Assembly: GCA_905221615.1 (NCBI GenBank)
Contig: CAJNDT010000608.1
Location: forward strand, 1-64,000
Source of the DNA: Symbiodinium sp. CCMP2592
Taxonomy: Eukaryota > Sar > Dinophyceae > Suessiales > Symbiodiniaceae
DNA length: 64,000 bases
Direction: 5' to 3'
A model generated the notes under the pieces. It searched no databases, was not told where the DNA came from, and was given only the letters and a program-made list of their open reading frames with translations. The translations under genes and the position numbers were made by a program. Numbering within the stretch: the stretch's first letter is position 1; each line of letters opens with the position of its first letter. This document shows positions 1 to 64,000 of this stretch, piece after piece.

Positions 1-439
1 GATTACGACGTGGGTTAAAGTGCAGGATTCAAGATTCAGGGACAGACGCTGTTCCTACGGTTGATGGACAAAATCCTGCATTATCCAGTATAAGGAATAT
101 ACCATATAATTCCCATAGTTTAGGGTCCTTAGGGTCATGCAGGATTTTGTCCATCAACAGTAGTACCAGCGGCAGTACGCTCGTAAAAAAAAATAGGTTA
201 TCACGTGTTCTATCTATTTGGCGCTGTTTTGCGGGCTTGGTTGATTTGGGCAGCGTTTTCCAATGCAAATCGCAAAGCTTCAAAGCCTGTCGGCTTGTCA
301 GACCTAACGTATCAAACCCTAAACCTTCAAAACCTTAAAGTAGGGCTCAACAAACCTGCACGAAATCGGCCCTTCCCAAGGTCTGTCGTGCTCACGGTGT
401 AAAGCAGGCTGGGGCCCCACGCTCGAAGCATGCTTGAGC
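1..439. repeat. Tail of a preceding array unit: one full 439-bp satellite repeat
   Basis: This segment is one complete copy of the 439-bp repeat that begins GATTACGACGTGGGTTAAAG. The same start recurs at 440, 9270, 9708, 10147, 18947, 19386 and 19825. Because the same repeat closes each 9.7-kb unit, these bases are read as the end of another unit lying left of the window. It contains the inverted repeat with arms 60-81 and 137-158. Confidence 0.85.
60..158. repeat. 22-bp inverted repeat with 55-nt loop in the satellite (candidate replication origin or MITE)
   Basis: The arms at 60-81 and 137-158 are perfectly complementary over 22 bp, with core TTGATGGACAAAATCCTGCA on the left. The 55-nt loop is AT-rich with two TTAGGG-like motifs. 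The structure recurs in each satellite copy that reaches this part, for example 499-597, 9329-9427 and 10206-10304. A TA dinucleotide lies just outside each arm, as expected for a Tc1/mariner-pogo type MITE; a stem-loop near a Rep gene is also what a rolling-circle origin looks like. The sequence does not decide between them. Confidence 0.6.
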
Positions 440-604
440 GATTACGACGTGGGTTAAAGTGCAGGGTTCAAGATTCAGGGACAGCCGCTGTTCCTACGGT
501 TGATGGACAAAATCCTGCATTATCCAGTATAAGGAATCTACCATATAATTCCCATAGTTTAGGGTCCTTAGGGTCATGCAGGATTTGGTCCATCAACAGT
601 AGTA
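440..604. repeat. Partial 439-bp satellite repeat, 5' part only
   Basis: This copy matches the satellite for about 165 bp, including both arms of its inverted repeat (499-520 and 576-597; the right arm has one mismatch). It then departs into unique unit sequence at about 604. It is the last satellite copy before the Rep region, and the equivalent breakpoints at 10311 and 19989 are identical. Confidence 0.85.
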
Positions 605-1549
605 CCCTCCCCTTGCCCCACCGCAACAAAGATGTACTTCGCGGGCGTGCTTCCGCAATTCGCAAGTATCAAAGATTCAGACCTTGCCTCTGTTGCTCTT
701 AAGCTTTGTTTCGGCATCATTGTTTGAGGGGGGGAGGGGGAGGGTGGTTCCTCCTGTGGATCGTTTGGAGCAGACTGCACCACTAGGCTTTAGGGTGTAG
801 CACCACGGTCTTGCACCTGGGTCCTGGGGACAGCTGGTGGAGTCCGCAGTCTGCCATGGGCCTTTGGCAGCTTGGAGACTTGAAGTAGGTGTGAGCTGCA
901 AGGTCATGCACCTGGGCCTTGCTGGCAGCTGGTGGTGACCACAGTCTGCCATGGGCCTCTGGCAGCTTGGAGACTGTAGTAGGTTTGTAGGTTCTCGAGC
1001 TGTCATGGCAAGTGCAAGCTGAGTTTTCACTGGCCATTGGCCGCGAAGCTCGTTCGCTCCGGAAGGGGAGGGTGGTTTCTTTTGTCAGGAGCAAAGGCGT
1101 GATGGAGCTTGTTCTCAACCCAAACAGTATGTTGACACTTGGGGGTTCTTGCGTTGGGCGTCGAGAGAGTGGACGCAGTCGGACTTGTCATTCGGGCATT
1201 ATTGGTTAGAATAGCAGTTTTCGGAAATATTATGCTGTTTTCCATACCTTTTCCACTAGTTGAACCGATTTGGAGAAGAAGAACGGTATTGGCAGTTCCC
1301 GCAACGCGCACGCGCGCGCACGCGTGTAGAAACGGTGGTTGCGTGGCACGTGGCTCCCTCTGTCTGATGCATGTGTGTCTGTCCTCCTGCCAAAGGTGCT
1401 CAAATGCTTATGTTCGCAGTTGGAAAGAACGTGTACTGGTTCGACTGTTTAGCGATGTGTTACGGGTGCTGTTTCCTTGAACTTGCGGCAGCGTGCGGAA
1501 AGTTCTTGTTTGGGCTGCGGCGGCCCCAAAACAGTATGTCTGTGGTGCC
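605..1549. promoter_or_regulatory. Noncoding leader upstream of Rep, with a ~90-bp duplication and an alternating CG/CA tract
   Basis: No convincing coding sequence is seen. Two imperfect direct repeats of about 70 bp, spaced about 90 bp, lie at about 816-885 and 905-974; both contain CAGTCTGCCATGGGCC. At 1304-1328 there is an uninterrupted 25-nt alternating purine-pyrimidine tract rich in CG and CA, a classical Z-DNA-prone sequence, about 220 bp before the Rep start. The promoter itself is not recognisable. The same region precedes Rep in units 2 (10312-11256) and 3 (19990-20934). Confidence 0.5.
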
Positions 1550-2458
1550 ATGGCGGATGATTCGAATGCAGTTCTGCCAGTAGAGCCCGAGGGCCCTCCG
1601 CAGGCCGCTAACAGCTCTGCGTCTTCGCCCTCTTCTTCGTCGGGCAGTTCAGACAGTAGCTCTGAAGCAGACAGCTTGTCGTCGTCAGTTGAAGAAGAGC
1701 CCACTGCCTTTGAGCAACTGTACGACTCGGACGCCGAGTCGTCCGAGGATGAAGCTGTCGATCGCTTTGGAGATTTGAGCACAGCAAAGGATGATCATAG
1801 CTATCGGGGGCACACGGTCCATTTTTGGACCATTCCGTTTTCCAACGTGGAAGGGCGGACAACACCGGCAAACACGACGAAGGTACAGATAATGCGCGTT
1901 TTCCGCAAGATTTATGGGGCCGCATTGGCTTTCTACGCCGTGTTTCGCGAGCTCCATGCAGCCTCGGCCAAGAGTTGGGAGCGGCAGCCACATTATCACT
2001 TGGTGTTGAAGTTGAACCGGCGGGTCCGCTGGAAGCAGCTTGCACGCAAGTTGCGTGCTGAGGGGATTTTTGGGCATCTGTCTATTCCCAAGCGCAATGC
2101 CGACGTATGGCGTGTTCTGGCACATTGCTATGTGCCAAGTGCCAGAAAAGGTCTGACAGAGCTGGATGACGACCCGCTTTTCAGCAGCAAGTTTCCCACG
2201 GCAGAGATGGAAAAGAAATTCCGAGGCAAACTGCAGCGAGCAGCTTTGCGCCCGTCGGAGTTCTTTGAGGTCGTGCGACAGCATCCAGAGCTTCAGACGT
2301 TCAATGACTTGGTAGGCTGGGCTCAGCTACAGCGTTCGCAAGGCGTGAAGTTATACCAGGACTTTATGGCAAGACAAGGTGCTCGTATGGCGCCCTTATT
2401 TGCATCGTGGAAGGAACTGCTGGCGATGCTTGCGTCTAGAATAGCGCAGAAGTCATGA
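1550..2458 (+). CDS. Rep-like HUH replication initiator (unit 1, putative catalytic Tyr changed to His)
   Basis: Predicted product is 302 residues. The ATG at 1550 is chosen for its strong context (GCCATGG); the frame is open slightly upstream without ATG. Residues 1-80 are Ser/Glu/Asp-rich and probably disordered. From about residue 88 there is an arrangement like CRESS-DNA virus and plasmid Rep nucleases: a motif I-like HFWTIPF at 91-97, an HUH motif PHYHLVLKL at 147-155, and a motif III-like region near 192-200 ending in Lys. In this copy residue 192, before Cys-Tyr, is His (CAT at 2123); units 2 and 3 have Tyr. In the HUH family the motif III Tyr nicks DNA and stays covalently attached. 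No helicase domain follows in the same ORF, but an SF3 ORF starts just downstream in the same frame. The assignment rests on motifs only; it could be a domesticated or transposon Rep. Confidence 0.6.
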   Translation: MADDSNAVLPVEPEGPPQAANSSASSPSSSSGSSDSSSEADSLSSSVEEEPTAFEQLYDSDAESSEDEAVDRFGDLSTAKDDHSYRGHTVHFWTIPFSNVEGRTTPANTTKVQIMRVFRKIYGAALAFYAVFRELHAASAKSWERQPHYHLVLKLNRRVRWKQLARKLRAEGIFGHLSIPKRNADVWRVLAHCYVPSARKGLTELDDDPLFSSKFPTAEMEKKFRGKLQRAALRPSEFFEVVRQHPELQTFNDLVGWAQLQRSQGVKLYQDFMARQGARMAPLFASWKELLAMLASRIAQKS

Positions 2459-2539
2459 GTCGTATGCTAGGGTTGCTAGGGCTGCAAGGTTCCTTGTGCT
2501 TCTTTAGTCTTGAAACTAAGGAAGCCACAAACTGGGGAG
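2456..2539 (+). other. Rep/helicase junction: three in-frame stops and a plausible splice acceptor
   Basis: The Rep stop TGA (2456) is followed in the same frame by TAG at 2468 and 2477, and the frame is then open into the helicase ORF. A pyrimidine-rich tract ending CTTCTTTAG at 2507 resembles a 3' splice site. The junction is the same in units 2 and 3. A clean GT donor in the right phase was not found; dinoflagellates also use GC and GA donors, so an intron remains possible. Confidence 0.4.
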
Positions 2540-3679
2540 ATGCAGCGGCAAGAGCGGCTTCGCATATGGGACTCTGCCCGACAGCAGCCATGCATCTGCA
2601 CATCGCCAAATCGCCTCTCTGAGGCACTTTCACGACTGCTTGACTTTCACGAGAAGGATTCTCGACGTTTTGGCTTCATGATCAAGCGCCTCGTAAGACT
2701 TGGCACCAGCGCGAAGAACACATCGATCTTGCTTTGGGGCGAAAGCAACGCAGGGAAGACGGGGCTGAGCAGGCCGCTCATCCATCTCTATGGTGAGCGC
2801 GCATGGCTCCGTCCTAATCGTGGCGACACCTTCTGCTTGCAAGGCCTCGAAAAGCATTTGGTGGCTGTGTGGCAGGACTGGCGGCTGGAGAGTACGCCCG
2901 TGGCATGGGATACCCTTCTTCTGTGCCTTGAGGGAGAGTCCGTAACAGCAGCAGTCAAAGGCGGATCAGCTATCATCGTGCACAACCCGCCTCCATTTGT
3001 CATCACTTGCCAATCTCGGGTTTTGCCACGCAGCCGACAGGGAGCTGTGGACGAACAAGAACGCGCTGCTTTCAACAACAGATTTGGGTTGAGATGGCAT
3101 CTGCGTTCCAGTATGCCGAGGAGCATGCGGGATCCGGAGTTGAAGCTTTGCTATGCCTGCATTGGTTGCTACACGCGGTGGGTTGACCAGCAGTGTGAGG
3201 AGTATGTCCAAGCGTTTCCTGAGTGCGAGGCCGAGATCTTGCAGCTGGAGCGCGGACTTGCAGCAGTACATGCTTCTTTAGGTGCCGAGGAACCCCAAGC
3301 GAGTCAGAAGCGACGCCGAGTACAAAGGCCTGGAGACCATTTTGCACAGACAGCAACAAGCATGTCGGCGGGCTTCGCATCGAGCTCTTCTACGGTGCCG
3401 CCGGTTGGACCTGTGCATGTGGAGCAAGCAGAGCCGCAGCCTTTCACTCCGGACGGTCCGCCACCGGTTGGAGCACCCGTGCACGTGGAGCAAGCCGAGC
3501 CGCAGCCCTTTACTCCGCACGGTCCGCCACCAGCAAGTCCAACAACGCCACATGCCTTCACGCCGGAGCGTTGCTTGCAAGCCACGTCGCCGCCCCCGAA
3601 AGCCAGCAGTCCTGCCTTTGCCGTCACCCGTGCGCGCACGAAGCATGGTTGGTTGGACGTCACACCGCTGAAGCGTTGA
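2540..3679 (+). CDS. SF3 helicase ORF, Rep C-terminal-half-like (unit 1)
   Basis: Predicted product is 379 residues from the ATG at 2540; the frame is open from 2480. Walker A is GESNAGKT at 67-74, a Walker B-like segment is AVWQDW at 109-114, a B'-like Lys-Gly-Gly segment is near 140, and a sensor/motif C-like VITCQS at 154-159 is followed by Asn-Asn-Arg-Phe at 179-182, a candidate arginine finger. This order is that of SF3 helicases in Rep proteins of small DNA replicons. The usual motif C Asn is replaced by Gln. A Cys cluster lies at 204-210, a basic KRRR (likely nuclear signal) at 257-260, and a Pro-rich C-terminus holds two copies of a PVHVEQAEPQPFTP block. It lies in frame with Rep, separated by three stops, so splicing into one Rep protein is plausible. 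Confidence 0.65.
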   Translation: MQRQERLRIWDSARQQPCICTSPNRLSEALSRLLDFHEKDSRRFGFMIKRLVRLGTSAKNTSILLWGESNAGKTGLSRPLIHLYGERAWLRPNRGDTFCLQGLEKHLVAVWQDWRLESTPVAWDTLLLCLEGESVTAAVKGGSAIIVHNPPPFVITCQSRVLPRSRQGAVDEQERAAFNNRFGLRWHLRSSMPRSMRDPELKLCYACIGCYTRWVDQQCEEYVQAFPECEAEILQLERGLAAVHASLGAEEPQASQKRRRVQRPGDHFAQTATSMSAGFASSSSTVPPVGPVHVEQAEPQPFTPDGPPPVGAPVHVEQAEPQPFTPHGPPPASPTTPHAFTPERCLQATSPPPKASSPAFAVTRARTKHGWLDVTPLKR

Positions 3680-5104
3680 GCATAAAAGCACGAAAACCCA
3701 ATTTTTTCCTCCAAAAAACCGTTCCTCTAAATAAGGCCGCGGTTTGCGATGTTTCACGACCTTCTACTTGTGTTGCTCCCGTCAGGTTTTGTTGACATGC
3801 CCGCGCCCAATGCAAGCCGGATTCCTCAGAGTGTATCAGTGTCAGCTTAATGTTTCTGCTGGTCGGCAATGTAAACAGAAGCAGTGTTGCACGCAAGAAC
3901 TTGTCAGGTGCTTCTGTCAGTGCGGGAAGTGCGCAGTACTTGCAAGTCTTAGCAAGTTGCAAGTTTGCGCCTGTGAGGTTGTGGATAACATGCCCCATGC
4001 GGAGCGCGAAATGCGGGATGCCTCAGAGATGCAGGGTCTCAGGGTTTCCGGTTTTGAGATTGTTAAGCGTGGGTCCAGGTCTGCGAGGCTGCGCTGTCAG
4101 AAAAATTTGCTTGTTGTAGCTGGCACTAGATGCTTGCTTTCCGCCGGGACGGGGTTTAGGAGGATTTGCAAGGGAGGGTTTAGGGGACGATCTGCAGCGA
4201 GGAAGTTGAGGGAGGGATCTGCGAGGGAGGGTTTAGGGTAGCATCTGTAGCGAGGGAGTTGAGGGAGAGGTCTGCAAGGGAGGGTTTAGGGCAGGATCTG
4301 CAAGGGGGTCTGCGAAGAAATTGCAAGGTGGGTTTAGGGAGGGATCTACAAGAGGGTTTAGGGGAGGATCTGCAGGGGAGGGCCTGCAAGGTGGGTTTAG
4401 GGAAGGATTTGCAAACGAGGGCTTAGGACAGGGGTGAAGGAGGGGTCTGCAGGGGTGGGTTTAGGGAAGCCATTGCGAAAACGGACGAGAGCAAGCGAGC
4501 AAACTTCTGGTGCTAATCTAAAGTAATTGGTAATCAGAGTTCGTCTTGGTTTTTGAAGTTTTCTCAATTGCTCGCCGCATCTGGCCAAAGGCAAAAGCCT
4601 GCAGGGGTCAGAACAGCGAGCGTTGTGCTGTAGAGCCTCTCTGCCTGGCCCGAACAGGAGTGTAGGTTGGCCTCTAAACCCCTAATCCCGCTTAGAAGCG
4701 TGTAGAAGCTTTTTCTGCCCCGAAAGCCCTAAGAACGCCAGGTTGCATTGCGACAGGTGCGTAAGACCCCCCTTTCTCCTGTTCGGTTCGTCCGGCAAGG
4801 TGCGGGGGCCTGCCTTTTTACGTGGGTGCCTACGGCGCCCTCTCCACACAATGTGCGGCGCCTCCAGAGCGTTTAGGGCTGAGGAAACAGATTCTTTCTC
4901 GGTTAGCTCACTTGTCCTGCGTGGGTCGGCTTGGGGTGTAGGTAGGCCTCCAGCCAGGTACCGTAGCACCCATGCAATATCGAGGCAAGGGCTGTGCTCT
5001 CAGTGCAATTGCAGCATGTGGTCTTTGTTGAGCGAATGTTTGTACCCGCAGCCGTTTTGGTGCACTGTGAACGAGTAAGGAGGGCGCGAGACCGACCTGA
5101 GACC
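3680..5104. other. Noncoding spacer with telomere-like G-rich block
   Basis: No convincing gene is seen between the helicase stop and the first transposase exon. At about 4150-4470 lies a degenerate G-rich minisatellite on the + strand, with seven GGGTTTAGGG cores alternating with GATCTGCAAGGGAGG-like segments. The rest is unique. A short run of T and A tracts (about 3700-3730) follows the helicase stop. Confidence 0.6.
4150..4470 (+). repeat. G-rich minisatellite with GGGTTTAGGG cores (unit 1)
   Basis: About 320 bp in which the telomere-type motif TTTAGGG recurs every ~30-50 bp, embedded in G-runs. The spacing and multiple G3 runs would permit G-quadruplexes on the + strand. It is conserved at 13859-14180 and 23537-23858. 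It is not a pure telomere array. Confidence 0.75.
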
Positions 5105-5296
5105 ATGGCGAGCCATGGTGCCGAGGCAAGCAACGAGGGCGCCGCTCCAGCTCCAGCTCCAGCTGCTCCGGCTCCGGCTCCAGCTAACCCTCCACCACAG
5201 GACTGGGGACCACTTGCGGGGGGCCTGAGACAGGCCAACTTCGTGCTACAGGCGTATGACCCCCCAGAGTTCCACCTTGCGCGCTCCAAGTCCTAG
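5105..5296 (+). CDS. Putative first exon of the transposase gene (unit 1)
   Basis: The ATG at 5105 has a strong context (GACCATGGCG) and opens a 63-codon frame ending at a TAG. It encodes an Ala/Pro-rich segment (residues 13-29) followed by a more complex tail beginning Gln-Asp-Trp-Gly. A good acceptor (TCGCGTCTAG at 5443) starts the next coding stretch, so the last codons before the stop are probably intronic. The function of this N-terminus is unknown; linkage to the transposase is inferred from position and conservation in all three units. Confidence 0.45.
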   Translation: MASHGAEASNEGAAPAPAPAAPAPAPANPPPQDWGPLAGGLRQANFVLQAYDPPEFHLARSKS

Positions 5297-5443
5297 TGGT
5301 ACTTCGCAAACCCGAAGCAATCAATCTGTGTTCAGTTTTGTAAGGGGTATCTGGTGGGTCATTTTATGCAGACAGACAAAGAGCGCTGTTGCTATTTTTG
5401 CTGTTGTGTTAGGCACTTCTGTTTTTGGTTTGCTCGCGTCTAG

Positions 5444-6107
5444 GAGCAGGTGAAACAACTGAAGCGTGAGCTCAAAGCTGCAAACATGGCAAAGTACAGA
5501 GCACGCTGTGATGGTGAACGCGGTGGACTGACACAGTTCCAGTTGAACGTTCTGCTCTGTGTCTTTGTTTTGTCGGGGCATGTGACAGATGTTGCTGTGG
5601 CATACCTAAGGGCAGCGCATGCACAGCGGCGCCGCCAACAAACAGAAGTTCTGGACCCAAGGCTATTTGTCGAGGAGCGGTATTTGGAAGCCAAGATTGA
5701 CTGGTTGGTGGCGTTAGAAAGCCCGTCCGATGAAGCATGTCCCAAGATCCAGCGGATTCGTAGTGGGGCGCAGAAATTTGTAAGTGAGCATCAGGCTGCT
5801 GCTTTTTGTAAGTGAGCATCAGGCTGCTGCTTTTGTGGCCAGATCAAATTTGAAAGGGGCGGCACCCAGCTCCCGACAGGTATGTGCTGGTTTCTGTGCT
5901 GGCTTGGATGAAGTAGGCGGCATTGATCTGCTATCTGGCTTGAGGCGATCTGCGTACAACAGCGTGATTCAGAAACAGCATGGGCGCTGGTTTCGGCGAT
6001 GGTGTGCTGGTTTTCGAAGACGCTGGGGCATAAAAATCGGGTTCCTTCGCGCTAAGCCTAAACTGCGCGTGGAAGAGGAGGCTGCAAAAGAACCTTGTTT
6101 TGATTGA
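5444..6107 (+). pseudogene. Transposase DNA-binding region, interrupted by a 28-bp duplication (unit 1)
   Basis: The coding stretch begins after the acceptor at 5443. A tandem 28-bp duplication (5778-5805 and 5806-5833) shifts the frame and ends the product at 5815; the remainder continues in another frame to 6107. Units 2 shows the uninterrupted form. Near the end is a Trp/Arg/Phe-rich stretch (WFRRW, FRRRWGIKIG) that resembles the second helix-turn-helix of CENP-B/pogo-type transposases. If the duplicated part, which contains GTAAGTGAG, lies in an intron, the damage would be smaller than it looks. Confidence 0.5.
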
Positions 6108-6430
6108 GCAAACATTTCGTTTCTATGTTGGCGTCCTGCTGTGATGTACAGCCCCTGAACTCTTTAGGGTGTCAAAACTTGAAGAAGAGAATATGTCGAC
6201 TTGGGCTTGGGGTCAAGTCTTGGGGGAGCCAATGGGGGGGACTTGGGGCTCCATTGTTGGGTTCCTGTTTGGGGTACCAGTTTGGGGGTCCAGTTTCGGG
6301 GCTGGAATCCGCTGGAAAAGGCCGGCAGATCGGGTGGGTCTTTTTCGGGGGTCCTTATTGGAGTCCCAAATGGGTCCCGCTTTTCGAGCCAAAAAAAAAC
6401 GCCCTTTTCGGAGAGTTCTCCATCCACTAG

Positions 6431-7261
6431 GCCACAGCATTTCGTCGCCATGTGGCATGGCTTCGTGCTCAAGTGCCCGCTCACAAGAAGCCCTTACTGG
6501 TTAACTTTGACGAGACGTCGATGAAATACGGGTTTGAAGCTTATGGCAACGTCGTGCAAAGTTCAAGCTGTCATGGCCCTTGCACCAAGCAGGATAAGAG
6601 GTTGTGTGTCACACAAGTTCTTGCTGCTTGTGACCAAACGGAAGTGCAGCCGCATTTACCGCAGTTCACCATAACCAACTGTCGTACTGTGACGGCAAAA
6701 CAGTTCAAAGCAGTTCGTGCCAAAAAGCCCCGCGGGTCCAGCTTGTTCCGTGAGAAATCAGCATGGACTAACAGTCGTTTGACGTGTCTTTTCCTGAAGC
6801 GTTTGAGAGCTGCAACTGTGGCATTCAAATCCTACCAAGTCATTGTTTTGATGGACACGGCAAGTCCACATTTGGCACGTGAAGTTCTGAGAACAGCTGC
6901 CATCGCGGACATTTGGGTGTGCCCTGTTCCTCCAGGCACCACTGGTACTTGTCAACCCTTGGACGTTGGCATTTTGGGACGGTACAAGCGTCATGTGCTG
7001 GATTTGTGTCAGACGTGCATGACGAAGGATGGTGAAGGTTTGTCACGTTTTGCTTGGTTGGAAATCCTAAGCAAGGCAGGTCCAAGTTTTTTACGGCAGT
7101 ATGCTTGGAAACCAGTGTTTGATCGAATTGGTTTGTACAGACCAAGCGACGGCTGCCTGAACGAAGCAGACTTTCAACTCTTGTTGCCTCGCAAGCGCAA
7201 GATTAATCGCATGGATTGGCTGTGTAAGCCGCTGCAGGGCAAGCCGCTGCGGATTTCGTAG
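6431..7261 (+). CDS. DDE transposase catalytic exon, pogo/CENP-B (DDE_1) type (unit 1)
   Basis: The exon is taken to start after the acceptor CATCCACTAG at 6430; in-frame residues continue upstream of any ATG. Three acidic residues appear in the family's order: Asp in VNFDETS, Asp in VIVLMDTASPH (the D-x4-H pattern), and Asp in TCQPLDVGILGRYK. The last two are separated by 35 residues, so this is DD35D, within the pogo/Tc1-mariner range. Such proteins excise and insert DNA transposons at TA sites in the nucleus. Against unit 2 there is a Tyr/His and an Ile/Ser difference, neither at a catalytic position. The spacer 6108-6430 varies in length between units without regard to frame, so it is probably an intron. 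Confidence 0.75.
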   Translation, partial: ATAFRRHVAWLRAQVPAHKKPLLVNFDETSMKYGFEAYGNVVQSSSCHGPCTKQDKRLCVTQVLAACDQTEVQPHLPQFTITNCRTVTAKQFKAVRAKKPRGSSLFREKSAWTNSRLTCLFLKRLRAATVAFKSYQVIVLMDTASPHLAREVLRTAAIADIWVCPVPPGTTGTCQPLDVGILGRYKRHVLDLCQTCMTKDGEGLSRFAWLEILSKAGPSFLRQYAWKPVFDRIGLYRPSDGCLNEADFQLLLPRKRKINRMDWLCKPLQGKPLRIS

Positions 7262-7535
7262 TCGTAGCCTCACTAGCTCCCAAGTTTGTGCTGTCTTGAG
7301 TAGCGCTTTCTGTTCCTACTGGTGTTGCCACAGACTCTCCCTCTGACAGTCGGCTTAATCGTCAGTGCCAGGCTCCACTGTAGGGGGCTGGAGGGTTGTG
7401 GTTACGTTTTGCTGCTAAGTAGACCCCCTGAACCTCGACGCCCAGATTCGTCTGTTTTGGTAGTGAAAAAACCCCTGAATCTGGGAACTCTTAATAGGAC
7501 CTCGACGCCCTCAATTAGCATCCTTCTCCTTGTAG
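7262..7535. other. Spacer or intron with repeated GACCTCGACGCCC motifs
   Basis: Between the transposase stop and the next exon no long frame exists. The motif (A/G)ACCTCGACGCCC occurs at about 7431, 7498 and 7535. The first and third copies continue as AGATTCG, and the last one begins the exon. The third is preceded by a pyrimidine tract and TAG acceptor (7533-7535). Confidence 0.5.
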
Positions 7536-7718
7536 GACCTCGACGCCCAGATTCGCATGCTCAAGGCAAGGAAGCTGGACGCCAAAAAGGCCTGCAGAGA
7601 GCACCAGAAGGCTTTGCGCGCTGTGCAGAAGCGCAAGGCGAAACTTGTAAAGAAGACGAAGGCTCTCTCAGTGAGAGACTTGGAAATCATCCTAGCGGCC
7701 CGCCAAGCGGCCCCCTAA
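7536..7718 (+). CDS. 60-codon basic coiled-coil exon of unknown gene (unit 1)
   Basis: A frame of 60 codons plus TAA begins immediately after the acceptor CTTCTCCTTGTAG. It begins Asp-Leu-Asp-Ala-Gln-Ile-Arg and is dominated by Lys, Arg, Ala and Leu with heptad-like spacing, ending Ala-Ala-Arg-Gln-Ala-Ala-Pro. The composition is clearly protein-like and is conserved exactly in frame in unit 2. It may be the last exon of the transposase transcript or of a separate small gene. No family is recognised. Confidence 0.45.
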   Translation, partial: DLDAQIRMLKARKLDAKKACREHQKALRAVQKRKAKLVKKTKALSVRDLEIILAARQAAP

Positions 7719-8854
7719 GATCGTTTGCAGATCTGCAGCGGCCCGTCTAGCGGCCCCGTAAGATCATTTGCAGGGGAAGCATATCCCTGCGTGTGGTCTG
7801 AAATTCTCCAAGCTCGAAGTACTCTCGAAGTGACAGAAAAAGTCCGATCTGTGCAGAGTTAGACCGTGTCGTAGCAGTGCTAATGCCATCCGTATTCTAC
7901 AGTCGGTCAGCGGCTGCAGGTGTGGCTCAGTACCACTGTAGAGTGCGATGGCAGCACACGCAGTTTCAGATTCCTTGATGACTTGCAGTTTGCAGTTTGG
8001 CATGCTCCAGATGTGTGTATTCAGATAAGAAAAAGGCAAGTGTGGAGGTGCTGCGGCTTTTGCCTGCGAGCCTTTTACTGCCAGTTAGAAAGTGCCAGGA
8101 CCAAGGCAGATGTAGAGGTGCTGCGGCTTTCGCCTGCGATCCTCTACACTGCCAGTTAAAAAAGTGCAAGGGCCAAGGCAGATGTAGAGGTGCTGCGGCC
8201 TTTGCCTGCGATCCTCTACACTGTGCAACGGCCAAGGCCAAGGCAGATGTAGAGGTGCTGCGGCTTTTGCCTGCGATCCTCTACACTGTACAACGGCCAA
8301 GGCAGATGTAGAGGTGCTGCGGCTTTCGCCTGCGATCTTCTACACTGCCAGTTAAAAAGTGCAGCTAAAGCAGATGTAAAGGCGAGGTTGTGGGTCTTCA
8401 TGACCAAATTTGTTTCTGCAAGCAGCAAAATTGGCCGGCATGCAGTTTTGCAAGCGTCCAATACCGAATCCCTGTGAGGTGCTGCTAGGAGTGCATTTAC
8501 ACATCCCGAAACAATTTTGGGTGCTGCAGTTTTCGGCCGCAGGCCGCCAGCCTGCCAAGGACTCAGAGAACGAACGCTCCACTTGCCCATTCGACTGCAC
8601 TTTGCTTCTACACCAGGTATGGAAGATGGAAGTGGGCATTCTTGATGCCCTTCGAAAGGCGCGCCAGCTCTGAGAGTTAAGCTTGGAGACTGCCGTACTT
8701 CGTGCCCAACTGTGAGCGTTGAGAGTGCAGAAGAACACAAGTAGGTCAGGGCATTCGACTGCACTTCGCTTCTGCACCAGGTATGGACCGGTATGGAAGA
8801 TGGAAGTGGGCATTCTGGATGCCCTTCGAAAGGCGCGCCAGCTCAGAGTTAAGC
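7719..8854. other. Noncoding 3' part of the unit, with minisatellite and ~100-bp duplication
   Basis: No gene is recognised. It holds a ~65-bp minisatellite (8034-8360) and two direct copies of a ~90-100-bp block around 8575-8660 and 8753-8850, both containing GGTATGGAAGATGGAAGTGG and GAAAGGCGCGCCAGCTC. The second copy runs into the first, truncated satellite repeat at 8855. Confidence 0.55.
8034..8360. repeat. ~65-bp minisatellite, five copies (unit 1)
   Basis: Five imperfect units share AGAGGTGCTGCGGCTTT and GCCTGCGATCCTCTACACT. Within each unit GTAGAGG and CCTCTAC form a 7-bp inverted repeat, so each could fold into a hairpin. Spacing ranges from about 55 to 71 bp. Confidence 0.8.
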
Positions 8855-10311
8855 GGGTTCAAGATTCAGGGACAGACGCTGTTCCTACGGTTGATGGACA
8901 AAATCCTGCATTATCCAGTATAAGGAATCTACCATATAATTCCCGTAGTTTAGGGTCCTTAGGGTCATGCAGAATTTTGTCCATCAACAGTAGTACCAGC
9001 GGCAGTGCGCTCGTAAAAAAAAATAGGTTATCACGTGTTCTATCTATTTGGCGCTGTTTTGCGGGCTTGGTTGATTTGGGTAGCGTTTTCCAATGCAAAT
9101 CGCAAAGCTTCAAAGCCTGTCGGCTTGTCAGACCTAAAGTATCAAACCCTAAACCTTCAAAACCTTAAAGTAGGGCTCAACAAACCTGCACGAAATCGGC
9201 CCTTCCCAAGGTCTGTCGTGCTCACGGTGTAAAGCAGGCTGGGGCCCCACGCTCGAAGCATGCTTGAGCGATTACGACGTGGGTTAAAGTGCAGGGTTAA
9301 AGATTCAGGGACAGACGCTGTTCCTACGGTTGATGGACAAAATCCTGCATTATCCAGTATAAGGAATCTACCATATAATTCCCATAGTTTAGGGTCCTTA
9401 GGGTCATGCAGGATTTTGTCCATCAACAGTAGTACCAGCGGCAGTGCGCTCGTAAAAAAAATAGGTTATCACGTGTTCTATCTATTTGGCGCTGTTTTGC
9501 GGGCTTGGTTGATTTGGGTAGCGTTTTCCAATGCAAATCGCAAAGCTTCAAAGCCTGTCGGCTTGTCAGACCTAAAGTATCAAACCCTAAACCTTCAAAA
9601 CCTTAAAGTAGGGCTCAACAAACCTGCACGAAATCGGCCCTTCCCAAGGTCTGTCGTGCTCACGGTGTAAAGCAGGCTGGGGCCCCACGCTCGAAGCATG
9701 CTTGAGCGATTACGACGTGGGTTAAAGTGCAGGGTTCAAGATTCAGGGACAGACGCTGTTCCTACGGTTGATGGACAAAATCCTGCATTATCCAGTATAA
9801 GGAATCTACCATATAATTCCCATAGTTTAGGGTCCTTAGGGTCATGCAGAATTTTGTCCATCAACAGTAGTACCAGCGGCAGTGCGCTCGTAAAAAAAAA
9901 TAGGTTATCACGTGTTCTATCTATTTGGCGCTGTTTTGCGGGCTTGGTTGATTTGGGTAGCGTTTTCCAATGCAAATCGCAAAGCTTCAAAGCCTGTCGG
10001 CTTGTCAGACCTAAAGTATCAAACCCTAAACCTTCAAAACCTTAAAGTAGGGCTCAACAAACCTGCACGAAATCGGCCCTTCCCAAGGTCTGTCGTGCTC
10101 ACGGTGTAAAGCAGGCTGGGGCCCCACGCTCGAAGCATGCTTGAGCGATTACGACGTGGGTTAAAGTGCAGGGTTCAAGATTCAGGGACAGACGCTGTTC
10201 CTACGGTTGATGGACAAAATCCTGCATTATCCAGTATAAGGAATCTACCATATAATTCCCATAGTTTAGGGTCCTTAGGGTCATGCAGGATTTTGTCCAT
10301 CAACAGTAGTA
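8855..10311. repeat. 439-bp satellite array at the unit 1/unit 2 junction
   Basis: A 5'-truncated copy (8855-9269), two full copies (9270-9707, 438 bp because of one missing A; 9708-10146) and a 3'-truncated copy (10147-10311). The copies are nearly identical. Each of them carries the 22-bp inverted repeat. Confidence 0.9.
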
Positions 10312-11010
10312 CCCTCCCCTTGCCCCACCGCAACAAAGATGTACTTCGCGGGCGTGCTTCCGCAATTCGCAAGTATCAAAGATTCAGACCTTGCCTCTGT
10401 TGCTCTTAAGCTTTGTTTCGGCATCATTGTTTGAGGGGGTGAGGGGGAGGGTGGTTCCTCCTGTGGATCGTTTGGAGCAGACTGCACCACTAGGCTTTAG
10501 GGTGTAGCACCACGGTCTTGCACCTGGGTCCTGGGGACAGCTGGTGGAGTCCGCAGTCTGCCATGGGCCTTTGGCAGCTTGGAGACTTGAAGTAGGTGTG
10601 AGCTGAAAGGTCATGCACCTGGGCCTTGCTGGCAGCTGGTGGTGACCACAGTCTGCCATGGGCCTCTGGCAGCTTGGAGACTGTAGTAGGTTTGTAGGTT
10701 CTCGAGCTGTCATGGCAAGTGCAAGCTGAGTTTTCACTGGCCATTGGCCGCGAAGCTCGTTCGCTCCGGAAGGGGAGGGTGGTTTCTTTTGTCAGGAGCA
10801 AAGGCGTGATGGAGCTTGTTCTCAACCCAAACAGTATGTTGACACTTGGGGGTTCTTGCGTTGGGCGTCGAGAGAGTGGACGCAGTCGGACTTGTCATTC
10901 GGGCATTATTGGTTAGAATAGCAGTTTTCGGAAATATTATGCTGTTTTCCATACCTTTTCCACTAGTTGAACCGATTTGGAGAAGAAGAACGGTATTGGC
11001 AGTTCCCGCA

Positions 11011-11035
11011 ACGCGCACGCGCGCGCACGCGTGTA
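11011..11035. other. Alternating CG/CA tract upstream of Rep (unit 2)
   Basis: A 25-nt alternating purine-pyrimidine tract identical to 1304-1328, a Z-DNA-prone sequence in the otherwise noncoding leader 10312-11256. The leader also holds the ~90-bp duplication seen in unit 1. Confidence 0.6.
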
Positions 11036-11256
11036 GAAACGGTGGTTGCGTGGCACGTGGCTCCCTCTGTCTGATGCATGTGTGTCTGTCCTCCTGCCAA
11101 AGGTGCTCAAATGCTTATGTTCGCAGTTGGAAAGAACGTGTACTGGTTCGACTGTTTAGCGATGTGTTACGGGTGCTGTTTCCTTGAACTTGCGGCAGCG
11201 TGCGGAAAGTTCTTGTTTGGGCTGCGGCGGCCCCAAAACAGTATGTCTGTGGTGCC

Positions 11257-12165
11257 ATGGCGGATGATTCGAATGCAGTTCTGCCAGTAGAGCCCGAGGG
11301 CCCTCCGCAGGCCGCTAACAGCTCTGCGTCTTCGCCCTCTTCTTCGTCGGGCAGTTCAGACAGTAGCTCTGAAGCAGACAGCTTGTCGTCGTCAGTTGAA
11401 GAAGAGCCCACTGCCTTTGAGCAACTGTACGACTCGGACGCCGAGTCGTCCGAGGATGAAGCTGTCGATCGCTTTGGAGATTTGAGCACAGCAAAGGATG
11501 ATCATAGCTATCGGGGGCACACGGTCCATTTTTGGACCATTCCGTTTTCCAACGTGGAAGGGCGGACAACACCGGCAAACACGACGAAGGTACAGATAAT
11601 GCGCGTTTTCCGCAAGATTTATGGGGCCGCATTGGCTTTCTACGCCGTGTTTCGCGAGCTCCATGCAGCCTCGGCCAAGAGTTGGGAGCGGCAGCCACAT
11701 TATCACTTGGTGTTGAAGTTGAACCGGCGGGTCCGCTGGAAGCAGCTTGCACGCAAGTTGCGTGCTGAGGGGATTTTTGGGCATCTGTCTATTCCCAAGC
11801 GCAATGCCGACGTATGGCGTGTTCTGGCATATTGCTATGTGCCAAGTGCCAGAAAAGGTCTGACAGAGCTGGATGACGACCCGCTTTTCAGCAGCAAGTT
11901 TCCCACGGCAGAGATGGAAAAGAAATTCCGAGGCAAACTGCAGCGAGCAGCTTTGCGCCCGTCGGAGTTCTTTGAGGTCGTGCGACAGCATCCAGAGCTT
12001 CAGACGTTCAATGACTTGGTAGGCTGGGCTCAGCTACAGCGTTCGCAAGGCGTGAAGTTATACCAGGACTTTATGGCAAGACAAGGTGCTCGTATGGCGC
12101 CCTTATTTGCATCGTGGAAGGAACTGCTGGCGATGCTTGCGTCTAGAATAGCGCAGAAGTCATGA
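11257..12165 (+). CDS. Rep-like HUH replication initiator (unit 2)
   Basis: 302 residues, identical in layout to the unit 1 copy: acidic/Ser-rich N-terminus, HFWTIPF at 91-97, HUH motif at 147-155. Here residue 192 is Tyr (TAT at 11830), giving Tyr-Cys-Tyr before Val-Pro-Ser-Ala-Arg-Lys, so a candidate nicking tyrosine is present. This is the presumed functional form. The helicase ORF follows in the same frame after three stops. Confidence 0.62.
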   Translation: MADDSNAVLPVEPEGPPQAANSSASSPSSSSGSSDSSSEADSLSSSVEEEPTAFEQLYDSDAESSEDEAVDRFGDLSTAKDDHSYRGHTVHFWTIPFSNVEGRTTPANTTKVQIMRVFRKIYGAALAFYAVFRELHAASAKSWERQPHYHLVLKLNRRVRWKQLARKLRAEGIFGHLSIPKRNADVWRVLAYCYVPSARKGLTELDDDPLFSSKFPTAEMEKKFRGKLQRAALRPSEFFEVVRQHPELQTFNDLVGWAQLQRSQGVKLYQDFMARQGARMAPLFASWKELLAMLASRIAQKS

Positions 12166-12246
12166 GTCGTATGCTAGGGTTGCTAGGGCTGCAAGGTTCC
12201 TTGTGCTTCTTTAGTCTTGAAACTAAGGAAGCCACAAACTGGGGAG

Positions 12247-13386
12247 ATGCAGCGGCAAGAGCGGCTTCGCATATGGGACTCTGCCCGACAGCAGCCATGC
12301 ATCTGCACATCGCCAAATCGCCTCTCTGAGGCACTTTCACGACTGCTTGACTTTCACGAGAAGGATTCTCGACGTTTTGGCTTCATGATCAAGCGCCTCG
12401 TAAGACTTGGCACCAGCGCGAAGAACACATCGATCTTGCTTTGGGGCGAAAGCAACGCAGGGAAGACGGGGCTGAGCAGGCCGCTCATCCATCTCTATGG
12501 TGAGCGCGCATGGCTCCGTCCTAATCGTGGCGACACCTTCTGCTTGCAAGGCCTCGAAAAGCATTTGGTGGCTGTGTGGCAGGACTGGCGGCTGGAGAGT
12601 ACGCCCGTGGCATGGGATACCCTTCTTCTGTGCCTTGAGGGAGAGTCCGTAACAGCAGCAGTCAAAGGCGGATCAGCTATCATCGTGCACAACCCGCCTC
12701 CATTTGTCATCACTTGCCAATCTCGGGTTTTGCCACGCAGCCGACAGGGAGCTGTGGACGAACAAGAACGCGCTGCTTTCAACAACAGATTTGGGTTGAG
12801 ATGGCATCTGCGTTCCAGTATGCCGAGGAGCATGCGGGATCCGGAGTTGAAGCTTTGCTATGCCTGCATTGGTTGCTACACGCGGTGGGTTGACCAGCAG
12901 TGTGAGGAGTATGTCCAAGCGTTTCCTGAGTGCGAGGCCGAGATCTTGCAGCTGGAGCGCGGACTTGCAGCAGTACATGCTTCTTTAGGTGCCGAGGAAC
13001 CCCAAGCGAGGCAGAAGCGACGCCGAGTACAAAGGCCTGGAGACCATTTTGCACAGACAGCAACAAGCATGTCGGCGGGCTTCGCATCGAGCTCTTCTAC
13101 GGTGCCGCCGGTTGGACCTGTGCATGTGGAGCAAGCAGAGCCGCAGCCTTTCACTCCGGACGGTCCGCCACCGGTTGGAGCACCCGTGCACGTGGAGCAA
13201 GCCGAGCCGCAGCCCTTTACTCCGCACGGTCCGCCACCAGCAAGTCCAACAACGCCACATGCCTTCACGCCGGAGCGTTGCTTGCAAGCCACGTCGCCGC
13301 CCCCGAAAGCCAGCAGTCCTGCCTTTGCCGTCACCCGTGCGCGCACGAAGCATGGTTGGTTGGACGTCACACCGCTGAAGCGTTGA
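12247..13386 (+). CDS. SF3 helicase ORF (unit 2)
   Basis: 379 residues from the ATG at 12247, with Walker A GESNAGKT and the other SF3-like motifs in the same positions as in unit 1. Residue 255 is Arg where unit 1 has Ser, lengthening the basic cluster before KRRR. Units 2 and 3 share this change. Confidence 0.65.
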   Translation: MQRQERLRIWDSARQQPCICTSPNRLSEALSRLLDFHEKDSRRFGFMIKRLVRLGTSAKNTSILLWGESNAGKTGLSRPLIHLYGERAWLRPNRGDTFCLQGLEKHLVAVWQDWRLESTPVAWDTLLLCLEGESVTAAVKGGSAIIVHNPPPFVITCQSRVLPRSRQGAVDEQERAAFNNRFGLRWHLRSSMPRSMRDPELKLCYACIGCYTRWVDQQCEEYVQAFPECEAEILQLERGLAAVHASLGAEEPQARQKRRRVQRPGDHFAQTATSMSAGFASSSSTVPPVGPVHVEQAEPQPFTPDGPPPVGAPVHVEQAEPQPFTPHGPPPASPTTPHAFTPERCLQATSPPPKASSPAFAVTRARTKHGWLDVTPLKR

Positions 13387-14813
13387 GCATAAAAGCACGA
13401 AAACCCAATTTTTTCCTCCAAAAAACCGTTCCTCTAAATAAGGCCGCGGTTTGCGATGTTTCACGACCTTCTACTTGTGTTGCTCCCGTCAGGTTTTGTT
13501 GACATGCCCGCGCCCAATGCAAGCCGGATTCCTCAGAGTGTATCAGTGTCAGCTTAATGTTTCTGCTGGTCGGCAATGTAAACAGAAGCAGTGTTGCACG
13601 CAAGAACTTGTCAGGTGCTTCTGTCAGTGCGGGAAGTGCGCAGTACTTGCAAGTCTTAGCAAGTTGCAAGTGTTGCGCCTGTGAGGTTGTGGATGACATG
13701 CCCCACGCGGAGCGCGAAATGCGGGATGCCTCAGAGCTGCAGGGTCTCAGGGTTTCCGGTTTTGAGATTGTTAAGCGTGGGTCCAGGTCTGCGAGGCTGC
13801 GCTGTCAGAAAAATTTGCTTGTTGTAGCTGGCACTAGATGCTTGCTTTCCGCCGGGACGGGGTTTAGGAGGATTTGCAAGGGAGGGTTTAGGGGACGATC
13901 TGCAGCGAGGAAGTTGAGGGAGGGATCTGCGAGGGAGGGTTTAGGGTAGCATCTGCAGCGAGGGAGTTGAGGGAGAGGTCTGCAAGGGAGGGTTTAGGGC
14001 AGGATCTGCAAGGGGGTCTGCGAAGAAATTGCAAGGTGGGTTTAGGGAGGGATCTACAAGAGGGTTTAGGGGAGGATCTGCAGGGGAGGGCCTGCAAGGT
14101 GGGTTTAGGGAAGGATTTGCAAACGAGGGCTTAGGACAGGGTTGAAGGAGGGGTCTGCAGGGGTGGGTTTAGGGAAGCCATTGCGAAAACGGACGAGAGC
14201 AAGCGAGCAAACTTCTGGTGCTAATCTAAAGTAATTGGTAATCAGAGTTCGTCTTGGTTTTTGAAGTTTGCTCAATTGCTCGCCGCATCTGGCCAAAGGC
14301 AAAAGCCTGCAGGGGTCAGAACAGCGAGCGTTGTGCTGTAGAGCCTCTCTGCCTGGCCCGAACAGGAGTGTAGGTGGGCCTCTAAACCCCTAATCCCGCT
14401 TGGAAGCGTGTAGAAGCTTTTTCTGCCCCGAAAGCCCTAAGAACGCCAGGTTGCATTGCGACAGGTGCGTAAGACCCACCTTTCTGCCTGTTCGGTTCGT
14501 CCGGCAAGGTGCGGGGGCCTGCCTTTTTACGTGGGTGCCTACGGCGCCCTCTCCACACAATGTGCGGCGCCTCCAGAGCGTTTAGGGCTGAGGAAACAGA
14601 TTCTTTCTCGGTTAGCTCACTTGTCCTGCGTGGGTCGGCTTGGGGTGTAGGTAGGCCTCCAGCCAGGTACCGTAGCACCCATGCAATCTCGAGGCAAGGG
14701 CTGTGCTCTCAGTGCAATTGCAGCATGTGGTCTTTGTTGAGCGAATGTTTGTACCCGCAGCCGTTTTGGTGCGCTGTGAACGAGTAAGGAGGGCGCGAGA
14801 CCGACCTGAGACC
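13387..14813. other. Noncoding spacer with telomere-like G-rich block (unit 2)
   Basis: This corresponds to 3680-5104 in unit 1 and has the GGGTTTAGGG-rich minisatellite at 13859-14180. No gene is seen. Confidence 0.6.
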
Positions 14814-15005
14814 ATGGCGAGCCATGGTGCCGAGGCAAGCAACGAGGGCGCCGCTCCAGCTCCAGCTCCAGCTGCTCCGGCTCCGGCTCCAGCTAACCCT
14901 CCACCACAGGACTGGGGACCACTTGAGGGGGGCCTGAGACAGGCCAGCTTCGTGCTACAGGCGTATGACCCCCCAGAGTTCCACCTTGCGCGCTCCAAGT
15001 CCTAG
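14814..15005 (+). CDS. Putative first transposase exon (unit 2)
   Basis: This is the same ATG context and Ala/Pro-rich 63-codon frame as in unit 1, with Ala-to-Glu and Asn-to-Ser replacements near residues 39 and 45. The next acceptor (TAG) ends at 15152. Confidence 0.45.
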   Translation: MASHGAEASNEGAAPAPAPAAPAPAPANPPPQDWGPLEGGLRQASFVLQAYDPPEFHLARSKS

Positions 15006-15152
15006 TGGTACTTCGCAAACCCGAAGCAATCAATCTGTGTTCAGTTTTGTAAGGGGTATCTGGTGGGTCATTTTATGCAGACAGACAAACAGCGCTGTTG
15101 CTATTTTTGCTGTTGTGTTAGGCACTTCTGTTTTTGGTTTGCTCGCGTCTAG

Positions 15153-15788
15153 GAGCAGTTGAAACAACTGAAGCGTGAGCTCAAAGCTGCAAACATGGCA
15201 AAGTACAGAGCACGCTGTGATGGTGAACGCGGTGGACTGACACAGTTCCAGTTGAACGTTCTGCTCTGTGTCTTTGTTTTGTCGGGGCATGTGACAGATG
15301 TTGCTGTGGCATACCTAAGCGCAGCGCATGCACAGCGGCGCCGCCAACAAACAGAAGTTCTGGACCCAAGGCTATTTGTCGAGGAGCGGTATTTGGAAGC
15401 CAAGATTGACTGGTTGGTGGCGTTAGAAAGCCCGTCCGATGAAGCATGTCCCAAGATCCAGCGGATTCGTAGTGTGGCGCAGAAATTTGTAAGTGAGCAT
15501 CAGGCTGCTGCTTTTGTGGCCAGATCAAATTTGAAAGGGGCGGCACCCAGCTCCCGACAGGTATGTGCTGGTTTCTGTGCTGGCTTGGATGAAGTAGGCG
15601 GCAGTGATCTGCTATCTGGCTTGAGGCGATCTGCGTACAACAGCGTGATTCAGAAACAGCATGGGCGCTGGTTTCGGCGATGGTGTGCTGGTTTTCGAAG
15701 ACGCTGGGGCATAAAAATCGGGTTCCTTCGCGCTAAGCCTAAACTGAGCGTGGAAGAGGAGGCTGCAAAAGAACCTTGTTTTGATTGA
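15153..15788 (+). CDS. Transposase DNA-binding exon(s), uninterrupted (unit 2)
   Basis: About 211 codons are open from the acceptor to the TGA at 15786. Without the 28-bp duplication of unit 1 the frame runs through. The N-terminal part is Lys/Arg-rich and helical. The C-terminal part holds the Trp-Phe-Arg-Arg and FRRRWGIKIG motifs expected of a CENP-B/pogo-type helix-turn-helix. It is in the same frame as the downstream DDE exon, from which it is separated by a 312-bp probable intron. Confidence 0.5.
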   Translation, partial: EQLKQLKRELKAANMAKYRARCDGERGGLTQFQLNVLLCVFVLSGHVTDVAVAYLSAAHAQRRRQQTEVLDPRLFVEERYLEAKIDWLVALESPSDEACPKIQRIRSVAQKFVSEHQAAAFVARSNLKGAAPSSRQVCAGFCAGLDEVGGSDLLSGLRRSAYNSVIQKQHGRWFRRWCAGFRRRWGIKIGFLRAKPKLSVEEEAAKEPCFD

Positions 15789-16100
15789 GCAAACATTTCG
15801 TTTCTATGTTGGCGTCCTGCTGTGATGTACAGCCCCTGAACTCTTTAGGGTGTCAAAACTTGAAGAAGAGAATATGTCGACTTGGGCTTGGGGTCAAGTC
15901 TTGGGGGAGCCAATGGGGAGGACTTGGGGCTCCATTGTTGGGTTCCTGTTTGGGGTACCAGTTTGGGGGTCCAGTTTCGGGGCTGGAAAAGGCCGGCAGA
16001 TCGGGTGGGTCTTTTTCGGGGGTCCTTATTGGAGTCCCAAATGGGTCCCGCTTTTCGAGCCAAAAAAAACGCCCTTTTCGGAGAGTTCTCCATCCACTAG

Positions 16101-16931
16101 GCCACAGCATTTCGTCGCCATGTGGCATGGCTTCGTGCTCAAGTGCCCGCTCACAAGAAGCCCTTACTGGTTAACTTTGACGAGACGTCGATGAAATACG
16201 GGTTTGAAGCTCATGGCAACGTCGTGCAAAGTTCAAGCTGTCATGGCCCTTGCACCAAGCAGGATAAGAGGTTGTGTGTCACACAAGTGCTTGCTGCTTG
16301 TGACCAAACGGAAGTGCAGCCGCATTTACCGCAGTTCACCATAACCAACTGTCGTACTGTGACGGCAAAACAGTTCAAAGCAGTTCGTGCCAAAAAGCCC
16401 CGCGGGTCCAGCTTGTTCCGTGAGAAATCAGCATGGACCAACAGTCGTTTGACGTGTCTTTTCCTGAAGCGTTTGAGAGCTGCAACTGTGGCATTCAAAT
16501 CCTACCAAGTCATTGTTTTGATGGACACGGCAAGTCCACATTTGGCACGTGAAGTTCTGAGAACAGCTGCCAGCGCGGACATTTGGGTGTGCCCTGTTCC
16601 TCCAGGCACCACTGGTACTTGTCAACCCTTGGACGTTGGCATTTTGGGACGGTACAAGCGTCATGTGCTGGATTTGTGTCAGACGTGCATGACGAAGGAT
16701 GGTGAAGGTTTGTCACGTTTTGCTTGGTTGGAAATCCTAAGCAAGGCAGGTCCAAGTTTTTTACGGCAGTATGCTTGGAAACCAGTGTTTGATCGAATTG
16801 GTTTGTACAGACCAAGCGACGGCTGCCTGAACGAAGCAGACTTTCAACTCTTGTTGCCTCGCAAGCGCAAGATTAATCGCATGGATTGGCTGTGTAAGCC
16901 GCTGCAGGGCAAGCCGCTGCGGATTTCGTAG
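16101..16931 (+). CDS. DDE transposase catalytic exon (unit 2)
   Basis: Same exon as 6431-7261, with the acceptor TAG at 16098-16100. All three catalytic Asp residues are present, as DD35D. Differences from unit 1 are His for Tyr after Glu-Ala near the first Asp, and Ser for Ile at residue 151 of the frame. Confidence 0.75.
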   Translation, partial: ATAFRRHVAWLRAQVPAHKKPLLVNFDETSMKYGFEAHGNVVQSSSCHGPCTKQDKRLCVTQVLAACDQTEVQPHLPQFTITNCRTVTAKQFKAVRAKKPRGSSLFREKSAWTNSRLTCLFLKRLRAATVAFKSYQVIVLMDTASPHLAREVLRTAASADIWVCPVPPGTTGTCQPLDVGILGRYKRHVLDLCQTCMTKDGEGLSRFAWLEILSKAGPSFLRQYAWKPVFDRIGLYRPSDGCLNEADFQLLLPRKRKINRMDWLCKPLQGKPLRIS

Positions 16932-17212
16932 TCGTAGCCTCACTAGCTCCCAAGTTTGTGCTGTCTTGAGTAGCGCTTTCTGTTCCTACTGGTGTTGCCA
17001 CAGACTCTCCCTCTGACATACGTCAGTCGGCTTAATCGTCAGTGCCAGGCTCTACTGTAGGGGGCTGGAGGGTTGTGGTTACGTTTTGCTGCTAAGTAGA
17101 CCCCCTGAACCTCGACGCCCAGATTCGTCTGTTTTGGTAGTGAAAAAACCCCTGAATCTGGGAACTCTTAATAGGACCTCGACGCCCTCAATTAGCATCC
17201 TTCTCCTTGTAG

Positions 17213-17395
17213 GACCTCGACGCCCAGATTCGCATGCTCAAGGCAAGGAAGCTGGACGCCAAAAAGGCCTGCAGAGAGCACCAGAAGGCTTTGCGCGCTG
17301 TGCAGAAGCGCAAGGCGAAACTTGTAAAGAAGACGAAGGCTCTCTCAGTGAGAGACTTGGAAATCATCCTAGCGGCCCGCCAAGCGGCCCCCTAA
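17213..17395 (+). CDS. 60-codon basic coiled-coil exon (unit 2)
   Basis: An exact positional equivalent of 7536-7718, again directly after a CCTTGTAG acceptor and again preceded by extra copies of the GACCTCGACGCCC motif. Product unknown. Confidence 0.45.
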   Translation, partial: DLDAQIRMLKARKLDAKKACREHQKALRAVQKRKAKLVKKTKALSVRDLEIILAARQAAP

Positions 17396-18531
17396 GATCG
17401 TTTGCAGATCTGCAGCGGCCCGTCTAGCGGCCCCGTAAGATCATTTGCAGGGGAAGCATATCCCTGCGTGTGGTCTGAAATTCTCCAAGCTCGAAGTACT
17501 CTCGAAGTGACAGAAAAAGTCCGATCTGTGCAGAGTTAGACCGTGTCGTAGCAGTGCTAATGCCATCCGTATTCTACAGTCGGTCAGCGGCTGCAGGTGT
17601 GGCTCAGTACCACTGTAGAGTGCGATGGCAGCACACGCAGTTTCAGATTCCTTGATGACTTGCAGTTTGCAGTTTGGCATGCTCCAGATGTGTGTATTCA
17701 GATAAGAAAAAGGCAAGTGTGGAGGTGCTGCGGCTTTTGCCTGCGAGCCTTTTACTGCCAGTTAGAAAGTGCCAGGACCAAGGCAGATGTAGAGGTGCTG
17801 CGGCTTTCGCCTGCGATCCTCTACACTGCCAGTTAAAAAAGTGCAAGGGCCAAGGCAGATGTAGAGGTGCTGCGGCCTTTGCCTGCGATCCTCTACACTG
17901 TGCAACGGCCAAGGCCAAGGCAGATGTAGAGGTGCTGCGGCTTTTGCCTGCGATCCTCTACACTGGGCAACGGCCAAGGCAGATGTAGAGGTGCTGCGGC
18001 TTTCGCCTGCGATCTTCTACACTGCCAGTTAAAAAGTGCAGCTAAAGCAGATGTAAAGGTGAGGTTGTGGGTCTTCATGACCAAATTTGTTTCTGCAAGC
18101 AGCAAAATTGGCCGGCATGCAGTTTTGCAAGCGTCCAATACCGAATCCCTGTGAGGTGCTGCTAGGAGTGCATTTACACATCCCGAAACAATTTTGGGTG
18201 CTGCAGTTTTCGGCCGCAGGCCGCCAGCCTGCCAAGGACTCAGAGAACGAACGCTCCACTTGCCCATTCGACGGCACTTTGCTTCTACACCAGGTATGGA
18301 AGATGGAAGTGGGCATTCTTGATGCCCTTCGAAAGGCGCGCCAGCTCTGAGAGTTAAGCTTGGAGACTGCCGTACTTCGTGCCCAACTGTGAGCGTTGAG
18401 AGTGCAGAAGAACACAAGTAGGTCAGGGCATTCGACTGCACTTCGCTTCTGCACCAGGTATGGACCGGTATGGAAGATGGAAGTGGGCATTCTGGATGCC
18501 CTTCGAAAGGCGCGCCAGCTCAGAGTTAAGC
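17396..18531. other. Noncoding 3' part of unit 2
   Basis: Equivalent to 7719-8854: the five-copy ~65-bp minisatellite at about 17711-18037, and the ~90-100-bp duplicated block near 18252-18337 and 18430-18527. No gene is seen. Confidence 0.55.
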
Positions 18532-19989
18532 GGGTTCAAGATTCAGGGACAGACGCTGTTCCTACGGTTGATGGACAAAATCCTGCATTATCCAGTATAA
18601 GGAATCTACCATATAATTCCCGTAGTTTAGGGTCCTTAGGGTCATGCAGAATTTTGTCCATCAACAGTAGTACCAGCGGCAGTGCGCTCGTAAAAAAAAA
18701 TAGGTTATCACGTGTTCTATCTATTTGGCGCTGTTTTGCGGGCTTGGTTGATTTGGGTAGCGTTTTCCAATGCAAATCGCAAAGCTTCAAAGCCTGTCGG
18801 CTTGTCAGACCTAAAGTATCAAACCCTAAACCTTCAAAACCTTAAAGTAGGGCTCAACAAACCTGCACGAAATCGGCCCTTCCCAAGGTCTGTCGTGCTC
18901 ACGGTGTAAAGCAGGCTGGGGCCCCACGCTCGAAGCATGCTTGAGCGATTACGACGTGGGTTAAAGTGCAGGGTTCAAGATTCAGGGACAGACGCTGTTC
19001 CTACGGTTGATGGACAAAATCCTGCATTATCCAGTATAAGGAATCTACCATATAATTCCCATAGTTTAGGGTCCTTAGGGTCATGCAGAATTTTGTCCAT
19101 CAACAGTAGTACCAGCGGCAGTGCGCTCGTAAAAAAAAATAGGTTATCACGTGTTCTATCTATTTGGCGCTGTTTTGCGGGCTTGGTTGATTTGGGTAGC
19201 GTTTTCCAATGCAAATCGCAAAGCTTCAAAGCCTGTCGGCTTGTCAGACCTAAAGTATCAAACCCTAAACCTTCAAAACCTTAAAGTAGGGCTCAACAAA
19301 CCTGCACGAAATCGGCCCTTCCCAAGGTCTGTCGTGCTCACGGTGTAAAGCAGGCTGGGGCCCCACGCTCGAAGCATGCTTGAGCGATTACGACGTGGGT
19401 TAAAGTGCAGGGTTCAAGATTCAGGGACAGACGCTGTTCCTACGGTTGATGGACAAAATCCTGCATTATCCAGTATAAGGAATCTACCATATAATTCCCA
19501 TAGTTTAGGGTCCTTAGGGTCATGCAGAATTTTGTCCATCAACAGTAGTACCAGCGGCAGTGCGCTCGTAAAAAAAAATAGGTTATCACGTGTTCTATCT
19601 ATTTGGCGCTGTTTTGCGGGCTTGGTTGATTTGGGTAGCGTTTTCCAATGCAAATCGCAAAGCTTCAAAGCCTGTCGGCTTGTCAGACCTAAAGTATCAA
19701 ACCCTAAACCTTCAAAACCTTAAAGTAGGGCTCAACAAACCTGCACGAAATCGGCCCTTCCCAAGGTCTGTCGTGCTCACGGTGTAAAGCAGGCTGGGGC
19801 CCCACGCTCGAAGCATGCTTGAGCGATTACGACGTGGGTTAAAGTGCAGGGTTCAAGATTCAGGGACAGACGCTGTTCCTACGGTTGATGGACAAAATCC
19901 TGCATTATCCAGTATAAGGAATCTACCATATAATTCCCATAGTTTAGGGTCCTTAGGGTCATGCAGGATTTTGTCCATCAACAGTAGTA
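18532..19989. repeat. 439-bp satellite array at the unit 2/unit 3 junction
   Basis: Truncated copy (18532-18946), full copies 18947-19385 and 19386-19824, and truncated copy 19825-19989. The copy number and breakpoints equal those of the unit 1/2 junction, so the satellite was amplified before, not after, the 9.7-kb unit was multiplied. Confidence 0.9.
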
Positions 19990-20934
19990 CCCTCCCCTTG
20001 CCCCACCGCAACAAAGATGTACTTCGCGGGCGTGCTTCCGCAATTCGCAAGTATCAAAGATTCAGACCTTGCCTCTGTTGCTCTTAAGCTTTGTTTCGGC
20101 ATCATTGTTTGAGGGGGTGAGGGGGAGGGTGGTTCCTCCTGTGGATCGTTTGGAGCAGACTGCACCACTAGGCTTTAGGGTGTAGCACCACGGTCTTGCA
20201 CCTGGGTCCTGGGGACAGCTGGTGGAGTCCGCAGTCTGCCATGGGCCTTTGGCAGCTTGGAGACTTGAAGTAGGTGTGAGCTGAAAGGTCATGCACCTGG
20301 GCCTTGCTGGCAGCTGGTGGTGACCACAGTCTGCCATGGGCCTCTGGCAGCTTGGAGACTGTAGTAGGTTTGTAGGTTCTCGAGCTGTCATGGCAAGTGC
20401 AAGCTGAGTTTTCACTGGCCATTGGCCGCGAAGCTCGTTCGCTCCGGAAGGGGAGGGTGGTTTCTTTTGTCAGGAGCAAAGGCGTGATGGAGCTTGTTCT
20501 CAACCCAAACAGTATGTTGACACTTGGGGGTTCTTGCGTTGGGCGTCGAGAGAGTGGACGCAGTCGGACTTGTCATTCGGGCATTATTGGTTAGAATAGC
20601 AGTTTTCGGAAATATTATGCTGTTTTCCATACCTTTTCCACTAGTTGAACCGATTTGGAGAAGAAGAACGGTATTGGCAGTTCCCGCAACGCGCACGCGC
20701 GCGCACGCGTGTAGAAACGGTGGTTGCGTGGCACGTGGCTCCCTCTGTCTGATGCATGTGTGTCTGTCCTCCTGCCAAAGGTGCTCAAATGCTTATGTTC
20801 GCAGTTGGAAAGAACGTGTACTGGTTCGACTGTTTAGCGATGTGTTACGGGTGCTGTTTCCTTGAACTTGCGGCAGCGTGCGGAAAGTTCTTGTTTGGGC
20901 TGCGGCGGCCCCAAAACAGTATGTCTGTGGTGCC

Positions 20935-21843
20935 ATGGCGGATGATTCGAATGCAGTTCTGCCAGTAGAGCCCGAGGGCCCTCCGCAGGCCGCTAACAGC
21001 TCTGCGTCTTCGCCCTCTTCTTCGTCGGGCAGTTCAGACAGTAGCTCTGAAGCAGACAGCTTGTCGTCGTCAGTTGAAGAAGAGCCCACTGCCTTTGAGC
21101 AACTGTACGACTCGGACGCCGAGTCGTCCGAGGATGAAGCTGTCGATCGCTTTGGAGATTTGAGCACAGCAAAGGATGATCATAGCTATCGGGGGCACAC
21201 GGTCCATTTTTGGACCATTCCGTTTTCCAACGTGGAAGGGCGGACAACACCGGCAAACACGACGAAGGTACAGATAATGCGCGTTTTCCGCAAGATTTAT
21301 GGGGCCGCATTGGCTTTCTACGCCGTGTTTCGCGAGCTCCATGCAGCCTCGGCCAAGAGTTGGGAGCGGCAGCCACATTATCACTTGGTGTTGAAGTTGA
21401 ACCGGCGGGTCCGCTGGAAGCAGCTTGCACGCAAGTTGCGTGCTGAGGGGATTTTTGGGCATCTGTCTATTCCCAAGCGCAATGCCGACGTATGGCGTGT
21501 TCTGGCATATTGCTATGTGCCAAGTGCCAGAAAAGGTCTGACAGAGCTGGATGACGACCCGCTTTTCAGCAGCAAGTTTCCCACGGCAGAGATGGAAAAG
21601 AAATTCCGAGGCAAACTGCAGCGAGCAGCTTTGCGCCCGTCGGAGTTCTTTGAGGTCGTGCGACAGCATCCAGAGCTTCAGACGTTCAATGACTTGGTAG
21701 GCTGGGCTCAGCTACAGCGTTCGCAAGGCGTGAAGTTATACCAGGACTTTATGGCAAGACAAGGTGCTCGTATGGCGCCCTTATTTGCATCGTGGAAGGA
21801 ACTGCTGGCGATGCTTGCGTCTAGAATAGCGCAGAAGTCATGA
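20935..21843 (+). CDS. Rep-like HUH replication initiator (unit 3)
   Basis: 302 residues, matching the unit 2 copy including Tyr at residue 192. The noncoding leader 19990-20934 repeats the duplication and the alternating CG/CA tract (20689-20713). Confidence 0.62.
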   Translation: MADDSNAVLPVEPEGPPQAANSSASSPSSSSGSSDSSSEADSLSSSVEEEPTAFEQLYDSDAESSEDEAVDRFGDLSTAKDDHSYRGHTVHFWTIPFSNVEGRTTPANTTKVQIMRVFRKIYGAALAFYAVFRELHAASAKSWERQPHYHLVLKLNRRVRWKQLARKLRAEGIFGHLSIPKRNADVWRVLAYCYVPSARKGLTELDDDPLFSSKFPTAEMEKKFRGKLQRAALRPSEFFEVVRQHPELQTFNDLVGWAQLQRSQGVKLYQDFMARQGARMAPLFASWKELLAMLASRIAQKS

Positions 21844-21924
21844 GTCGTATGCTAGGGTTGCTAGGGCTGCAAGGTTCCTTGTGCTTCTTTAGTCTTGAAA
21901 CTAAGGAAGCCACAAACTGGGGAG

Positions 21925-23064
21925 ATGCAGCGGCAAGAGCGGCTTCGCATATGGGACTCTGCCCGACAGCAGCCATGCATCTGCACATCGCCAAATCGCC
22001 TCTCTGAGGCACTTTCACGACTGCTTGACTTTCACGAGAAGGATTCTCGACGTTTTGGCTTCATGATCAAGCGCCTCGTAAGACTTGGCACCAGCGCGAA
22101 GAACACATCGATCTTGCTTTGGGGCGAAAGCAACGCAGGGAAGACGGGGCTGAGCAGGCCGCTCATCCATCTCTATGGTGAGCGCGCATGGCTCCGTCCT
22201 AATCGTGGCGACACCTTCTGCTTGCAAGGCCTCGAAAAGCATTTGGTGGCTGTGTGGCAGGACTGGCGGCTGGAGAGTACGCCCGTGGCATGGGATACCC
22301 TTCTTCTGTGCCTTGAGGGAGAGTCCGTAACAGCAGCAGTCAAAGGCGGATCAGCTATCATCGTGCACAACCCGCCTCCATTTGTCATCACTTGCCAATC
22401 TCGGGTTTTGCCACGCAGCCGACAGGGAGCTGTGGACGAACAAGAACGCGCTGCTTTCAACAACAGATTTGGGTTGAGATGGCATCTGCGTTCCAGTATG
22501 CCGAGGAGCATGCGGGATCCGGAGTTGAAGCTTTGCTATGCCTGCATTGGTTGCTACACGCGGTGGGTTGACCAGCAGTGTGAGGAGTATGTCCAAGCGT
22601 TTCCTGAGTGCGAGGCCGAGATCTTGCAGCTGGAGCGCGGACTTGCAGCAGTACATGCTTCTTTAGGTGCCGAGGAACCCCAAGCGAGGCAGAAGCGACG
22701 CCGAGTACAAAGGCCTGGAGACCATTTTGCACAGACAGCAACAAGCATGTCGGCGGGCTTCGCATCGAGCTCTTCTACGGTGCCGCCGGTTGGACCTGTG
22801 CATGTGGAGCAAGCAGAGCCGCAGCCTTTCACTCCGGACGGTCCGCCACCGGTTGGAGCACCCGTGCACGTGGAGCAAGCCGAGCCGCAGCCCTTTACTC
22901 CGCACGGTCCGCCACCAGCAAGTCCAACAACGCCACATGCCTTCACGCCGGAGCGTTGCTTGCAAGCCACGTCGCCGCCCCCGAAAGCCAGCAGTCCTGC
23001 CTTTGCCGTCACCCGTGCGCGCACGAAGCATGGTTGGTTGGACGTCACACCGCTGAAGCGTTGA
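21925..23064 (+). CDS. SF3 helicase ORF (unit 3)
   Basis: 379 residues, matching the unit 2 copy including Arg255. All SF3-like motifs are intact. Confidence 0.65.
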   Translation: MQRQERLRIWDSARQQPCICTSPNRLSEALSRLLDFHEKDSRRFGFMIKRLVRLGTSAKNTSILLWGESNAGKTGLSRPLIHLYGERAWLRPNRGDTFCLQGLEKHLVAVWQDWRLESTPVAWDTLLLCLEGESVTAAVKGGSAIIVHNPPPFVITCQSRVLPRSRQGAVDEQERAAFNNRFGLRWHLRSSMPRSMRDPELKLCYACIGCYTRWVDQQCEEYVQAFPECEAEILQLERGLAAVHASLGAEEPQARQKRRRVQRPGDHFAQTATSMSAGFASSSSTVPPVGPVHVEQAEPQPFTPDGPPPVGAPVHVEQAEPQPFTPHGPPPASPTTPHAFTPERCLQATSPPPKASSPAFAVTRARTKHGWLDVTPLKR

Positions 23065-24491
23065 GCATAAAAGCACGAAAACCCAATTTTTTCCTCCAAA
23101 AAACCGTTCCTCTAAATAAGGCCGCGGTTTGCGATGTTTCACGACCTTCTACTTGTGTTGCTCCCGTCAGGTTTTGTTGACATGCCCGCGCCCAATGCAA
23201 GCCGGATTCCTCAGAGTGTATCAGTGTCAGCTTAATGTTTCTGCTGGTCGGCAATGTAAACAGAAGCAGTGTTGCACGCAAGAACTTGTCAGGTGCTTCT
23301 GTCAGTGCGGGAAGTGCGCAGTACTTGCAAGTCTTAGCAAGTTGCAAGTGTTGCGCCTGTGAGGTTGTGGATGACATGCCCCACGCGGAGCGCGAAATGC
23401 GGGATGCCTCAGAGCTGCAGGGTCTCAGGGTTTCCGGTTTTGAGATTGTTAAGCGTGGGTCCAGGTCTGCGAGGCTGCGCTGTCAGAAAAATTTGCTTGT
23501 TGTAGCTGGCACTAGATGCTTGCTTTCCGCCGGGACGGGGTTTAGGAGGATTTGCAAGGGAGGGTTTAGGGGACGATCTGCAGCGAGGAAGTTGAGGGAG
23601 GGATCTGCGAGGGAGGGTTTAGGGTAGCATCTGCAGCGAGGGAGTTGAGGGAGAGGTCTGCAAGGGAGGGTTTAGGGCAGGATCTGCAAGGGGGTCTGCG
23701 AAGAAATTGCAAGGTGGGTTTAGGGAGGGATCTACAAGAGGGTTTAGGGGAGGATCTGCAGGGGAGGGCCTGCAAGGTGGGTTTAGGGAAGGATTTGCAA
23801 ACGAGGGCTTAGGACAGGGTTGAAGGAGGGGTCTGCAGGGGTGGGTTTAGGGAAGCCATTGCGAAAACGGACGAGAGCAAGCGAGCAAACTTCTGGTGCT
23901 AATCTAAAGTAATTGGTAATCAGAGTTCGTCTTGGTTTTTGAAGTTTGCTCAATTGCTCGCCGCATCTGGCCAAAGGCAAAAGCCTGCAGGGGTCAGAAC
24001 AGCGAGCGTTGTGCTGTAGAGCCTCTCTGCCTGGCCCGAACAGGAGTGTAGGTGGGCCTCTAAACCCCTAATCCCGCTTGGAAGCGTGTAGAAGCTTTTT
24101 CTGCCCCGAAAGCCCTAAGAACGCCAGGTTGCATTGCGACAGGTGCGTAAGACCCACCTTTCTGCCTGTTCGGTTCGTCCGGCAAGGTGCGGGGGCCTGC
24201 CTTTTTACGTGGGTGCCTACGGCGCCCTCTCCACACAATGTGCGGCGCCTCCAGAGCGTTTAGGGCTGAGGAAACAGATTCTTTCTCGGTTAGCTCACTT
24301 GTCCTGCGTGGGTCGGCTTGGGGTGTAGGTAGGCCTCCAGCCAGGTACCGTAGCACCCATGCAATCTCGAGGCAAGGGCTGTGCTCTCAGTGCAATTGCA
24401 GCATGTGGTCTTTGTTGAGCGAATGTTTGTACCCGCAGCCGTTTTGGTGCGCTGTGAACGAGTAAGGAGGGCGCGAGACCGACCTGAGACC
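23065..24491. other. Noncoding spacer with telomere-like G-rich block (unit 3)
   Basis: Equivalent to 3680-5104, with the GGGTTTAGGG minisatellite at 23537-23858. No gene is seen. Confidence 0.6.
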
Positions 24492-24659
24492 ATGGCGAGC
24501 CATGGTGCCGAGGCAAGCAACGAGGGCGCCGCTCCAGCTCCAGCTCCAGCTGCTCCGGCTCCGGCTCCAGCTAACCCTCCACCACAGGACTGGGGACCAC
24601 TTGAGGGGGGCCTGAGACAGGCCAACTTCGTGCTACAGGCGTATGACCCCCCAGAGTAG
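24492..24659 (+). pseudogene. Truncated first transposase exon at the array edge (unit 3)
   Basis: The ATG and Ala/Pro-rich segment match units 1 and 2 up to Pro-Pro-Glu. The array then ends and a TAG from the flanking sequence closes the frame. Confidence 0.6.
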
Positions 24660-26120
24660 GCAACTACCGCACGGAGATTCCAGCCTCCAGAGGTTGTCAC
24701 TGCACGAAGACGCCACAAGACATATTGAAGTCCGAATCACATGCAAGTTCTGTTGACTTGATAGGCCCTCTGCAGATTGCCATTGTGGGCCGCGTGATAG
24801 AGAGCTTCGAGAATGGACTTCTTCCAGCCAGACGCAGAGAGTTCGAACTGCGCATGTTTGCGCATCCTGCTTCGATCGTGGCACCTTTCTGCTTTTCCCG
24901 CTGGCAGATGTTCCGCTGGGGCTACGTGCTCAGCCGTTGCTGGCGATCCAGGCTGCAGGCCAACTCCAGCGGTTGGGGCGCAATCCCTAAAGCGGCCACT
25001 GCAAGAAAATGCAAACAAAACAAGCAACACGAAATAATGATACTCGCCGACAAGGCAATAGAAAGGCCGTTTGCCGTGGGCCTGCTCTCAAGGGCGGTCC
25101 GGGTGCCTTTGAACCCAGGATGCAGAACAGGGCAACGTATTGCTTTCAGCAAGAAGCTGGGGGCCATATCGGTCGCTGAAAATACTTCATGGTGCAGAAC
25201 CGCACCAGCGCAACGGAGAAGAAGGACGGCTACACGACACGTGTCACGCCCGTTGCCAGAGCTAGAAAGAGCTGGCCACGAGCCGTAAATCGCTCAGCTG
25301 CATTCCCAGGCCAGCCCCGTACTCGAGCAGCAATGCCACAAGCGGGGCACTGCGTAGCGCCGCAGCCACATGTGAAGGGGAGGTTCTCCAGGTCGCCCGT
25401 GGTGTGGATAGTGGCACAGTCAGGCGGGCGCGAGAGCTCAAGGCCTGAGCATTGGGCGAGACTCCTCAAGCAAGCAGCAGAGTTGCAAGAGCACCGCCAA
25501 GCTGTCGGCTGATGGTACAATAGATAGGGAAGCGAAATTCGTCCCAGCGTGGGGTACTGCATTTCCAACAGAGGAGTGCAGTTCCAGGGTGTGCATCGCC
25601 GTGGCGTGTGAAAGATGCTCCTTTGAGTTGTGCCCTTGAGTAAGTGACATGTCCTTTTGCATGAGAAAGGGTTTCATCTTTTGCCTTGAACTGTTCTTTG
25701 GAAGCTTGAACAAGCATTTGCATGGCGAACACATGTTTTGGCATGTTTGCTTGAAGACCGTGATGAGCGCTTCTTACAGCACTAGAGATGCCTTTTTGGG
25801 CATCCTTGAAGAAGTGCGTGTTGCTCTGACTGCACCTGTCGCTGTTTCCGCCGACCCTGGCTTCGCTCGTGCCGGTAGGGACACCCAGGACAGAGTGGCT
25901 GTGCAGTGCTGTTTGAGTGAGTACAGAAGTCCTGAGAAGCATTAGAACGGTTGCATGTCATTCCTCCTTTGTTTAGCAAAGTTAAGACGGAATTTGCTGC
26001 GCGAGACTCCGCAAGAGACCTTGCTGAACACTTCGGTGTTTGGCTCAAGCGTGGAGTGAAAAGAGACTTGCTCTGCGTTTTTCACATGGCAGCGGAGCGC
26101 TGAGTGCGTTCCTAGAAGCC
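24660..26120. other. Flanking sequence right of the array; no gene recognised
   Basis: About 1.46 kb unrelated to the array. Short open frames exist on both strands, but none has recognisable motifs or convincing composition. It contains GAAAGATGCTCCT at 25610-25622, a 13-mer also found at 50072, 50514 and 58474. Confidence 0.5.
26039..26049 (+). other. Possible relict of the dinoflagellate spliced leader 3' end
   Basis: TTTGGCTCAAG equals the last 11 nt of the published 22-nt dinoflagellate spliced leader (from memory of the consensus). It lies 71 nt before the ATG of the gag-like fragment at 26121, where a retroposed trans-spliced mRNA would carry it. Eleven bases is short evidence. Confidence 0.3.
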
Positions 26121-26470
26121 ATGGCAGACGTTCCTGTGCCGGAGACCACTGCAGAAGAGGAGTTCGAGCTCTTTGGTCCAGGACCAGCTGCGGCAAGCGC
26201 CTGAAGCGGCTTGCTCAGCAGGAAGCGAATCCTGTTCAGAGTCCGAAGGCTGCCGGTCCGAGCGGCAGCTCGGGAACTGCAGTCTTTACTGCTGAGGCGA
26301 TGCCTGGATTCATGATGGAAATGCTTCGTCAGCAGAGAGAGATGATGGCAATGAACCAGCAGCTCGTTGCGACGATGCTCCGGAGAATGGATCTGGAGGA
26401 AGAAAGAAGGAACAAAGCTGAAGAGAAGGTTCTGGAGGCAGCTGAAGTGTGTGAACCCGCTGAAACCTTA
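26121..26470 (+). pseudogene. Displaced N-terminus of a copia-type gag, frameshifted
   Basis: The ATG at 26121 (AGCCATGG context) opens 27 codons, acidic and Pro-rich, to a TGA at 26202. The coding character continues in another frame from about 26201 to 26470: Lys/Gln-rich, then MPGFMMEMLRQQREMMAMN and a long Glu/Arg/Lys helix. This Met/Gln-rich coiled-coil style is typical of gag N-termini. The remaining gag begins about 3.4 kb downstream, so this is read as the separated 5' part of the same copia element. The assignment is by composition and order only. Confidence 0.4.
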
Positions 26471-27590
26471 AGTTCAAGGACTTCGGTTGTTTTTGCTTCA
26501 ACAAGAATACAAATTCAAAGTCTGAGCTGTTGGCAGCTGTTGGGGCCTTGGACAGCAACAAAATGCCTCTGTTGAGCTGCCCGAGTTGCATCATGAATAT
26601 TTTGACATTGTATTTCTGCAAAATGCGGCTGTGTTCGATGAGTTTCGAATTTGGGAACTCGGGATGAGGTCCTGGATCTTGAAATCAAGAATCGCAACAG
26701 CGGTCTTGCTGCAGCCAGCGGCGTGTGCTTGAACTGTGCTTGCTTGTAGAACTCGATCCGCTGATCACCGTTAATGGGATTCTCCTTTGCATTTTCTGCC
26801 GTGCCGCTGTCTTGTAATTATGACTTGTGAGAGTTTGATCGCCGGGCATGCGGGTTTCAAATGTGGAGGCGTTTTGAATTGATTTGAGGATGATCGAATC
26901 GAGTCCAAGCTATACAATGCAAGTCTGAGTCTGAGACTCTGAGTCTCTGAGACTGGATTGAGTCTGACTCGGCCCGCAACTGGGCCCGACCGCCCTGGTC
27001 CCTGGTGCTTGTAATTGTTCGGGTCGTGAGTTGAGCGCCCTGGCCCTTGTGTTTGAAATGACCGCTGTATACTGGCAGTGGATGGCTTTCTGACAGCTGG
27101 CTGGCTGTTAGAGGACGGGCTGGCGTTAGAGTTTGGCATTCATTTTCTTTCGAACTCGTGCACACATGGGCAAATCGGCCAGCTCGGCAGCCTGCAGGCG
27201 CGAAGAGTATTACATGTTGTGATTCTGTGATTAGCACAGGCACAGGTGCTAACTATTTACTATGCCTTTTTGGTTGTTGATTCTATTGTATCCGTCTGAT
27301 TTCAGAAGGGATTCCCGGATTCCCGTGTGGTTACAGTTTTGGAGATTTAAGGTCACATGCACACACGCACGCCATTTCAGTACGAGTCGAATTTATCTTT
27401 GCACACTGTGCATTTTTTGTCATCAAAGTCAATGCCGCGCCTGTTGCATGCGGCTCGTTGTCTCCCAAATAATGGCGTACCAAACCTTGGTTGCATGCTG
27501 GCGAAAACAGTTTCAACTACAGCAGCGGTCCAATAGTTTCAATGATTAGATAAGCTGATAGTCTGATAGGCTGCCGCGTGGCTGCTAGGC
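26471..27590. other. Noncoding stretch inside the interrupted gag region
   Basis: No gene is recognised. It is T/G-rich compared with neighbours, with a direct repeat of GAGTCTGAGACTCTG-like words around 26925-26965. It could be an intron or an insertion splitting gag. Confidence 0.4.
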
Positions 27591-28118
27591 ATGGCAATGG
27601 TAAGGGCTTTTCAGAGCTGCTTGGTGGCAGAGGGCTGTGAAGATCTGACGCGACGGATCGAAACTGACTTTAGAGAGGTTTGCTCGTTGAAGTACCAATG
27701 GCAGCCTCTGACAGAAGCAGCGAATGCAAGGATGTCAAGCATCTTTCAGGATCTCGCAAGGACGGAGGATGCTGACAGTGGCCCAGGTGATCCGAACCGT
27801 GGTCGGAGGCGTGGAGGGCGGCAGCGCCCAGTGAATCTTTCAGGATTGATGCCAGGAGTGCCCATGCGCTGTCTGGTGTGGGAGCTGTACACGTACTTTG
27901 ACAGTCAGGATGGTCCAGAGAATCTGGGTCACCCCGCAGTTTTGGTCATGACGCATTCGCAGCAGCGACTCAGCATGTTGATCCGTCCGGTCAGCCTCCT
28001 GACTACTTTTGCCTGGAGCGCTCATGGAAGCTCTAGCCTGCTGGATGACGGCCTCATCGTGGATTTGAGGCACGGCGTGGGAGCCGGTCATTTAAAGTTG
28101 CGTCCTGAAGGTCTGTGA
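27591..28118 (+). CDS. Hypothetical 175-codon ORF
   Basis: The ATG at 27591 opens 175 codons. The first 60 residues are mixed and plausible as protein (helical, Glu/Arg/Leu), followed by a Gly/Arg-rich linker near residues 64-82. No motif is recognised. It lies inside the segment that separates the two gag parts, so it may be a fragment of an inserted gene or spurious. Confidence 0.25.
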   Translation: MAMVRAFQSCLVAEGCEDLTRRIETDFREVCSLKYQWQPLTEAANARMSSIFQDLARTEDADSGPGDPNRGRRRGGRQRPVNLSGLMPGVPMRCLVWELYTYFDSQDGPENLGHPAVLVMTHSQQRLSMLIRPVSLLTTFAWSAHGSSSLLDDGLIVDLRHGVGAGHLKLRPEGL

Positions 28119-29814
28119 GCCTTGTCCTGTCCTGACCTGCGAGGCTTGGGAGGTTTCCGAGCTGGCACTCACTTCATGACCATGATGTTCCCAGGCGGTG
28201 TACGGGGTAGTGGTTAATGGGGTCATGGGGTGTGTCGCGGTCTGCGTCGGGACTTTAGACCAAAAGTTTGGGTGCATGACCTTGAGGCCACAGGTCACGA
28301 TCAACAAGTTTTGCAAGATGCGCTTTGTGTGGGACAAAGTCTTTGCAACGATCAGGCCAGGACCACTGTTTGCATGGGTGGAATTTGGCATGTGGGTGTG
28401 GGTCTGTGGAGGCTGAGGTTGTCTGACTCATTGCTGCAAGTTGGTTTCAGGACATGCTATGATGGCATCTTCAATGAGATAGAGTTTGAAACTTTCAAGT
28501 TGCTTGGCCTACCAAAAGCCTGCTTGTCGACTTGTCGCCGAACTTGCTGCCCTTGCTACTTGCGTTCTGAGTTCAACGGCTGTATATGTTTCTATTTCTA
28601 GGTCCTAGAGGTCCTAGGTCGACAGCCAGAAAGCGCCAGCACCGGCACCGATTCTAAGTGGATGACTCAGTGGACTAATGCGGGCCACCCGGATTTCTGC
28701 ATGTCCTTTGACAATTTGGCGTCATCATTGAATCATTGAATCGTTGGGGGCCAAGTGAGATGTGTGCGAGACCTGTGATGCCTGTGACTCTGATTTGAGT
28801 GACCTGGTGCTTATTTGGCAGTTTCAGACACTTTAGTTTAGGCCTCATGTGGGCAGTGGTGGGGTTGAGTTGGTTTGACTTTGACGGTAGACAGTTAGTC
28901 AGGGGGTGTCCCTTCCGATTCCGATTTGAAAGCTCAGCGTTGAGGAGCTTAGGGCCCAAATGCCGAAATCCGAAAGGGTGCTGCAGACTGCCCCAAAAAG
29001 AGAGCATAAATAAATATGCGGACCTGGGACAATGGGATATGTCTGAAAGCTAAGGCTTGTGATGCATGGCCACCTCGTGCGCAAGGAGACGCAGATTCTG
29101 GACTTGACCCTGGATTCATTTCTTCAGAGGATCTCCGACCAGGACAAATTGTGTTTGAATCAGCTTTCTTGACTTCTTGTGCTATTGTTGGCTAGCTCAG
29201 CGAGAGTCATGTTTGGAGCTCTGTGCATGTACTTGACTTCTCTCGATCTTGTGTGTTGCCGATGTTATGAATTCGTGAGTTACGTGAGTTTGTGCATGGC
29301 TTGGGCACCCTCCCAGCTTCCCAGGCCCAGGCCCTCCGACTGACTCAGCCCGGCCCGACCCTGCAGTGACAGGAAGCGGAAGCTGATTATTCCGACGATT
29401 TTGGTGATGGCGACGGCGGCGACGATGAGCATCATGATCATGATCATGGCCGGCGGGCAAGGCCACGAAGCTCAAAGCTCAACTTGAGACAGTAGCCCTT
29501 GCTCTCGGAGTCTGGGACTTTGGGGGTCGTCGCGTTCGATTGTTGGCTAGGGCCACAGATGATGGGCTGACGGGTTTGTTACGTCCACCTAGTTGGCTCA
29601 TGTTCACTGAGCAGCAGAGCAGCACCCCAGGCGTCGCATTGGTGCCTGACAGCTGACTGACTGGCGGATGGAGGACTGGAAGTTGTGCTGTGCGAGTGCA
29701 ATCTACTAGAGTGAGTGTAGGGCTCCCAAATTGTGGATGGACCCCTGGACCCTGGGCATTGGGCCGTGGGCACTCAATATAATTTGTTTCACCTAGAGTC
29801 GTAGAGCCTAGAGT
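28119..29814. other. Noncoding stretch; no gene recognised
   Basis: Several short open frames exist but none looks like protein. A CATGATCATGATCATG-type dyad repeat is near 29432. Stop codons are frequent in all frames. Confidence 0.45.
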
Positions 29815-30036
29815 TTGAGAATCCGCTATCTGTTTCGGAGTTCGGAAGTTGAGAGGCGTTTAGATTTCAGATTATTAGAAGCAGCCAAGAAGGCAGCGGA
29901 GGCAGCTAAGACTCGGGACCCCTTCGCGCCAAGCACTGCCTCGGCGAGCAGCGCTGTAGCGAGTCCAGCAGTTGTTCCTCCTCTGGGTACAGTGGAGCTG
30001 GTCGTGCAGAGAAGTATTTGCCGAATCTTCCGGTGA
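29815..30036 (+). pseudogene. gag segment in a shifted frame (copia)
   Basis: From about 29830 this frame reads as a Glu/Arg/Ala/Lys helix followed by an Ala/Ser/Pro/Val linker, ending just where the main gag frame (beginning Ala-Glu-Lys-Tyr-Leu-Pro) becomes protein-like near 30000. The main frame has a stop at 29907. A frameshift near 29990-30005 is the simplest reading, showing the element is decayed. Confidence 0.4.
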
Positions 30037-31757
30037 TAGATCACCAAGGCATGGGAAAAGGGCGCATGAAGGAGGTAGAGACTTGGCACTCCTTTATGGA
30101 GACGCTGAGTTCCTGGCTTGCCCTGCAGGAAGAAGCGTTTGTTCGGGAACTGCAGCTCTGTATCCCTGTGAAGACGGAGATTCTGCAGGCTGACCTGAAT
30201 CCTGACACTGCAGCGCGGAGCTCCAAGCTGTTCTACTACTTGACTCAGTCCCTCGCCAAGTGGGAGCGGGGAAGCGAGCTCTTGAGGTCCTGCTCGAAGA
30301 GGCAGGGGCAGAGCGCTTGCGGCTACGAGGTGGTTAGAACGATCACCTCTCAGTACTCCATCGTTTCCCGTATGGAAGCCGTCTTCGTGCGAGAACAGTC
30401 GTTGAAGTTGTACCAGCACGTTGGGCACTTGCACAGGCCCACCGACTTGATTCGACATCTTGAGGATTCTTTTTCCAAGTCGGAGGCGAAGCTGAGCAAC
30501 TTTCCGGAGCTTCAGTTGTCTGAGGCGGACCGTTGCTCTGTTCTCTTACAGAGCTTGGGTGCAGAAGTGCGTCAGTACGTGGTACTGCACGGGTCCAGCT
30601 CGAACTGGGAAGCTCTTCGGAAGACGCTGACTTACTACGAGGAGCAGCTGCGACTGTGTGAGGCTCCTGGCTCTTCTGGCCGAGCCTTGCAGGAGAAGGT
30701 TTGCGACTACTGCGGGAAGAAGGGACACACAGCCGAGAAGTGTTGGCAGCGTCAGAAGGACGAGCGCGGTGGTGCTCCCAAAGGCAAAGGGAAAGGAGAC
30801 AAAGGAAAGCCAAAAGGAAAAGGCGACCAGACTCCGAAAGGATCTGGCACGCCACGTGGTTCCGAGAAGGGCAAGGGCGACAAAGGCAAAAGCGACAAGG
30901 GAAAGGACCAAGGCAAGAAGGGAAAGAAGAAGAAAGGACAGCCTGGAAAGGGACGCTCCTTGACAGAGCCCGAGTCAGAGGCAGAGTCGGGAGGAAACGC
31001 CACCGTGATGGCGATGAGGTTTTCCTGTCCGGGGCGAGGCTCTTCGGAGCCCTCTTCTTCCGAACGCCGTGTTCTGAGCCAGCCTGAGAGACCGGAGCCG
31101 GAAGCCCTTGTAGTTCCGAAGCCGGGTTCTGGACCCGAAGGGTCGCCTGAGTCGGAGAGTCGAGGTTCTGAGTGCATGGGCTCCTTAGGATCCCGTGTTT
31201 TGAAGCACGGCGACGTAGCTCATGTGTGCAAGGCCCTCGAGACCACTCCCGGGGACCTGTGGCTAGTCGATAGTGAAGCCACCTGCCACATTGTTTCAGA
31301 CAAGCATCTCTCAGGATTTCGTGTTGTCAAGAAGTACGACCGAACGGCCAATCTGTTCAACGCCTCGGGCGGTGCGATCGTCGTTTCCGGGGTCGTCGAC
31401 CTTGAGGTTCATTTTGGAGATGTTTTCCTGAGGTTGGAAGAGGTCTTGGTGGCGGATGTTGGGTTCAACGTTGTTTCGCCTTGGACCGGGTCGGAACGGG
31501 GCTGGAAAACCTATCTAGCCAAATCGGGATCACGATTGTACAAAGGAAACGGAAAGAAGAGCATCAAGCTGATGGGCGCTTCGCGCGCCTGGTGGGCTCT
31601 GAGCGGGAGGTCCAAGGGCAGGGGGAAAGAGAATTCTTCCAGACGCCCCCCGAAAGGGATCGAGGATATGGAGATAGATGCCTTGAAGGACCGCGACCTG
31701 CTAGGATCGAGCAAGGAGTCCACCGTAGGACCCCAGAAGCCTGGAGAAGGAATCTAG
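30018..31757 (+). CDS. Ty1/copia gag-protease ORF (degenerate)
   Basis: 579 codons; no ATG at the frame start, with the first at 30051. The gag core (about 10-220) is helical. A CCHC zinc knuckle, CDYCGKKGHTAEKC, begins at residue 229. It is followed by a Lys/Gly-rich linker (about 245-315) that would bind RNA or DNA. The aspartic protease motif at about 415 reads Val-Asp-Ser-Glu-Ala-Thr-Cys-His; copia proteases normally have Asp-Ser-Gly-Ala, so the Gly-to-Glu change probably kills it. The protease fold continues through VVSGVVDLEV and LVADVGFNVVSP. In life such proteins assemble virus-like particles and mature the polyprotein. Downstream, pol is displaced by a 3.5-kb spacer in other frames. 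Confidence 0.8.
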   Translation: MPNLPVIDHQGMGKGRMKEVETWHSFMETLSSWLALQEEAFVRELQLCIPVKTEILQADLNPDTAARSSKLFYYLTQSLAKWERGSELLRSCSKRQGQSACGYEVVRTITSQYSIVSRMEAVFVREQSLKLYQHVGHLHRPTDLIRHLEDSFSKSEAKLSNFPELQLSEADRCSVLLQSLGAEVRQYVVLHGSSSNWEALRKTLTYYEEQLRLCEAPGSSGRALQEKVCDYCGKKGHTAEKCWQRQKDERGGAPKGKGKGDKGKPKGKGDQTPKGSGTPRGSEKGKGDKGKSDKGKDQGKKGKKKKGQPGKGRSLTEPESEAESGGNATVMAMRFSCPGRGSSEPSSSERRVLSQPERPEPEALVVPKPGSGPEGSPESESRGSECMGSLGSRVLKHGDVAHVCKALETTPGDLWLVDSEATCHIVSDKHLSGFRVVKKYDRTANLFNASGGAIVVSGVVDLEVHFGDVFLRLEEVLVADVGFNVVSPWTGSERGWKTYLAKSGSRLYKGNGKKSIKLMGASRAWWALSGRSKGRGKENSSRRPPKGIEDMEIDALKDRDLLGSSKESTVGPQKPGEGI

Positions 31758-31791
31758 AAAGACTCCTGAAGACGAGTCTGGCCGCCACGCT

Positions 31792-34700
31792 TTGGCTGCC
31801 ACTCCTTTTGGGTTTCTGCTTCGGGGTCTTAGGGCGGAAGTTGCTCCAAGAGCGCCTGCACCACGGGAGATTGAGCTTTGTGATTTTCTAGAAGAGTCTA
31901 GTGACTTTAGGCAGTGCATGTCGCTTGATTTTAGGAAACAGTCGCATGGTGGCATGTCGCTTGATTTTAGGAAACAGTCGCATGTTGGCATGGCTCTTGA
32001 TTTTAGGAAACAGTCGCATGTTGGCATGGTGCTTTGCATGTTTTGGGCATGTTTTTCCATGATTTTGCGATTGCTCAAGCGGGCTTTTACCCTTACGGTT
32101 TTTGCAGAACGACTCGGCATACGCCTCTTTTTCCTGCTATGGGAAACTATCTGGGCGGGTCAAAGCAAGAATGCGAGCACCGGTGCGAGGTGTGCGGAAA
32201 GCAGCTCTGCATCAGACGCAAACCTGCTCACACCCATCATTATTGTTGGGCCTGCATTCAACATTGGTCTGGGTTGCAGTGGCTACGTGCCCACGACAGC
32301 GAAGTTCCAGATTCGAGCTATGCTGAGAGCGATGCCGATGGCGGCTGGGTCTTGCTTGATGGAAAGTAGAGAAGACAGACCCTTCAGCCACAAGAGGGTG
32401 AAAAGGTCGAAAGTACCCAAGGTGCCCAGGGATTTCCGCATGTTTTCTAGGATCGGCAGCCTGCTGCAAGCGCTGTGCATGAGTTGCATGGTCGGTTTGA
32501 ATGCTTCTGCAGCCGTTTCTCACCATGAGTGCTATGAGTGGGGACGAATTCACCCCGAGCCTGGCTGTGAGCAGCCCAGGCTCTCCTGGGAAACCGCCTA
32601 CTCCACCGGCTTTAGAAAGCCCCTCTTTCGAACTACCGGGGGTCGAGCCGCCGGGTGGGGGACCATCGTCGCCGGTGGCTATCTACCCGTTGGCAGTGGT
32701 GACGGAAGCAGCGGAGAGCCCGTTGCTGGCGGATTCTGCAGGTGGCCCTTCGCAGGCAGAGGCTGCTGGGAGCCCCTTTCGGGTGAATGCGGCTGGAAGC
32801 CCTGTGGAGGAGGATACTGCGAGGAGTCCGCTGAAGGCGGATGTTGCAGAGAGCCCTTTGTTCTCAGAGAGCGAAGGGGAGGAGAGTTGGGGCCCCTCGT
32901 GGCCGAATCCCTCGAAGCGCCTGCGCGCTGGGGTTCCTTCAGAGGTCGAGGGGCCTACGCCCCCTCGGGTTGGAATTCCGGCGAACATCTTGCCGGGCTC
33001 GCTGAGCCCGCCGTTTGGTGCTCTTCAGATGGATGTGGGAACCCAACTCCTCCTGCGAGCGTTGAGGCTGGAGGCTGGCCGCAGGTGGGAGGCTGCGGAA
33101 ACACTAGGCATTGCAAAGGTCTCGGTCGACTCTACCGAACCTGTTCCGTTGCTCTCGCACTTGGCGGGTCCTCCAGTGAACATGGACGATGCCTGCGATG
33201 CCCCATCCCTAGCATTCTCTGCTCCAGGGCACGCCTTGAGAGCACTTTGCTCTCCGACGGCAACGATGCTCGGTCCGATAGGCCTGCCCGACCTAGAGCA
33301 TCCAGCTGCTTGGTTACCAGCCACTCCAGTGATTCCGGTGACAGCGGCCTATCCAGAGGAATCATTGAGGGTTTCGAGGCCGAAGATGGTGGAATCGGAA
33401 GCCCAATGTATCATTGGGCAGCAGGAGTGGGAGGTTTGGTTGGGACGTTGCCTAGAGGGCAAGAGCCTAGCAGAGTACGGGCTTCATATGGAGGACGTGG
33501 GGTTCGCAGTCAGGGTTACCGAACTTCTGGAGGCTCCAAGGGGTGCTCGGACGGCGTGGAAACGAAGGTTCCAGGAACCCGACGCTGTATCGATCCTCCA
33601 TTATCTCTTCCATTGTCGATCTGTATTGCAAACCTATCTGGCTACGCCTGCTGGATACAGGGGACTGGTGGGAGCGCGATCGAGTCTGCTCGTAAAGGTG
33701 CCCAAGTCGGTCACCTCGATCGAGCTCAAAGCTGCTTGGGCATACCTAGACTCAGGCATATACCTCCGTGTTGCCCGGTATTACAGACGGAAACGGGAGC
33801 AGGAGCGCCTCCACGAGGCCCGGGAATCCATGCGAGCGGCAAGTGCCAAATCGGCAGCGACCCCTCAGGGCTCAAGGATGGAGGGCGTAGGTGTTGTGGA
33901 CACCTCCTCTTCGAGCTCCGACGAGGAGTCCTTGCTCCTTGGAGAAGGAGAAGTTATGGCGCTGAACAGGGCCCAGAGCCAAGAAGATTTATCAGACATC
34001 GCAATATGGCGGACGCTGGAAGAACTTACAGGGCAGAGGCTGTCCCAATTGGAAGGCTTTGTTGGGGCCGAGGCTGGGAATCCGCCCCCGGAAGGGGAGT
34101 CGGCACCTGGTCCGGCACCTTCGAGTCCGGCTCCGTCCTCGGTGGCACCCGGACAGCTCGTTGCAGCCACCTCTGGGCTCCCGCGAGTTGCGGCGCCCAC
34201 GCTTCCGAAGGGGATGCAGCGAGAGGATTTTCAGAGGCACGGAGTGAACATTCCTCCGTCTGTTCCACCGAGATCTCGTCTACCAACGCCTCCGAGGGCT
34301 CTGAGTGCTCCCGCCACAGGACAGACTGCCCAGGAACGGGCATTTGTGCTCAGCCCGCCATCTTTCAGCCACAGTCAAGTGACTGCGCAGGCGAGGCAGA
34401 TCCTAGAAGAGGGCCAGAGGCTCTTGGAGGATTGATTCTGCGGCGATCCGCACCGAGGGGTTGGAGTTCAAAAGATTTTTCCGGAGAGCATGCTTTGCAG
34501 CAGCACACTTTGCATCAGCACGCTTTGCAGCAGCACACTTTGCATCAGCACGCTTTGCAGCAGCACGCTTTGCAGCAGCACGTTTTGCAGCAGCATGTTG
34601 TGTGGCATGAGCGTTGGCATGATCTGTGGCATGTTGCTTGTGCTCGAAAACCAACACAACGCACCTTGAACCCTCCTACCTTCGAAACCCGCACCTTTGA

Positions 34701-35418
34701 GACCACAGCCACTTTCAGGAATGGGTACACGCCAGGACTGGATCTTGGTATCATCGTGCTCCTCCTGACGGTCTACAGCCTCCTCTGTGGTATAGCTTTG
34801 TGGGTTTCTTCAGGGTTACTTCGGTGTTTCAGAAAAGTGGTTTCGCGAAAGAGGCCACGAAAGTTCTACAGGGTGTTTTCTAGAAAACGCGGAAGCTACT
34901 TTAGGATTAAGCTGCGGGACCGTTGGGCCCGCTTCGAGGTGAGTAGGAAACTTCTTTTGAGTCGTGAGGTGAAAGGTTTTGGACAGCGTTTTTGCACGCA
35001 TGTCGTTGAAAGCTTGAAGTGCGCATGTTGTGGCATGTTGTGCATGCTTTGTGCCGGAGATGATGAACCGGCCCCGGCAAAGAAGACGGAACAAGTTGAG
35101 CACGTGCTCCGAGCCGTGCGCTTTAGAGGTTTACCGTCGCCGGGGACCGGTACACGTTCTGATCCGTTTGACTTGGACCCCGAACCTTCCTCAAGACCTG
35201 CTCCCGCAACTTCCTCACAACCTGAAGCTTCTAGTCGTAATCCTTTAGATCCTGAAGGAATCTTTGATGAGGACCCAGATCCTCGAGAGTCGTCTTCTGG
35301 CGCACCCAAAGAAACCTCGAAAAGAGAATGGACCGTCGCCCCCCGATGGTGGCGGAGACCCTGGATCGGAAGCCGACGAGGACCTGCGGATCCCTTTGTC
35401 GTCTGTGTCTCTGTATAA
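31792..35418 (+). CDS. Long overlapping frame spanning the protease-integrase spacer
   Basis: The frame is open for 1208 codons. Only the ends look coding: 31792-32490, with three in-frame 12-residue repeats containing DFRKQSH, and about 34730-35310. The latter has one hydrophobic segment (GIIVLLLTVYSLLCGIALW), a basic Arg/Lys-rich stretch, a Cys cluster and an acidic Pro/Ser/Asp tail that leads into the pol frame by a shift near 35310. The middle (32500-34435) reads better in another frame. It may represent extra coding exons of the element or readable spacer. Function unknown. Confidence 0.3.
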   Translation: MAATPFGFLLRGLRAEVAPRAPAPREIELCDFLEESSDFRQCMSLDFRKQSHGGMSLDFRKQSHVGMALDFRKQSHVGMVLCMFWACFSMILRLLKRAFTLTVFAERLGIRLFFLLWETIWAGQSKNASTGARCAESSSASDANLLTPIIIVGPAFNIGLGCSGYVPTTAKFQIRAMLRAMPMAAGSCLMESREDRPFSHKRVKRSKVPKVPRDFRMFSRIGSLLQALCMSCMVGLNASAAVSHHECYEWGRIHPEPGCEQPRLSWETAYSTGFRKPLFRTTGGRAAGWGTIVAGGYLPVGSGDGSSGEPVAGGFCRWPFAGRGCWEPLSGECGWKPCGGGYCEESAEGGCCREPFVLRERRGGELGPLVAESLEAPARWGSFRGRGAYAPSGWNSGEHLAGLAEPAVWCSSDGCGNPTPPASVEAGGWPQVGGCGNTRHCKGLGRLYRTCSVALALGGSSSEHGRCLRCPIPSILCSRARLESTLLSDGNDARSDRPARPRASSCLVTSHSSDSGDSGLSRGIIEGFEAEDGGIGSPMYHWAAGVGGLVGTLPRGQEPSRVRASYGGRGVRSQGYRTSGGSKGCSDGVETKVPGTRRCIDPPLSLPLSICIANLSGYACWIQGTGGSAIESARKGAQVGHLDRAQSCLGIPRLRHIPPCCPVLQTETGAGAPPRGPGIHASGKCQIGSDPSGLKDGGRRCCGHLLFELRRGVLAPWRRRSYGAEQGPEPRRFIRHRNMADAGRTYRAEAVPIGRLCWGRGWESAPGRGVGTWSGTFESGSVLGGTRTARCSHLWAPASCGAHASEGDAARGFSEARSEHSSVCSTEISSTNASEGSECSRHRTDCPGTGICAQPAIFQPQSSDCAGEADPRRGPEALGGLILRRSAPRGWSSKDFSGEHALQQHTLHQHALQQHTLHQHALQQHALQQHVLQQHVVWHERWHDLWHVACARKPTQRTLNPPTFETRTFETTATFRNGYTPGLDLGIIVLLLTVYSLLCGIALWVSSGLLRCFRKVVSRKRPRKFYRVFSRKRGSYFRIKLRDRWARFEVSRKLLLSREVKGFGQRFCTHVVESLKCACCGMLCMLCAGDDEPAPAKKTEQVEHVLRAVRFRGLPSPGTGTRSDPFDLDPEPSSRPAPATSSQPEASSRNPLDPEGIFDEDPDPRESSSGAPKETSKREWTVAPRWWRRPWIGSRRGPADPFVVCVSV
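31917..32024. repeat. 36-bp tandem repeat, three copies
   Basis: Starts at 31917, 31953 and 31989, each containing TTGATTTTAGGAAACAGTCG. The period is a multiple of three and keeps a 12-residue repeat in one frame. Confidence 0.85.
32501..34435 (+). CDS. Extra 644-codon ORF between copia protease and integrase
   Basis: ATG at 32501 (alternative ATG at 32525). The first ~130 residues are Pro/Ser/Glu/Ala-rich with repeated AxSPxxx units. The middle (about 290-460) has a globular composition with Trp/Tyr/Leu/Arg and a basic helix (YYRRKREQERL). The C-terminal third is again Pro/Ser-rich. It shares the pol frame but is separated from it by a stop at 34433 and 830 bp. Ty1/copia elements do not usually have a coding module here, so it could be a captured host gene or a lineage-specific domain. 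No family is recognised. Confidence 0.45.
   Translation: MLLQPFLTMSAMSGDEFTPSLAVSSPGSPGKPPTPPALESPSFELPGVEPPGGGPSSPVAIYPLAVVTEAAESPLLADSAGGPSQAEAAGSPFRVNAAGSPVEEDTARSPLKADVAESPLFSESEGEESWGPSWPNPSKRLRAGVPSEVEGPTPPRVGIPANILPGSLSPPFGALQMDVGTQLLLRALRLEAGRRWEAAETLGIAKVSVDSTEPVPLLSHLAGPPVNMDDACDAPSLAFSAPGHALRALCSPTATMLGPIGLPDLEHPAAWLPATPVIPVTAAYPEESLRVSRPKMVESEAQCIIGQQEWEVWLGRCLEGKSLAEYGLHMEDVGFAVRVTELLEAPRGARTAWKRRFQEPDAVSILHYLFHCRSVLQTYLATPAGYRGLVGARSSLLVKVPKSVTSIELKAAWAYLDSGIYLRVARYYRRKREQERLHEARESMRAASAKSAATPQGSRMEGVGVVDTSSSSSDEESLLLGEGEVMALNRAQSQEDLSDIAIWRTLEELTGQRLSQLEGFVGAEAGNPPPEGESAPGPAPSSPAPSSVAPGQLVAATSGLPRVAAPTLPKGMQREDFQRHGVNIPPSVPPRSRLPTPPRALSAPATGQTAQERAFVLSPPSFSHSQVTAQARQILEEGQRLLED
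34492..34602. repeat. 15-bp tandem repeat (CTTTGCAGCAGCACG-type), about seven copies
   Basis: Units alternate between CTTTGCAGCAGCACA/G and CTTTGCATCAGCACG, with a 15-bp period. It is open in several frames and encodes Leu-Gln-Gln-His-Ala-type repeats. Too short and spacerless to be a CRISPR. Confidence 0.8.
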
Positions 35419-38416
35419 CCACCGTAGTCGGGGACACTTTCCTTTCGATTCGAATTGTGAGACCTGTTGTGCTTCGAAAGGGCGCGTTCCTGCGCGTCGG
35501 TTGAGAAGAAAACTTCAGATAGAAAACCAAACGATAGGCCTTGACTTTTTCTATTTCGGGAAACTGAGAGTGCTCCTCCTTATGCATTTGGGTTCCCGAT
35601 ATACTGTCTCCCTTCCTGCTATGCATCTTGATGACCCTGACCTGCTCCACAATATCAACCGTGTTATTCGCGAAATGGGGTTAGTCGGTAAAGCGGTTAC
35701 ATTTCGGATGGACCAAGAAGCGGCTCTTGGAGCCCTTGCCGAGAGACTCACCAAGTGCGAAAGTAGCCCAGCCAGCGCAACTTTGATTGACGTGGTTCCG
35801 GGCTACAGGCCCCAGTCGAAGGGATCGATTGAGCGGCAGGTTGAAACTATGAAGCAGGGTTTCTGGTCTGTTTGGTTGGACCTTGAGAAAGAGATTGCTA
35901 AGGTGAAGGAAGGTGATGCCGTGGAACTTGGTAAGTATCAGTTTCCTTTGGGGGGTTTGCTTTGGCAAGCCTGTGTGTTCTATGTTGCTAGGTGCTACAA
36001 CCTCTGGTGTACCAGCATTGGGGATTCAAGCACCAGCATTGATCGGCTACATGAGGAGATTGTGAACCGGACTCGCACGAGGCCGTTTGGATGTCTGGTA
36101 CAAGCTCAGGTCAGTAAGTCCAAGGCGCACCATGATAAGTTCAGAGGCGCCCGAACCGTAAAAGCGGTCTATCTGGGACCGGTGCACGCCAAAGGTGGCG
36201 GCATCTTTGCCGTCCCTGTCGGAAGCAGGGAAATAGATGTATTCCCCGCAGCCAGGATGATTCAGGGAGGTGACATCTACGATGCCAAGACCCTGGAAGA
36301 ACTAGCTTTAGCTCAGCCTCTTGTTCTGGACACTGAGGACCCCGAGAGGCCCATCATGTTTGATCCTTTGGAGGCCCCTGGTGATGATGCTCCTGATGAG
36401 GGGGCTGGGGAAGTCATGGATGAAGATGGTGATGAAGAGATGATTGAAGAAGAGCTAGCTGACTATTCTCCTTCGGAGGCCCCTGAGAACCAAGAGGTCA
36501 TCAACGATGAGGGGGATATGGAAATAGACTGGCTCACGAATCACCATCTTGAGTCTCTGTTTCGAGGGCCTGACCTTCGAGCAACATCCTCTGCCGTTTC
36601 TAAGTCGTTTGATTTGAAGTTTGGCGGTACTAAGATCAGGTGTGCTGTTCCACAGAACGCTGTGTCGGAGACTTCTGGAGAGAAACTAGAACCAGACCTG
36701 CTGTGTGCATCCATGAAGCTTGAATTGGAGGAATTGGAATCCTTCAAGGTTGGGGAAGTGATCCCCGAGCGAGAAGCTCGGCGTCTTGCGAAGGAAAACG
36801 GACGGCGTGTGCTCACGAGCCGTTGGGTCAATACGGTCAAACGCAAGGGACTGTATAGGTCCAGATTAGTCGTGCGTGACTTTGCCGCGATGGGCGGCAC
36901 CACCTTGAGTGAGGGAATATATTCTCCTACGACTTCATTGGAGGGTCTGAGATTGCTACTCTCCATGCTCTGCCGACGCGGCAGTGTGTTATCCTGCGAC
37001 GTCTCCGTGGCGTTCATGCATGCACCAGTAGCGAGGGCAGAATTCGTAGAGTTGCCGAATAATGTGAGCACCCAGAGCACTGGGGAACGAGTCTTCGTCA
37101 AACTTAGAAAAGCGATGAACGGATTACGCTCTGCTCCATTATCATGGTATTGCGAACTGTCAGAATATTTGCGCTCTCAGAACTTCGAAGCAAGTTTGGA
37201 CCCCACTATATTCCGTCGTCTTACGAAGAAGGGTTTGACGATTGTGTTATTTTATGTGGATGACTTGCTTATCTACAGTGAAGATGAAGCAGAGGGGCGC
37301 AGGTTCTATGAGGAGCTGCGAAAGAAATACAAACTGAAACTTACGGGTGAGTTGATTCAGGATTGCCCTGGTGAAGTTTCGTTTCTCGGTCGGAGGATTT
37401 TCCGCCGTAAGAAAGGAGAGCGGGCTGTGTATTTCGGGCTAGACGAACAGTACTTGAGTTCCTGTTGCGAGGAGTACGGAATCACCAAGCCTGCCCCAAA
37501 GCTCCCTTCCCTCGAACGCCGCTACGCTGAATTGCTGAAGAAAGGCCAGACTGAGTTGATCAGCCCGGCTGCTCACGAAAGGTACAGGAGGACTTTGGGC
37601 CGTTTGGCCTGGGCGGCTCTTTCTCGACCAGACCTGCAGTTTGTGTGTGGGTTTTTGGGCCGTCACCAGGCAGCTCCTGATGAGGCTGCTGAGACCTGTA
37701 TGAGGGATGTCCTTCGTTGGGTCAAGGGTCTTCCGCACAAAGTCCAGATGTTTCCGAGTCAGAGGGAGATCTTGGAAGATGATGCGGACCCTGCCTCTGT
37801 ATCTTGTTTTACGGACGCCAGTTGGAGTCTGAATTCGGTGAGCGGGGGTATTATCACTTGGGAAAACTGTGCCCTCAAGGGCTTTAGCAGAAAACAAACG
37901 ACCACCGCACTCTCCAGTGCGGAAGCCGAACTCGCTGCACTCACAGAGGTTGCGCGTGAAGGATTGTACATTGCTTTGCTGGTGGAGACCATCCGCGAGG
38001 GTATGCCGAAAGACAGGGAAACCGGTTATTATGTTCTTCGGGGATATTCCGATTCAGAATCGGCGGTTTGTATCTCGAAGATGCAGACCCTCCTGAGAAA
38101 AGTGAGGCACATTGAACTTCGTGCCGCGTTCCTTCAGGAGCTCGTTGCCCGAGGTCGTTTTACTATCGAACACATACCAGGTGTGATAAACCCTGCCGAT
38201 GCCCTCACGAAAAGCCCAACCAACGAAAGCTTGGCTAGTTTGTACGATGCCTCCGGGCTTGTGGATGAACCGAAGGCCTGGGAGAACGAGCCTTCTGGGG
38301 TGCACGTGTCTTTTGAAGAGCCCAATGAAATCGAATGTGTTACTCCGTCTTTACCGAAAGAGTCACGTTGTCCAAAACCTGCTCGAAGGTCCTCGAGATC
38401 GCCTACTTTGGGGTGA
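35264..38416 (+). CDS. Ty1/copia pol: integrase, reverse transcriptase, RNase H
   Basis: The frame has 1050 codons; the start is not a normal ATG because the protein enters from another frame. The H-H-C-C pre-integrase zinc finger is at about 51-68. Integrase core acidic residues are seen in GLDFFYF (about 94), RMDQEAAL (about 150) and KGSIERQ (about 190), the last two about 40 residues apart. An acidic linker follows (about 370-420). The RVT_2-type RT shows RSRLVVRDF, DVSVAFMHAPV and the catalytic FYVDDLLIYS at about 663. RNase H shows FTDASW (about 848), SSAEAELAAL and the terminal IEHIPGVINPADALTK. This is the full copia order and the frame is intact to its stop. It would copy the element RNA and integrate it. 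Confidence 0.9.
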   Translation: MMRTQILESRLLAHPKKPRKENGPSPPDGGGDPGSEADEDLRIPLSSVSLYNHRSRGHFPFDSNCETCCASKGRVPARRLRRKLQIENQTIGLDFFYFGKLRVLLLMHLGSRYTVSLPAMHLDDPDLLHNINRVIREMGLVGKAVTFRMDQEAALGALAERLTKCESSPASATLIDVVPGYRPQSKGSIERQVETMKQGFWSVWLDLEKEIAKVKEGDAVELGKYQFPLGGLLWQACVFYVARCYNLWCTSIGDSSTSIDRLHEEIVNRTRTRPFGCLVQAQVSKSKAHHDKFRGARTVKAVYLGPVHAKGGGIFAVPVGSREIDVFPAARMIQGGDIYDAKTLEELALAQPLVLDTEDPERPIMFDPLEAPGDDAPDEGAGEVMDEDGDEEMIEEELADYSPSEAPENQEVINDEGDMEIDWLTNHHLESLFRGPDLRATSSAVSKSFDLKFGGTKIRCAVPQNAVSETSGEKLEPDLLCASMKLELEELESFKVGEVIPEREARRLAKENGRRVLTSRWVNTVKRKGLYRSRLVVRDFAAMGGTTLSEGIYSPTTSLEGLRLLLSMLCRRGSVLSCDVSVAFMHAPVARAEFVELPNNVSTQSTGERVFVKLRKAMNGLRSAPLSWYCELSEYLRSQNFEASLDPTIFRRLTKKGLTIVLFYVDDLLIYSEDEAEGRRFYEELRKKYKLKLTGELIQDCPGEVSFLGRRIFRRKKGERAVYFGLDEQYLSSCCEEYGITKPAPKLPSLERRYAELLKKGQTELISPAAHERYRRTLGRLAWAALSRPDLQFVCGFLGRHQAAPDEAAETCMRDVLRWVKGLPHKVQMFPSQREILEDDADPASVSCFTDASWSLNSVSGGIITWENCALKGFSRKQTTTALSSAEAELAALTEVAREGLYIALLVETIREGMPKDRETGYYVLRGYSDSESAVCISKMQTLLRKVRHIELRAAFLQELVARGRFTIEHIPGVINPADALTKSPTNESLASLYDASGLVDEPKAWENEPSGVHVSFEEPNEIECVTPSLPKESRCPKPARRSSRSPTLG

Positions 38417-38920
38417 CTAAGAAAGTTGATCTTCTGAGTTGGAACGGTGTGTGTCTTCTGAGAGAGTTTTCGGAGTTGTGTGCGAAGGTGTACTTTCACC
38501 TGCCCACTCTGTGCTCTGCTAGGTGTAGTTTGAGGCACCTGAGGCTTTGAGGCACCTGAGGCTTCGGAAGAAAGAGAAGGCAACGTGTGCCTCCACAAAG
38601 CAAAAGGCATAAGTGGAGGACTGAGGACTGACTCGCGGGCATGAGGGGGTGTGAATTCAGGCCTCTGGCTCAAGTCTGGCTCGAGCCCTGCTTTCAGAGG
38701 TGGGTGTTCTGCGTAGGGAGCGTAGCTGTTTTCAACTGAGCCTCTGGGCCTTAACTGTCGTTGGGGCAACAGGACTCAAACAGGAATCCCAGCTTATCCT
38801 TTCGCGAGCCATACTTGTGCAGTGCTGGCATTTTGCCAGCCACTTTCCAGCGTGCAGGTGCCGGCCCTCGCCTCCAGGGCTGAGGGCTGTTCACTCGCCT
38901 TAGGGGCTGAGAGAACAGTC
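38417..38920. other. Spacer / LINE-A 5' untranslated region
   Basis: No gene. A 14-bp direct repeat (AGGCACCTGAGGCT/AGGCACCTGAGGCTT) lies at about 38531-38563. Two bulged hairpins at 38866-38885 and 38887-38918 immediately precede the ORF1 start. Confidence 0.5.
38887..38918. repeat. Bulged hairpin, family A variant, with 6-bp complementary flanks
   Basis: Core CTC-GCC, loop, GGC-T-GAG, flanked by CTGTTC on the left and GAACAG on the right, which pair perfectly across one A-A mismatch. It ends 2 nt before the ORF1 ATG. A second member sits directly upstream at 38866-38885. Confidence 0.7.
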
Positions 38921-39829
38921 ATGGCAGGAGGTAGGTACTATGTGTGCAAAACCTGTGGTCCTGCAAGCTGGATTTATGCCTCTAAAGTGCAGAAGTTTGC
39001 GAAGTGCAGTTGGTGTGGCAAGCCTTGGCCCGCTGATGTACCGCAGGCACCTTGGAGAGAACCTAGCAGGCCGCGACCTCGAACTCGGCAGCCGAAGCCA
39101 GCTAAGCTAGCAAGTTGCCTCCAGAAGGTGTGGTCCACCTTGCCTGCAGATGTGTGTTTGCAGTTTGAGCAGGCTGGCTTTAAAGTGCCGGCCCCGAAGC
39201 AGGAAGATGTTGACCTACTCAGCCTTTTGCAGCGCAACCGTGATGATCTCCCCCAGGAAGTCCTGGATGCTCTGCCAGCAGCACCGGTCCCTAACCCAGT
39301 GCAGGAAGGTAAGGCTGCAGGTGTTGAGTGGCGTAACTCAGTTGGTAAGTTGCGTGACCTCGGCCAGCGCAAGCTGAAGCTGCAGGAAGACATTGACCTG
39401 GCCAAGGCAAACCTTAGGGCCCTGCTGACGAAGATGCAAGATTTGCAGACCTCCATCCAGGAGGCACAGACTGAGGTCAATAAAGCCACTCAGGAGTATG
39501 AAACCAAGGTTCTCACGCAGTGCAATGAAGAGGCCAACCATGGAGTCGAGTCTGTGTTGCAGGCCCTGGGGATTCAGGAAGAGGCCCTTACGGAGGCTCA
39601 AAAGCGCAGTCTCGAAGCTCTCAAGAAGGAAAACGCAGACGAGGCCAAGCGCCGCAAGACCCAGCAGCAGGAGCAATTCCCGCCGGGATTGGCTCCTCAG
39701 TTGCGCTCGGCGGCCCATGTCACTGAGGCCAACAAGGAAGCCGAAGATGCCAAAGGGCCGCCCAGCCAGCCAGTCAAGGAGCGCAGCCGGTCGCCCAAGC
39801 GTGCAGGCGAAAAATCCGATGATATTTAG
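38921..39829 (+). CDS. LINE-A ORF1: zinc-ribbon and coiled-coil RNA-binding protein
   Basis: 302 codons from the ATG at 38921 (GTCATGGCA); a longer frame upstream overlaps the hairpins. Two CxxC pairs (Cys9/12 and Cys29/32) make an N-terminal zinc ribbon. A Pro/Arg linker follows. Residues about 145-265 form a long Leu/Gln/Glu/Lys coiled coil, and the tail is basic with a KERSRSPKR motif. This layout suits a LINE nucleic-acid chaperone ORF1, although it lacks a recognisable RRM. It ends with TAG at 39827, and ORF2 continues in the same frame straight after it. Confidence 0.65.
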   Translation: MAGGRYYVCKTCGPASWIYASKVQKFAKCSWCGKPWPADVPQAPWREPSRPRPRTRQPKPAKLASCLQKVWSTLPADVCLQFEQAGFKVPAPKQEDVDLLSLLQRNRDDLPQEVLDALPAAPVPNPVQEGKAAGVEWRNSVGKLRDLGQRKLKLQEDIDLAKANLRALLTKMQDLQTSIQEAQTEVNKATQEYETKVLTQCNEEANHGVESVLQALGIQEEALTEAQKRSLEALKKENADEAKRRKTQQQEQFPPGLAPQLRSAAHVTEANKEAEDAKGPPSQPVKERSRSPKRAGEKSDDI

Positions 39830-42800
39830 GGTCTCGGTGGGGGGTTGCGCCAGGGTTCTGGGTTTTGTCTTCCGGTTCTTTCTCTGAGTGAGGTTTTGCG
39901 TGACTTGGAAGTTTCGGAGCCTAGCGCAAGCCCTGACGCGTCACCTGTGCCCTATTTCAAGTGCTGGTACTGTGGCCTCCCGTTCGTGCCAACAGCCGTG
40001 GGAGTCCAGATTTGCAGCTGCAGTGCCGGAATCCATGTTCGATCTTCACCAATTGAGGCTCGGGCCAGCATTTGTCGTGCTGACGTGCGCCTGGTCGGAG
40101 CCTCACCTCAGGGTTCGAGGCTCCTGCCGACTCTGTCTGACCAGCCAGAGCAGCTAGCTGAGGGGTTTGCTTATCCCAAGGTTGTGGGACGACCCGTGTG
40201 CCCCCCCTCTAGCTGCCCACTGACTGGACCCAAGTTTTTCCACTCTGCCTTTTTCTCTGAGCCAGCTGACTGCAAGCCACATGAACCATGGGACCGCAAG
40301 AAACCTTTGTTGTGTCGTGGACCGATCATGCCCTTTTTGGAACGGCACGGTTCCCACTATGATTCTGCAATCCAGTCAACAGGGTCGGCCGAATTGTCCG
40401 TTAACCCTTCAAATTCCACAACTCCGCCGATCCACTCAACAGGGTCGGCCGAATTGTCCGTTAAATACTCAAAATCCACAATTCCGCCGAGCCCATTTGA
40501 GGTGTTCCAGGGTGAGCCAGGGTCTAGCCCACCCAGCTGGGGCTGCATGCTAAACTTGAGTGCATATAAAGCTTTGCATCCTACCTGGAACCAGGAGCCT
40601 GACCTTTTGCACCTCGCCGAAGGGCTTGAGGAGCAATGCCAGGAGGGCACCTTGGAACACTGGGTCCTTTTTAAGTCTTTGGAGGCCACTGAGATTCAGG
40701 ATCACAGCCTTGAGACCTGGGCCCGCATCGCTCGTGCTTCTGAGGACTTAGTTCACTCTTTTTCCTCGGGTCAGCCTCGTACTTTCAAGTTTGTCTCGGC
40801 AAATGTGACTTCCTGGAGACCTGAACTTAGGCAGTGGCTGGTCTTTCACCAGTTTGATGTGGCCTTGATTCAGGAGCACCACCTTTCGGAGAGGGCCTTT
40901 CATGCTGAAACGGTGGCCCTCGCCAAGGCAGGCTACCATGTCCATGGCCAGCATTCCCCTGTTCGCAAGCGGGAGATTGGGGGTGTGATGGTGTGTGTTA
41001 AGTCGCATTTGCAGGCCAGACACGTTCACACCTTTCAGGATCCTGAAACGGGCTGTGGTTTCGTAGCTGTCGCTATTCGGGTGACGGGTTTCGACTTAGC
41101 CCTCTTGTCGCTGTATCTTGAGTCAGGCAGCACTTTTGAAGGCCGGGCCAATACCTTGGTCCTGTCCAATATGTATGCAGTGATTGCCTCGCTCAAGTGC
41201 CCGTGGTGCGTGGTTGGAGACTGGAACCTAGATGCTTGTGAGGTCCTCGCCACCAGGCTTGAGGACCTCACAAAGGGTCGGTTACTTGGTACTGGGATGC
41301 CTACTGCAGGCACCGCAGCCGAGCTGGACTATGCACTGGTCCACCCCCGGTTGGCCTCGCATCTTTCGCTTGAGCTTGCCTGGGATGTTCCCTTTAAGCC
41401 CCATGCGGCGCTTAAGTGCACCCTTCCTCTTAAGTCTTTGCAGGACCTCCAGCCAAATTTGCGCTCCATCACTGACTCCTTTGACCCTATTCTTGACGAC
41501 CAGCGCAATTTGCAACCCCCGGTTGTGTCACCGCAGAGGGTCACCCTCCTGGAAATCGAGGCTTGTGACCCCGCCTCCCTCGCCTTTGCGGAGTTTTCTG
41601 CCACCGCTGAGGCCTCAGGTTTACTCGGTAGGACCATGGGCAGGGGGGTAAACTTGCCGACGATTCGTCAGCCGGCCGTGTCGCAACCCCCCAATGACTA
41701 CCAGTGGTTTGGTCACGAGCACTCTGTCTGGTCCCAGCTCGCAGGCCGGTTCAAGGCTGGGGGGCCGCCCAATGAAACCCTTTCCCTGCTCTCCAAGCTC
41801 GGCCCTGAGCATCATCAATGGGCAGACGAAGCCCGGGACACTGTTTCAAATCATCGTGACCTCGCTGCCCTGAGGTCCCATGCTGAGGCGCAGGCCAAGC
41901 TTGCTAAGACCGCTCAGCAGGGAGCGCAGGCGGAGTCATATCAACAATGGCTGTTTGGAGCCCTGTCGGCTGGCATGGGGCCGGTGTATCGTGCCCTTAA
42001 AAGCCACGAACAGACTCTCGCCCGGCCCTTTCGGGACCAGTCGGCCCTTGCCCGGGCTTACTGTCGCATGGAGTTCTGGAGCCGCATCTGGGATGCGACA
42101 ATTGTGCCGCCTCAGCCTCACCTGTCTGCAGAGCGCCTCGCCTTAAGGGCTGAGGCCCTGCAGCAGGCGCAGGATCTGTCACCGCTATCTTGGGAGCAGG
42201 TCAAGACAGCGTGCCTGGCCACGGGCAACAAGAAGGGAGGCCTTGATGGTTGGTCGTACAAGGCTCTGCGTAACCTCCCTGACTTCTGCTACCGACAGCT
42301 TGCGGGGCTCTTTCGTCTTGCTGAGACGGACCTTACTTTGCCGCTTCAAATGCTTACGGTGCAGGTCGCCCTTCTTGCAAAAACCCCAGAAAAAGAGCGC
42401 CCCATATCTCTCACATCGGTCCTTTGGCGAGTGTACAGCAAGCTGCGACGCCCGCTCCTGGAGAGCTGGTTAAAGGAGTACGCGGCCTTTGCCCCTTTCG
42501 ACTCCGCCACCCCAGGACACACTTCCCTTGACCCAGCACTTTCTCGCTTGATCAAGGCAGAAGATCATAAGTTTCGCAAAGTTACTTTCATAACTTTGTT
42601 CGTTGATCTTGAAGGTTTCTATGATGGGGTAGATTTTTCTCGACTGATATCACAGGGCAAAGCTTTGTCATTTCCACCCTTGCTTTTGGAACTTAGTCTT
42701 CAGCTTTACAATGGGCCTCGTTGTCTCCATGGCGAGGGGGTCAGCACTGTTGCTTTGTGGCCCCAGAGGGGCATCCTTCAGGGGTGCCCGTACGCACCCA

Positions 42801-45502
42801 CGGTTGCAAAACTCACCACTCATGCTCCGCTGCAGGGCATCTCCCAGCACCGTGGGGTCAGCCATGCTGATTTATGGCTTGATGACATCAGTGTCGATGT
42901 GTCTCATGCTGACCCGGAGGTTGCGGCCTCTTTGGCCCTGTCGGCCTCCAGGAAATTGGAGGCCCTGCTTTCCGTTGAGAAGCTTCGCATTAACAAAACC
43001 AAAACCAAGTTTGTTGTCAATAGTGCCAAGGCGGCCAAAGCACTCAACAGTATGCGTGTTGAAGGCGATCCTCAGGTTGCTGACTTGGTCCGGGACCTTG
43101 GACTTGACTCGGCAGGTGCCAAGCGCAGAAGGGTTACGCATGCTTTGAAACGCTTCAAGGTCGGCCGCGCCCGAAACCAGAAACTTCACCAACTTGGCAC
43201 AGGCTGCAAAGCCCACAGGTTGTATGCCACTTCCATTCTTACGGCCGAGATCTATGGTTGCCAGGGACAGGGCTTGTCCCCCAAAAGGCTCAAGGTCGTT
43301 CGCGCATCCATCTCCAGGCATGTTGGGCGGTCCAAGTGGGGCTCTGTCGACGTGTCTCTGGACTGTATGTCCTTTCGTTGCCAAGACCCATTGTTGACAG
43401 TTGTCCTTGCGCAGGCTGATGCTTTGTATAAAATGTTCGGCCCCTCCACGGCACAAGGCTGGGAAATCCTAGCCCGCACCTGGAAGGTGGCCTGGACTCG
43501 CCAAGAGGCGGCCGTGCATGGATGGAAGTGTGTTGCAGGCCCGGTTGCTGCTATGGTGCAGTATTGTATTGATTTGCGCATCAATGTCAGTGATCCTCTG
43601 CGCTGGGTTCATAGCAGCGGGGTTCTTCTGCTTGATGTCACCAACCCTGGCCTTTTCCTGTCAGTTCGCCGCTTTCTCACTCAGGTTGTTGCCCTTGAAA
43701 GGGCTTCCCGCTTTGGTGCAGTCCTCACGGCCCAAGGTGCCCAGCAAGGAGTTGACTGGTCAGTCCACCGAAAGCTCTTGAAGGTTTCCAAGCTTTCATC
43801 CCCGCGATGGGCCTTTCATGCCGTGTGGCAAGGACGCACCTTGCACGCTGGGAACGGGGGGTTTTCGCATTGCGCATGCGGGGCTGAGAATACCCTGCAC
43901 CATGTCTACTATGAGTGCCCGCTTGCGCCTGCTAAGTTAAGCCCGGCCCTCCGTAGTTTTCAGCGCAAACACCCAGACCCCTGCTTCTGGCTACGAGGAA
44001 TGGTCCCAAAGGCTTGGACGACCCCGCAGGTCTCGGCCTCAGCTTTGGAAACCAGGGTGACAGGGCTGTTTTGTCATCAGCCGGTTGATGTCACTGGGCT
44101 CCTCATAGGTACTGATGCTAGCGGAGGTCCCAATACCCACGACCCTCGCCTTAGGGCTGTAGGGTGGTCGGTCGTGCTTTGCGAACTCCGCGCTGATTGC
44201 CTTATTGAGCACGGGACCATCTCAGGCCTTCTTCCGCCGGGCAGCACGGTGCCTCAGGGGGAGTCCCTCGCAATCATTGAAGCCCTCAAGGCTACCACTG
44301 GCAGCTTTGACCTCACAGGTGATTGCAAGCCGGCTCTCAAAGCCCTGGCTGCCAGAGCTCTCAACAAAAAACATATCCCTGAATGGGGTCCAGTCTGGCA
44401 GGAGCGAGCAAGGGCTCAACCGCACTGGGTTAGGAGCCACTGCACGGCTGAGGCCTTTGAGGCTGAATTCCCTGGTCAGCTTTGGCGCCGCGAGCTCAAT
44501 GCCAAAGCAGACACTCTCGCAGGGAGCCGAGCTGCTGCTGCATGCACCCCGCATTTTGTACGCAAAGTAAAGGAACTCGACCTGGTAACCCGGGAACTCA
44601 ACTGTTTTCTCGCCTCCAGGGCTGAGAAGCTGATCAAGGAAAAAGCCCAGGGTTTTGTTCCCCGCTCCGCTAGAGATTCCTTAAGCCAGTTTGACAAGCC
44701 TCGGTCGCAAGCTGCAGCTGTGTCTGCAAGCACTAAAGTTCCGCCGCCTAACAAAAAACAGCGCCTGAAGCAGTTGCTGGACTCCCCTGATCCAGCACTT
44801 GGTCATGATTGGAAAGCCCGCGAGACTAAGGCCGCCAACAACTTCTCGGTTTATTGCGAAAAATGCAATTTATATATTGAACAATGTCATTCGCTTGATG
44901 TTTTCAATCGCAAAATTACACACCCGTGCCGTGGTGTTGCTGCAGCTGTGCCGCCCAGTTGGAAAATACACCCCAGCCATGACATGCATAATCGAGGATC
45001 TCACTTTTTGTGTGCCAAGTGTTTGGCCTGCATAAAACTTGGCGCGGTCTCGCCCTCGTCCCTTCTTCAGTCTGCATGTAAAGGCTTAGGGCGTAAAGTA
45101 AACAGTGGCACCAAGGCTTGCGCCTTGGCACAGGTTGGTGGAGTCTCCACCCGATCTATTGCCAGTGCTTTTCAATCTGCCAGCACCTTCGGTGCCGGCC
45201 CTATGCCAGAGCGTGTTTCTGCAGTTCCTAAGCTTGGCCTTTTGAGCGCTGCCCAGGTCAACCCTCCAGCTGGGCCCGTCGCCTCCTCTGCAGCGGCTGC
45301 CCCAAGGTTGCCGGAGTGCCAAGGCGAGGTCACTCAGTCCACAGGAGTGCAAGGAGCAGTTGGTCAGTCCGTTTCTGTAGGTTTGCGATCTCAGTTAGGC
45401 ATGCCAGCAGCTGTTCCGCCAGTGAAGCCCAAGGCCCCAGCTAGACCCAAACCCAAAACAAAACCGAAGGCTGACCCAACACAGCGCACCCTTCGTTTTT
45501 AG
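39830..45502 (+). CDS. LINE-A ORF2: endonuclease, reverse transcriptase, RNase H, zinc tail
   Basis: The frame is open from the codon after the ORF1 TAG to a TAG at 45500. There is no ATG in the first ~160 codons, so translation by readthrough or reinitiation is implied. Counting from 39845: a CxxC/CxC zinc motif at about 38-60; apurinic-type endonuclease from about 315 (FVSANVTSW) through VVGDWNLDA (about 457) and PHAALKC (about 518); RT with GGLDGWSYK (about 798), FVDLEGFYDG (about 918), QGCPYAP (about 978) and the catalytic WLDDISVD (about 1013); RNase H with GTDASGG (about 1421) and PHWVRSH (about 1525); and a C-terminal Cys/His domain from about 1670. It would nick target DNA and prime reverse transcription. 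The frame is intact, so the copy may be young. Confidence 0.9.
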   Translation, partial: GLGGGLRQGSGFCLPVLSLSEVLRDLEVSEPSASPDASPVPYFKCWYCGLPFVPTAVGVQICSCSAGIHVRSSPIEARASICRADVRLVGASPQGSRLLPTLSDQPEQLAEGFAYPKVVGRPVCPPSSCPLTGPKFFHSAFFSEPADCKPHEPWDRKKPLLCRGPIMPFLERHGSHYDSAIQSTGSAELSVNPSNSTTPPIHSTGSAELSVKYSKSTIPPSPFEVFQGEPGSSPPSWGCMLNLSAYKALHPTWNQEPDLLHLAEGLEEQCQEGTLEHWVLFKSLEATEIQDHSLETWARIARASEDLVHSFSSGQPRTFKFVSANVTSWRPELRQWLVFHQFDVALIQEHHLSERAFHAETVALAKAGYHVHGQHSPVRKREIGGVMVCVKSHLQARHVHTFQDPETGCGFVAVAIRVTGFDLALLSLYLESGSTFEGRANTLVLSNMYAVIASLKCPWCVVGDWNLDACEVLATRLEDLTKGRLLGTGMPTAGTAAELDYALVHPRLASHLSLELAWDVPFKPHAALKCTLPLKSLQDLQPNLRSITDSFDPILDDQRNLQPPVVSPQRVTLLEIEACDPASLAFAEFSATAEASGLLGRTMGRGVNLPTIRQPAVSQPPNDYQWFGHEHSVWSQLAGRFKAGGPPNETLSLLSKLGPEHHQWADEARDTVSNHRDLAALRSHAEAQAKLAKTAQQGAQAESYQQWLFGALSAGMGPVYRALKSHEQTLARPFRDQSALARAYCRMEFWSRIWDATIVPPQPHLSAERLALRAEALQQAQDLSPLSWEQVKTACLATGNKKGGLDGWSYKALRNLPDFCYRQLAGLFRLAETDLTLPLQMLTVQVALLAKTPEKERPISLTSVLWRVYSKLRRPLLESWLKEYAAFAPFDSATPGHTSLDPALSRLIKAEDHKFRKVTFITLFVDLEGFYDGVDFSRLISQGKALSFPPLLLELSLQLYNGPRCLHGEGVSTVALWPQRGILQGCPYAPTVAKLTTHAPLQGISQHRGVSHADLWLDDISVDVSHADPEVAASLALSASRKLEALLSVEKLRINKTKTKFVVNSAKAAKALNSMRVEGDPQVADLVRDLGLDSAGAKRRRVTHALKRFKVGRARNQKLHQLGTGCKAHRLYATSILTAEIYGCQGQGLSPKRLKVVRASISRHVGRSKWGSVDVSLDCMSFRCQDPLLTVVLAQADALYKMFGPSTAQGWEILARTWKVAWTRQEAAVHGWKCVAGPVAAMVQYCIDLRINVSDPLRWVHSSGVLLLDVTNPGLFLSVRRFLTQVVALERASRFGAVLTAQGAQQGVDWSVHRKLLKVSKLSSPRWAFHAVWQGRTLHAGNGGFSHCACGAENTLHHVYYECPLAPAKLSPALRSFQRKHPDPCFWLRGMVPKAWTTPQVSASALETRVTGLFCHQPVDVTGLLIGTDASGGPNTHDPRLRAVGWSVVLCELRADCLIEHGTISGLLPPGSTVPQGESLAIIEALKATTGSFDLTGDCKPALKALAARALNKKHIPEWGPVWQERARAQPHWVRSHCTAEAFEAEFPGQLWRRELNAKADTLAGSRAAAACTPHFVRKVKELDLVTRELNCFLASRAEKLIKEKAQGFVPRSARDSLSQFDKPRSQAAAVSASTKVPPPNKKQRLKQLLDSPDPALGHDWKARETKAANNFSVYCEKCNLYIEQCHSLDVFNRKITHPCRGVAAAVPPSWKIHPSHDMHNRGSHFLCAKCLACIKLGAVSPSSLLQSACKGLGRKVNSGTKACALAQVGGVSTRSIASAFQSASTFGAGPMPERVSAVPKLGLLSAAQVNPPAGPVASSAAAAPRLPECQGEVTQSTGVQGAVGQSVSVGLRSQLGMPAAVPPVKPKAPARPKPKTKPKADPTQRTLRF
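40381..40494. repeat. 60-bp tandem duplication inside LINE-A ORF2
   Basis: AGGGTCGGCCGAATTGTCCG occurs at 40381 and 40441, 60 bp apart, and flanking bases also match. It keeps the frame and duplicates a Ser/Thr-rich stretch containing TGSAELSV in the linker before the endonuclease. Confidence 0.85.
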
Positions 45503-45520
45503 GCCCAAGGCCTGCTAAGC

Positions 45521-46807
45521 ATGGCGCCCAAGCAAGAAGGGCGGCACATATCCACGCAACTCCGCCGTGAGGAGCGGGGATTATCATGGAAATCAGCGGC
45601 GACGATAGACCGACAGCGGGGCCGTAAGAAAGCCCGCAAACAGAAGAAGCGCCGCGAACAATATGAGCACGCTGGCAGGAGAACTGAGGAGGCTTGGCCG
45701 CCCCCACCACCTCCACCAGGACCTCGTGCGGAGGCGAGACATCTTGAAGCTGAGGAGCTGCCGTACGACTTGGAGGAGCCCTCGCCTTCAGGGCTGAGGG
45801 CTCCCTCCACTGCGGCTGCTTCCAGCAGCCAGGGCCCAGCACGGGAGGAGCCCTCGCCTTTAGGGCTGAGGGCTCCACCCCCTACGGCTGCTGCATCCAG
45901 CAGCCAAGGCTTACCTTTGCAACGACTTTCAGAAGCTGAAGAGCCACCGGTGGACCAGGACGACTCCAGCAACTGTCTTCAATCTGACAGCAGTGAGACA
46001 CCACAGCCTGCAGTCGCGCTGAAAGATCGCCCAAGTGACTTTGGCCCTCTTCTTCATGAGGATGGCCTAATCACTTTCTTATGTGCAGCTGCGCCCCAGG
46101 TGAAGCATCCGGTGAACCACTACCAGTGCCTTCCGGAAAGCCTTGAAGTTTACCATGACTTTGTCACTGGTGGGCGAACACAAGCTGCTCGAGCGAGACG
46201 GCTGGGTTTCGGAAAGTCCCGGACAGTTTACGTTGACCCTGGCTCCTCGGAACACGTTCTGAAGTTGGCGCCACCACAAGGCCACGGGCCAGAACCGGAA
46301 GCTTGGAGACGGCTCCCTCATATAGTGCCGTGCACTTTGGATGCGGGTATTCACCTGCTCACGCTTTCTTGGAAGAGCTGCTATGATATCATCCCCACGC
46401 ATGTTTTGAGGCAGTCTAGGCTCACTCCACTTTCGGTGTGGAGGCCAGCTCCGCCGGACCTTGATATGGTCCGCTACATGATGGCACTGACTGCGGAGGC
46501 CTCCCGTTTCTACAATCTCAAGGATCTTGGCTTTTTCAACTTTGGTGTTGATGCCCGTGGCTTCATTATGATGTGGGACACCGCAGACTGGCTTCCATGG
46601 GAGGGTCAAAGGGCACACTGGCCGAACAGACAGCGCGCCTCGGCTTTCTGGAGCGCGGTCAAGAGGAGTGTTCCAGACCACTTTCAGGAGCTACTCCAGC
46701 TTGTCAGCAACACCTCGCCTGAGGAGGTGCTGCAACGGCTACGACCACTCCTTACGCAGCACTACAAGTGGTGCCTGCTACAGCAGGGAGTTTTCCTTGG
46801 TGACTAG
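45521..46807 (+). CDS. LINE-A ORF3: divergent protein-kinase-fold protein
   Basis: 428 codons from the ATG at 45521, which lies 18 nt after the ORF2 TAG and in the same frame. The N-terminus is basic (RKKARKQKKRR) then Pro-rich; two hairpins inside it encode SPSGLRAPS and SPLGLRAPP. The C-terminal half resembles a kinase: a glycine-loop-like LGFGKSRTVYV near 229, VLKL for the ATP-binding Lys, a later Glu, then KDLGFFNFGVD, which aligns with the catalytic loop pattern RDLxxxN, and GFIMMWDTADW in the place of the metal-binding Asp. No LINE I know carries a kinase ORF. It may be a captured host gene co-transcribed with the LINE, or an unrelated gene directly behind it. Confidence 0.45.
   Translation: MAPKQEGRHISTQLRREERGLSWKSAATIDRQRGRKKARKQKKRREQYEHAGRRTEEAWPPPPPPPGPRAEARHLEAEELPYDLEEPSPSGLRAPSTAAASSSQGPAREEPSPLGLRAPPPTAAASSSQGLPLQRLSEAEEPPVDQDDSSNCLQSDSSETPQPAVALKDRPSDFGPLLHEDGLITFLCAAAPQVKHPVNHYQCLPESLEVYHDFVTGGRTQAARARRLGFGKSRTVYVDPGSSEHVLKLAPPQGHGPEPEAWRRLPHIVPCTLDAGIHLLTLSWKSCYDIIPTHVLRQSRLTPLSVWRPAPPDLDMVRYMMALTAEASRFYNLKDLGFFNFGVDARGFIMMWDTADWLPWEGQRAHWPNRQRASAFWSAVKRSVPDHFQELLQLVSNTSPEEVLQRLRPLLTQHYKWCLLQQGVFLGD
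45775..45804. repeat. Family A bulged hairpin, flanks GGAGC/GCTCC
   Basis: CCTCGCC, loop TTCAG, GGC-T-GAGG, with a perfectly complementary 5-bp flank pair. Total 30 bp, inserted without breaking the ORF3 frame. Confidence 0.75.
45847..45876. repeat. Family A bulged hairpin, second copy in ORF3
   Basis: Same as 45775-45804 with loop TTTAG. Both are followed by similar Ala/Ser-coding sequence, so the two may come from a local duplication. Confidence 0.75.
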
Positions 46808-46879
46808 CCTACCAGGTGAGTCAAGATGCCCTGCCGTCGAGTGGAAGGCCGCCTGAACTTTTGCTTTTCACTGCTTCCT

Positions 46880-46906
46880 GGGCCCTCGCCTTAGGGCTGA
46901 GGGCCC
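46880..46906. repeat. Family A bulged hairpin, flanks GGGC/GCCC
   Basis: CCTCGCC-TTAG-GGC-T-GAGG with four complementary flank bases on each side, 70 bp after the ORF3 stop. Confidence 0.75.
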
Positions 46907-48042
46907 GAGGATGTGGAAGGGTGCAGCTCAGCCTGGGCACTGACCTGGACCAAAGGTCCCGCAGCAGGCCGTGACAGCCTTGTTGCTCTGCAAAATGGTT
47001 TTCAAGCACTGTACTTCAGCATCGCCTTTGCTTCGTAGCCTGCCTGCTTCCGCTTCTCCGTGCTCTGGCAGGCTTGCGGTGCCCAGGAGCCCCGTTTTCT
47101 GCAGGATCCTCGGTCCGGTCAGCCCGAGTGTCCAGCCTTTGTTTTGAGCCTTTGCTTTGAGAGCTAGTTGGCAGGTGATCAATCTCTTCAGGTGTGTCTT
47201 TAAGGAGCAGGAGATCTGACAGCAGGAACACGAAAGCTTTTGCCGCTTCGCTGTTTCGTACAGGACCACGCCTCGCCAGCTGGGCTGAGGCTTGCGGTGC
47301 CCAGGAGCCCCGTTTTCTGACCACGCCTCGCCAGCTGGGCTGAGGCTCGTACTCTTGAAGCTTGTGCAGGGCCAGTACAGGGTACGTGTAGTCAACAGGG
47401 GGGGGGGGCTTTCCGTGCAAGAGTGTGCAGTGTGAGCAGGTGTGTACCCTGCTGCCCATCCCTCTGTTTGCACTGCAACAGTGTAAACCTGCTTGACACA
47501 CCTGTTTTGCAGCTACTTTGGTTTGCAGCTGCACGGTCTCCTTTTCTTCTTGGCCACCAACTGAGCTAAGTGAGTTAGTTATGAAGGTCGCTCAACCGCT
47601 ACCTCGCCCAATGGGGCCTGAGGTTACTTGAGCCAGCCACCTTCCTGTACAGTCTTCCGATTTTGAATAGGGCTTTGAGGCTACTGGTTGTACTGGAGCC
47701 TTCAAGGCGTACTCGCTTAGCCCTGGCTTTGCTACAGCCAGTTTTAATTAATGCATGCTTTAGGGTTTCTTCGGACAGGCCTCTGGCCGTGGACTTCTCG
47801 CGCCACCGGAATGAATTCAGGCCTCTTGGCTCAAGGCCATGAGTGCTCAAGCCTCCAGTGCCGTCGTGGCCGCCAGCCTTGAGGCCGTAACTACGGGTGG
47901 GTCCTTAACAGGCTCGAACCTAACCGCTTGTTTCCTCGTAGGCTGCCTGTGCAGCAGGGGCGGGGTAGGTGCAGTTCCGGCTCAAGCCGAAGAGCAGTAG
48001 TTGCCATGGTGTGACACTTCCATGTGATTTTCTTGATTTTGC

Positions 48043-48558
48043 ATGGTTTGGTCGGTTTTGCTTGAATTTTGCAGTGCAATTTCTTGCGACAAGTTTTGGC
48101 CGGCCCTCCTCGCGGAAGGGAGTTCTCCTGTAGGCGAACAGGCTGAGCAGTACTTACCTCTAGGGGCGTTGGTCTTCACTGTGACTGCCGGTCTTTCAAG
48201 CACCTTTGTAGGAAACCTGTTCCTCTTTGCCCTTTGGACGATGCCCGTTTTGCCGCTTCTTTTCCAGTTAGCAGGCCCTAGTCCTCGCCTTAGGGCTGAG
48301 GACTGTGTGCTCGAAGCGGCTTTGTTTTATGCCTCGCTGGTCAGTGGGTTGCTTTCCCGGCTTGGACGTGGCACGCGCACTCATGACAGGCTGGCCTTCC
48401 CATGTGTGGTGTCACGCAGAAGGTTCAGTCTGGACCACTCGTGGGCTTTTGCTGAGCATCAGCAACTGCAATTGCCTGGGGTTCTTTGTAGGGTTGTGCT
48501 AGCCCTTGTTCCCTTTCATGCCTTTGCAGGTGCCATGAGGGGTTTTGCTGCATCCTAA
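48043..48558 (+). CDS. Hypothetical 171-codon ORF with hydrophobic segments
   Basis: ATG at 48043. Residues about 42-76 are strongly hydrophobic (VFTVTAGLSSTFVGNLFLFA) and could span a membrane. A family A hairpin (48280-48304) lies inside the frame and encodes SPRLRAED, as other copies encode similar Leu-Arg-Ala words. No family is recognised; it may be spurious. Confidence 0.2.
   Translation: MVWSVLLEFCSAISCDKFWPALLAEGSSPVGEQAEQYLPLGALVFTVTAGLSSTFVGNLFLFALWTMPVLPLLFQLAGPSPRLRAEDCVLEAALFYASLVSGLLSRLGRGTRTHDRLAFPCVVSRRRFSLDHSWAFAEHQQLQLPGVLCRVVLALVPFHAFAGAMRGFAAS
48280..48304. repeat. Family A bulged hairpin, flanks AGT/ACT
   Basis: CCTCGCC-TTAG-GGC-T-GAGG with three complementary flank bases on each side. 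Confidence 0.7.
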
Positions 48559-49719
48559 ACCCGCGCCTCGATTCTTTTGAGGCATGCTCTTATTATGCCC
48601 TGCAGCACGTCCCCGTCTGTTGTAGGCAGCTGTCGCTGCTGGGCGCAGGGACTCTGTGTGGCTTCCTGCTCGCTCCCGGCGTGGTTTCGCCTACTTTTGG
48701 CTGGTGGTGAGTTGTTTTAGGCACTAGGTGTGCAGCTTCCTGCTTGCTGACTGCACTTGGTGAGGACACGCGCCGGCGTGTGATCCTGCATAGCCTAGTT
48801 AGTTCTCGGCCAGCTGCCCGTGTGCAGAGGACTTTCGCCTTTAGGGGTTTAGGATGCCCTTAGTTGTTTGCCTCGCCTGCAGGCTGAGGTAGGTTTGGGC
48901 CCTCTGTTGGGATGTATGTGGCCTCCCAGCAGGCTCGCGCGCTAGCAGCAGTGAGCAGTCTTCCCTGACTCTGTGACTGCTCCTCTGCTGGCCTTGGGTT
49001 TAGGGCTGGTTTTAGGGATAGTTTCTCCGCCCTGCTGTCTGCTTGCTGACAGTGGATGGCAGCACAGGCTGAGTAGGCTCCCTCCCCTTGCCTTGGTTTG
49101 CCCGCCTTCGCCCGTTATTAGTTTTCTGGGTGTTCTTATAGGCACGCCATGGGTCTCACCTGGCAGCTGACAGGGATCGTGTCTCGTACCTCCTCACTGG
49201 GCAAGTTGAGGCAGCGAGGTGCCTTTCCGCAGTCGCTCTTGCACTCCTCGCCTTAGGGCTGAGGATGTAAGGGTGATAGGCTTTGGTTTTTGCATTTGTG
49301 TAGTCTGTGATCTGCAGTCCAGATTGCCAGTTTGGCCCCTTCCCTTGAAGCAGTCAGAGGCTTCCCAGGGAACAGCCTGGTTCCTTTCCCTCAGGTAGGG
49401 AAGGTCCCCTGCTGTGCGGGCCTCAAAGTTTTGCCCTTTCCCTAGTGAGCAGTCAGCAGGTTTACTGGGAGCAGTCTTCGGGCTTCAAAGTCTCCACTCG
49501 CAGAGAGCATAGCAGGGCGTTGTTCCCTGCGCCAGCACGAAGTTGAGTTGAAGGGAAAGCGTCGCTCCCTGCGCCTTGTTGAGGGGAGTGCGTGGGCCCC
49601 GCGCTAAAGGTACCGAATTGAGGGGCGCTGCTCTGTGCAAGGTGAGGTTGAGGAACCCCTGGGCTGTGAGGGCTTGAGGCTAGGCACTTTACGGCATGTT
49701 GCCTCGCCTAGCTTCACTG

Positions 49720-49748
49720 AGTGACCTCGCCTCAGGGCTGAGGTCACT
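49720..49748. repeat. Family A bulged hairpin, flanks AGTGA/TCACT
   Basis: CCTCGCC-TCAG-GGC-T-GAGG with a perfect 5-bp complementary flank pair different from those of other copies. Confidence 0.75.
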
Positions 49749-50359
49749 GCAAGCTGAGTGCCAGACTGAGGGTAGTGTCAGTTAGGTTGTACAGCTTTCA
49801 CCTCTCAATGTTCGGCTTGAGCACCTGTCAGGGTTTGTCTTTCCCAAGAAGGGCTTGAGGAGTCTTGTCACTCTCCTTGCCAGTACAGTAGGGCTCTGAC
49901 AGAGTGCTTTCTTGGGGCTGAGGTCTTTTTGACTTCGCCCAGGGTCTGTGCAGGACTAGGTTGTGCATACCACTTAATTCGGTGCAGCTTTTCGGACAGG
50001 CCTCTGGCCGTGGACAAGCGCCACTGGAATGAATTCAGGCCTCTGGCCGCGACTTGCTGTCCGCGAAGTGAGAAAGATGCTCCTACCACGGCCTATGTGG
50101 CCAAGCGAAGGCGCGAGCTGGCAGCTGCCCAGGCTGCCCAGCCTTCCGTGCCGTAGGCCCCGAGCCTTGGCACTCGTCTCCCCAGGCACACTCAGGCTCC
50201 TTCCTCGCCTTTTGGCTGAGGTTCGACCCTCAGCGGTGCTTGGAGGGCCCCGGGCACCCCTTGGTCCTTCCCTCGCCTGTTCGGCTGAGGTTTGCTTCTG
50301 AGGCAGCCTGCCCGGGCTCCGGTAGAACCCCGCCTGTACAGACTTTGGTAGGGCCTACC

Positions 50360-50381
50360 CCTCGTCTGAAAACGACTGAGG
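50360..50381. repeat. Family A hairpin with a compensatory stem change
   Basis: CCTC-GTC, loop, GAC-T-GAGG: the inner stem GCC/GGC has become GTC/GAC, so pairing and the bulged T are both kept. Confidence 0.65.
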
Positions 50382-50463
50382 TTGGCGGGTGTAACTAGCC
50401 ACCTGTAGTCTAGGACGTAGGGCCGCCCTTGCCTAAAGTGGCTGAGGTTTCTCACCAGAATGC

Positions 50464-52407
50464 ATGCTGAATTCATCTTCGGACACGTCTACGACGGCTT
50501 GCAGCTCGGCGACGAAAGATGCTCCTAGGGGCTGGTTGGGGTCTGATCTCATTAAGATACTTCGGGAGGTCTCAGCGTTTCCCTTGAGCGTGCACTTGCG
50601 ACTTGACGAAGGCGGGAGGTCTCTGAGCGCGTCTGTGGACAATCTCTCGTCAGCCGAGTCTTTAACCACTTCCCGCCGTGCTTATGTCTGTGAACGCAGC
50701 ATATCAGAACTTCCCCACTCCGAGGATCGCTTGGGCACCGTACTGTGCGACAATGCGTGGGATGAGGAGACGGAGCGCCAACCAGACCGATTTGAAACAC
50801 CATTTCTTTGCCCTAACCCTTGCTCCTCACCACGTTTTGCGGACCCTAACCCCAATTTCAGCAGTAAGGAGATTTCCTCCCACATAGATCGCCTGGGGCG
50901 CACTGCGGGATCAAACCGCATAGGGCAACGGGTCCTTGTGCGTTCTGACAGCGAGGAGGGGGATACTGACTGTGGAAACCCGGCGCTGTGTCAACATTGT
51001 GGACAGAGCCCCATATGTGCCGCTGACCCCGCCGAACCAATCTGTGGTTTTGTGCATCACAGCCAAATCGCGCAAATGGCAGGCCCGCCTACTGAGGGCC
51101 TTGACCATCTGGTGCAAAGCCTCCATACTCATTGTGTCAACTGCCTCGCTGCTGCCTTCACCATGCCCAGAGCAACTAGGAGAGGTTTGGTTAGGATCTC
51201 AGGTGCAAGATTTTTTCCAGTTGAGGCCTTGGAGGGAGAGGCGGAACAAGGCGGGTGTTGTGCTGCCTCACGTGATGCAAAGGCTGACCGTCCGGATCGG
51301 GTGGTCTCACCTAAGCCGGTGACCCGATCAAATGTGATATCCAGGTCACGACGGTCTAGGCGCAGGTTCCACCGAAGGCCCCGAGTTCAAGCCTTACTGA
51401 GGACGGGGGCGCTGCCGCCTGAATTGTGTGCAAGGCTGGCTGGCCCCGTTCATCAGCCTGCCGGTGTGGAAAATGTATTCTGTAACCCCTACCCGTGCTT
51501 TCCTTCCACGCCTGGAGGCCCGAACCCCGCTTTTAAGTTGGCAGTTGCGCAATCTTTGTCATCAGCTTCAATAGAGCCCCTTCGGGGAGCCCCCAGGGCC
51601 CGTGTAGAGGATGGCAGTAGCCGGAGGAGGAGTTATCAACAGAAGCAGATTTCGAGTGCAAACTTTGCCAAGGATAATCTCCATTTTCTTGCCAAATCCG
51701 AAGGCGTAAAGTATTCAAAATGTCCACTGGCGCCGGATGCACGTGAGCTTGAAAGGGATGCAATTGCAATTTCGCCAAGTGTCGATGCAGCTTCAATTTG
51801 TAGCCCAACCCCGTGCGTGCTGGCCGGTCCAGGCTGCTCTAACCCCAATGTCGTTGAGCAGGGTCTTTCCCTGGAACCAGTATCCTTTGAGCAGGTAGTC
51901 CAGATTTCTGAACCGCCAGCGATAAATCCTGCGTTTAGGACCTGCCTAACACCGTTGTCGCAAGTATGCATTTTTCCCGAAAAACCCACACTTGCGACTG
52001 CCGCAGTCACATCTAGTGATTTTTCGGAAAAAATGCCTTCTTGCAACCTCAGGTTCGTTGAGGAGGGCTTATCCCGTGAGCCCGGGTCCGATGATCAGCC
52101 CTTTCAGGCTTCTGCGTCACAGGAGCCCTTTGGTTCACCGTTCCACGGCTCGTCTCCCTCAACATGCAGGGAGGGCCACTCGACTCAGCAGATGCCGACA
52201 CCTACACCCCGCAGCAGCCTCACAGATGCAAGGCCCCATGGAAGCGGGGACGAATCATTTCCTTTCCCTAAACCGTGTGCTCTCTCGTGCCCTTGGAGCC
52301 AAAATCCAGGGTTTGGGCCAGATAAGGCCTTCCCCCGCAAACCGGACTCCGGGTCAAGTGATGCCAGCAGGGGCTACAGCGTGCCCAACTTTGGATCATT
52401 CTCCTGA
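50464..52407 (+). CDS. LINE-B 5' ORF (647 codons), ORF2 N-terminal region-like
   Basis: ATG at 50464. The product is Ser/Pro-rich with CxxC pairs (about 180-195 and 218-222) and at least four spaced repeats of a CxPxPC...P-N/G-PxF type, followed twice by GLSxEP. Similar Cys and GPKFF-type words occur at the N-terminus of LINE-A and LINE-C ORF2. The frame ends at a TGA (52405) that is itself part of a family B hairpin, and the endonuclease frame, one base shifted, overlaps it. It may be the amino part of ORF2 joined by frameshifting or broken by the hairpin insertion. No ORF1 with a coiled coil was found upstream. Confidence 0.45.
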   Translation: MLNSSSDTSTTACSSATKDAPRGWLGSDLIKILREVSAFPLSVHLRLDEGGRSLSASVDNLSSAESLTTSRRAYVCERSISELPHSEDRLGTVLCDNAWDEETERQPDRFETPFLCPNPCSSPRFADPNPNFSSKEISSHIDRLGRTAGSNRIGQRVLVRSDSEEGDTDCGNPALCQHCGQSPICAADPAEPICGFVHHSQIAQMAGPPTEGLDHLVQSLHTHCVNCLAAAFTMPRATRRGLVRISGARFFPVEALEGEAEQGGCCAASRDAKADRPDRVVSPKPVTRSNVISRSRRSRRRFHRRPRVQALLRTGALPPELCARLAGPVHQPAGVENVFCNPYPCFPSTPGGPNPAFKLAVAQSLSSASIEPLRGAPRARVEDGSSRRRSYQQKQISSANFAKDNLHFLAKSEGVKYSKCPLAPDARELERDAIAISPSVDAASICSPTPCVLAGPGCSNPNVVEQGLSLEPVSFEQVVQISEPPAINPAFRTCLTPLSQVCIFPEKPTLATAAVTSSDFSEKMPSCNLRFVEEGLSREPGSDDQPFQASASQEPFGSPFHGSSPSTCREGHSTQQMPTPTPRSSLTDARPHGSGDESFPFPKPCALSCPWSQNPGFGPDKAFPRKPDSGSSDASRGYSVPNFGSFS

Positions 52408-55400
52408 TGTGCGCCCTGATGGCTGCACTCAAGAAACAGTGCAAAGCATTTCCAAATCGTCCCGCATTGCTACAAAACTCCCGAAAAGCAAACCCCCTCT
52501 CCCGGCCCGGGAGAGGGGGTTTGCTTTGAGGCATTCTTGGGGCCCCCGGGCAGACCGTGGACTCAATGCCGGCCCGAGCCTTGATGGTTTGCCGGGCCGT
52601 GGCGAGTCAGCGCAACTACACCGGCCTTCAATCAAACCTGTCGATTGGAGCCATGTCTCAAGCCTTCTGGAGCAGGCTGTCACGAATGGGTTTAAGGATG
52701 TTGAAAGTGCCATCATAAATCTTGCTGAGGACATCCAAACACATTTCAAGGAGCCCTCCTTGGAGTGGTGGACGGGCTACAACATGATGCAATGCCTGGT
52801 TGATGAGTCCAACCCTGCCTGGGTTCAAGCTGCGGTCAGGCAATTGATAAAAGCGGAGGATCGATCACACCCAAAACCAGTAGCCCTCATCAGTTTGAAC
52901 ATCACAACCTGGGGCCCAAAGTTTAAAGATTGGCTAGAGGGCTGTGCTGATAAATTTGATCTGCTGTGTATCCAGGAAACACACCTTCGCAAGGACGTGC
53001 CGACTGCTGCGGCCTGGCTTACACAAAGAGGCCTGGTAGGCCATTTTGGCCCGGGGCACAAAGGCGATACACCGGGGATCAAAGGAGGCCTGGTCACACT
53101 GGCGCCGGCACACCGCAATGTTAGCCAATCCCACACGTTTCAAAAGGACGGTTGTGGTTTCATAGTTGACCTCATAAGGTTTGCGGGGTGTACTTTAGCA
53201 GTGATCAACCTTTATCTTCAGTCAGCATCCTCCCTGCAAACCGAGCCCAATTGCTCCATTGTGGCAAACCTTATTGCTTGTGTGCGCGAGCTGGCGGTTC
53301 CGTGGATTGTGATGGGAGATTTCAACACTCCCATCACTGATCTCCAAGCCACCAACATACCCACTGAAGCTCAGGGCAGTCTGCTTTCCCCAGGAGGACC
53401 CACCACTGATGATGGAGCATGCCTTGACTACGCGCTGGTGTGTCATAGCTTATCGGGCTCTTTGGTATGCGAAGTTTCATGGGATGCTCCTTTCAGGCCG
53501 CACGGGATGCTTAAGTTCACCTTGGAGGCCGATTGCTCTTTCACTGTGCCTGAGCTCCCACGGTTTCAGCAAATCTCTTCAGCAGCATCCCAGCCTTTTG
53601 TTGACAGTCTCCATCTTGATGATTTTGAGTGGGAAGGCTGTCTGCAACCTTCGGCTATCACCCGCGCTTTTGCTGTTTGGTCCAAGGCAGCGGCAGCAAC
53701 CTGTGGTGTAACCCGGCAAGGCCCAGGCACTCATTTTGCCATTTCCAATCTACCCCTGATTCCTCACACACACCCGGGAAGAGTGTGGCGAGGACACTCC
53801 GAATCCTTCTGGGATCGGGTAGCGGGCTGGGCCAAAAAACGGCCGGTTTTCTCTAATGGGATTCCCTCCTCCATTGCCTCCTTTCTGCATGACTCTGAGG
53901 CCAAATGGGCCTCAAATGCCAACATGACCTGGGCGGAATGGAAGGACGAGACGTTCCGTGTTCTAAAGGGAGAGTCACCTAGCAAGGGATGGCTTGAAAC
54001 CACAACCGCACAGCAGAGGCAGGCCCGTTCAGACCATTTAACCAGCAAAAGCACTCATTTTCAAACATGGCTTCAGACCTCAGTTAAACAAGGGATGCGA
54101 CCTTTGTTCCGGGCACTAAGCAACCCTGATGCTAAGGTAGAAAGACCTTTCCGAAATGTTGGCCTTGAACTCAGACCTTTCCTTCGATTAGGATTTTGGT
54201 CGGTTCTTTGGCAAGCCCAGCCTTCTCCTCTGCCCTCAGTTTCACCGGAGCTTCATGAGCGTGCCCGAGAACACGCCCTGTCCTTACAGCCAATCACGAT
54301 TGACATGCTCCTCCCGAGGCTACGTAAACTTGCCAACAAGGCTGGAGGTGCAGATGGATGGAGCTACGCGCAGCTCAAAATGCTTCCGGATGAGGCTTTA
54401 GAGGCTATGCTGTTCATTTTTCGGAGCATAGAATGCGAAGGAGTGCTTCCCGAACAGTGGCTTACCACTTTAATCACTATGCTTCCAAAAAACTTGAAAG
54501 TTGAACGCCCGATTGCGTTATGCAACGCAACTTACCGGTTGTGGGCCAAGTTAAGATACCCTGAGGTCGAGGATTGGATTCTTCAATTTCAGGCCAAAGC
54601 ACCTTGGGAGCAAGTTGTACCGGGACAATCCACTTTGGATGTGAGCATTTTTCGCTTACTCTCGGCGGAACTGGCGCGCGTTAAGAAACGAAGCCGAATT
54701 GTGTTGTTCGTAGACCTTCAAACATTTTATGAGGCGGTGTCACATACTGCCGTTGCTGAGCAAGCACTGTTGCACCAGTTCCCAGCAGTTTGTGTCGACG
54801 CCGCTCTAAAGGTCTACAGAGGGGCCCGCTACATTCTGTCTGAGTCCACGGTGTCGCCAGTATGCTTCGCAGCATCTGGCCTGATGGCTGGATGCCCTTA
54901 TGCACCAGCTTTAGCAAAACTGGCTCTTTATCCCAGTCTTTCTACACTCAGGTCATCAAATCTTACTGACAACATAACTGCATGGCTTGACGACATCAGT
55001 GTCGACACTGAAGGGCCACACGCCACTCAAACTGCAGCACGGGCACACAAATCTTATCAGCTTCTCAAGAGCTCCCTTGAACGGGATGGGTTAAAAATGT
55101 CGCTGACCAAAACTTGCTTTGTGTGCTCGGATGCCCAGGCGGAGAAATCCTTAAAAAAGGTTTTAGGCCCTAATGACCCCCCGATCTCTTCGCTTGCTCG
55201 TGATCTAGGAACTGATTACTCAGGAGCACGCCGTCGCCGAATAACAATTGCCAAAGAACGGCAAGCCAAAGGCAGAACCAGATCCACCCGCCTCCGTAAG
55301 CTTCAGGTACCCTCTCTTTCGCATAAGTGGAGGGCTTTCAAAGGAGGGGTTTTTGCAACTGCCGCATGGGGACACCAAGCCCAGGGTTTGGCACCCAAAA

Positions 55401-57505
55401 GGCTAAAGTGGTTAAGGGCTTGCGCTGCACAACAGCTGAATCGTCACAAGCTTGGTAGCTCTGATCTGGTGTTTGATTTTCATCGTAAGTTTGAGGACCC
55501 TATCATCACCATTGTCACTCAGCATTTGACAACCATTGCCAGGATTTTCCGCAGATGGCCTTTATCGCGTTGGTCTCAACTTCAGAGTGCATGGGAATGT
55601 TCGTGGGAGCGTCTTCGCTCCACAAAGTATCCTTGGCAGGTTGTATCTGGCCCTCTAGCTGCGGCGCAAGCGTACTTGTTCCAATTTGACGTTAACTGCC
55701 GTTCTCTTGAACAATGGACTTTCGGTGCCACCGTTCTTAATTGCCAATGGTTGGATCCGGACTTCAAGGAGGTGCTTAAGCGACGACTTAAGGGCCATCT
55801 TCTTGATTTACGTAATACCCGAATGGCACACGTCCTTGAAGATACAGCAGTCACGCAAGGCCTTGATTGGACCAGTCACCGTCGCCAAATCGCACAAATA
55901 GCAAAGTGCAGAAAACCCACCAAATGGCTCCGAGCGTTGTGGCAAGGCGCTGTGCTTTGTCAGACCACTGGTGGACAAGAGCTGTGCCCTTTGTGTGGCA
56001 CTCCTGCGACGTGGAGACATGTTTTGCTTGACTGTGATTACTGGCAGACCCGTCATCGCAAACCTCCGCCCAGTTGGACTGCACTCCAACAGCAATGGCC
56101 ATCGTCTTCATTGTGGGAGCGAGGCTTGCTCCCGGCGGCCATGACCCTGCAGTCAAGGCCAGCCTTTACACAAACTGATGTGCGTGAAGGCTCTTGGTCC
56201 GTAGAGGAACGCGTCGATGCACAACAGTTTGTCTTTAGTACTGATGCCACAGGTGGCCCGGACAGCGCAGATGTACGGCGCCGCATAGTAGCTTTTGCTG
56301 TAGTCGCCTTTCAAAAAACTCACAATCAGCTTTCGCAAGTTGCGGCTATCACAGGGTACCTTCCTGTGGGAGCCTCGGTAGCTGATGGTGAGACGCGTGC
56401 CCTGCAAGTTTTGCAAGAAAACATTTTTGGTGTGGCCGATGTAACAGCTGATTGTCAAACAGCCATTAAACGAGCAACGTCTTTTGGCACCAACCTGCAG
56501 TGTCATTGGGTGAGATCTCACCAGAGTCGGGAGGCTTTTAAGACGGAGTTTGGAGAGCAAAACTTGTGGCGACACGAAGCCAATCACATTGCGGATCAAC
56601 TTTGTGATAAGGTTGCTATGCGCATTTATGACAAGGACTTTTCATGCAGAGTTCAGTTCCTTGATTCCCTTGTGCAGAAGATTTCCACTTTCCTTTCGGA
56701 GAGGGTTGAGATCCTTATCACTTCAAAAAACGATCCTCCTCCGCAGGTTTTCCGTGAACAGAGAGGCAAACAGCACCGAAACAAGGTCGCAGTCTCGCAG
56801 GCTTTTGCCAAACCACGTCGAGCGGAGCAGCAAGCTCTGTCCACGCAAGCCACTCAACGTGAACCTGGCCCCAACAAAAAGCAGAGGCTGCTTCGTCTGC
56901 TTGAGGATCCCAGCCTCCATCTCGGTCATGAGTGGAAGGCGACAGGGACCAAGGCTGAGAACAACGTTGCTGTTCAATGCCAACGTTGCCAACTTTACAT
57001 TGAGCAATGTAATGCGCCTGACCTTTTCAACCGAAAAATTAACCACCCTTGCCAAGACATCCCAGCAGCCTTGCCTGAGTGCTGGTCGATTCACTCTTCG
57101 CACTCAATGGTAAATAAAGGAGCGTTTTTCGCTTGCTCTAAGTGTTTGGCGACTGTTAAGTTGGCTGCGAAGGCTTCAACTAAGACACTCTTGAACCACT
57201 GTAAAGGTTTGAGTCGCCGCACTGGAAAGAACCTCTTGAGAACCAAAGTGCACGAGCAAGTGAGTGCTGAGCAGCATGTTTCCATTGCTGCACTTTTCCA
57301 CCCAAGAGCTGATCCGGTCCAGGTTGAGGCGCAAAAGTCTGACCCACCTAGTAATGACCTAAACCAGTTGTGCCCGCCGCCTCCACCTAAGGTCAATAAT
57401 CCCTTGCAGTCAAACCCTAAACCCAAGGCTAAGCCGAAGTCTGCCCTGCCCGGCGATGACCCCAAACAGAAGACCCTTTGTTTTCGGAATTCTAAATCTC
57501 ATTAA
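51992..57505 (+). CDS. LINE-B ORF2: endonuclease, reverse transcriptase, RNase H, zinc tail
   Basis: The frame is open for 1837 codons; no ATG at the frame start, and the first ~135 codons overlap the 5' ORF and may not be used. Counting from 51992: endonuclease from about 296 (LISLNITTW) through VMGDFNTPI (about 443) and RPHGMLKF; RT with GGADGWSYA (about 784), FVDLQTFYE (about 905), AGCPYAP (about 965) and WLDDISVD (about 997); RNase H with STDATGG (about 1415), a later Glu in DGETRAL, Asp in TADCQTA and HWVRSH; C-terminal Cys/His domain from CQRCQLYIEQC (about 1662). Domain order matches LINE-A ORF2 with clear divergence. The C-terminus QKTLCF parallels QRTLRF of LINE-A. The frame is intact to its TAA. 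Confidence 0.9.
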   Translation: MRLPQSHLVIFRKKCLLATSGSLRRAYPVSPGPMISPFRLLRHRSPLVHRSTARLPQHAGRATRLSRCRHLHPAAASQMQGPMEAGTNHFLSLNRVLSRALGAKIQGLGQIRPSPANRTPGQVMPAGATACPTLDHSPDVRPDGCTQETVQSISKSSRIATKLPKSKPPLPARERGFALRHSWGPRADRGLNAGPSLDGLPGRGESAQLHRPSIKPVDWSHVSSLLEQAVTNGFKDVESAIINLAEDIQTHFKEPSLEWWTGYNMMQCLVDESNPAWVQAAVRQLIKAEDRSHPKPVALISLNITTWGPKFKDWLEGCADKFDLLCIQETHLRKDVPTAAAWLTQRGLVGHFGPGHKGDTPGIKGGLVTLAPAHRNVSQSHTFQKDGCGFIVDLIRFAGCTLAVINLYLQSASSLQTEPNCSIVANLIACVRELAVPWIVMGDFNTPITDLQATNIPTEAQGSLLSPGGPTTDDGACLDYALVCHSLSGSLVCEVSWDAPFRPHGMLKFTLEADCSFTVPELPRFQQISSAASQPFVDSLHLDDFEWEGCLQPSAITRAFAVWSKAAAATCGVTRQGPGTHFAISNLPLIPHTHPGRVWRGHSESFWDRVAGWAKKRPVFSNGIPSSIASFLHDSEAKWASNANMTWAEWKDETFRVLKGESPSKGWLETTTAQQRQARSDHLTSKSTHFQTWLQTSVKQGMRPLFRALSNPDAKVERPFRNVGLELRPFLRLGFWSVLWQAQPSPLPSVSPELHERAREHALSLQPITIDMLLPRLRKLANKAGGADGWSYAQLKMLPDEALEAMLFIFRSIECEGVLPEQWLTTLITMLPKNLKVERPIALCNATYRLWAKLRYPEVEDWILQFQAKAPWEQVVPGQSTLDVSIFRLLSAELARVKKRSRIVLFVDLQTFYEAVSHTAVAEQALLHQFPAVCVDAALKVYRGARYILSESTVSPVCFAASGLMAGCPYAPALAKLALYPSLSTLRSSNLTDNITAWLDDISVDTEGPHATQTAARAHKSYQLLKSSLERDGLKMSLTKTCFVCSDAQAEKSLKKVLGPNDPPISSLARDLGTDYSGARRRRITIAKERQAKGRTRSTRLRKLQVPSLSHKWRAFKGGVFATAAWGHQAQGLAPKRLKWLRACAAQQLNRHKLGSSDLVFDFHRKFEDPIITIVTQHLTTIARIFRRWPLSRWSQLQSAWECSWERLRSTKYPWQVVSGPLAAAQAYLFQFDVNCRSLEQWTFGATVLNCQWLDPDFKEVLKRRLKGHLLDLRNTRMAHVLEDTAVTQGLDWTSHRRQIAQIAKCRKPTKWLRALWQGAVLCQTTGGQELCPLCGTPATWRHVLLDCDYWQTRHRKPPPSWTALQQQWPSSSLWERGLLPAAMTLQSRPAFTQTDVREGSWSVEERVDAQQFVFSTDATGGPDSADVRRRIVAFAVVAFQKTHNQLSQVAAITGYLPVGASVADGETRALQVLQENIFGVADVTADCQTAIKRATSFGTNLQCHWVRSHQSREAFKTEFGEQNLWRHEANHIADQLCDKVAMRIYDKDFSCRVQFLDSLVQKISTFLSERVEILITSKNDPPPQVFREQRGKQHRNKVAVSQAFAKPRRAEQQALSTQATQREPGPNKKQRLLRLLEDPSLHLGHEWKATGTKAENNVAVQCQRCQLYIEQCNAPDLFNRKINHPCQDIPAALPECWSIHSSHSMVNKGAFFACSKCLATVKLAAKASTKTLLNHCKGLSRRTGKNLLRTKVHEQVSAEQHVSIAALFHPRADPVQVEAQKSDPPSNDLNQLCPPPPPKVNNPLQSNPKPKAKPKSALPGDDPKQKTLCFRNSKSH
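52405..52431. repeat. Family B bulged hairpin at the LINE-B frame junction
   Basis: TGA-t-GTGC-GCC, loop CTGAT, GGC-T-GCAC-TCA. Outer flanks TGA/TCA are complementary, and the left flank is the stop codon of the 5' ORF. Confidence 0.65.
52485..52527. repeat. Perfect 43-nt palindrome in LINE-B ORF2
   Basis: Arms 52485-52505 and 52507-52527 are perfectly complementary over 21 bp around a single central C. It lies 78 bp after the 5' ORF stop, in the open ORF2 frame. There it encodes Lys-Pro-Pro-Leu-Pro-Ala-Arg-Glu-Arg-Gly-Phe. Confidence 0.9.
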
Positions 57506-57507
57506 TG

Positions 57508-57538
57508 CCCGGTGTGCGCCTTGTCTGGCAGCACCCGG
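57508..57538. repeat. Family B bulged hairpin, flanks CCGG/CCGG
   Basis: CCGG-t-GTGC-GCC, loop TTGTCT, GGC-A-GCAC-CCGG. It starts 3 nt after the LINE-B ORF2 stop. Confidence 0.7.
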
Positions 57539-57631
57539 AAAATGGAAAGGGTCTGTTTATTTGGTGTAAGGTTTAATGCCAGGAGTACGATGTTGGATGC
57601 CATTTGGAAAGCGACTCAAATGAGAACTGTG

Positions 57632-57659
57632 CCGGTGTGCGCTTGAATGCTGCACCCGA
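57632..57659. repeat. Family B bulged hairpin, shorter inner stem
   Basis: CCGG-t-GTGC-GC, loop TTGAAT, GC-T-GCAC-CCGA. Same plan as 57508-57538 with one base pair fewer inside. Confidence 0.65.
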
Positions 57660-57710
57660 AAATTTCCTTTGAGACCCAACTTGTCCTCTAGGTAGACGAA
57701 TGATCCATGT

Positions 57711-57730
57711 GTGCGCCCTGATGGCTGCAC
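57711..57730. repeat. Family B bulged hairpin
   Basis: GTGC-GCC, loop CTGAT, GGC-T-GCAC. The core is identical to 52409-52428, but the outer flanks here barely pair. Confidence 0.65.
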
Positions 57731-58485
57731 CTTCAGGTAGTCTTGGGGCTAACTAGGCTGTTTTCCGGAGGGCGCCTGTGTGCTGCACCCAAAAATTCCT
57801 CAGTCTGGTTGGTGTGTGCGTGAAAGCCAACTGCAAACCGCCAAGGGCCTTGCAATGCTGTGCTCAATGGTCCGAGTGCGAAAAGGTTGATGAATATGCC
57901 ACTAGGAGGAAGAACCACACTTGTGGAAGTCCTCGATATTTTGGAGCCTCGGGAACTTACACTGGTGTCTCCCTGGTAGTGATACCCCTGCCGGCATGTC
58001 TAATGCTGGAACTTCTTGCTTATAATGCTCATGATCCTTCAGTGGTGTGGGCATTCGCGTGCTCACACCACTGGGGGTTGGTCAGGCCCCGACGTGTACG
58101 GTCTACTGGTAGTTCGCTCACTGTGTACAGGCGCCGAGCTTCCTGGTAAGACAACGTCTTGAGCTGACCTGCAGGAGCTGTGTTACCTTGGAGGCTGTGA
58201 TGCTCCTGTTTGCCTTGAGATTGGATGGAAGGCAGTCCTGCATGCATGCCCGTTGAATTCGGTGCTCATTGCCTCCTCACCTCTTGGCTTCACCACACGG
58301 TCCAGACGACCTACTGCGTGCAACAGTTTCGCTCAGCTTCCTCTGGGAGGCTGGGCGAAACTTCCGTAGGCAGCGTAGTTTCCTCTGTTGATCTGTGGTT
58401 GCTTAGGTAGCTGTAGTTTTTATTTCGTCTTTCTCAATAGCCTTGGAGCTGCGACTGTTGACCGCCAGAGAGAGAAAGATGCTCC

Positions 58486-58496
58486 TTTGGCTCAAG
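58486..58496 (+). other. Possible relict spliced-leader 3' end upstream of LINE-C
   Basis: TTTGGCTCAAG again, as at 26039, 284 nt before the LINE-C ORF1 ATG. It overlaps the end of the GAAAGATGCTCCT 13-mer by one base. Confidence 0.3.
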
Positions 58497-58779
58497 AGTT
58501 TTCGGCTCAGACTTTGCAGTGCCGTCGTGGCCTTTTAGCCTTGGGACCCACTTTGTCTAGAGGCTTCGAAGAGTCCCCAAACCCAACCTGGTAAAGGTCG
58601 TAGGCCTGACAGCAGGCAAGGGTTTGGTGGGCGGCCCGGTAGGCTGTTTACTGCACTTTCTGAGTGAGGTCGATCCTCCTCTTGCCGAGTGCACTTCTAG
58701 AGCTTGGAAGTGGCCACCACTCCTTGCTTGCTTTCTGCAGCCACTACTTCTGGTAGTGGTTTCCACACCAGCTGCAGCC

Positions 58780-59797
58780 ATGCCGCGCACTCCCAAGTGG
58801 ATCCCGTGCGCCTGTGGGTACCACTGGGCCTGGAAACGCCAGGTCGAGTCGGGTGAAAATACCCACTGTGCGTGCTGCGGCAGAAACTGGCAGAAGCAGC
58901 TGAACAAGCAGCAAGCAAGCAAGGAAGCCCGTGCCGAGCAATCCCAGAGCCCCCGAGCTGTCTGGGAGGACGGCCGCACCAAAGGCAAGGGCAAAGGAGA
59001 AGGCAAGGGTTCCAAGAACCCTCCAGGTGGCAAAGTCGGCGCGGTACTCGCGGGTCTTTGGAAAGACCTTCCTGAGGCTGCACAGAAAGCCTTCCAGGAG
59101 GTCGGGTACAGCCCACCTCGGCCGAAAGGGCCACCGCCTCCCCCGCCTGGACTGGACCTCCAGTCCCTCCTTAAGGGTAGGATGACCGAGAAGGAGTACA
59201 ACGCTGCCAGGGCCGTGGTCTACGCGGGGGCAGGGCTCCACGTCCAGACCCTTTTGGAGGCCGCGGGAATCCCCCCTCCACCAGATGAGGACCTCGACCA
59301 GCCAGAACCCACGCCCCAGGAGAAGCTGACCAGGAGGCCACCAACCAGATGAAGAATCTGGTAGAGAAAAAGGCCAAGCTCCAGGCACGAGCGGACAAGC
59401 TCAAGCAGGAGCTGGAAAAAAGCTTATTGGGGACGTGGACCAGGTTGACAAGGACATCAAGGCCAAGGATGTCGAGATCCAGGAGACGGCCAAGGCTTTC
59501 AAAGAGATGACGGCGGACTCCACCAGCACCGCTTTCAGCGCCCTGGAGGCGGTCCTCTCGGAGGCCGGCCACGAGCTCAACGAGGCCACCCGGGCCAAGA
59601 TGAAGGCTGCCCTGGTCGGGAAGGAGGACCTCCCCCCGGACCCCTTCATTGTGAGTTTCAGAGGGCATGATGAGTACTTCCCTCGGGAGATGCCCCCCAT
59701 GTACGGACCTGCCCGCACCGACTCGCGTGGGAAGCGCCCCACACCTTTGGAAGGGACGAAGCCAGAGGGAGCCGCAGGCAGCGACAACCCCGAATAG
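58780..59797 (+). pseudogene. LINE-C ORF1: zinc-ribbon and coiled-coil protein with two frameshifts
   Basis: ATG at 58780 (GCAGCCATG). An N-terminal zinc ribbon is made of CxC and CxxC clusters, then a Lys/Gly-rich linker, then a Pro-rich stretch and helices, the same order as LINE-A ORF1. The frame is lost near 59325-59340, where the coiled coil continues in a second frame, and again at the A6 run at 59418-59423, after which the third part (59435-59797) continues to a TAG. Small indels in repeats could be real decay or sequencing error. Confidence 0.6.
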
Positions 59798-60646
59798 GGG
59801 CGTCTAGGCCAGGGGAACCCTGCCTTCCCCCTGGCCCTTTCTGGGCCACGGGCCCCCAGGCAGATTTTGCAAGGGCAGTCGCCCAATCAGGCCCATCTCC
59901 GCTCGTCATTGGAGGTTTTGCAGGCCTTTTCCAGCAATCAACTTGCTCTTTTACCGAGGGGGAGTGGCCCGCCACCCTACCTTGGCCAGGTGTCACACAA
60001 GAGTAGAGTTTTTTGCAAGTTTTGCAAGTATGATCTGCACGATCTAGGCAGCACTCATCTGTTCTGCGCGCAGTGCAAAGTCTTTCGTAAAACCCCGGCG
60101 GCGCTGCGTTGGGAGTCAGCGCCTGCCCGAGGCTTCATGGCGCCCTGCCTGCCTCTTCCCTCGAGGCCTGGGCAAGGCCTTTTGATTAGGGGTCGTGGGT
60201 CAACCAACCCCTTTTCTTCAACCCTGGCGTCGCAGGGAGTCCTCACGCCAACGTGTTCGGACAACCAGAGCGCCCAGGACTTCCCCAGGCTCTCTGGGCC
60301 AAAATTTTTTCCAACTGGTTGGGCCCTGGACCCTGAGCAGGAGCCCCCGCGACATCCACGGGTTCGGGGTTCACCCCACCCATCTCCCCCCCCAGGCCTG
60401 TGCTGTGTCTGGCCAAGGCTCTGGACATCAGCCCGTCTCGCGGGGTGCGCAGCACGGCTCACGGCCCACGTCGGCGGCGTAAAGCGCAGCAGGACTTCCT
60501 CTGGGAGTCCACTCGAAAACATCGCGCTGCCCACCGGGCTAGGATGCAGCAACAGGCCAACTCTCTTTTCTGGCACTCCTGGCCTTCAGGGCCTGAGCCC
60601 TCCAGAGCCAGACCGAAGGAACCTCGCCTCCTTCCCCGCCTGTTGA
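59798..60646 (+). CDS. LINE-C ORF2, N-terminal part (zinc motif), in frame behind the ORF1 TAG
   Basis: Immediately after the ORF1 TAG (59795-59797) the same frame stays open to 60646, with no ATG near its start. It contains a zinc motif made of two CxxC pairs (about 60012-60074) and a GPKFF word like that of LINE-A ORF2. The later part becomes Pro/Arg-rich and less convincing, and the endonuclease is in a different frame, so a frameshift lies between about 60300 and 60600. Confidence 0.45.
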   Translation, partial: GRLGQGNPAFPLALSGPRAPRQILQGQSPNQAHLRSSLEVLQAFSSNQLALLPRGSGPPPYLGQVSHKSRVFCKFCKYDLHDLGSTHLFCAQCKVFRKTPAALRWESAPARGFMAPCLPLPSRPGQGLLIRGRGSTNPFSSTLASQGVLTPTCSDNQSAQDFPRLSGPKFFPTGWALDPEQEPPRHPRVRGSPHPSPPPGLCCVWPRLWTSARLAGCAARLTAHVGGVKRSRTSSGSPLENIALPTGLGCSNRPTLFSGTPGLQGLSPPEPDRRNLASFPAC

Positions 60647-63600
60647 CCCACCTACTCCCCCGGTCGGTCTCCTCCGAGACTCAAGAAGCGACGACCTAGC
60701 ACCCGGGGGAACGTGGGCAAGCCCCTCCCGGACCTCAAGCCTGAGGCAAATACAGTTCAGGCCCTTGCTGCAGGGCTTGCGGATGAGCTTCGGACGAACA
60801 ATGACTGGAGCTCGCGGAGGCCCTGGAAGCGAGGCCAGCTTGGGCTACCGGGTCTCCTACGAGATTCTCGAGGCCATGCAAGGCCACTCATGGTTGGACC
60901 CCATCACCGCCGCGGCTTTCCTGGACGACCTCGCGGCCCAGGGGCACCAGCGGGGCCAGGAGCCCGTTGTGTTTGTTAGTGCCAACATCACAACGTGGAC
61001 TTCGGATATTCTCAAATGGCACCAGCCGCAAAAAGGGCCCCTTCTCATCCAGGAGCTGCACTTGGGAGATGAAGGTGCCAAAAAACTGCGCATCGAGGCT
61101 CTAGCCAGAGGGTACCATACTTTCCTCCCGGTCGAGGGCCCCAGACCCACGAAAGGGGGACTGGCCACACTTGTGCCCATCCATCAACAGGGCCGTTTCA
61201 GAGGAGGGTACCTCTCTGACGAAGGGATCGGTTTCTTGCTGGTCGAACTCCCCAGGGTTCGCCATTCCCTCCTTTTGGTCAACTTATACCTAAAATCAGG
61301 TGTTGGCATCACTGGGGCGCCCAACCCGGAAGTCCTAGCACGCTTGAAGCCCCTCCTGCGCCAAAATTCCAACTGGATTGTAGTGGGGGACTGGAATTTC
61401 CCCTCGCAGGAACTGGCGGAGACCACCCTGCCAGAGGCCTTTCGTGGGCGGATTGTCGCCCCACCGGAGGCGACGATCACCACAGGTAACTGTCTTGATT
61501 TCGCCCTGGTCTCTACCAGTGTCGCTTCTTTGCTGACCTGTGCTGCCAGCTGGCAAGTGCCTTTCCGGCCTCACGCTGCCCTGGAGTGCTGTTTCAACAC
61601 CCCCGGGGGCCAAGTCGCCTTGAGGCAACTCCCTGCGTTCCCTGGGGTGCTCAAAACAGACAGCACCAATCCCCAAATGGGGGCCGCCGGTCGAACTGAC
61701 AGCCCCACTCAGGATCCGACCTTTTCTCAGCAAACCTCCGGTGGCGGCCCTATGCTTGGTGCTTTCGGGTCGGAGGTGATCCAGGGCACTCTGGTCAACC
61801 GACAATTCGCCGAACTCACCCACAGGTTTGCGGTTGAACACTTCACCAAACCTGGCGGGCGTGGGTGCACCCGGCCCTTCGTGTACAAACCCCTCATGCA
61901 ACCGAAGGAGGGCTACCCGTGGCACGGCAAGGAGGCGGCCTGGTGGCAAAAGCTGCAACTCGCCTGGGACAACCCAGGCACCAGCAATGCCCGCTTCGAG
62001 GCCCTACGGCGGTGTTTCCCATCGTCGTGCACGGAGGTGCTGCAGGCCAAACTCGAGAGTGCCGGCATCTCTGGCCTCCGCCCGGAAGATGTGCTCTGCA
62101 ACGGGAACACCAAAGGGGACTCCCGTGCTGGGATCCGCACTGTTGTCAGGAGTATGTGCCAGACCGCCATTGAGGAGACCAGGTCCCGTGAGACACGGGA
62201 CTACCAGGAGTGGCTTACTGGGGCCTCTGTGAAAGGCCTCCGGCCGCTTTTCCGCACGGTCAAAAAGCAGGAGGCTGAGGTTGCCCGCCCATTCGTGGAC
62301 GAACCGGCCGAGGCCCGGCCCTACCTCCGACTGCAGCAGTGGGCTCGCCTCTGGGAGTCGAAGGGCCAGCCTCCTCCTCCCATCCAGGGCCTTAAAGAAC
62401 GGGCCATTGCGCAAGCCCTTAGACTCCCGGCCGTCACTGGGGAGGAGTTCCAGCGGCTTATTCGTCGCCTGCCCTTGAAAGCTGCGGGTGCGGACGGCTG
62501 GTCCCTGGAACTGCTCAAAGCCCTGACACCGGGTGAGGTTTCCTCCCTGGCCTCTTTCTGGAGGGAAATCGAAACCACCGGCGAGGTGCCACAGCAGATG
62601 ACTTTTACCATCTTCACGATGCTCGCTAAAAACGAGAAGATCGAAAGACCGATTGGTCTGATGTCTTCGCTCCTCAAGCTAGGGATGCAGGCAAGATGGC
62701 ACCTCGTGGAGGCGTGGCTTCGCGATTACCGCGCTGAGCTTTGGTGGGACTGCGCTTTGCCAGAGCGCTCCACCTACGATGCCTCCCTCCGGAGAGGCGT
62801 CTGCTACGAAGCCGTGCGCGTTGACGGTCTCCATCGGTGCTCTTTGTTTGTCGACTTGAGTACCTTTTATGAGACTGTGGTTCACTCCACTCTCTGCGAC
62901 GCCGCGCTCTCTGCAGGTTTCCCGGATCTTTTGCTTTTCCTTGCTATGGAATCGTATCGCGGCGGCAGAGTGATCCTTTCTGACGAAGTCGCGTCGCCCG
63001 TCGCATTCGCTCGCCGCGGAATTATAGCGGGCTGCCCATTAGCCCCTACCCTGAGCAAACTCGCTGTGGGCGAGCCGATTCGGCAGTGTTGTTCAGGACC
63101 GCATGTCAACCACGTAGATACGTGGATAGACGACATCACGGTAGATACTGAACATCACAGCCCGGACCAAGCAGCGAACTCCGCCATTAGGGTCTTCAGA
63201 CGGCTTCATGCCTCGCTCTCTGACGCCGGGTACCAGGTATCTATCGGCAAGACCTATTTCCTGGCGAGCAGTCCCCAAGCCGAGCGCGCCCTGCGGCGAA
63301 AGTTGGGTGAGGGTGACCCCCCCATTCAGAGTGTTGCCAAAGACCTGGGCATGACGCTGTCAGCTGGCAGGAGACGGTGTACTCGCCTCTCCACTGCGCG
63401 GCGGACCAAAGCCAATGCCAGACTGGGCAAGCTACGAAGCCTTAAGGTCCGCAACATCAAGGCCAGCAGCCGGGTGTTTTCCATGTCCGTGCTGGCATCG
63501 GGGATCTGGGGACACCAGGCCCAAGGGGTGAGCCCCAAAACCATGAAATCGGTGCGACTCCAAGCTGCCGCCATCGCTGGCAAGGTTGGCACGGGTAGCG

Positions 63601-64000
63601 TCGAAATCGCGCTGGAACTTGGCGCCTGGTTGGTCAAGGACCCCCGGGTTTCTGTGGTCACCCAACACTTTAAGGCCCTCTGTCGGGTGATGGTCCGCCT
63701 CCCCGACCGCGAGCAGCTGGACCGCACGTGGGCGCAGCTCACTCGCCAACTCCAAAGGAAAGACAGATGGCGAGTGGTCTGTGGACCGCTGGGGGCCATG
63801 ATAGCCTATCTGCTGGATCTCGGGCTTGTGGCTCCCACCCCGGACCGTTGGTTATTCCCCGCCGACCTGTGTCCTGCCACCTTGGCAGGGGTCCCTGATG
63901 ACCCAGGGATGGTGGCCCTCAACCCCCTCCTACGGAGGCATTGGTCCGCCATCCTCTCTTGCCTGGCCAGCGCCTGCCACAAGGCCCGGTGGAAGGCCAT
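60597..64000 (+). CDS. LINE-C ORF2, endonuclease and reverse transcriptase, open at window end
   Basis: The frame is open from after the TGA at 60594 to the last base, over 1130 codons, without a stop; the true end lies beyond the window. Endonuclease: VFVSANITTW (60969), IVVGDWNFP (61378) and PFRPHAALE (61560). RT: GADGWSLELL (about 62488), IERPIGLMSS, FVDLSTFYE (62848), AGCPLAP (63030) and WIDDITVD (63123). The thumb region with GHQAQGVSPK follows near 63510, as in LINE-A and LINE-B. RNase H and the zinc tail would come after the window. No damage is seen in this portion. Confidence 0.88.

Follow-up and report, generated by a model that had tools for sequence, protein, structure and literature searches.

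A composite-like dinoflagellate element, probably a DNA transposon, with a DDE transposase gene between long direct repeats that can carry Rep and SF3 helicase genes

The window analysed here is a stretch of 64,000 nucleotides from Symbiodinium sp. CCMP2592 (contig CAJNDT010000608.1, positions 1 to 64,000; C608), the first 24.66 kb of which form a tandem array with a period of 9.7 kb and about 2.5 repeats. Self-alignment of the window matched positions 1-14979 to 9708-24657 with 99.38% identity over 14,989 columns. In a full period the 439-bp repeats are followed by a Rep ORF, then by one for the SF3 helicase and, downstream, by one for the DDE transposase, and the window as a whole holds three Rep-SF3 pairs versus only two DDE genes. 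A preliminary description had reported a single 9.7-kb unit, present at least 2.5 times in succession, that encodes an HUH Rep together with SF3 helicase and DD35D transposase, an arrangement that we confirm (99.4% identity); however, the unit that it took for the element does not hold, as the true boundaries are not those of the 9.7-kb period. They are instead the junctions between a direct repeat of 3.9-7.6 kb bounded by terminal inverted repeats (TIRs), hereafter the core, and the DDE-bearing segment, hereafter INT.

In the window these boundaries fall at 5269/5270, 7377/7378, 14978/14979, 17054/17055 and 24656, and the cores, INTs, 439-bp repeats and Rep, SF3 and DDE ORFs described below are all read on the forward strand. 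Core 1 (1..5269) is represented by its right part, with its left end outside the window and its right TIR at 5249-5269, and is followed by INT 1 (5270..7377; 2108 bp), which holds a DDE gene and a 28-nt duplication at 5777-5834. Core 2 (7378..14978; 7601 bp) is complete, with CTGTAGGGGG as its left and CCCCCCAGAG as its right TIR, and INT 2 with the other DDE gene (14979..17054; 2076 bp) separates it from the likewise complete core 3 (17055..24656; 7602 bp), whose right end is that of the array and is adjoined by a TA (24657..24658), presumably half of a target-site duplication. The 439-bp repeats occupy 8855..10313 and 18532..19991, in 3.3 copies each and with a hairpin in every copy, and are a candidate replication origin; the single copy that was folded, from the second block, gave a z of -7.2, with none of 200 shuffles as good. 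A G-rich minisatellite lies at 13860-14180 and at equivalent positions, its unit containing GGGTTTAGGG, which is similar to TTTAGGG, the telomere repeat of the plant type. Where the cores end, two open stretches (14814-14990 and 17213-17392; MASHGAEAS..., DLDAQIRMLKARK...) have the appearance of exons from a further gene on either side of INT, and beside the array, at 30018-57505, long ORFs resemble copia-type and LINE-type retrotransposons, as judged from the ORFs.

The Rep ORF is found at 1493..2458, 11200..12165 and 20878..21843 and carries an HxH at residues 167/169, while the SF3 ORF is found at 2510..3679, 12217..13386 (in the frame of Rep, 51 bases on) and 21895..23064, with the Walker A motif GESNAGKT at residue 77. 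Against Pfam, SF3 reached PPV_E1_C at E 1e-4 and 22 bits, under the cut-off of 26.5 for that family, Rep gave no relevant match and none to a Rep family, and Parvo_NS1 appeared in the scan at E 0.18. The Rep assignment is based on residues H167, H169, Y211 and K219, which are invariant in an alignment of six relatives, on relatives that hold Rep and SF3 within one protein (P0003, P0011-P0015, P0017, P0018 and P0022), and on the structure model of one of these, P0018, whose best viral matches are named Rep/NS1 models, CRESS Reps among them. The aligned relatives have a motif III of the form Y-x-x-x-P-[ST]-x-x-K, and a further relative, P0020, carries PF01057. Because the relatives are single proteins, the Rep and SF3 ORFs presumably constitute one gene with an intron. 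Two other relatives, P0016 (SF3, 56% identical) and P0009 (DDE, near-identical but deleted), may lie on one contig of another genome, with unequal divergence.

Residue 211 of Rep reads His in 9 of 21 rows, the first unit of the window (1493..2458) included and three rows being repeat reads of copies. As this Tyr is invariant in the relatives, some units of the array may encode a Rep that is unable to nick. Distinct variants of Rep comprise 11 non-silent versus 3 silent changes, with 9 of the 14 crowded into residues 112-115, and those of SF3 comprise 8 versus 2 and those of DDE 21 versus 9, such that no excess of silent changes was seen among the distinct variants of Rep, SF3 or DDE.

The catalytic exon of the transposase lies at 6452..7261 and 16122..16931, with a spacing of 35 residues between the second and third D in a DD35D arrangement, and matches DDE_1 at E 1.4e-8 with 34.9 bits (cut-off 22). 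Profile searches of Pfam thereby support the DDE assignment of the preliminary description, but leave SF3 below the PPV_E1_C cut-off and Rep without a relevant match. An open region upstream of the catalytic exon (15153..15785) probably corresponds to N-terminal exons; it gave no Pfam match, and hence none to an N-terminal HTH domain, and two INT ORFs searched against Pfam yielded DDE_1 as the sole match, with no His-Me finger nuclease in these two ORFs. The DDE exon is open in 20 of the 21 full-length copies read. Sixteen of 21 aligned INTs, from several loci, differ from each other by 0-8 pairwise substitutions in about 2.08 kb, and the other five (one of the two in the window, two of C1651 and two of C3271) differ by 9-34.

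Across the genome, where about 220 kb of chosen loci were read in addition to L001-L008, Rep DNA gave 35 matches from 35 candidates, all of them scored. Of these, 33 were full-length (99-100%) and two were partial (98-100%), and most are arrayed with spacings of roughly 8.8 to 13.8 kb. DDE DNA gave 114 candidates, of which the 40 scored all matched at 100% after rounding; 18 of the 40 sit on nine contigs in which Rep DNA had no match. Closer inspection distinguished three core types, namely R, with Rep-SF3 and 6.6-7.6 kb long, S1, which lacks unit positions 497-3148, and S2, which lacks 388-554 and 692-3300. The whole Rep-SF3 region is missing in both S1 and S2, and since their breakpoints differ, we read the sequences as two separate losses. 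An INT with DDE accompanies all three types. Arrays of the Rep-less types are tandem too, so that tandem arrays do not require Rep in cis. The DDE segment is present in every core-to-core junction read, from Rep-bearing and Rep-less units alike, and the TIRs lie on the core, which rules out chance nesting of a DDE transposon in a Rep-derived sequence, an alternative that the preliminary description had raised. In C2913 (L023 6775 to L012 6415) and C1430 (L014 1-8292), a 9.6-kb insertion with direct ends of about 233 bp, probably an LTR retrotransposon, occupies an identical site inside a core.

The TIRs belong to the core and not to the DDE segment, the left end matching the complement of the right end at 8 of the first 10 bases and the 5' terminus of the core being CT. 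Array and composite ends lie at fixed unit positions across loci with differing flanks, at CTGTAGGGGG for left ends and CCCCCCAGAG for right ends. When ends were located without requiring TA, a TA stood outside all five left ends (C2913, C4498, C113, C4982 and C118) and all five right ends (C608, which is the window, C725, C113, C118 and C4974), and so on both sides at C113 and C118; the count leaves aside C221, with an aberrant right end, and C2535, whose array starts truncated at unit position 4282. Exact patterns that included the TA found 10 left and 14 right ends genome-wide (control, 0 each), the left figure being an undercount because the pattern demanded a flank base other than C and missed C4498. 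Of the core ends compared, 17 of 19 on the right and 18 of 20 on the left are internal and join INT, with TT instead of TA at 17/17 of these right junctions and CA in place of TA at 5/18 of the left ones.

Six pairs of ends lie on one contig each. Four are core-INT-core (9.8-10.8 kb), of which C113 (10,805 bp) and C118 (10,722 bp; right TIR with three mismatches) were fully read, and C5369 (10,722 bp) and C5347 (9,841 bp; right end a pattern match only) were classified by size, ends and one core-INT junction each. A fifth, C4974, has a TA at both ends and, at 3,986 bp, is a solo core by size. The sixth, C4168:620096-650447 (L039, L048), has ends 30,352 bp apart, and because both inner stretches read proved inverted, it may not be one insertion. 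All four complete core-INT-core insertions lack Rep-SF3, two as fully read and two as judged from core size and absence from the Rep matches. For insertions that do carry Rep, no contig was seen to contain both ends, and the four clean ends of this kind are spread over four contigs. The earlier proposal that Rep/SF3 and DDE form one element is accordingly upheld only in part: the genes do occur together in arrays with outer TIRs and TA, but DDE lies outside the TIR-bounded core, and these four insertions manage without Rep-SF3.

In 11.7-kb units two INTs abut, with the junction CTC[T/C]A-CTG-TT-CCACC in 6/6 rows, where CTG corresponds to bases 1-3 of the left TIR. Excision by Tc1/mariner-type enzymes leaves such a 3-nt footprint. 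The six rows may stem from few events, because loci overlap (C2913, C1430). The first cores of C113 and C4982 (4368 and 4369 bp) share indels, as do their second cores (4362 and 4363 bp), but the second core of C113 differs by only 8-9 substitutions from the first cores and by 12 from the second core of C4982, so movement of composites as one is only hinted at.

We consider it likely that the array represents a composite-like DNA transposon, organized as (core-INT)n-core and moved by its DDE enzyme, with Rep-SF3 as an accessory replicase in the long core. The strongest competitor, which we nonetheless regard as unlikely, holds that the core alone is a Rep-bearing transposon without its own transposase, that two insertions trapped a passenger DDE gene and that another transposase moves the core. 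The location of DDE outside the core TIRs, the core excision footprints and the solo-core-sized TIR pair at C4974 are all consistent with this account; however, recombination can also yield a solo core, the DDE class fits insertion at TA, one INT is present in 4 of the 6 end pairs, and the DDE exon has stayed open in nearly all copies while two core types have gone without Rep-SF3. Tandem gene arrays are common in dinoflagellates, and near-identical head-to-tail arrays on many contigs might suggest an ordinary amplified genomic segment or gene array that is immobile, but we give this very little credence, as arrays and single composites with differing flanks end at the same two fixed points with TA, including the unrelated sites read on C113 and C118, and footprint junctions are present. 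Least probable of all is an integrated concatemer of a Rep-encoding virus or plasmid, with arrays made by rolling circle and integrated at random, for which the head-to-tail units, hairpin repeats and predicted resemblance of Rep-SF3 to parvovirus NS1 and CRESS Rep models would speak, but the ends lie at fixed TIRs with TA, neither random nor at the hairpin, and are shared by Rep-less arrays.

For the composite transposon, we propose that the DD35D transposase encoded in INT would cut the outermost TIRs and insert the composite at TA; its class points to this enzyme as the probable mover, as do the TA and the footprint CTG. Excision of single cores from arrays would leave INT-INT junctions with the 3-nt footprint, and crossing over between cores could change n and produce solo cores. 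Shorter, Rep-less cores would be mobilized without Rep-SF3 or by Rep-SF3 in trans. More speculatively, Rep-SF3 might nick the hairpin repeats and drive extra copying, giving rise to multimers. This role is the weakest step of the mechanism, and that it operates at present in many units is doubtful because of His211 in 9/21 rows and the tandem state of Rep-less arrays. A fuller division of labour is conceivable, although we lean against it: DDE would insert (core-INT)n-core, and Rep-SF3 would copy core-INT circles by rolling-circle replication from the core hairpins, making long arrays and restoring the composite form, with Rep-less cores living off Rep-SF3. One mobile element may in this manner combine two DNA-handling engines, a cut-and-paste transposase and a virus-type replication protein, and would offer one route to long tandem arrays in such genomes. 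The association of a viral-type replicase with a cut-and-paste element in near-identical copies makes a replicative role of Rep in a eukaryotic transposon testable.

Among known systems, Helitrons have no TIRs, insert between A and T and carry an SF1-type helicase; a Helitron is ruled out here by the TIRs and TA, and the helicase weakly matches SF3 families. Tc1/mariner/pogo elements combine a DD35D DDE_1 enzyme with a TA target, short TIRs and a 3-nt footprint, and our element shares the DDE_1 match, DD35D, TA (10/10 ends), short TIRs and CTG footprint, but differs in having its transposase gene between two minimal TIR units instead of inside one. Rep-SF3 has the order of parvovirus NS1 and CRESS-DNA Reps, an HUH endonuclease and then an SF3 helicase, a likeness to which the P0018 model points, but differs in the Rep without a Pfam match and in the motif III of the aligned relatives, and the three named relatives are dinoflagellate proteins.

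Two published elements come closest. The preliminary description knew of no eukaryotic transposon with this pair of enzymes, a claim that is contradicted by an element of Tuber melanosporum which, in the part of the report drawn on here (PMC3198968), is a TIR-bounded transposon in which a geminivirus-like Rep ORF accompanies two transposase ORFs, in copies more than 95% identical, with 37-bp TIRs, no obvious TSD and ORFs interrupted or truncated. Both elements combine a Rep of viral type with transposase coding sequence within a single TIR element, but ours has TA, ORFs that are open, a Rep that no Pfam Rep family matched and a direct-repeat composite structure. KolobokP of animals, according to the excerpted account (PMC9587614), consists of an internal DDE gene flanked by long direct repeats at its termini, each of which has TIRs of its own, and forms solo repeats, (repeat-INT)n-repeat multimers and INT-INT junctions ascribed to repeat excision. 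Multimer formation is proposed to be promoted by an accessory DNA nuclease, and the nuclease inside its INT is of the His-Me, homing type. It uses a Kolobok transposase, with a TSD of 3-4 or 4-5 bp, 5'-RR termini and repeats of about 450 or 660 bp. The repeat-INT-repeat order, the TIRs in each repeat, the multimers and a solo-core-sized pair recur here, but with a DDE_1 DD35D enzyme, TA, a 5'-CT terminus, much longer repeats (3.9-7.6 kb) that can carry HUH Rep-SF3, and a dinoflagellate as host. A KolobokP-like composite architecture with another transposase class in a protist suggests that such architectures may have arisen more than once. As far as these accounts describe the two elements, ours works like KolobokP yet is not a member of it, and it differs from both KolobokP and the Tuber melanosporum element.
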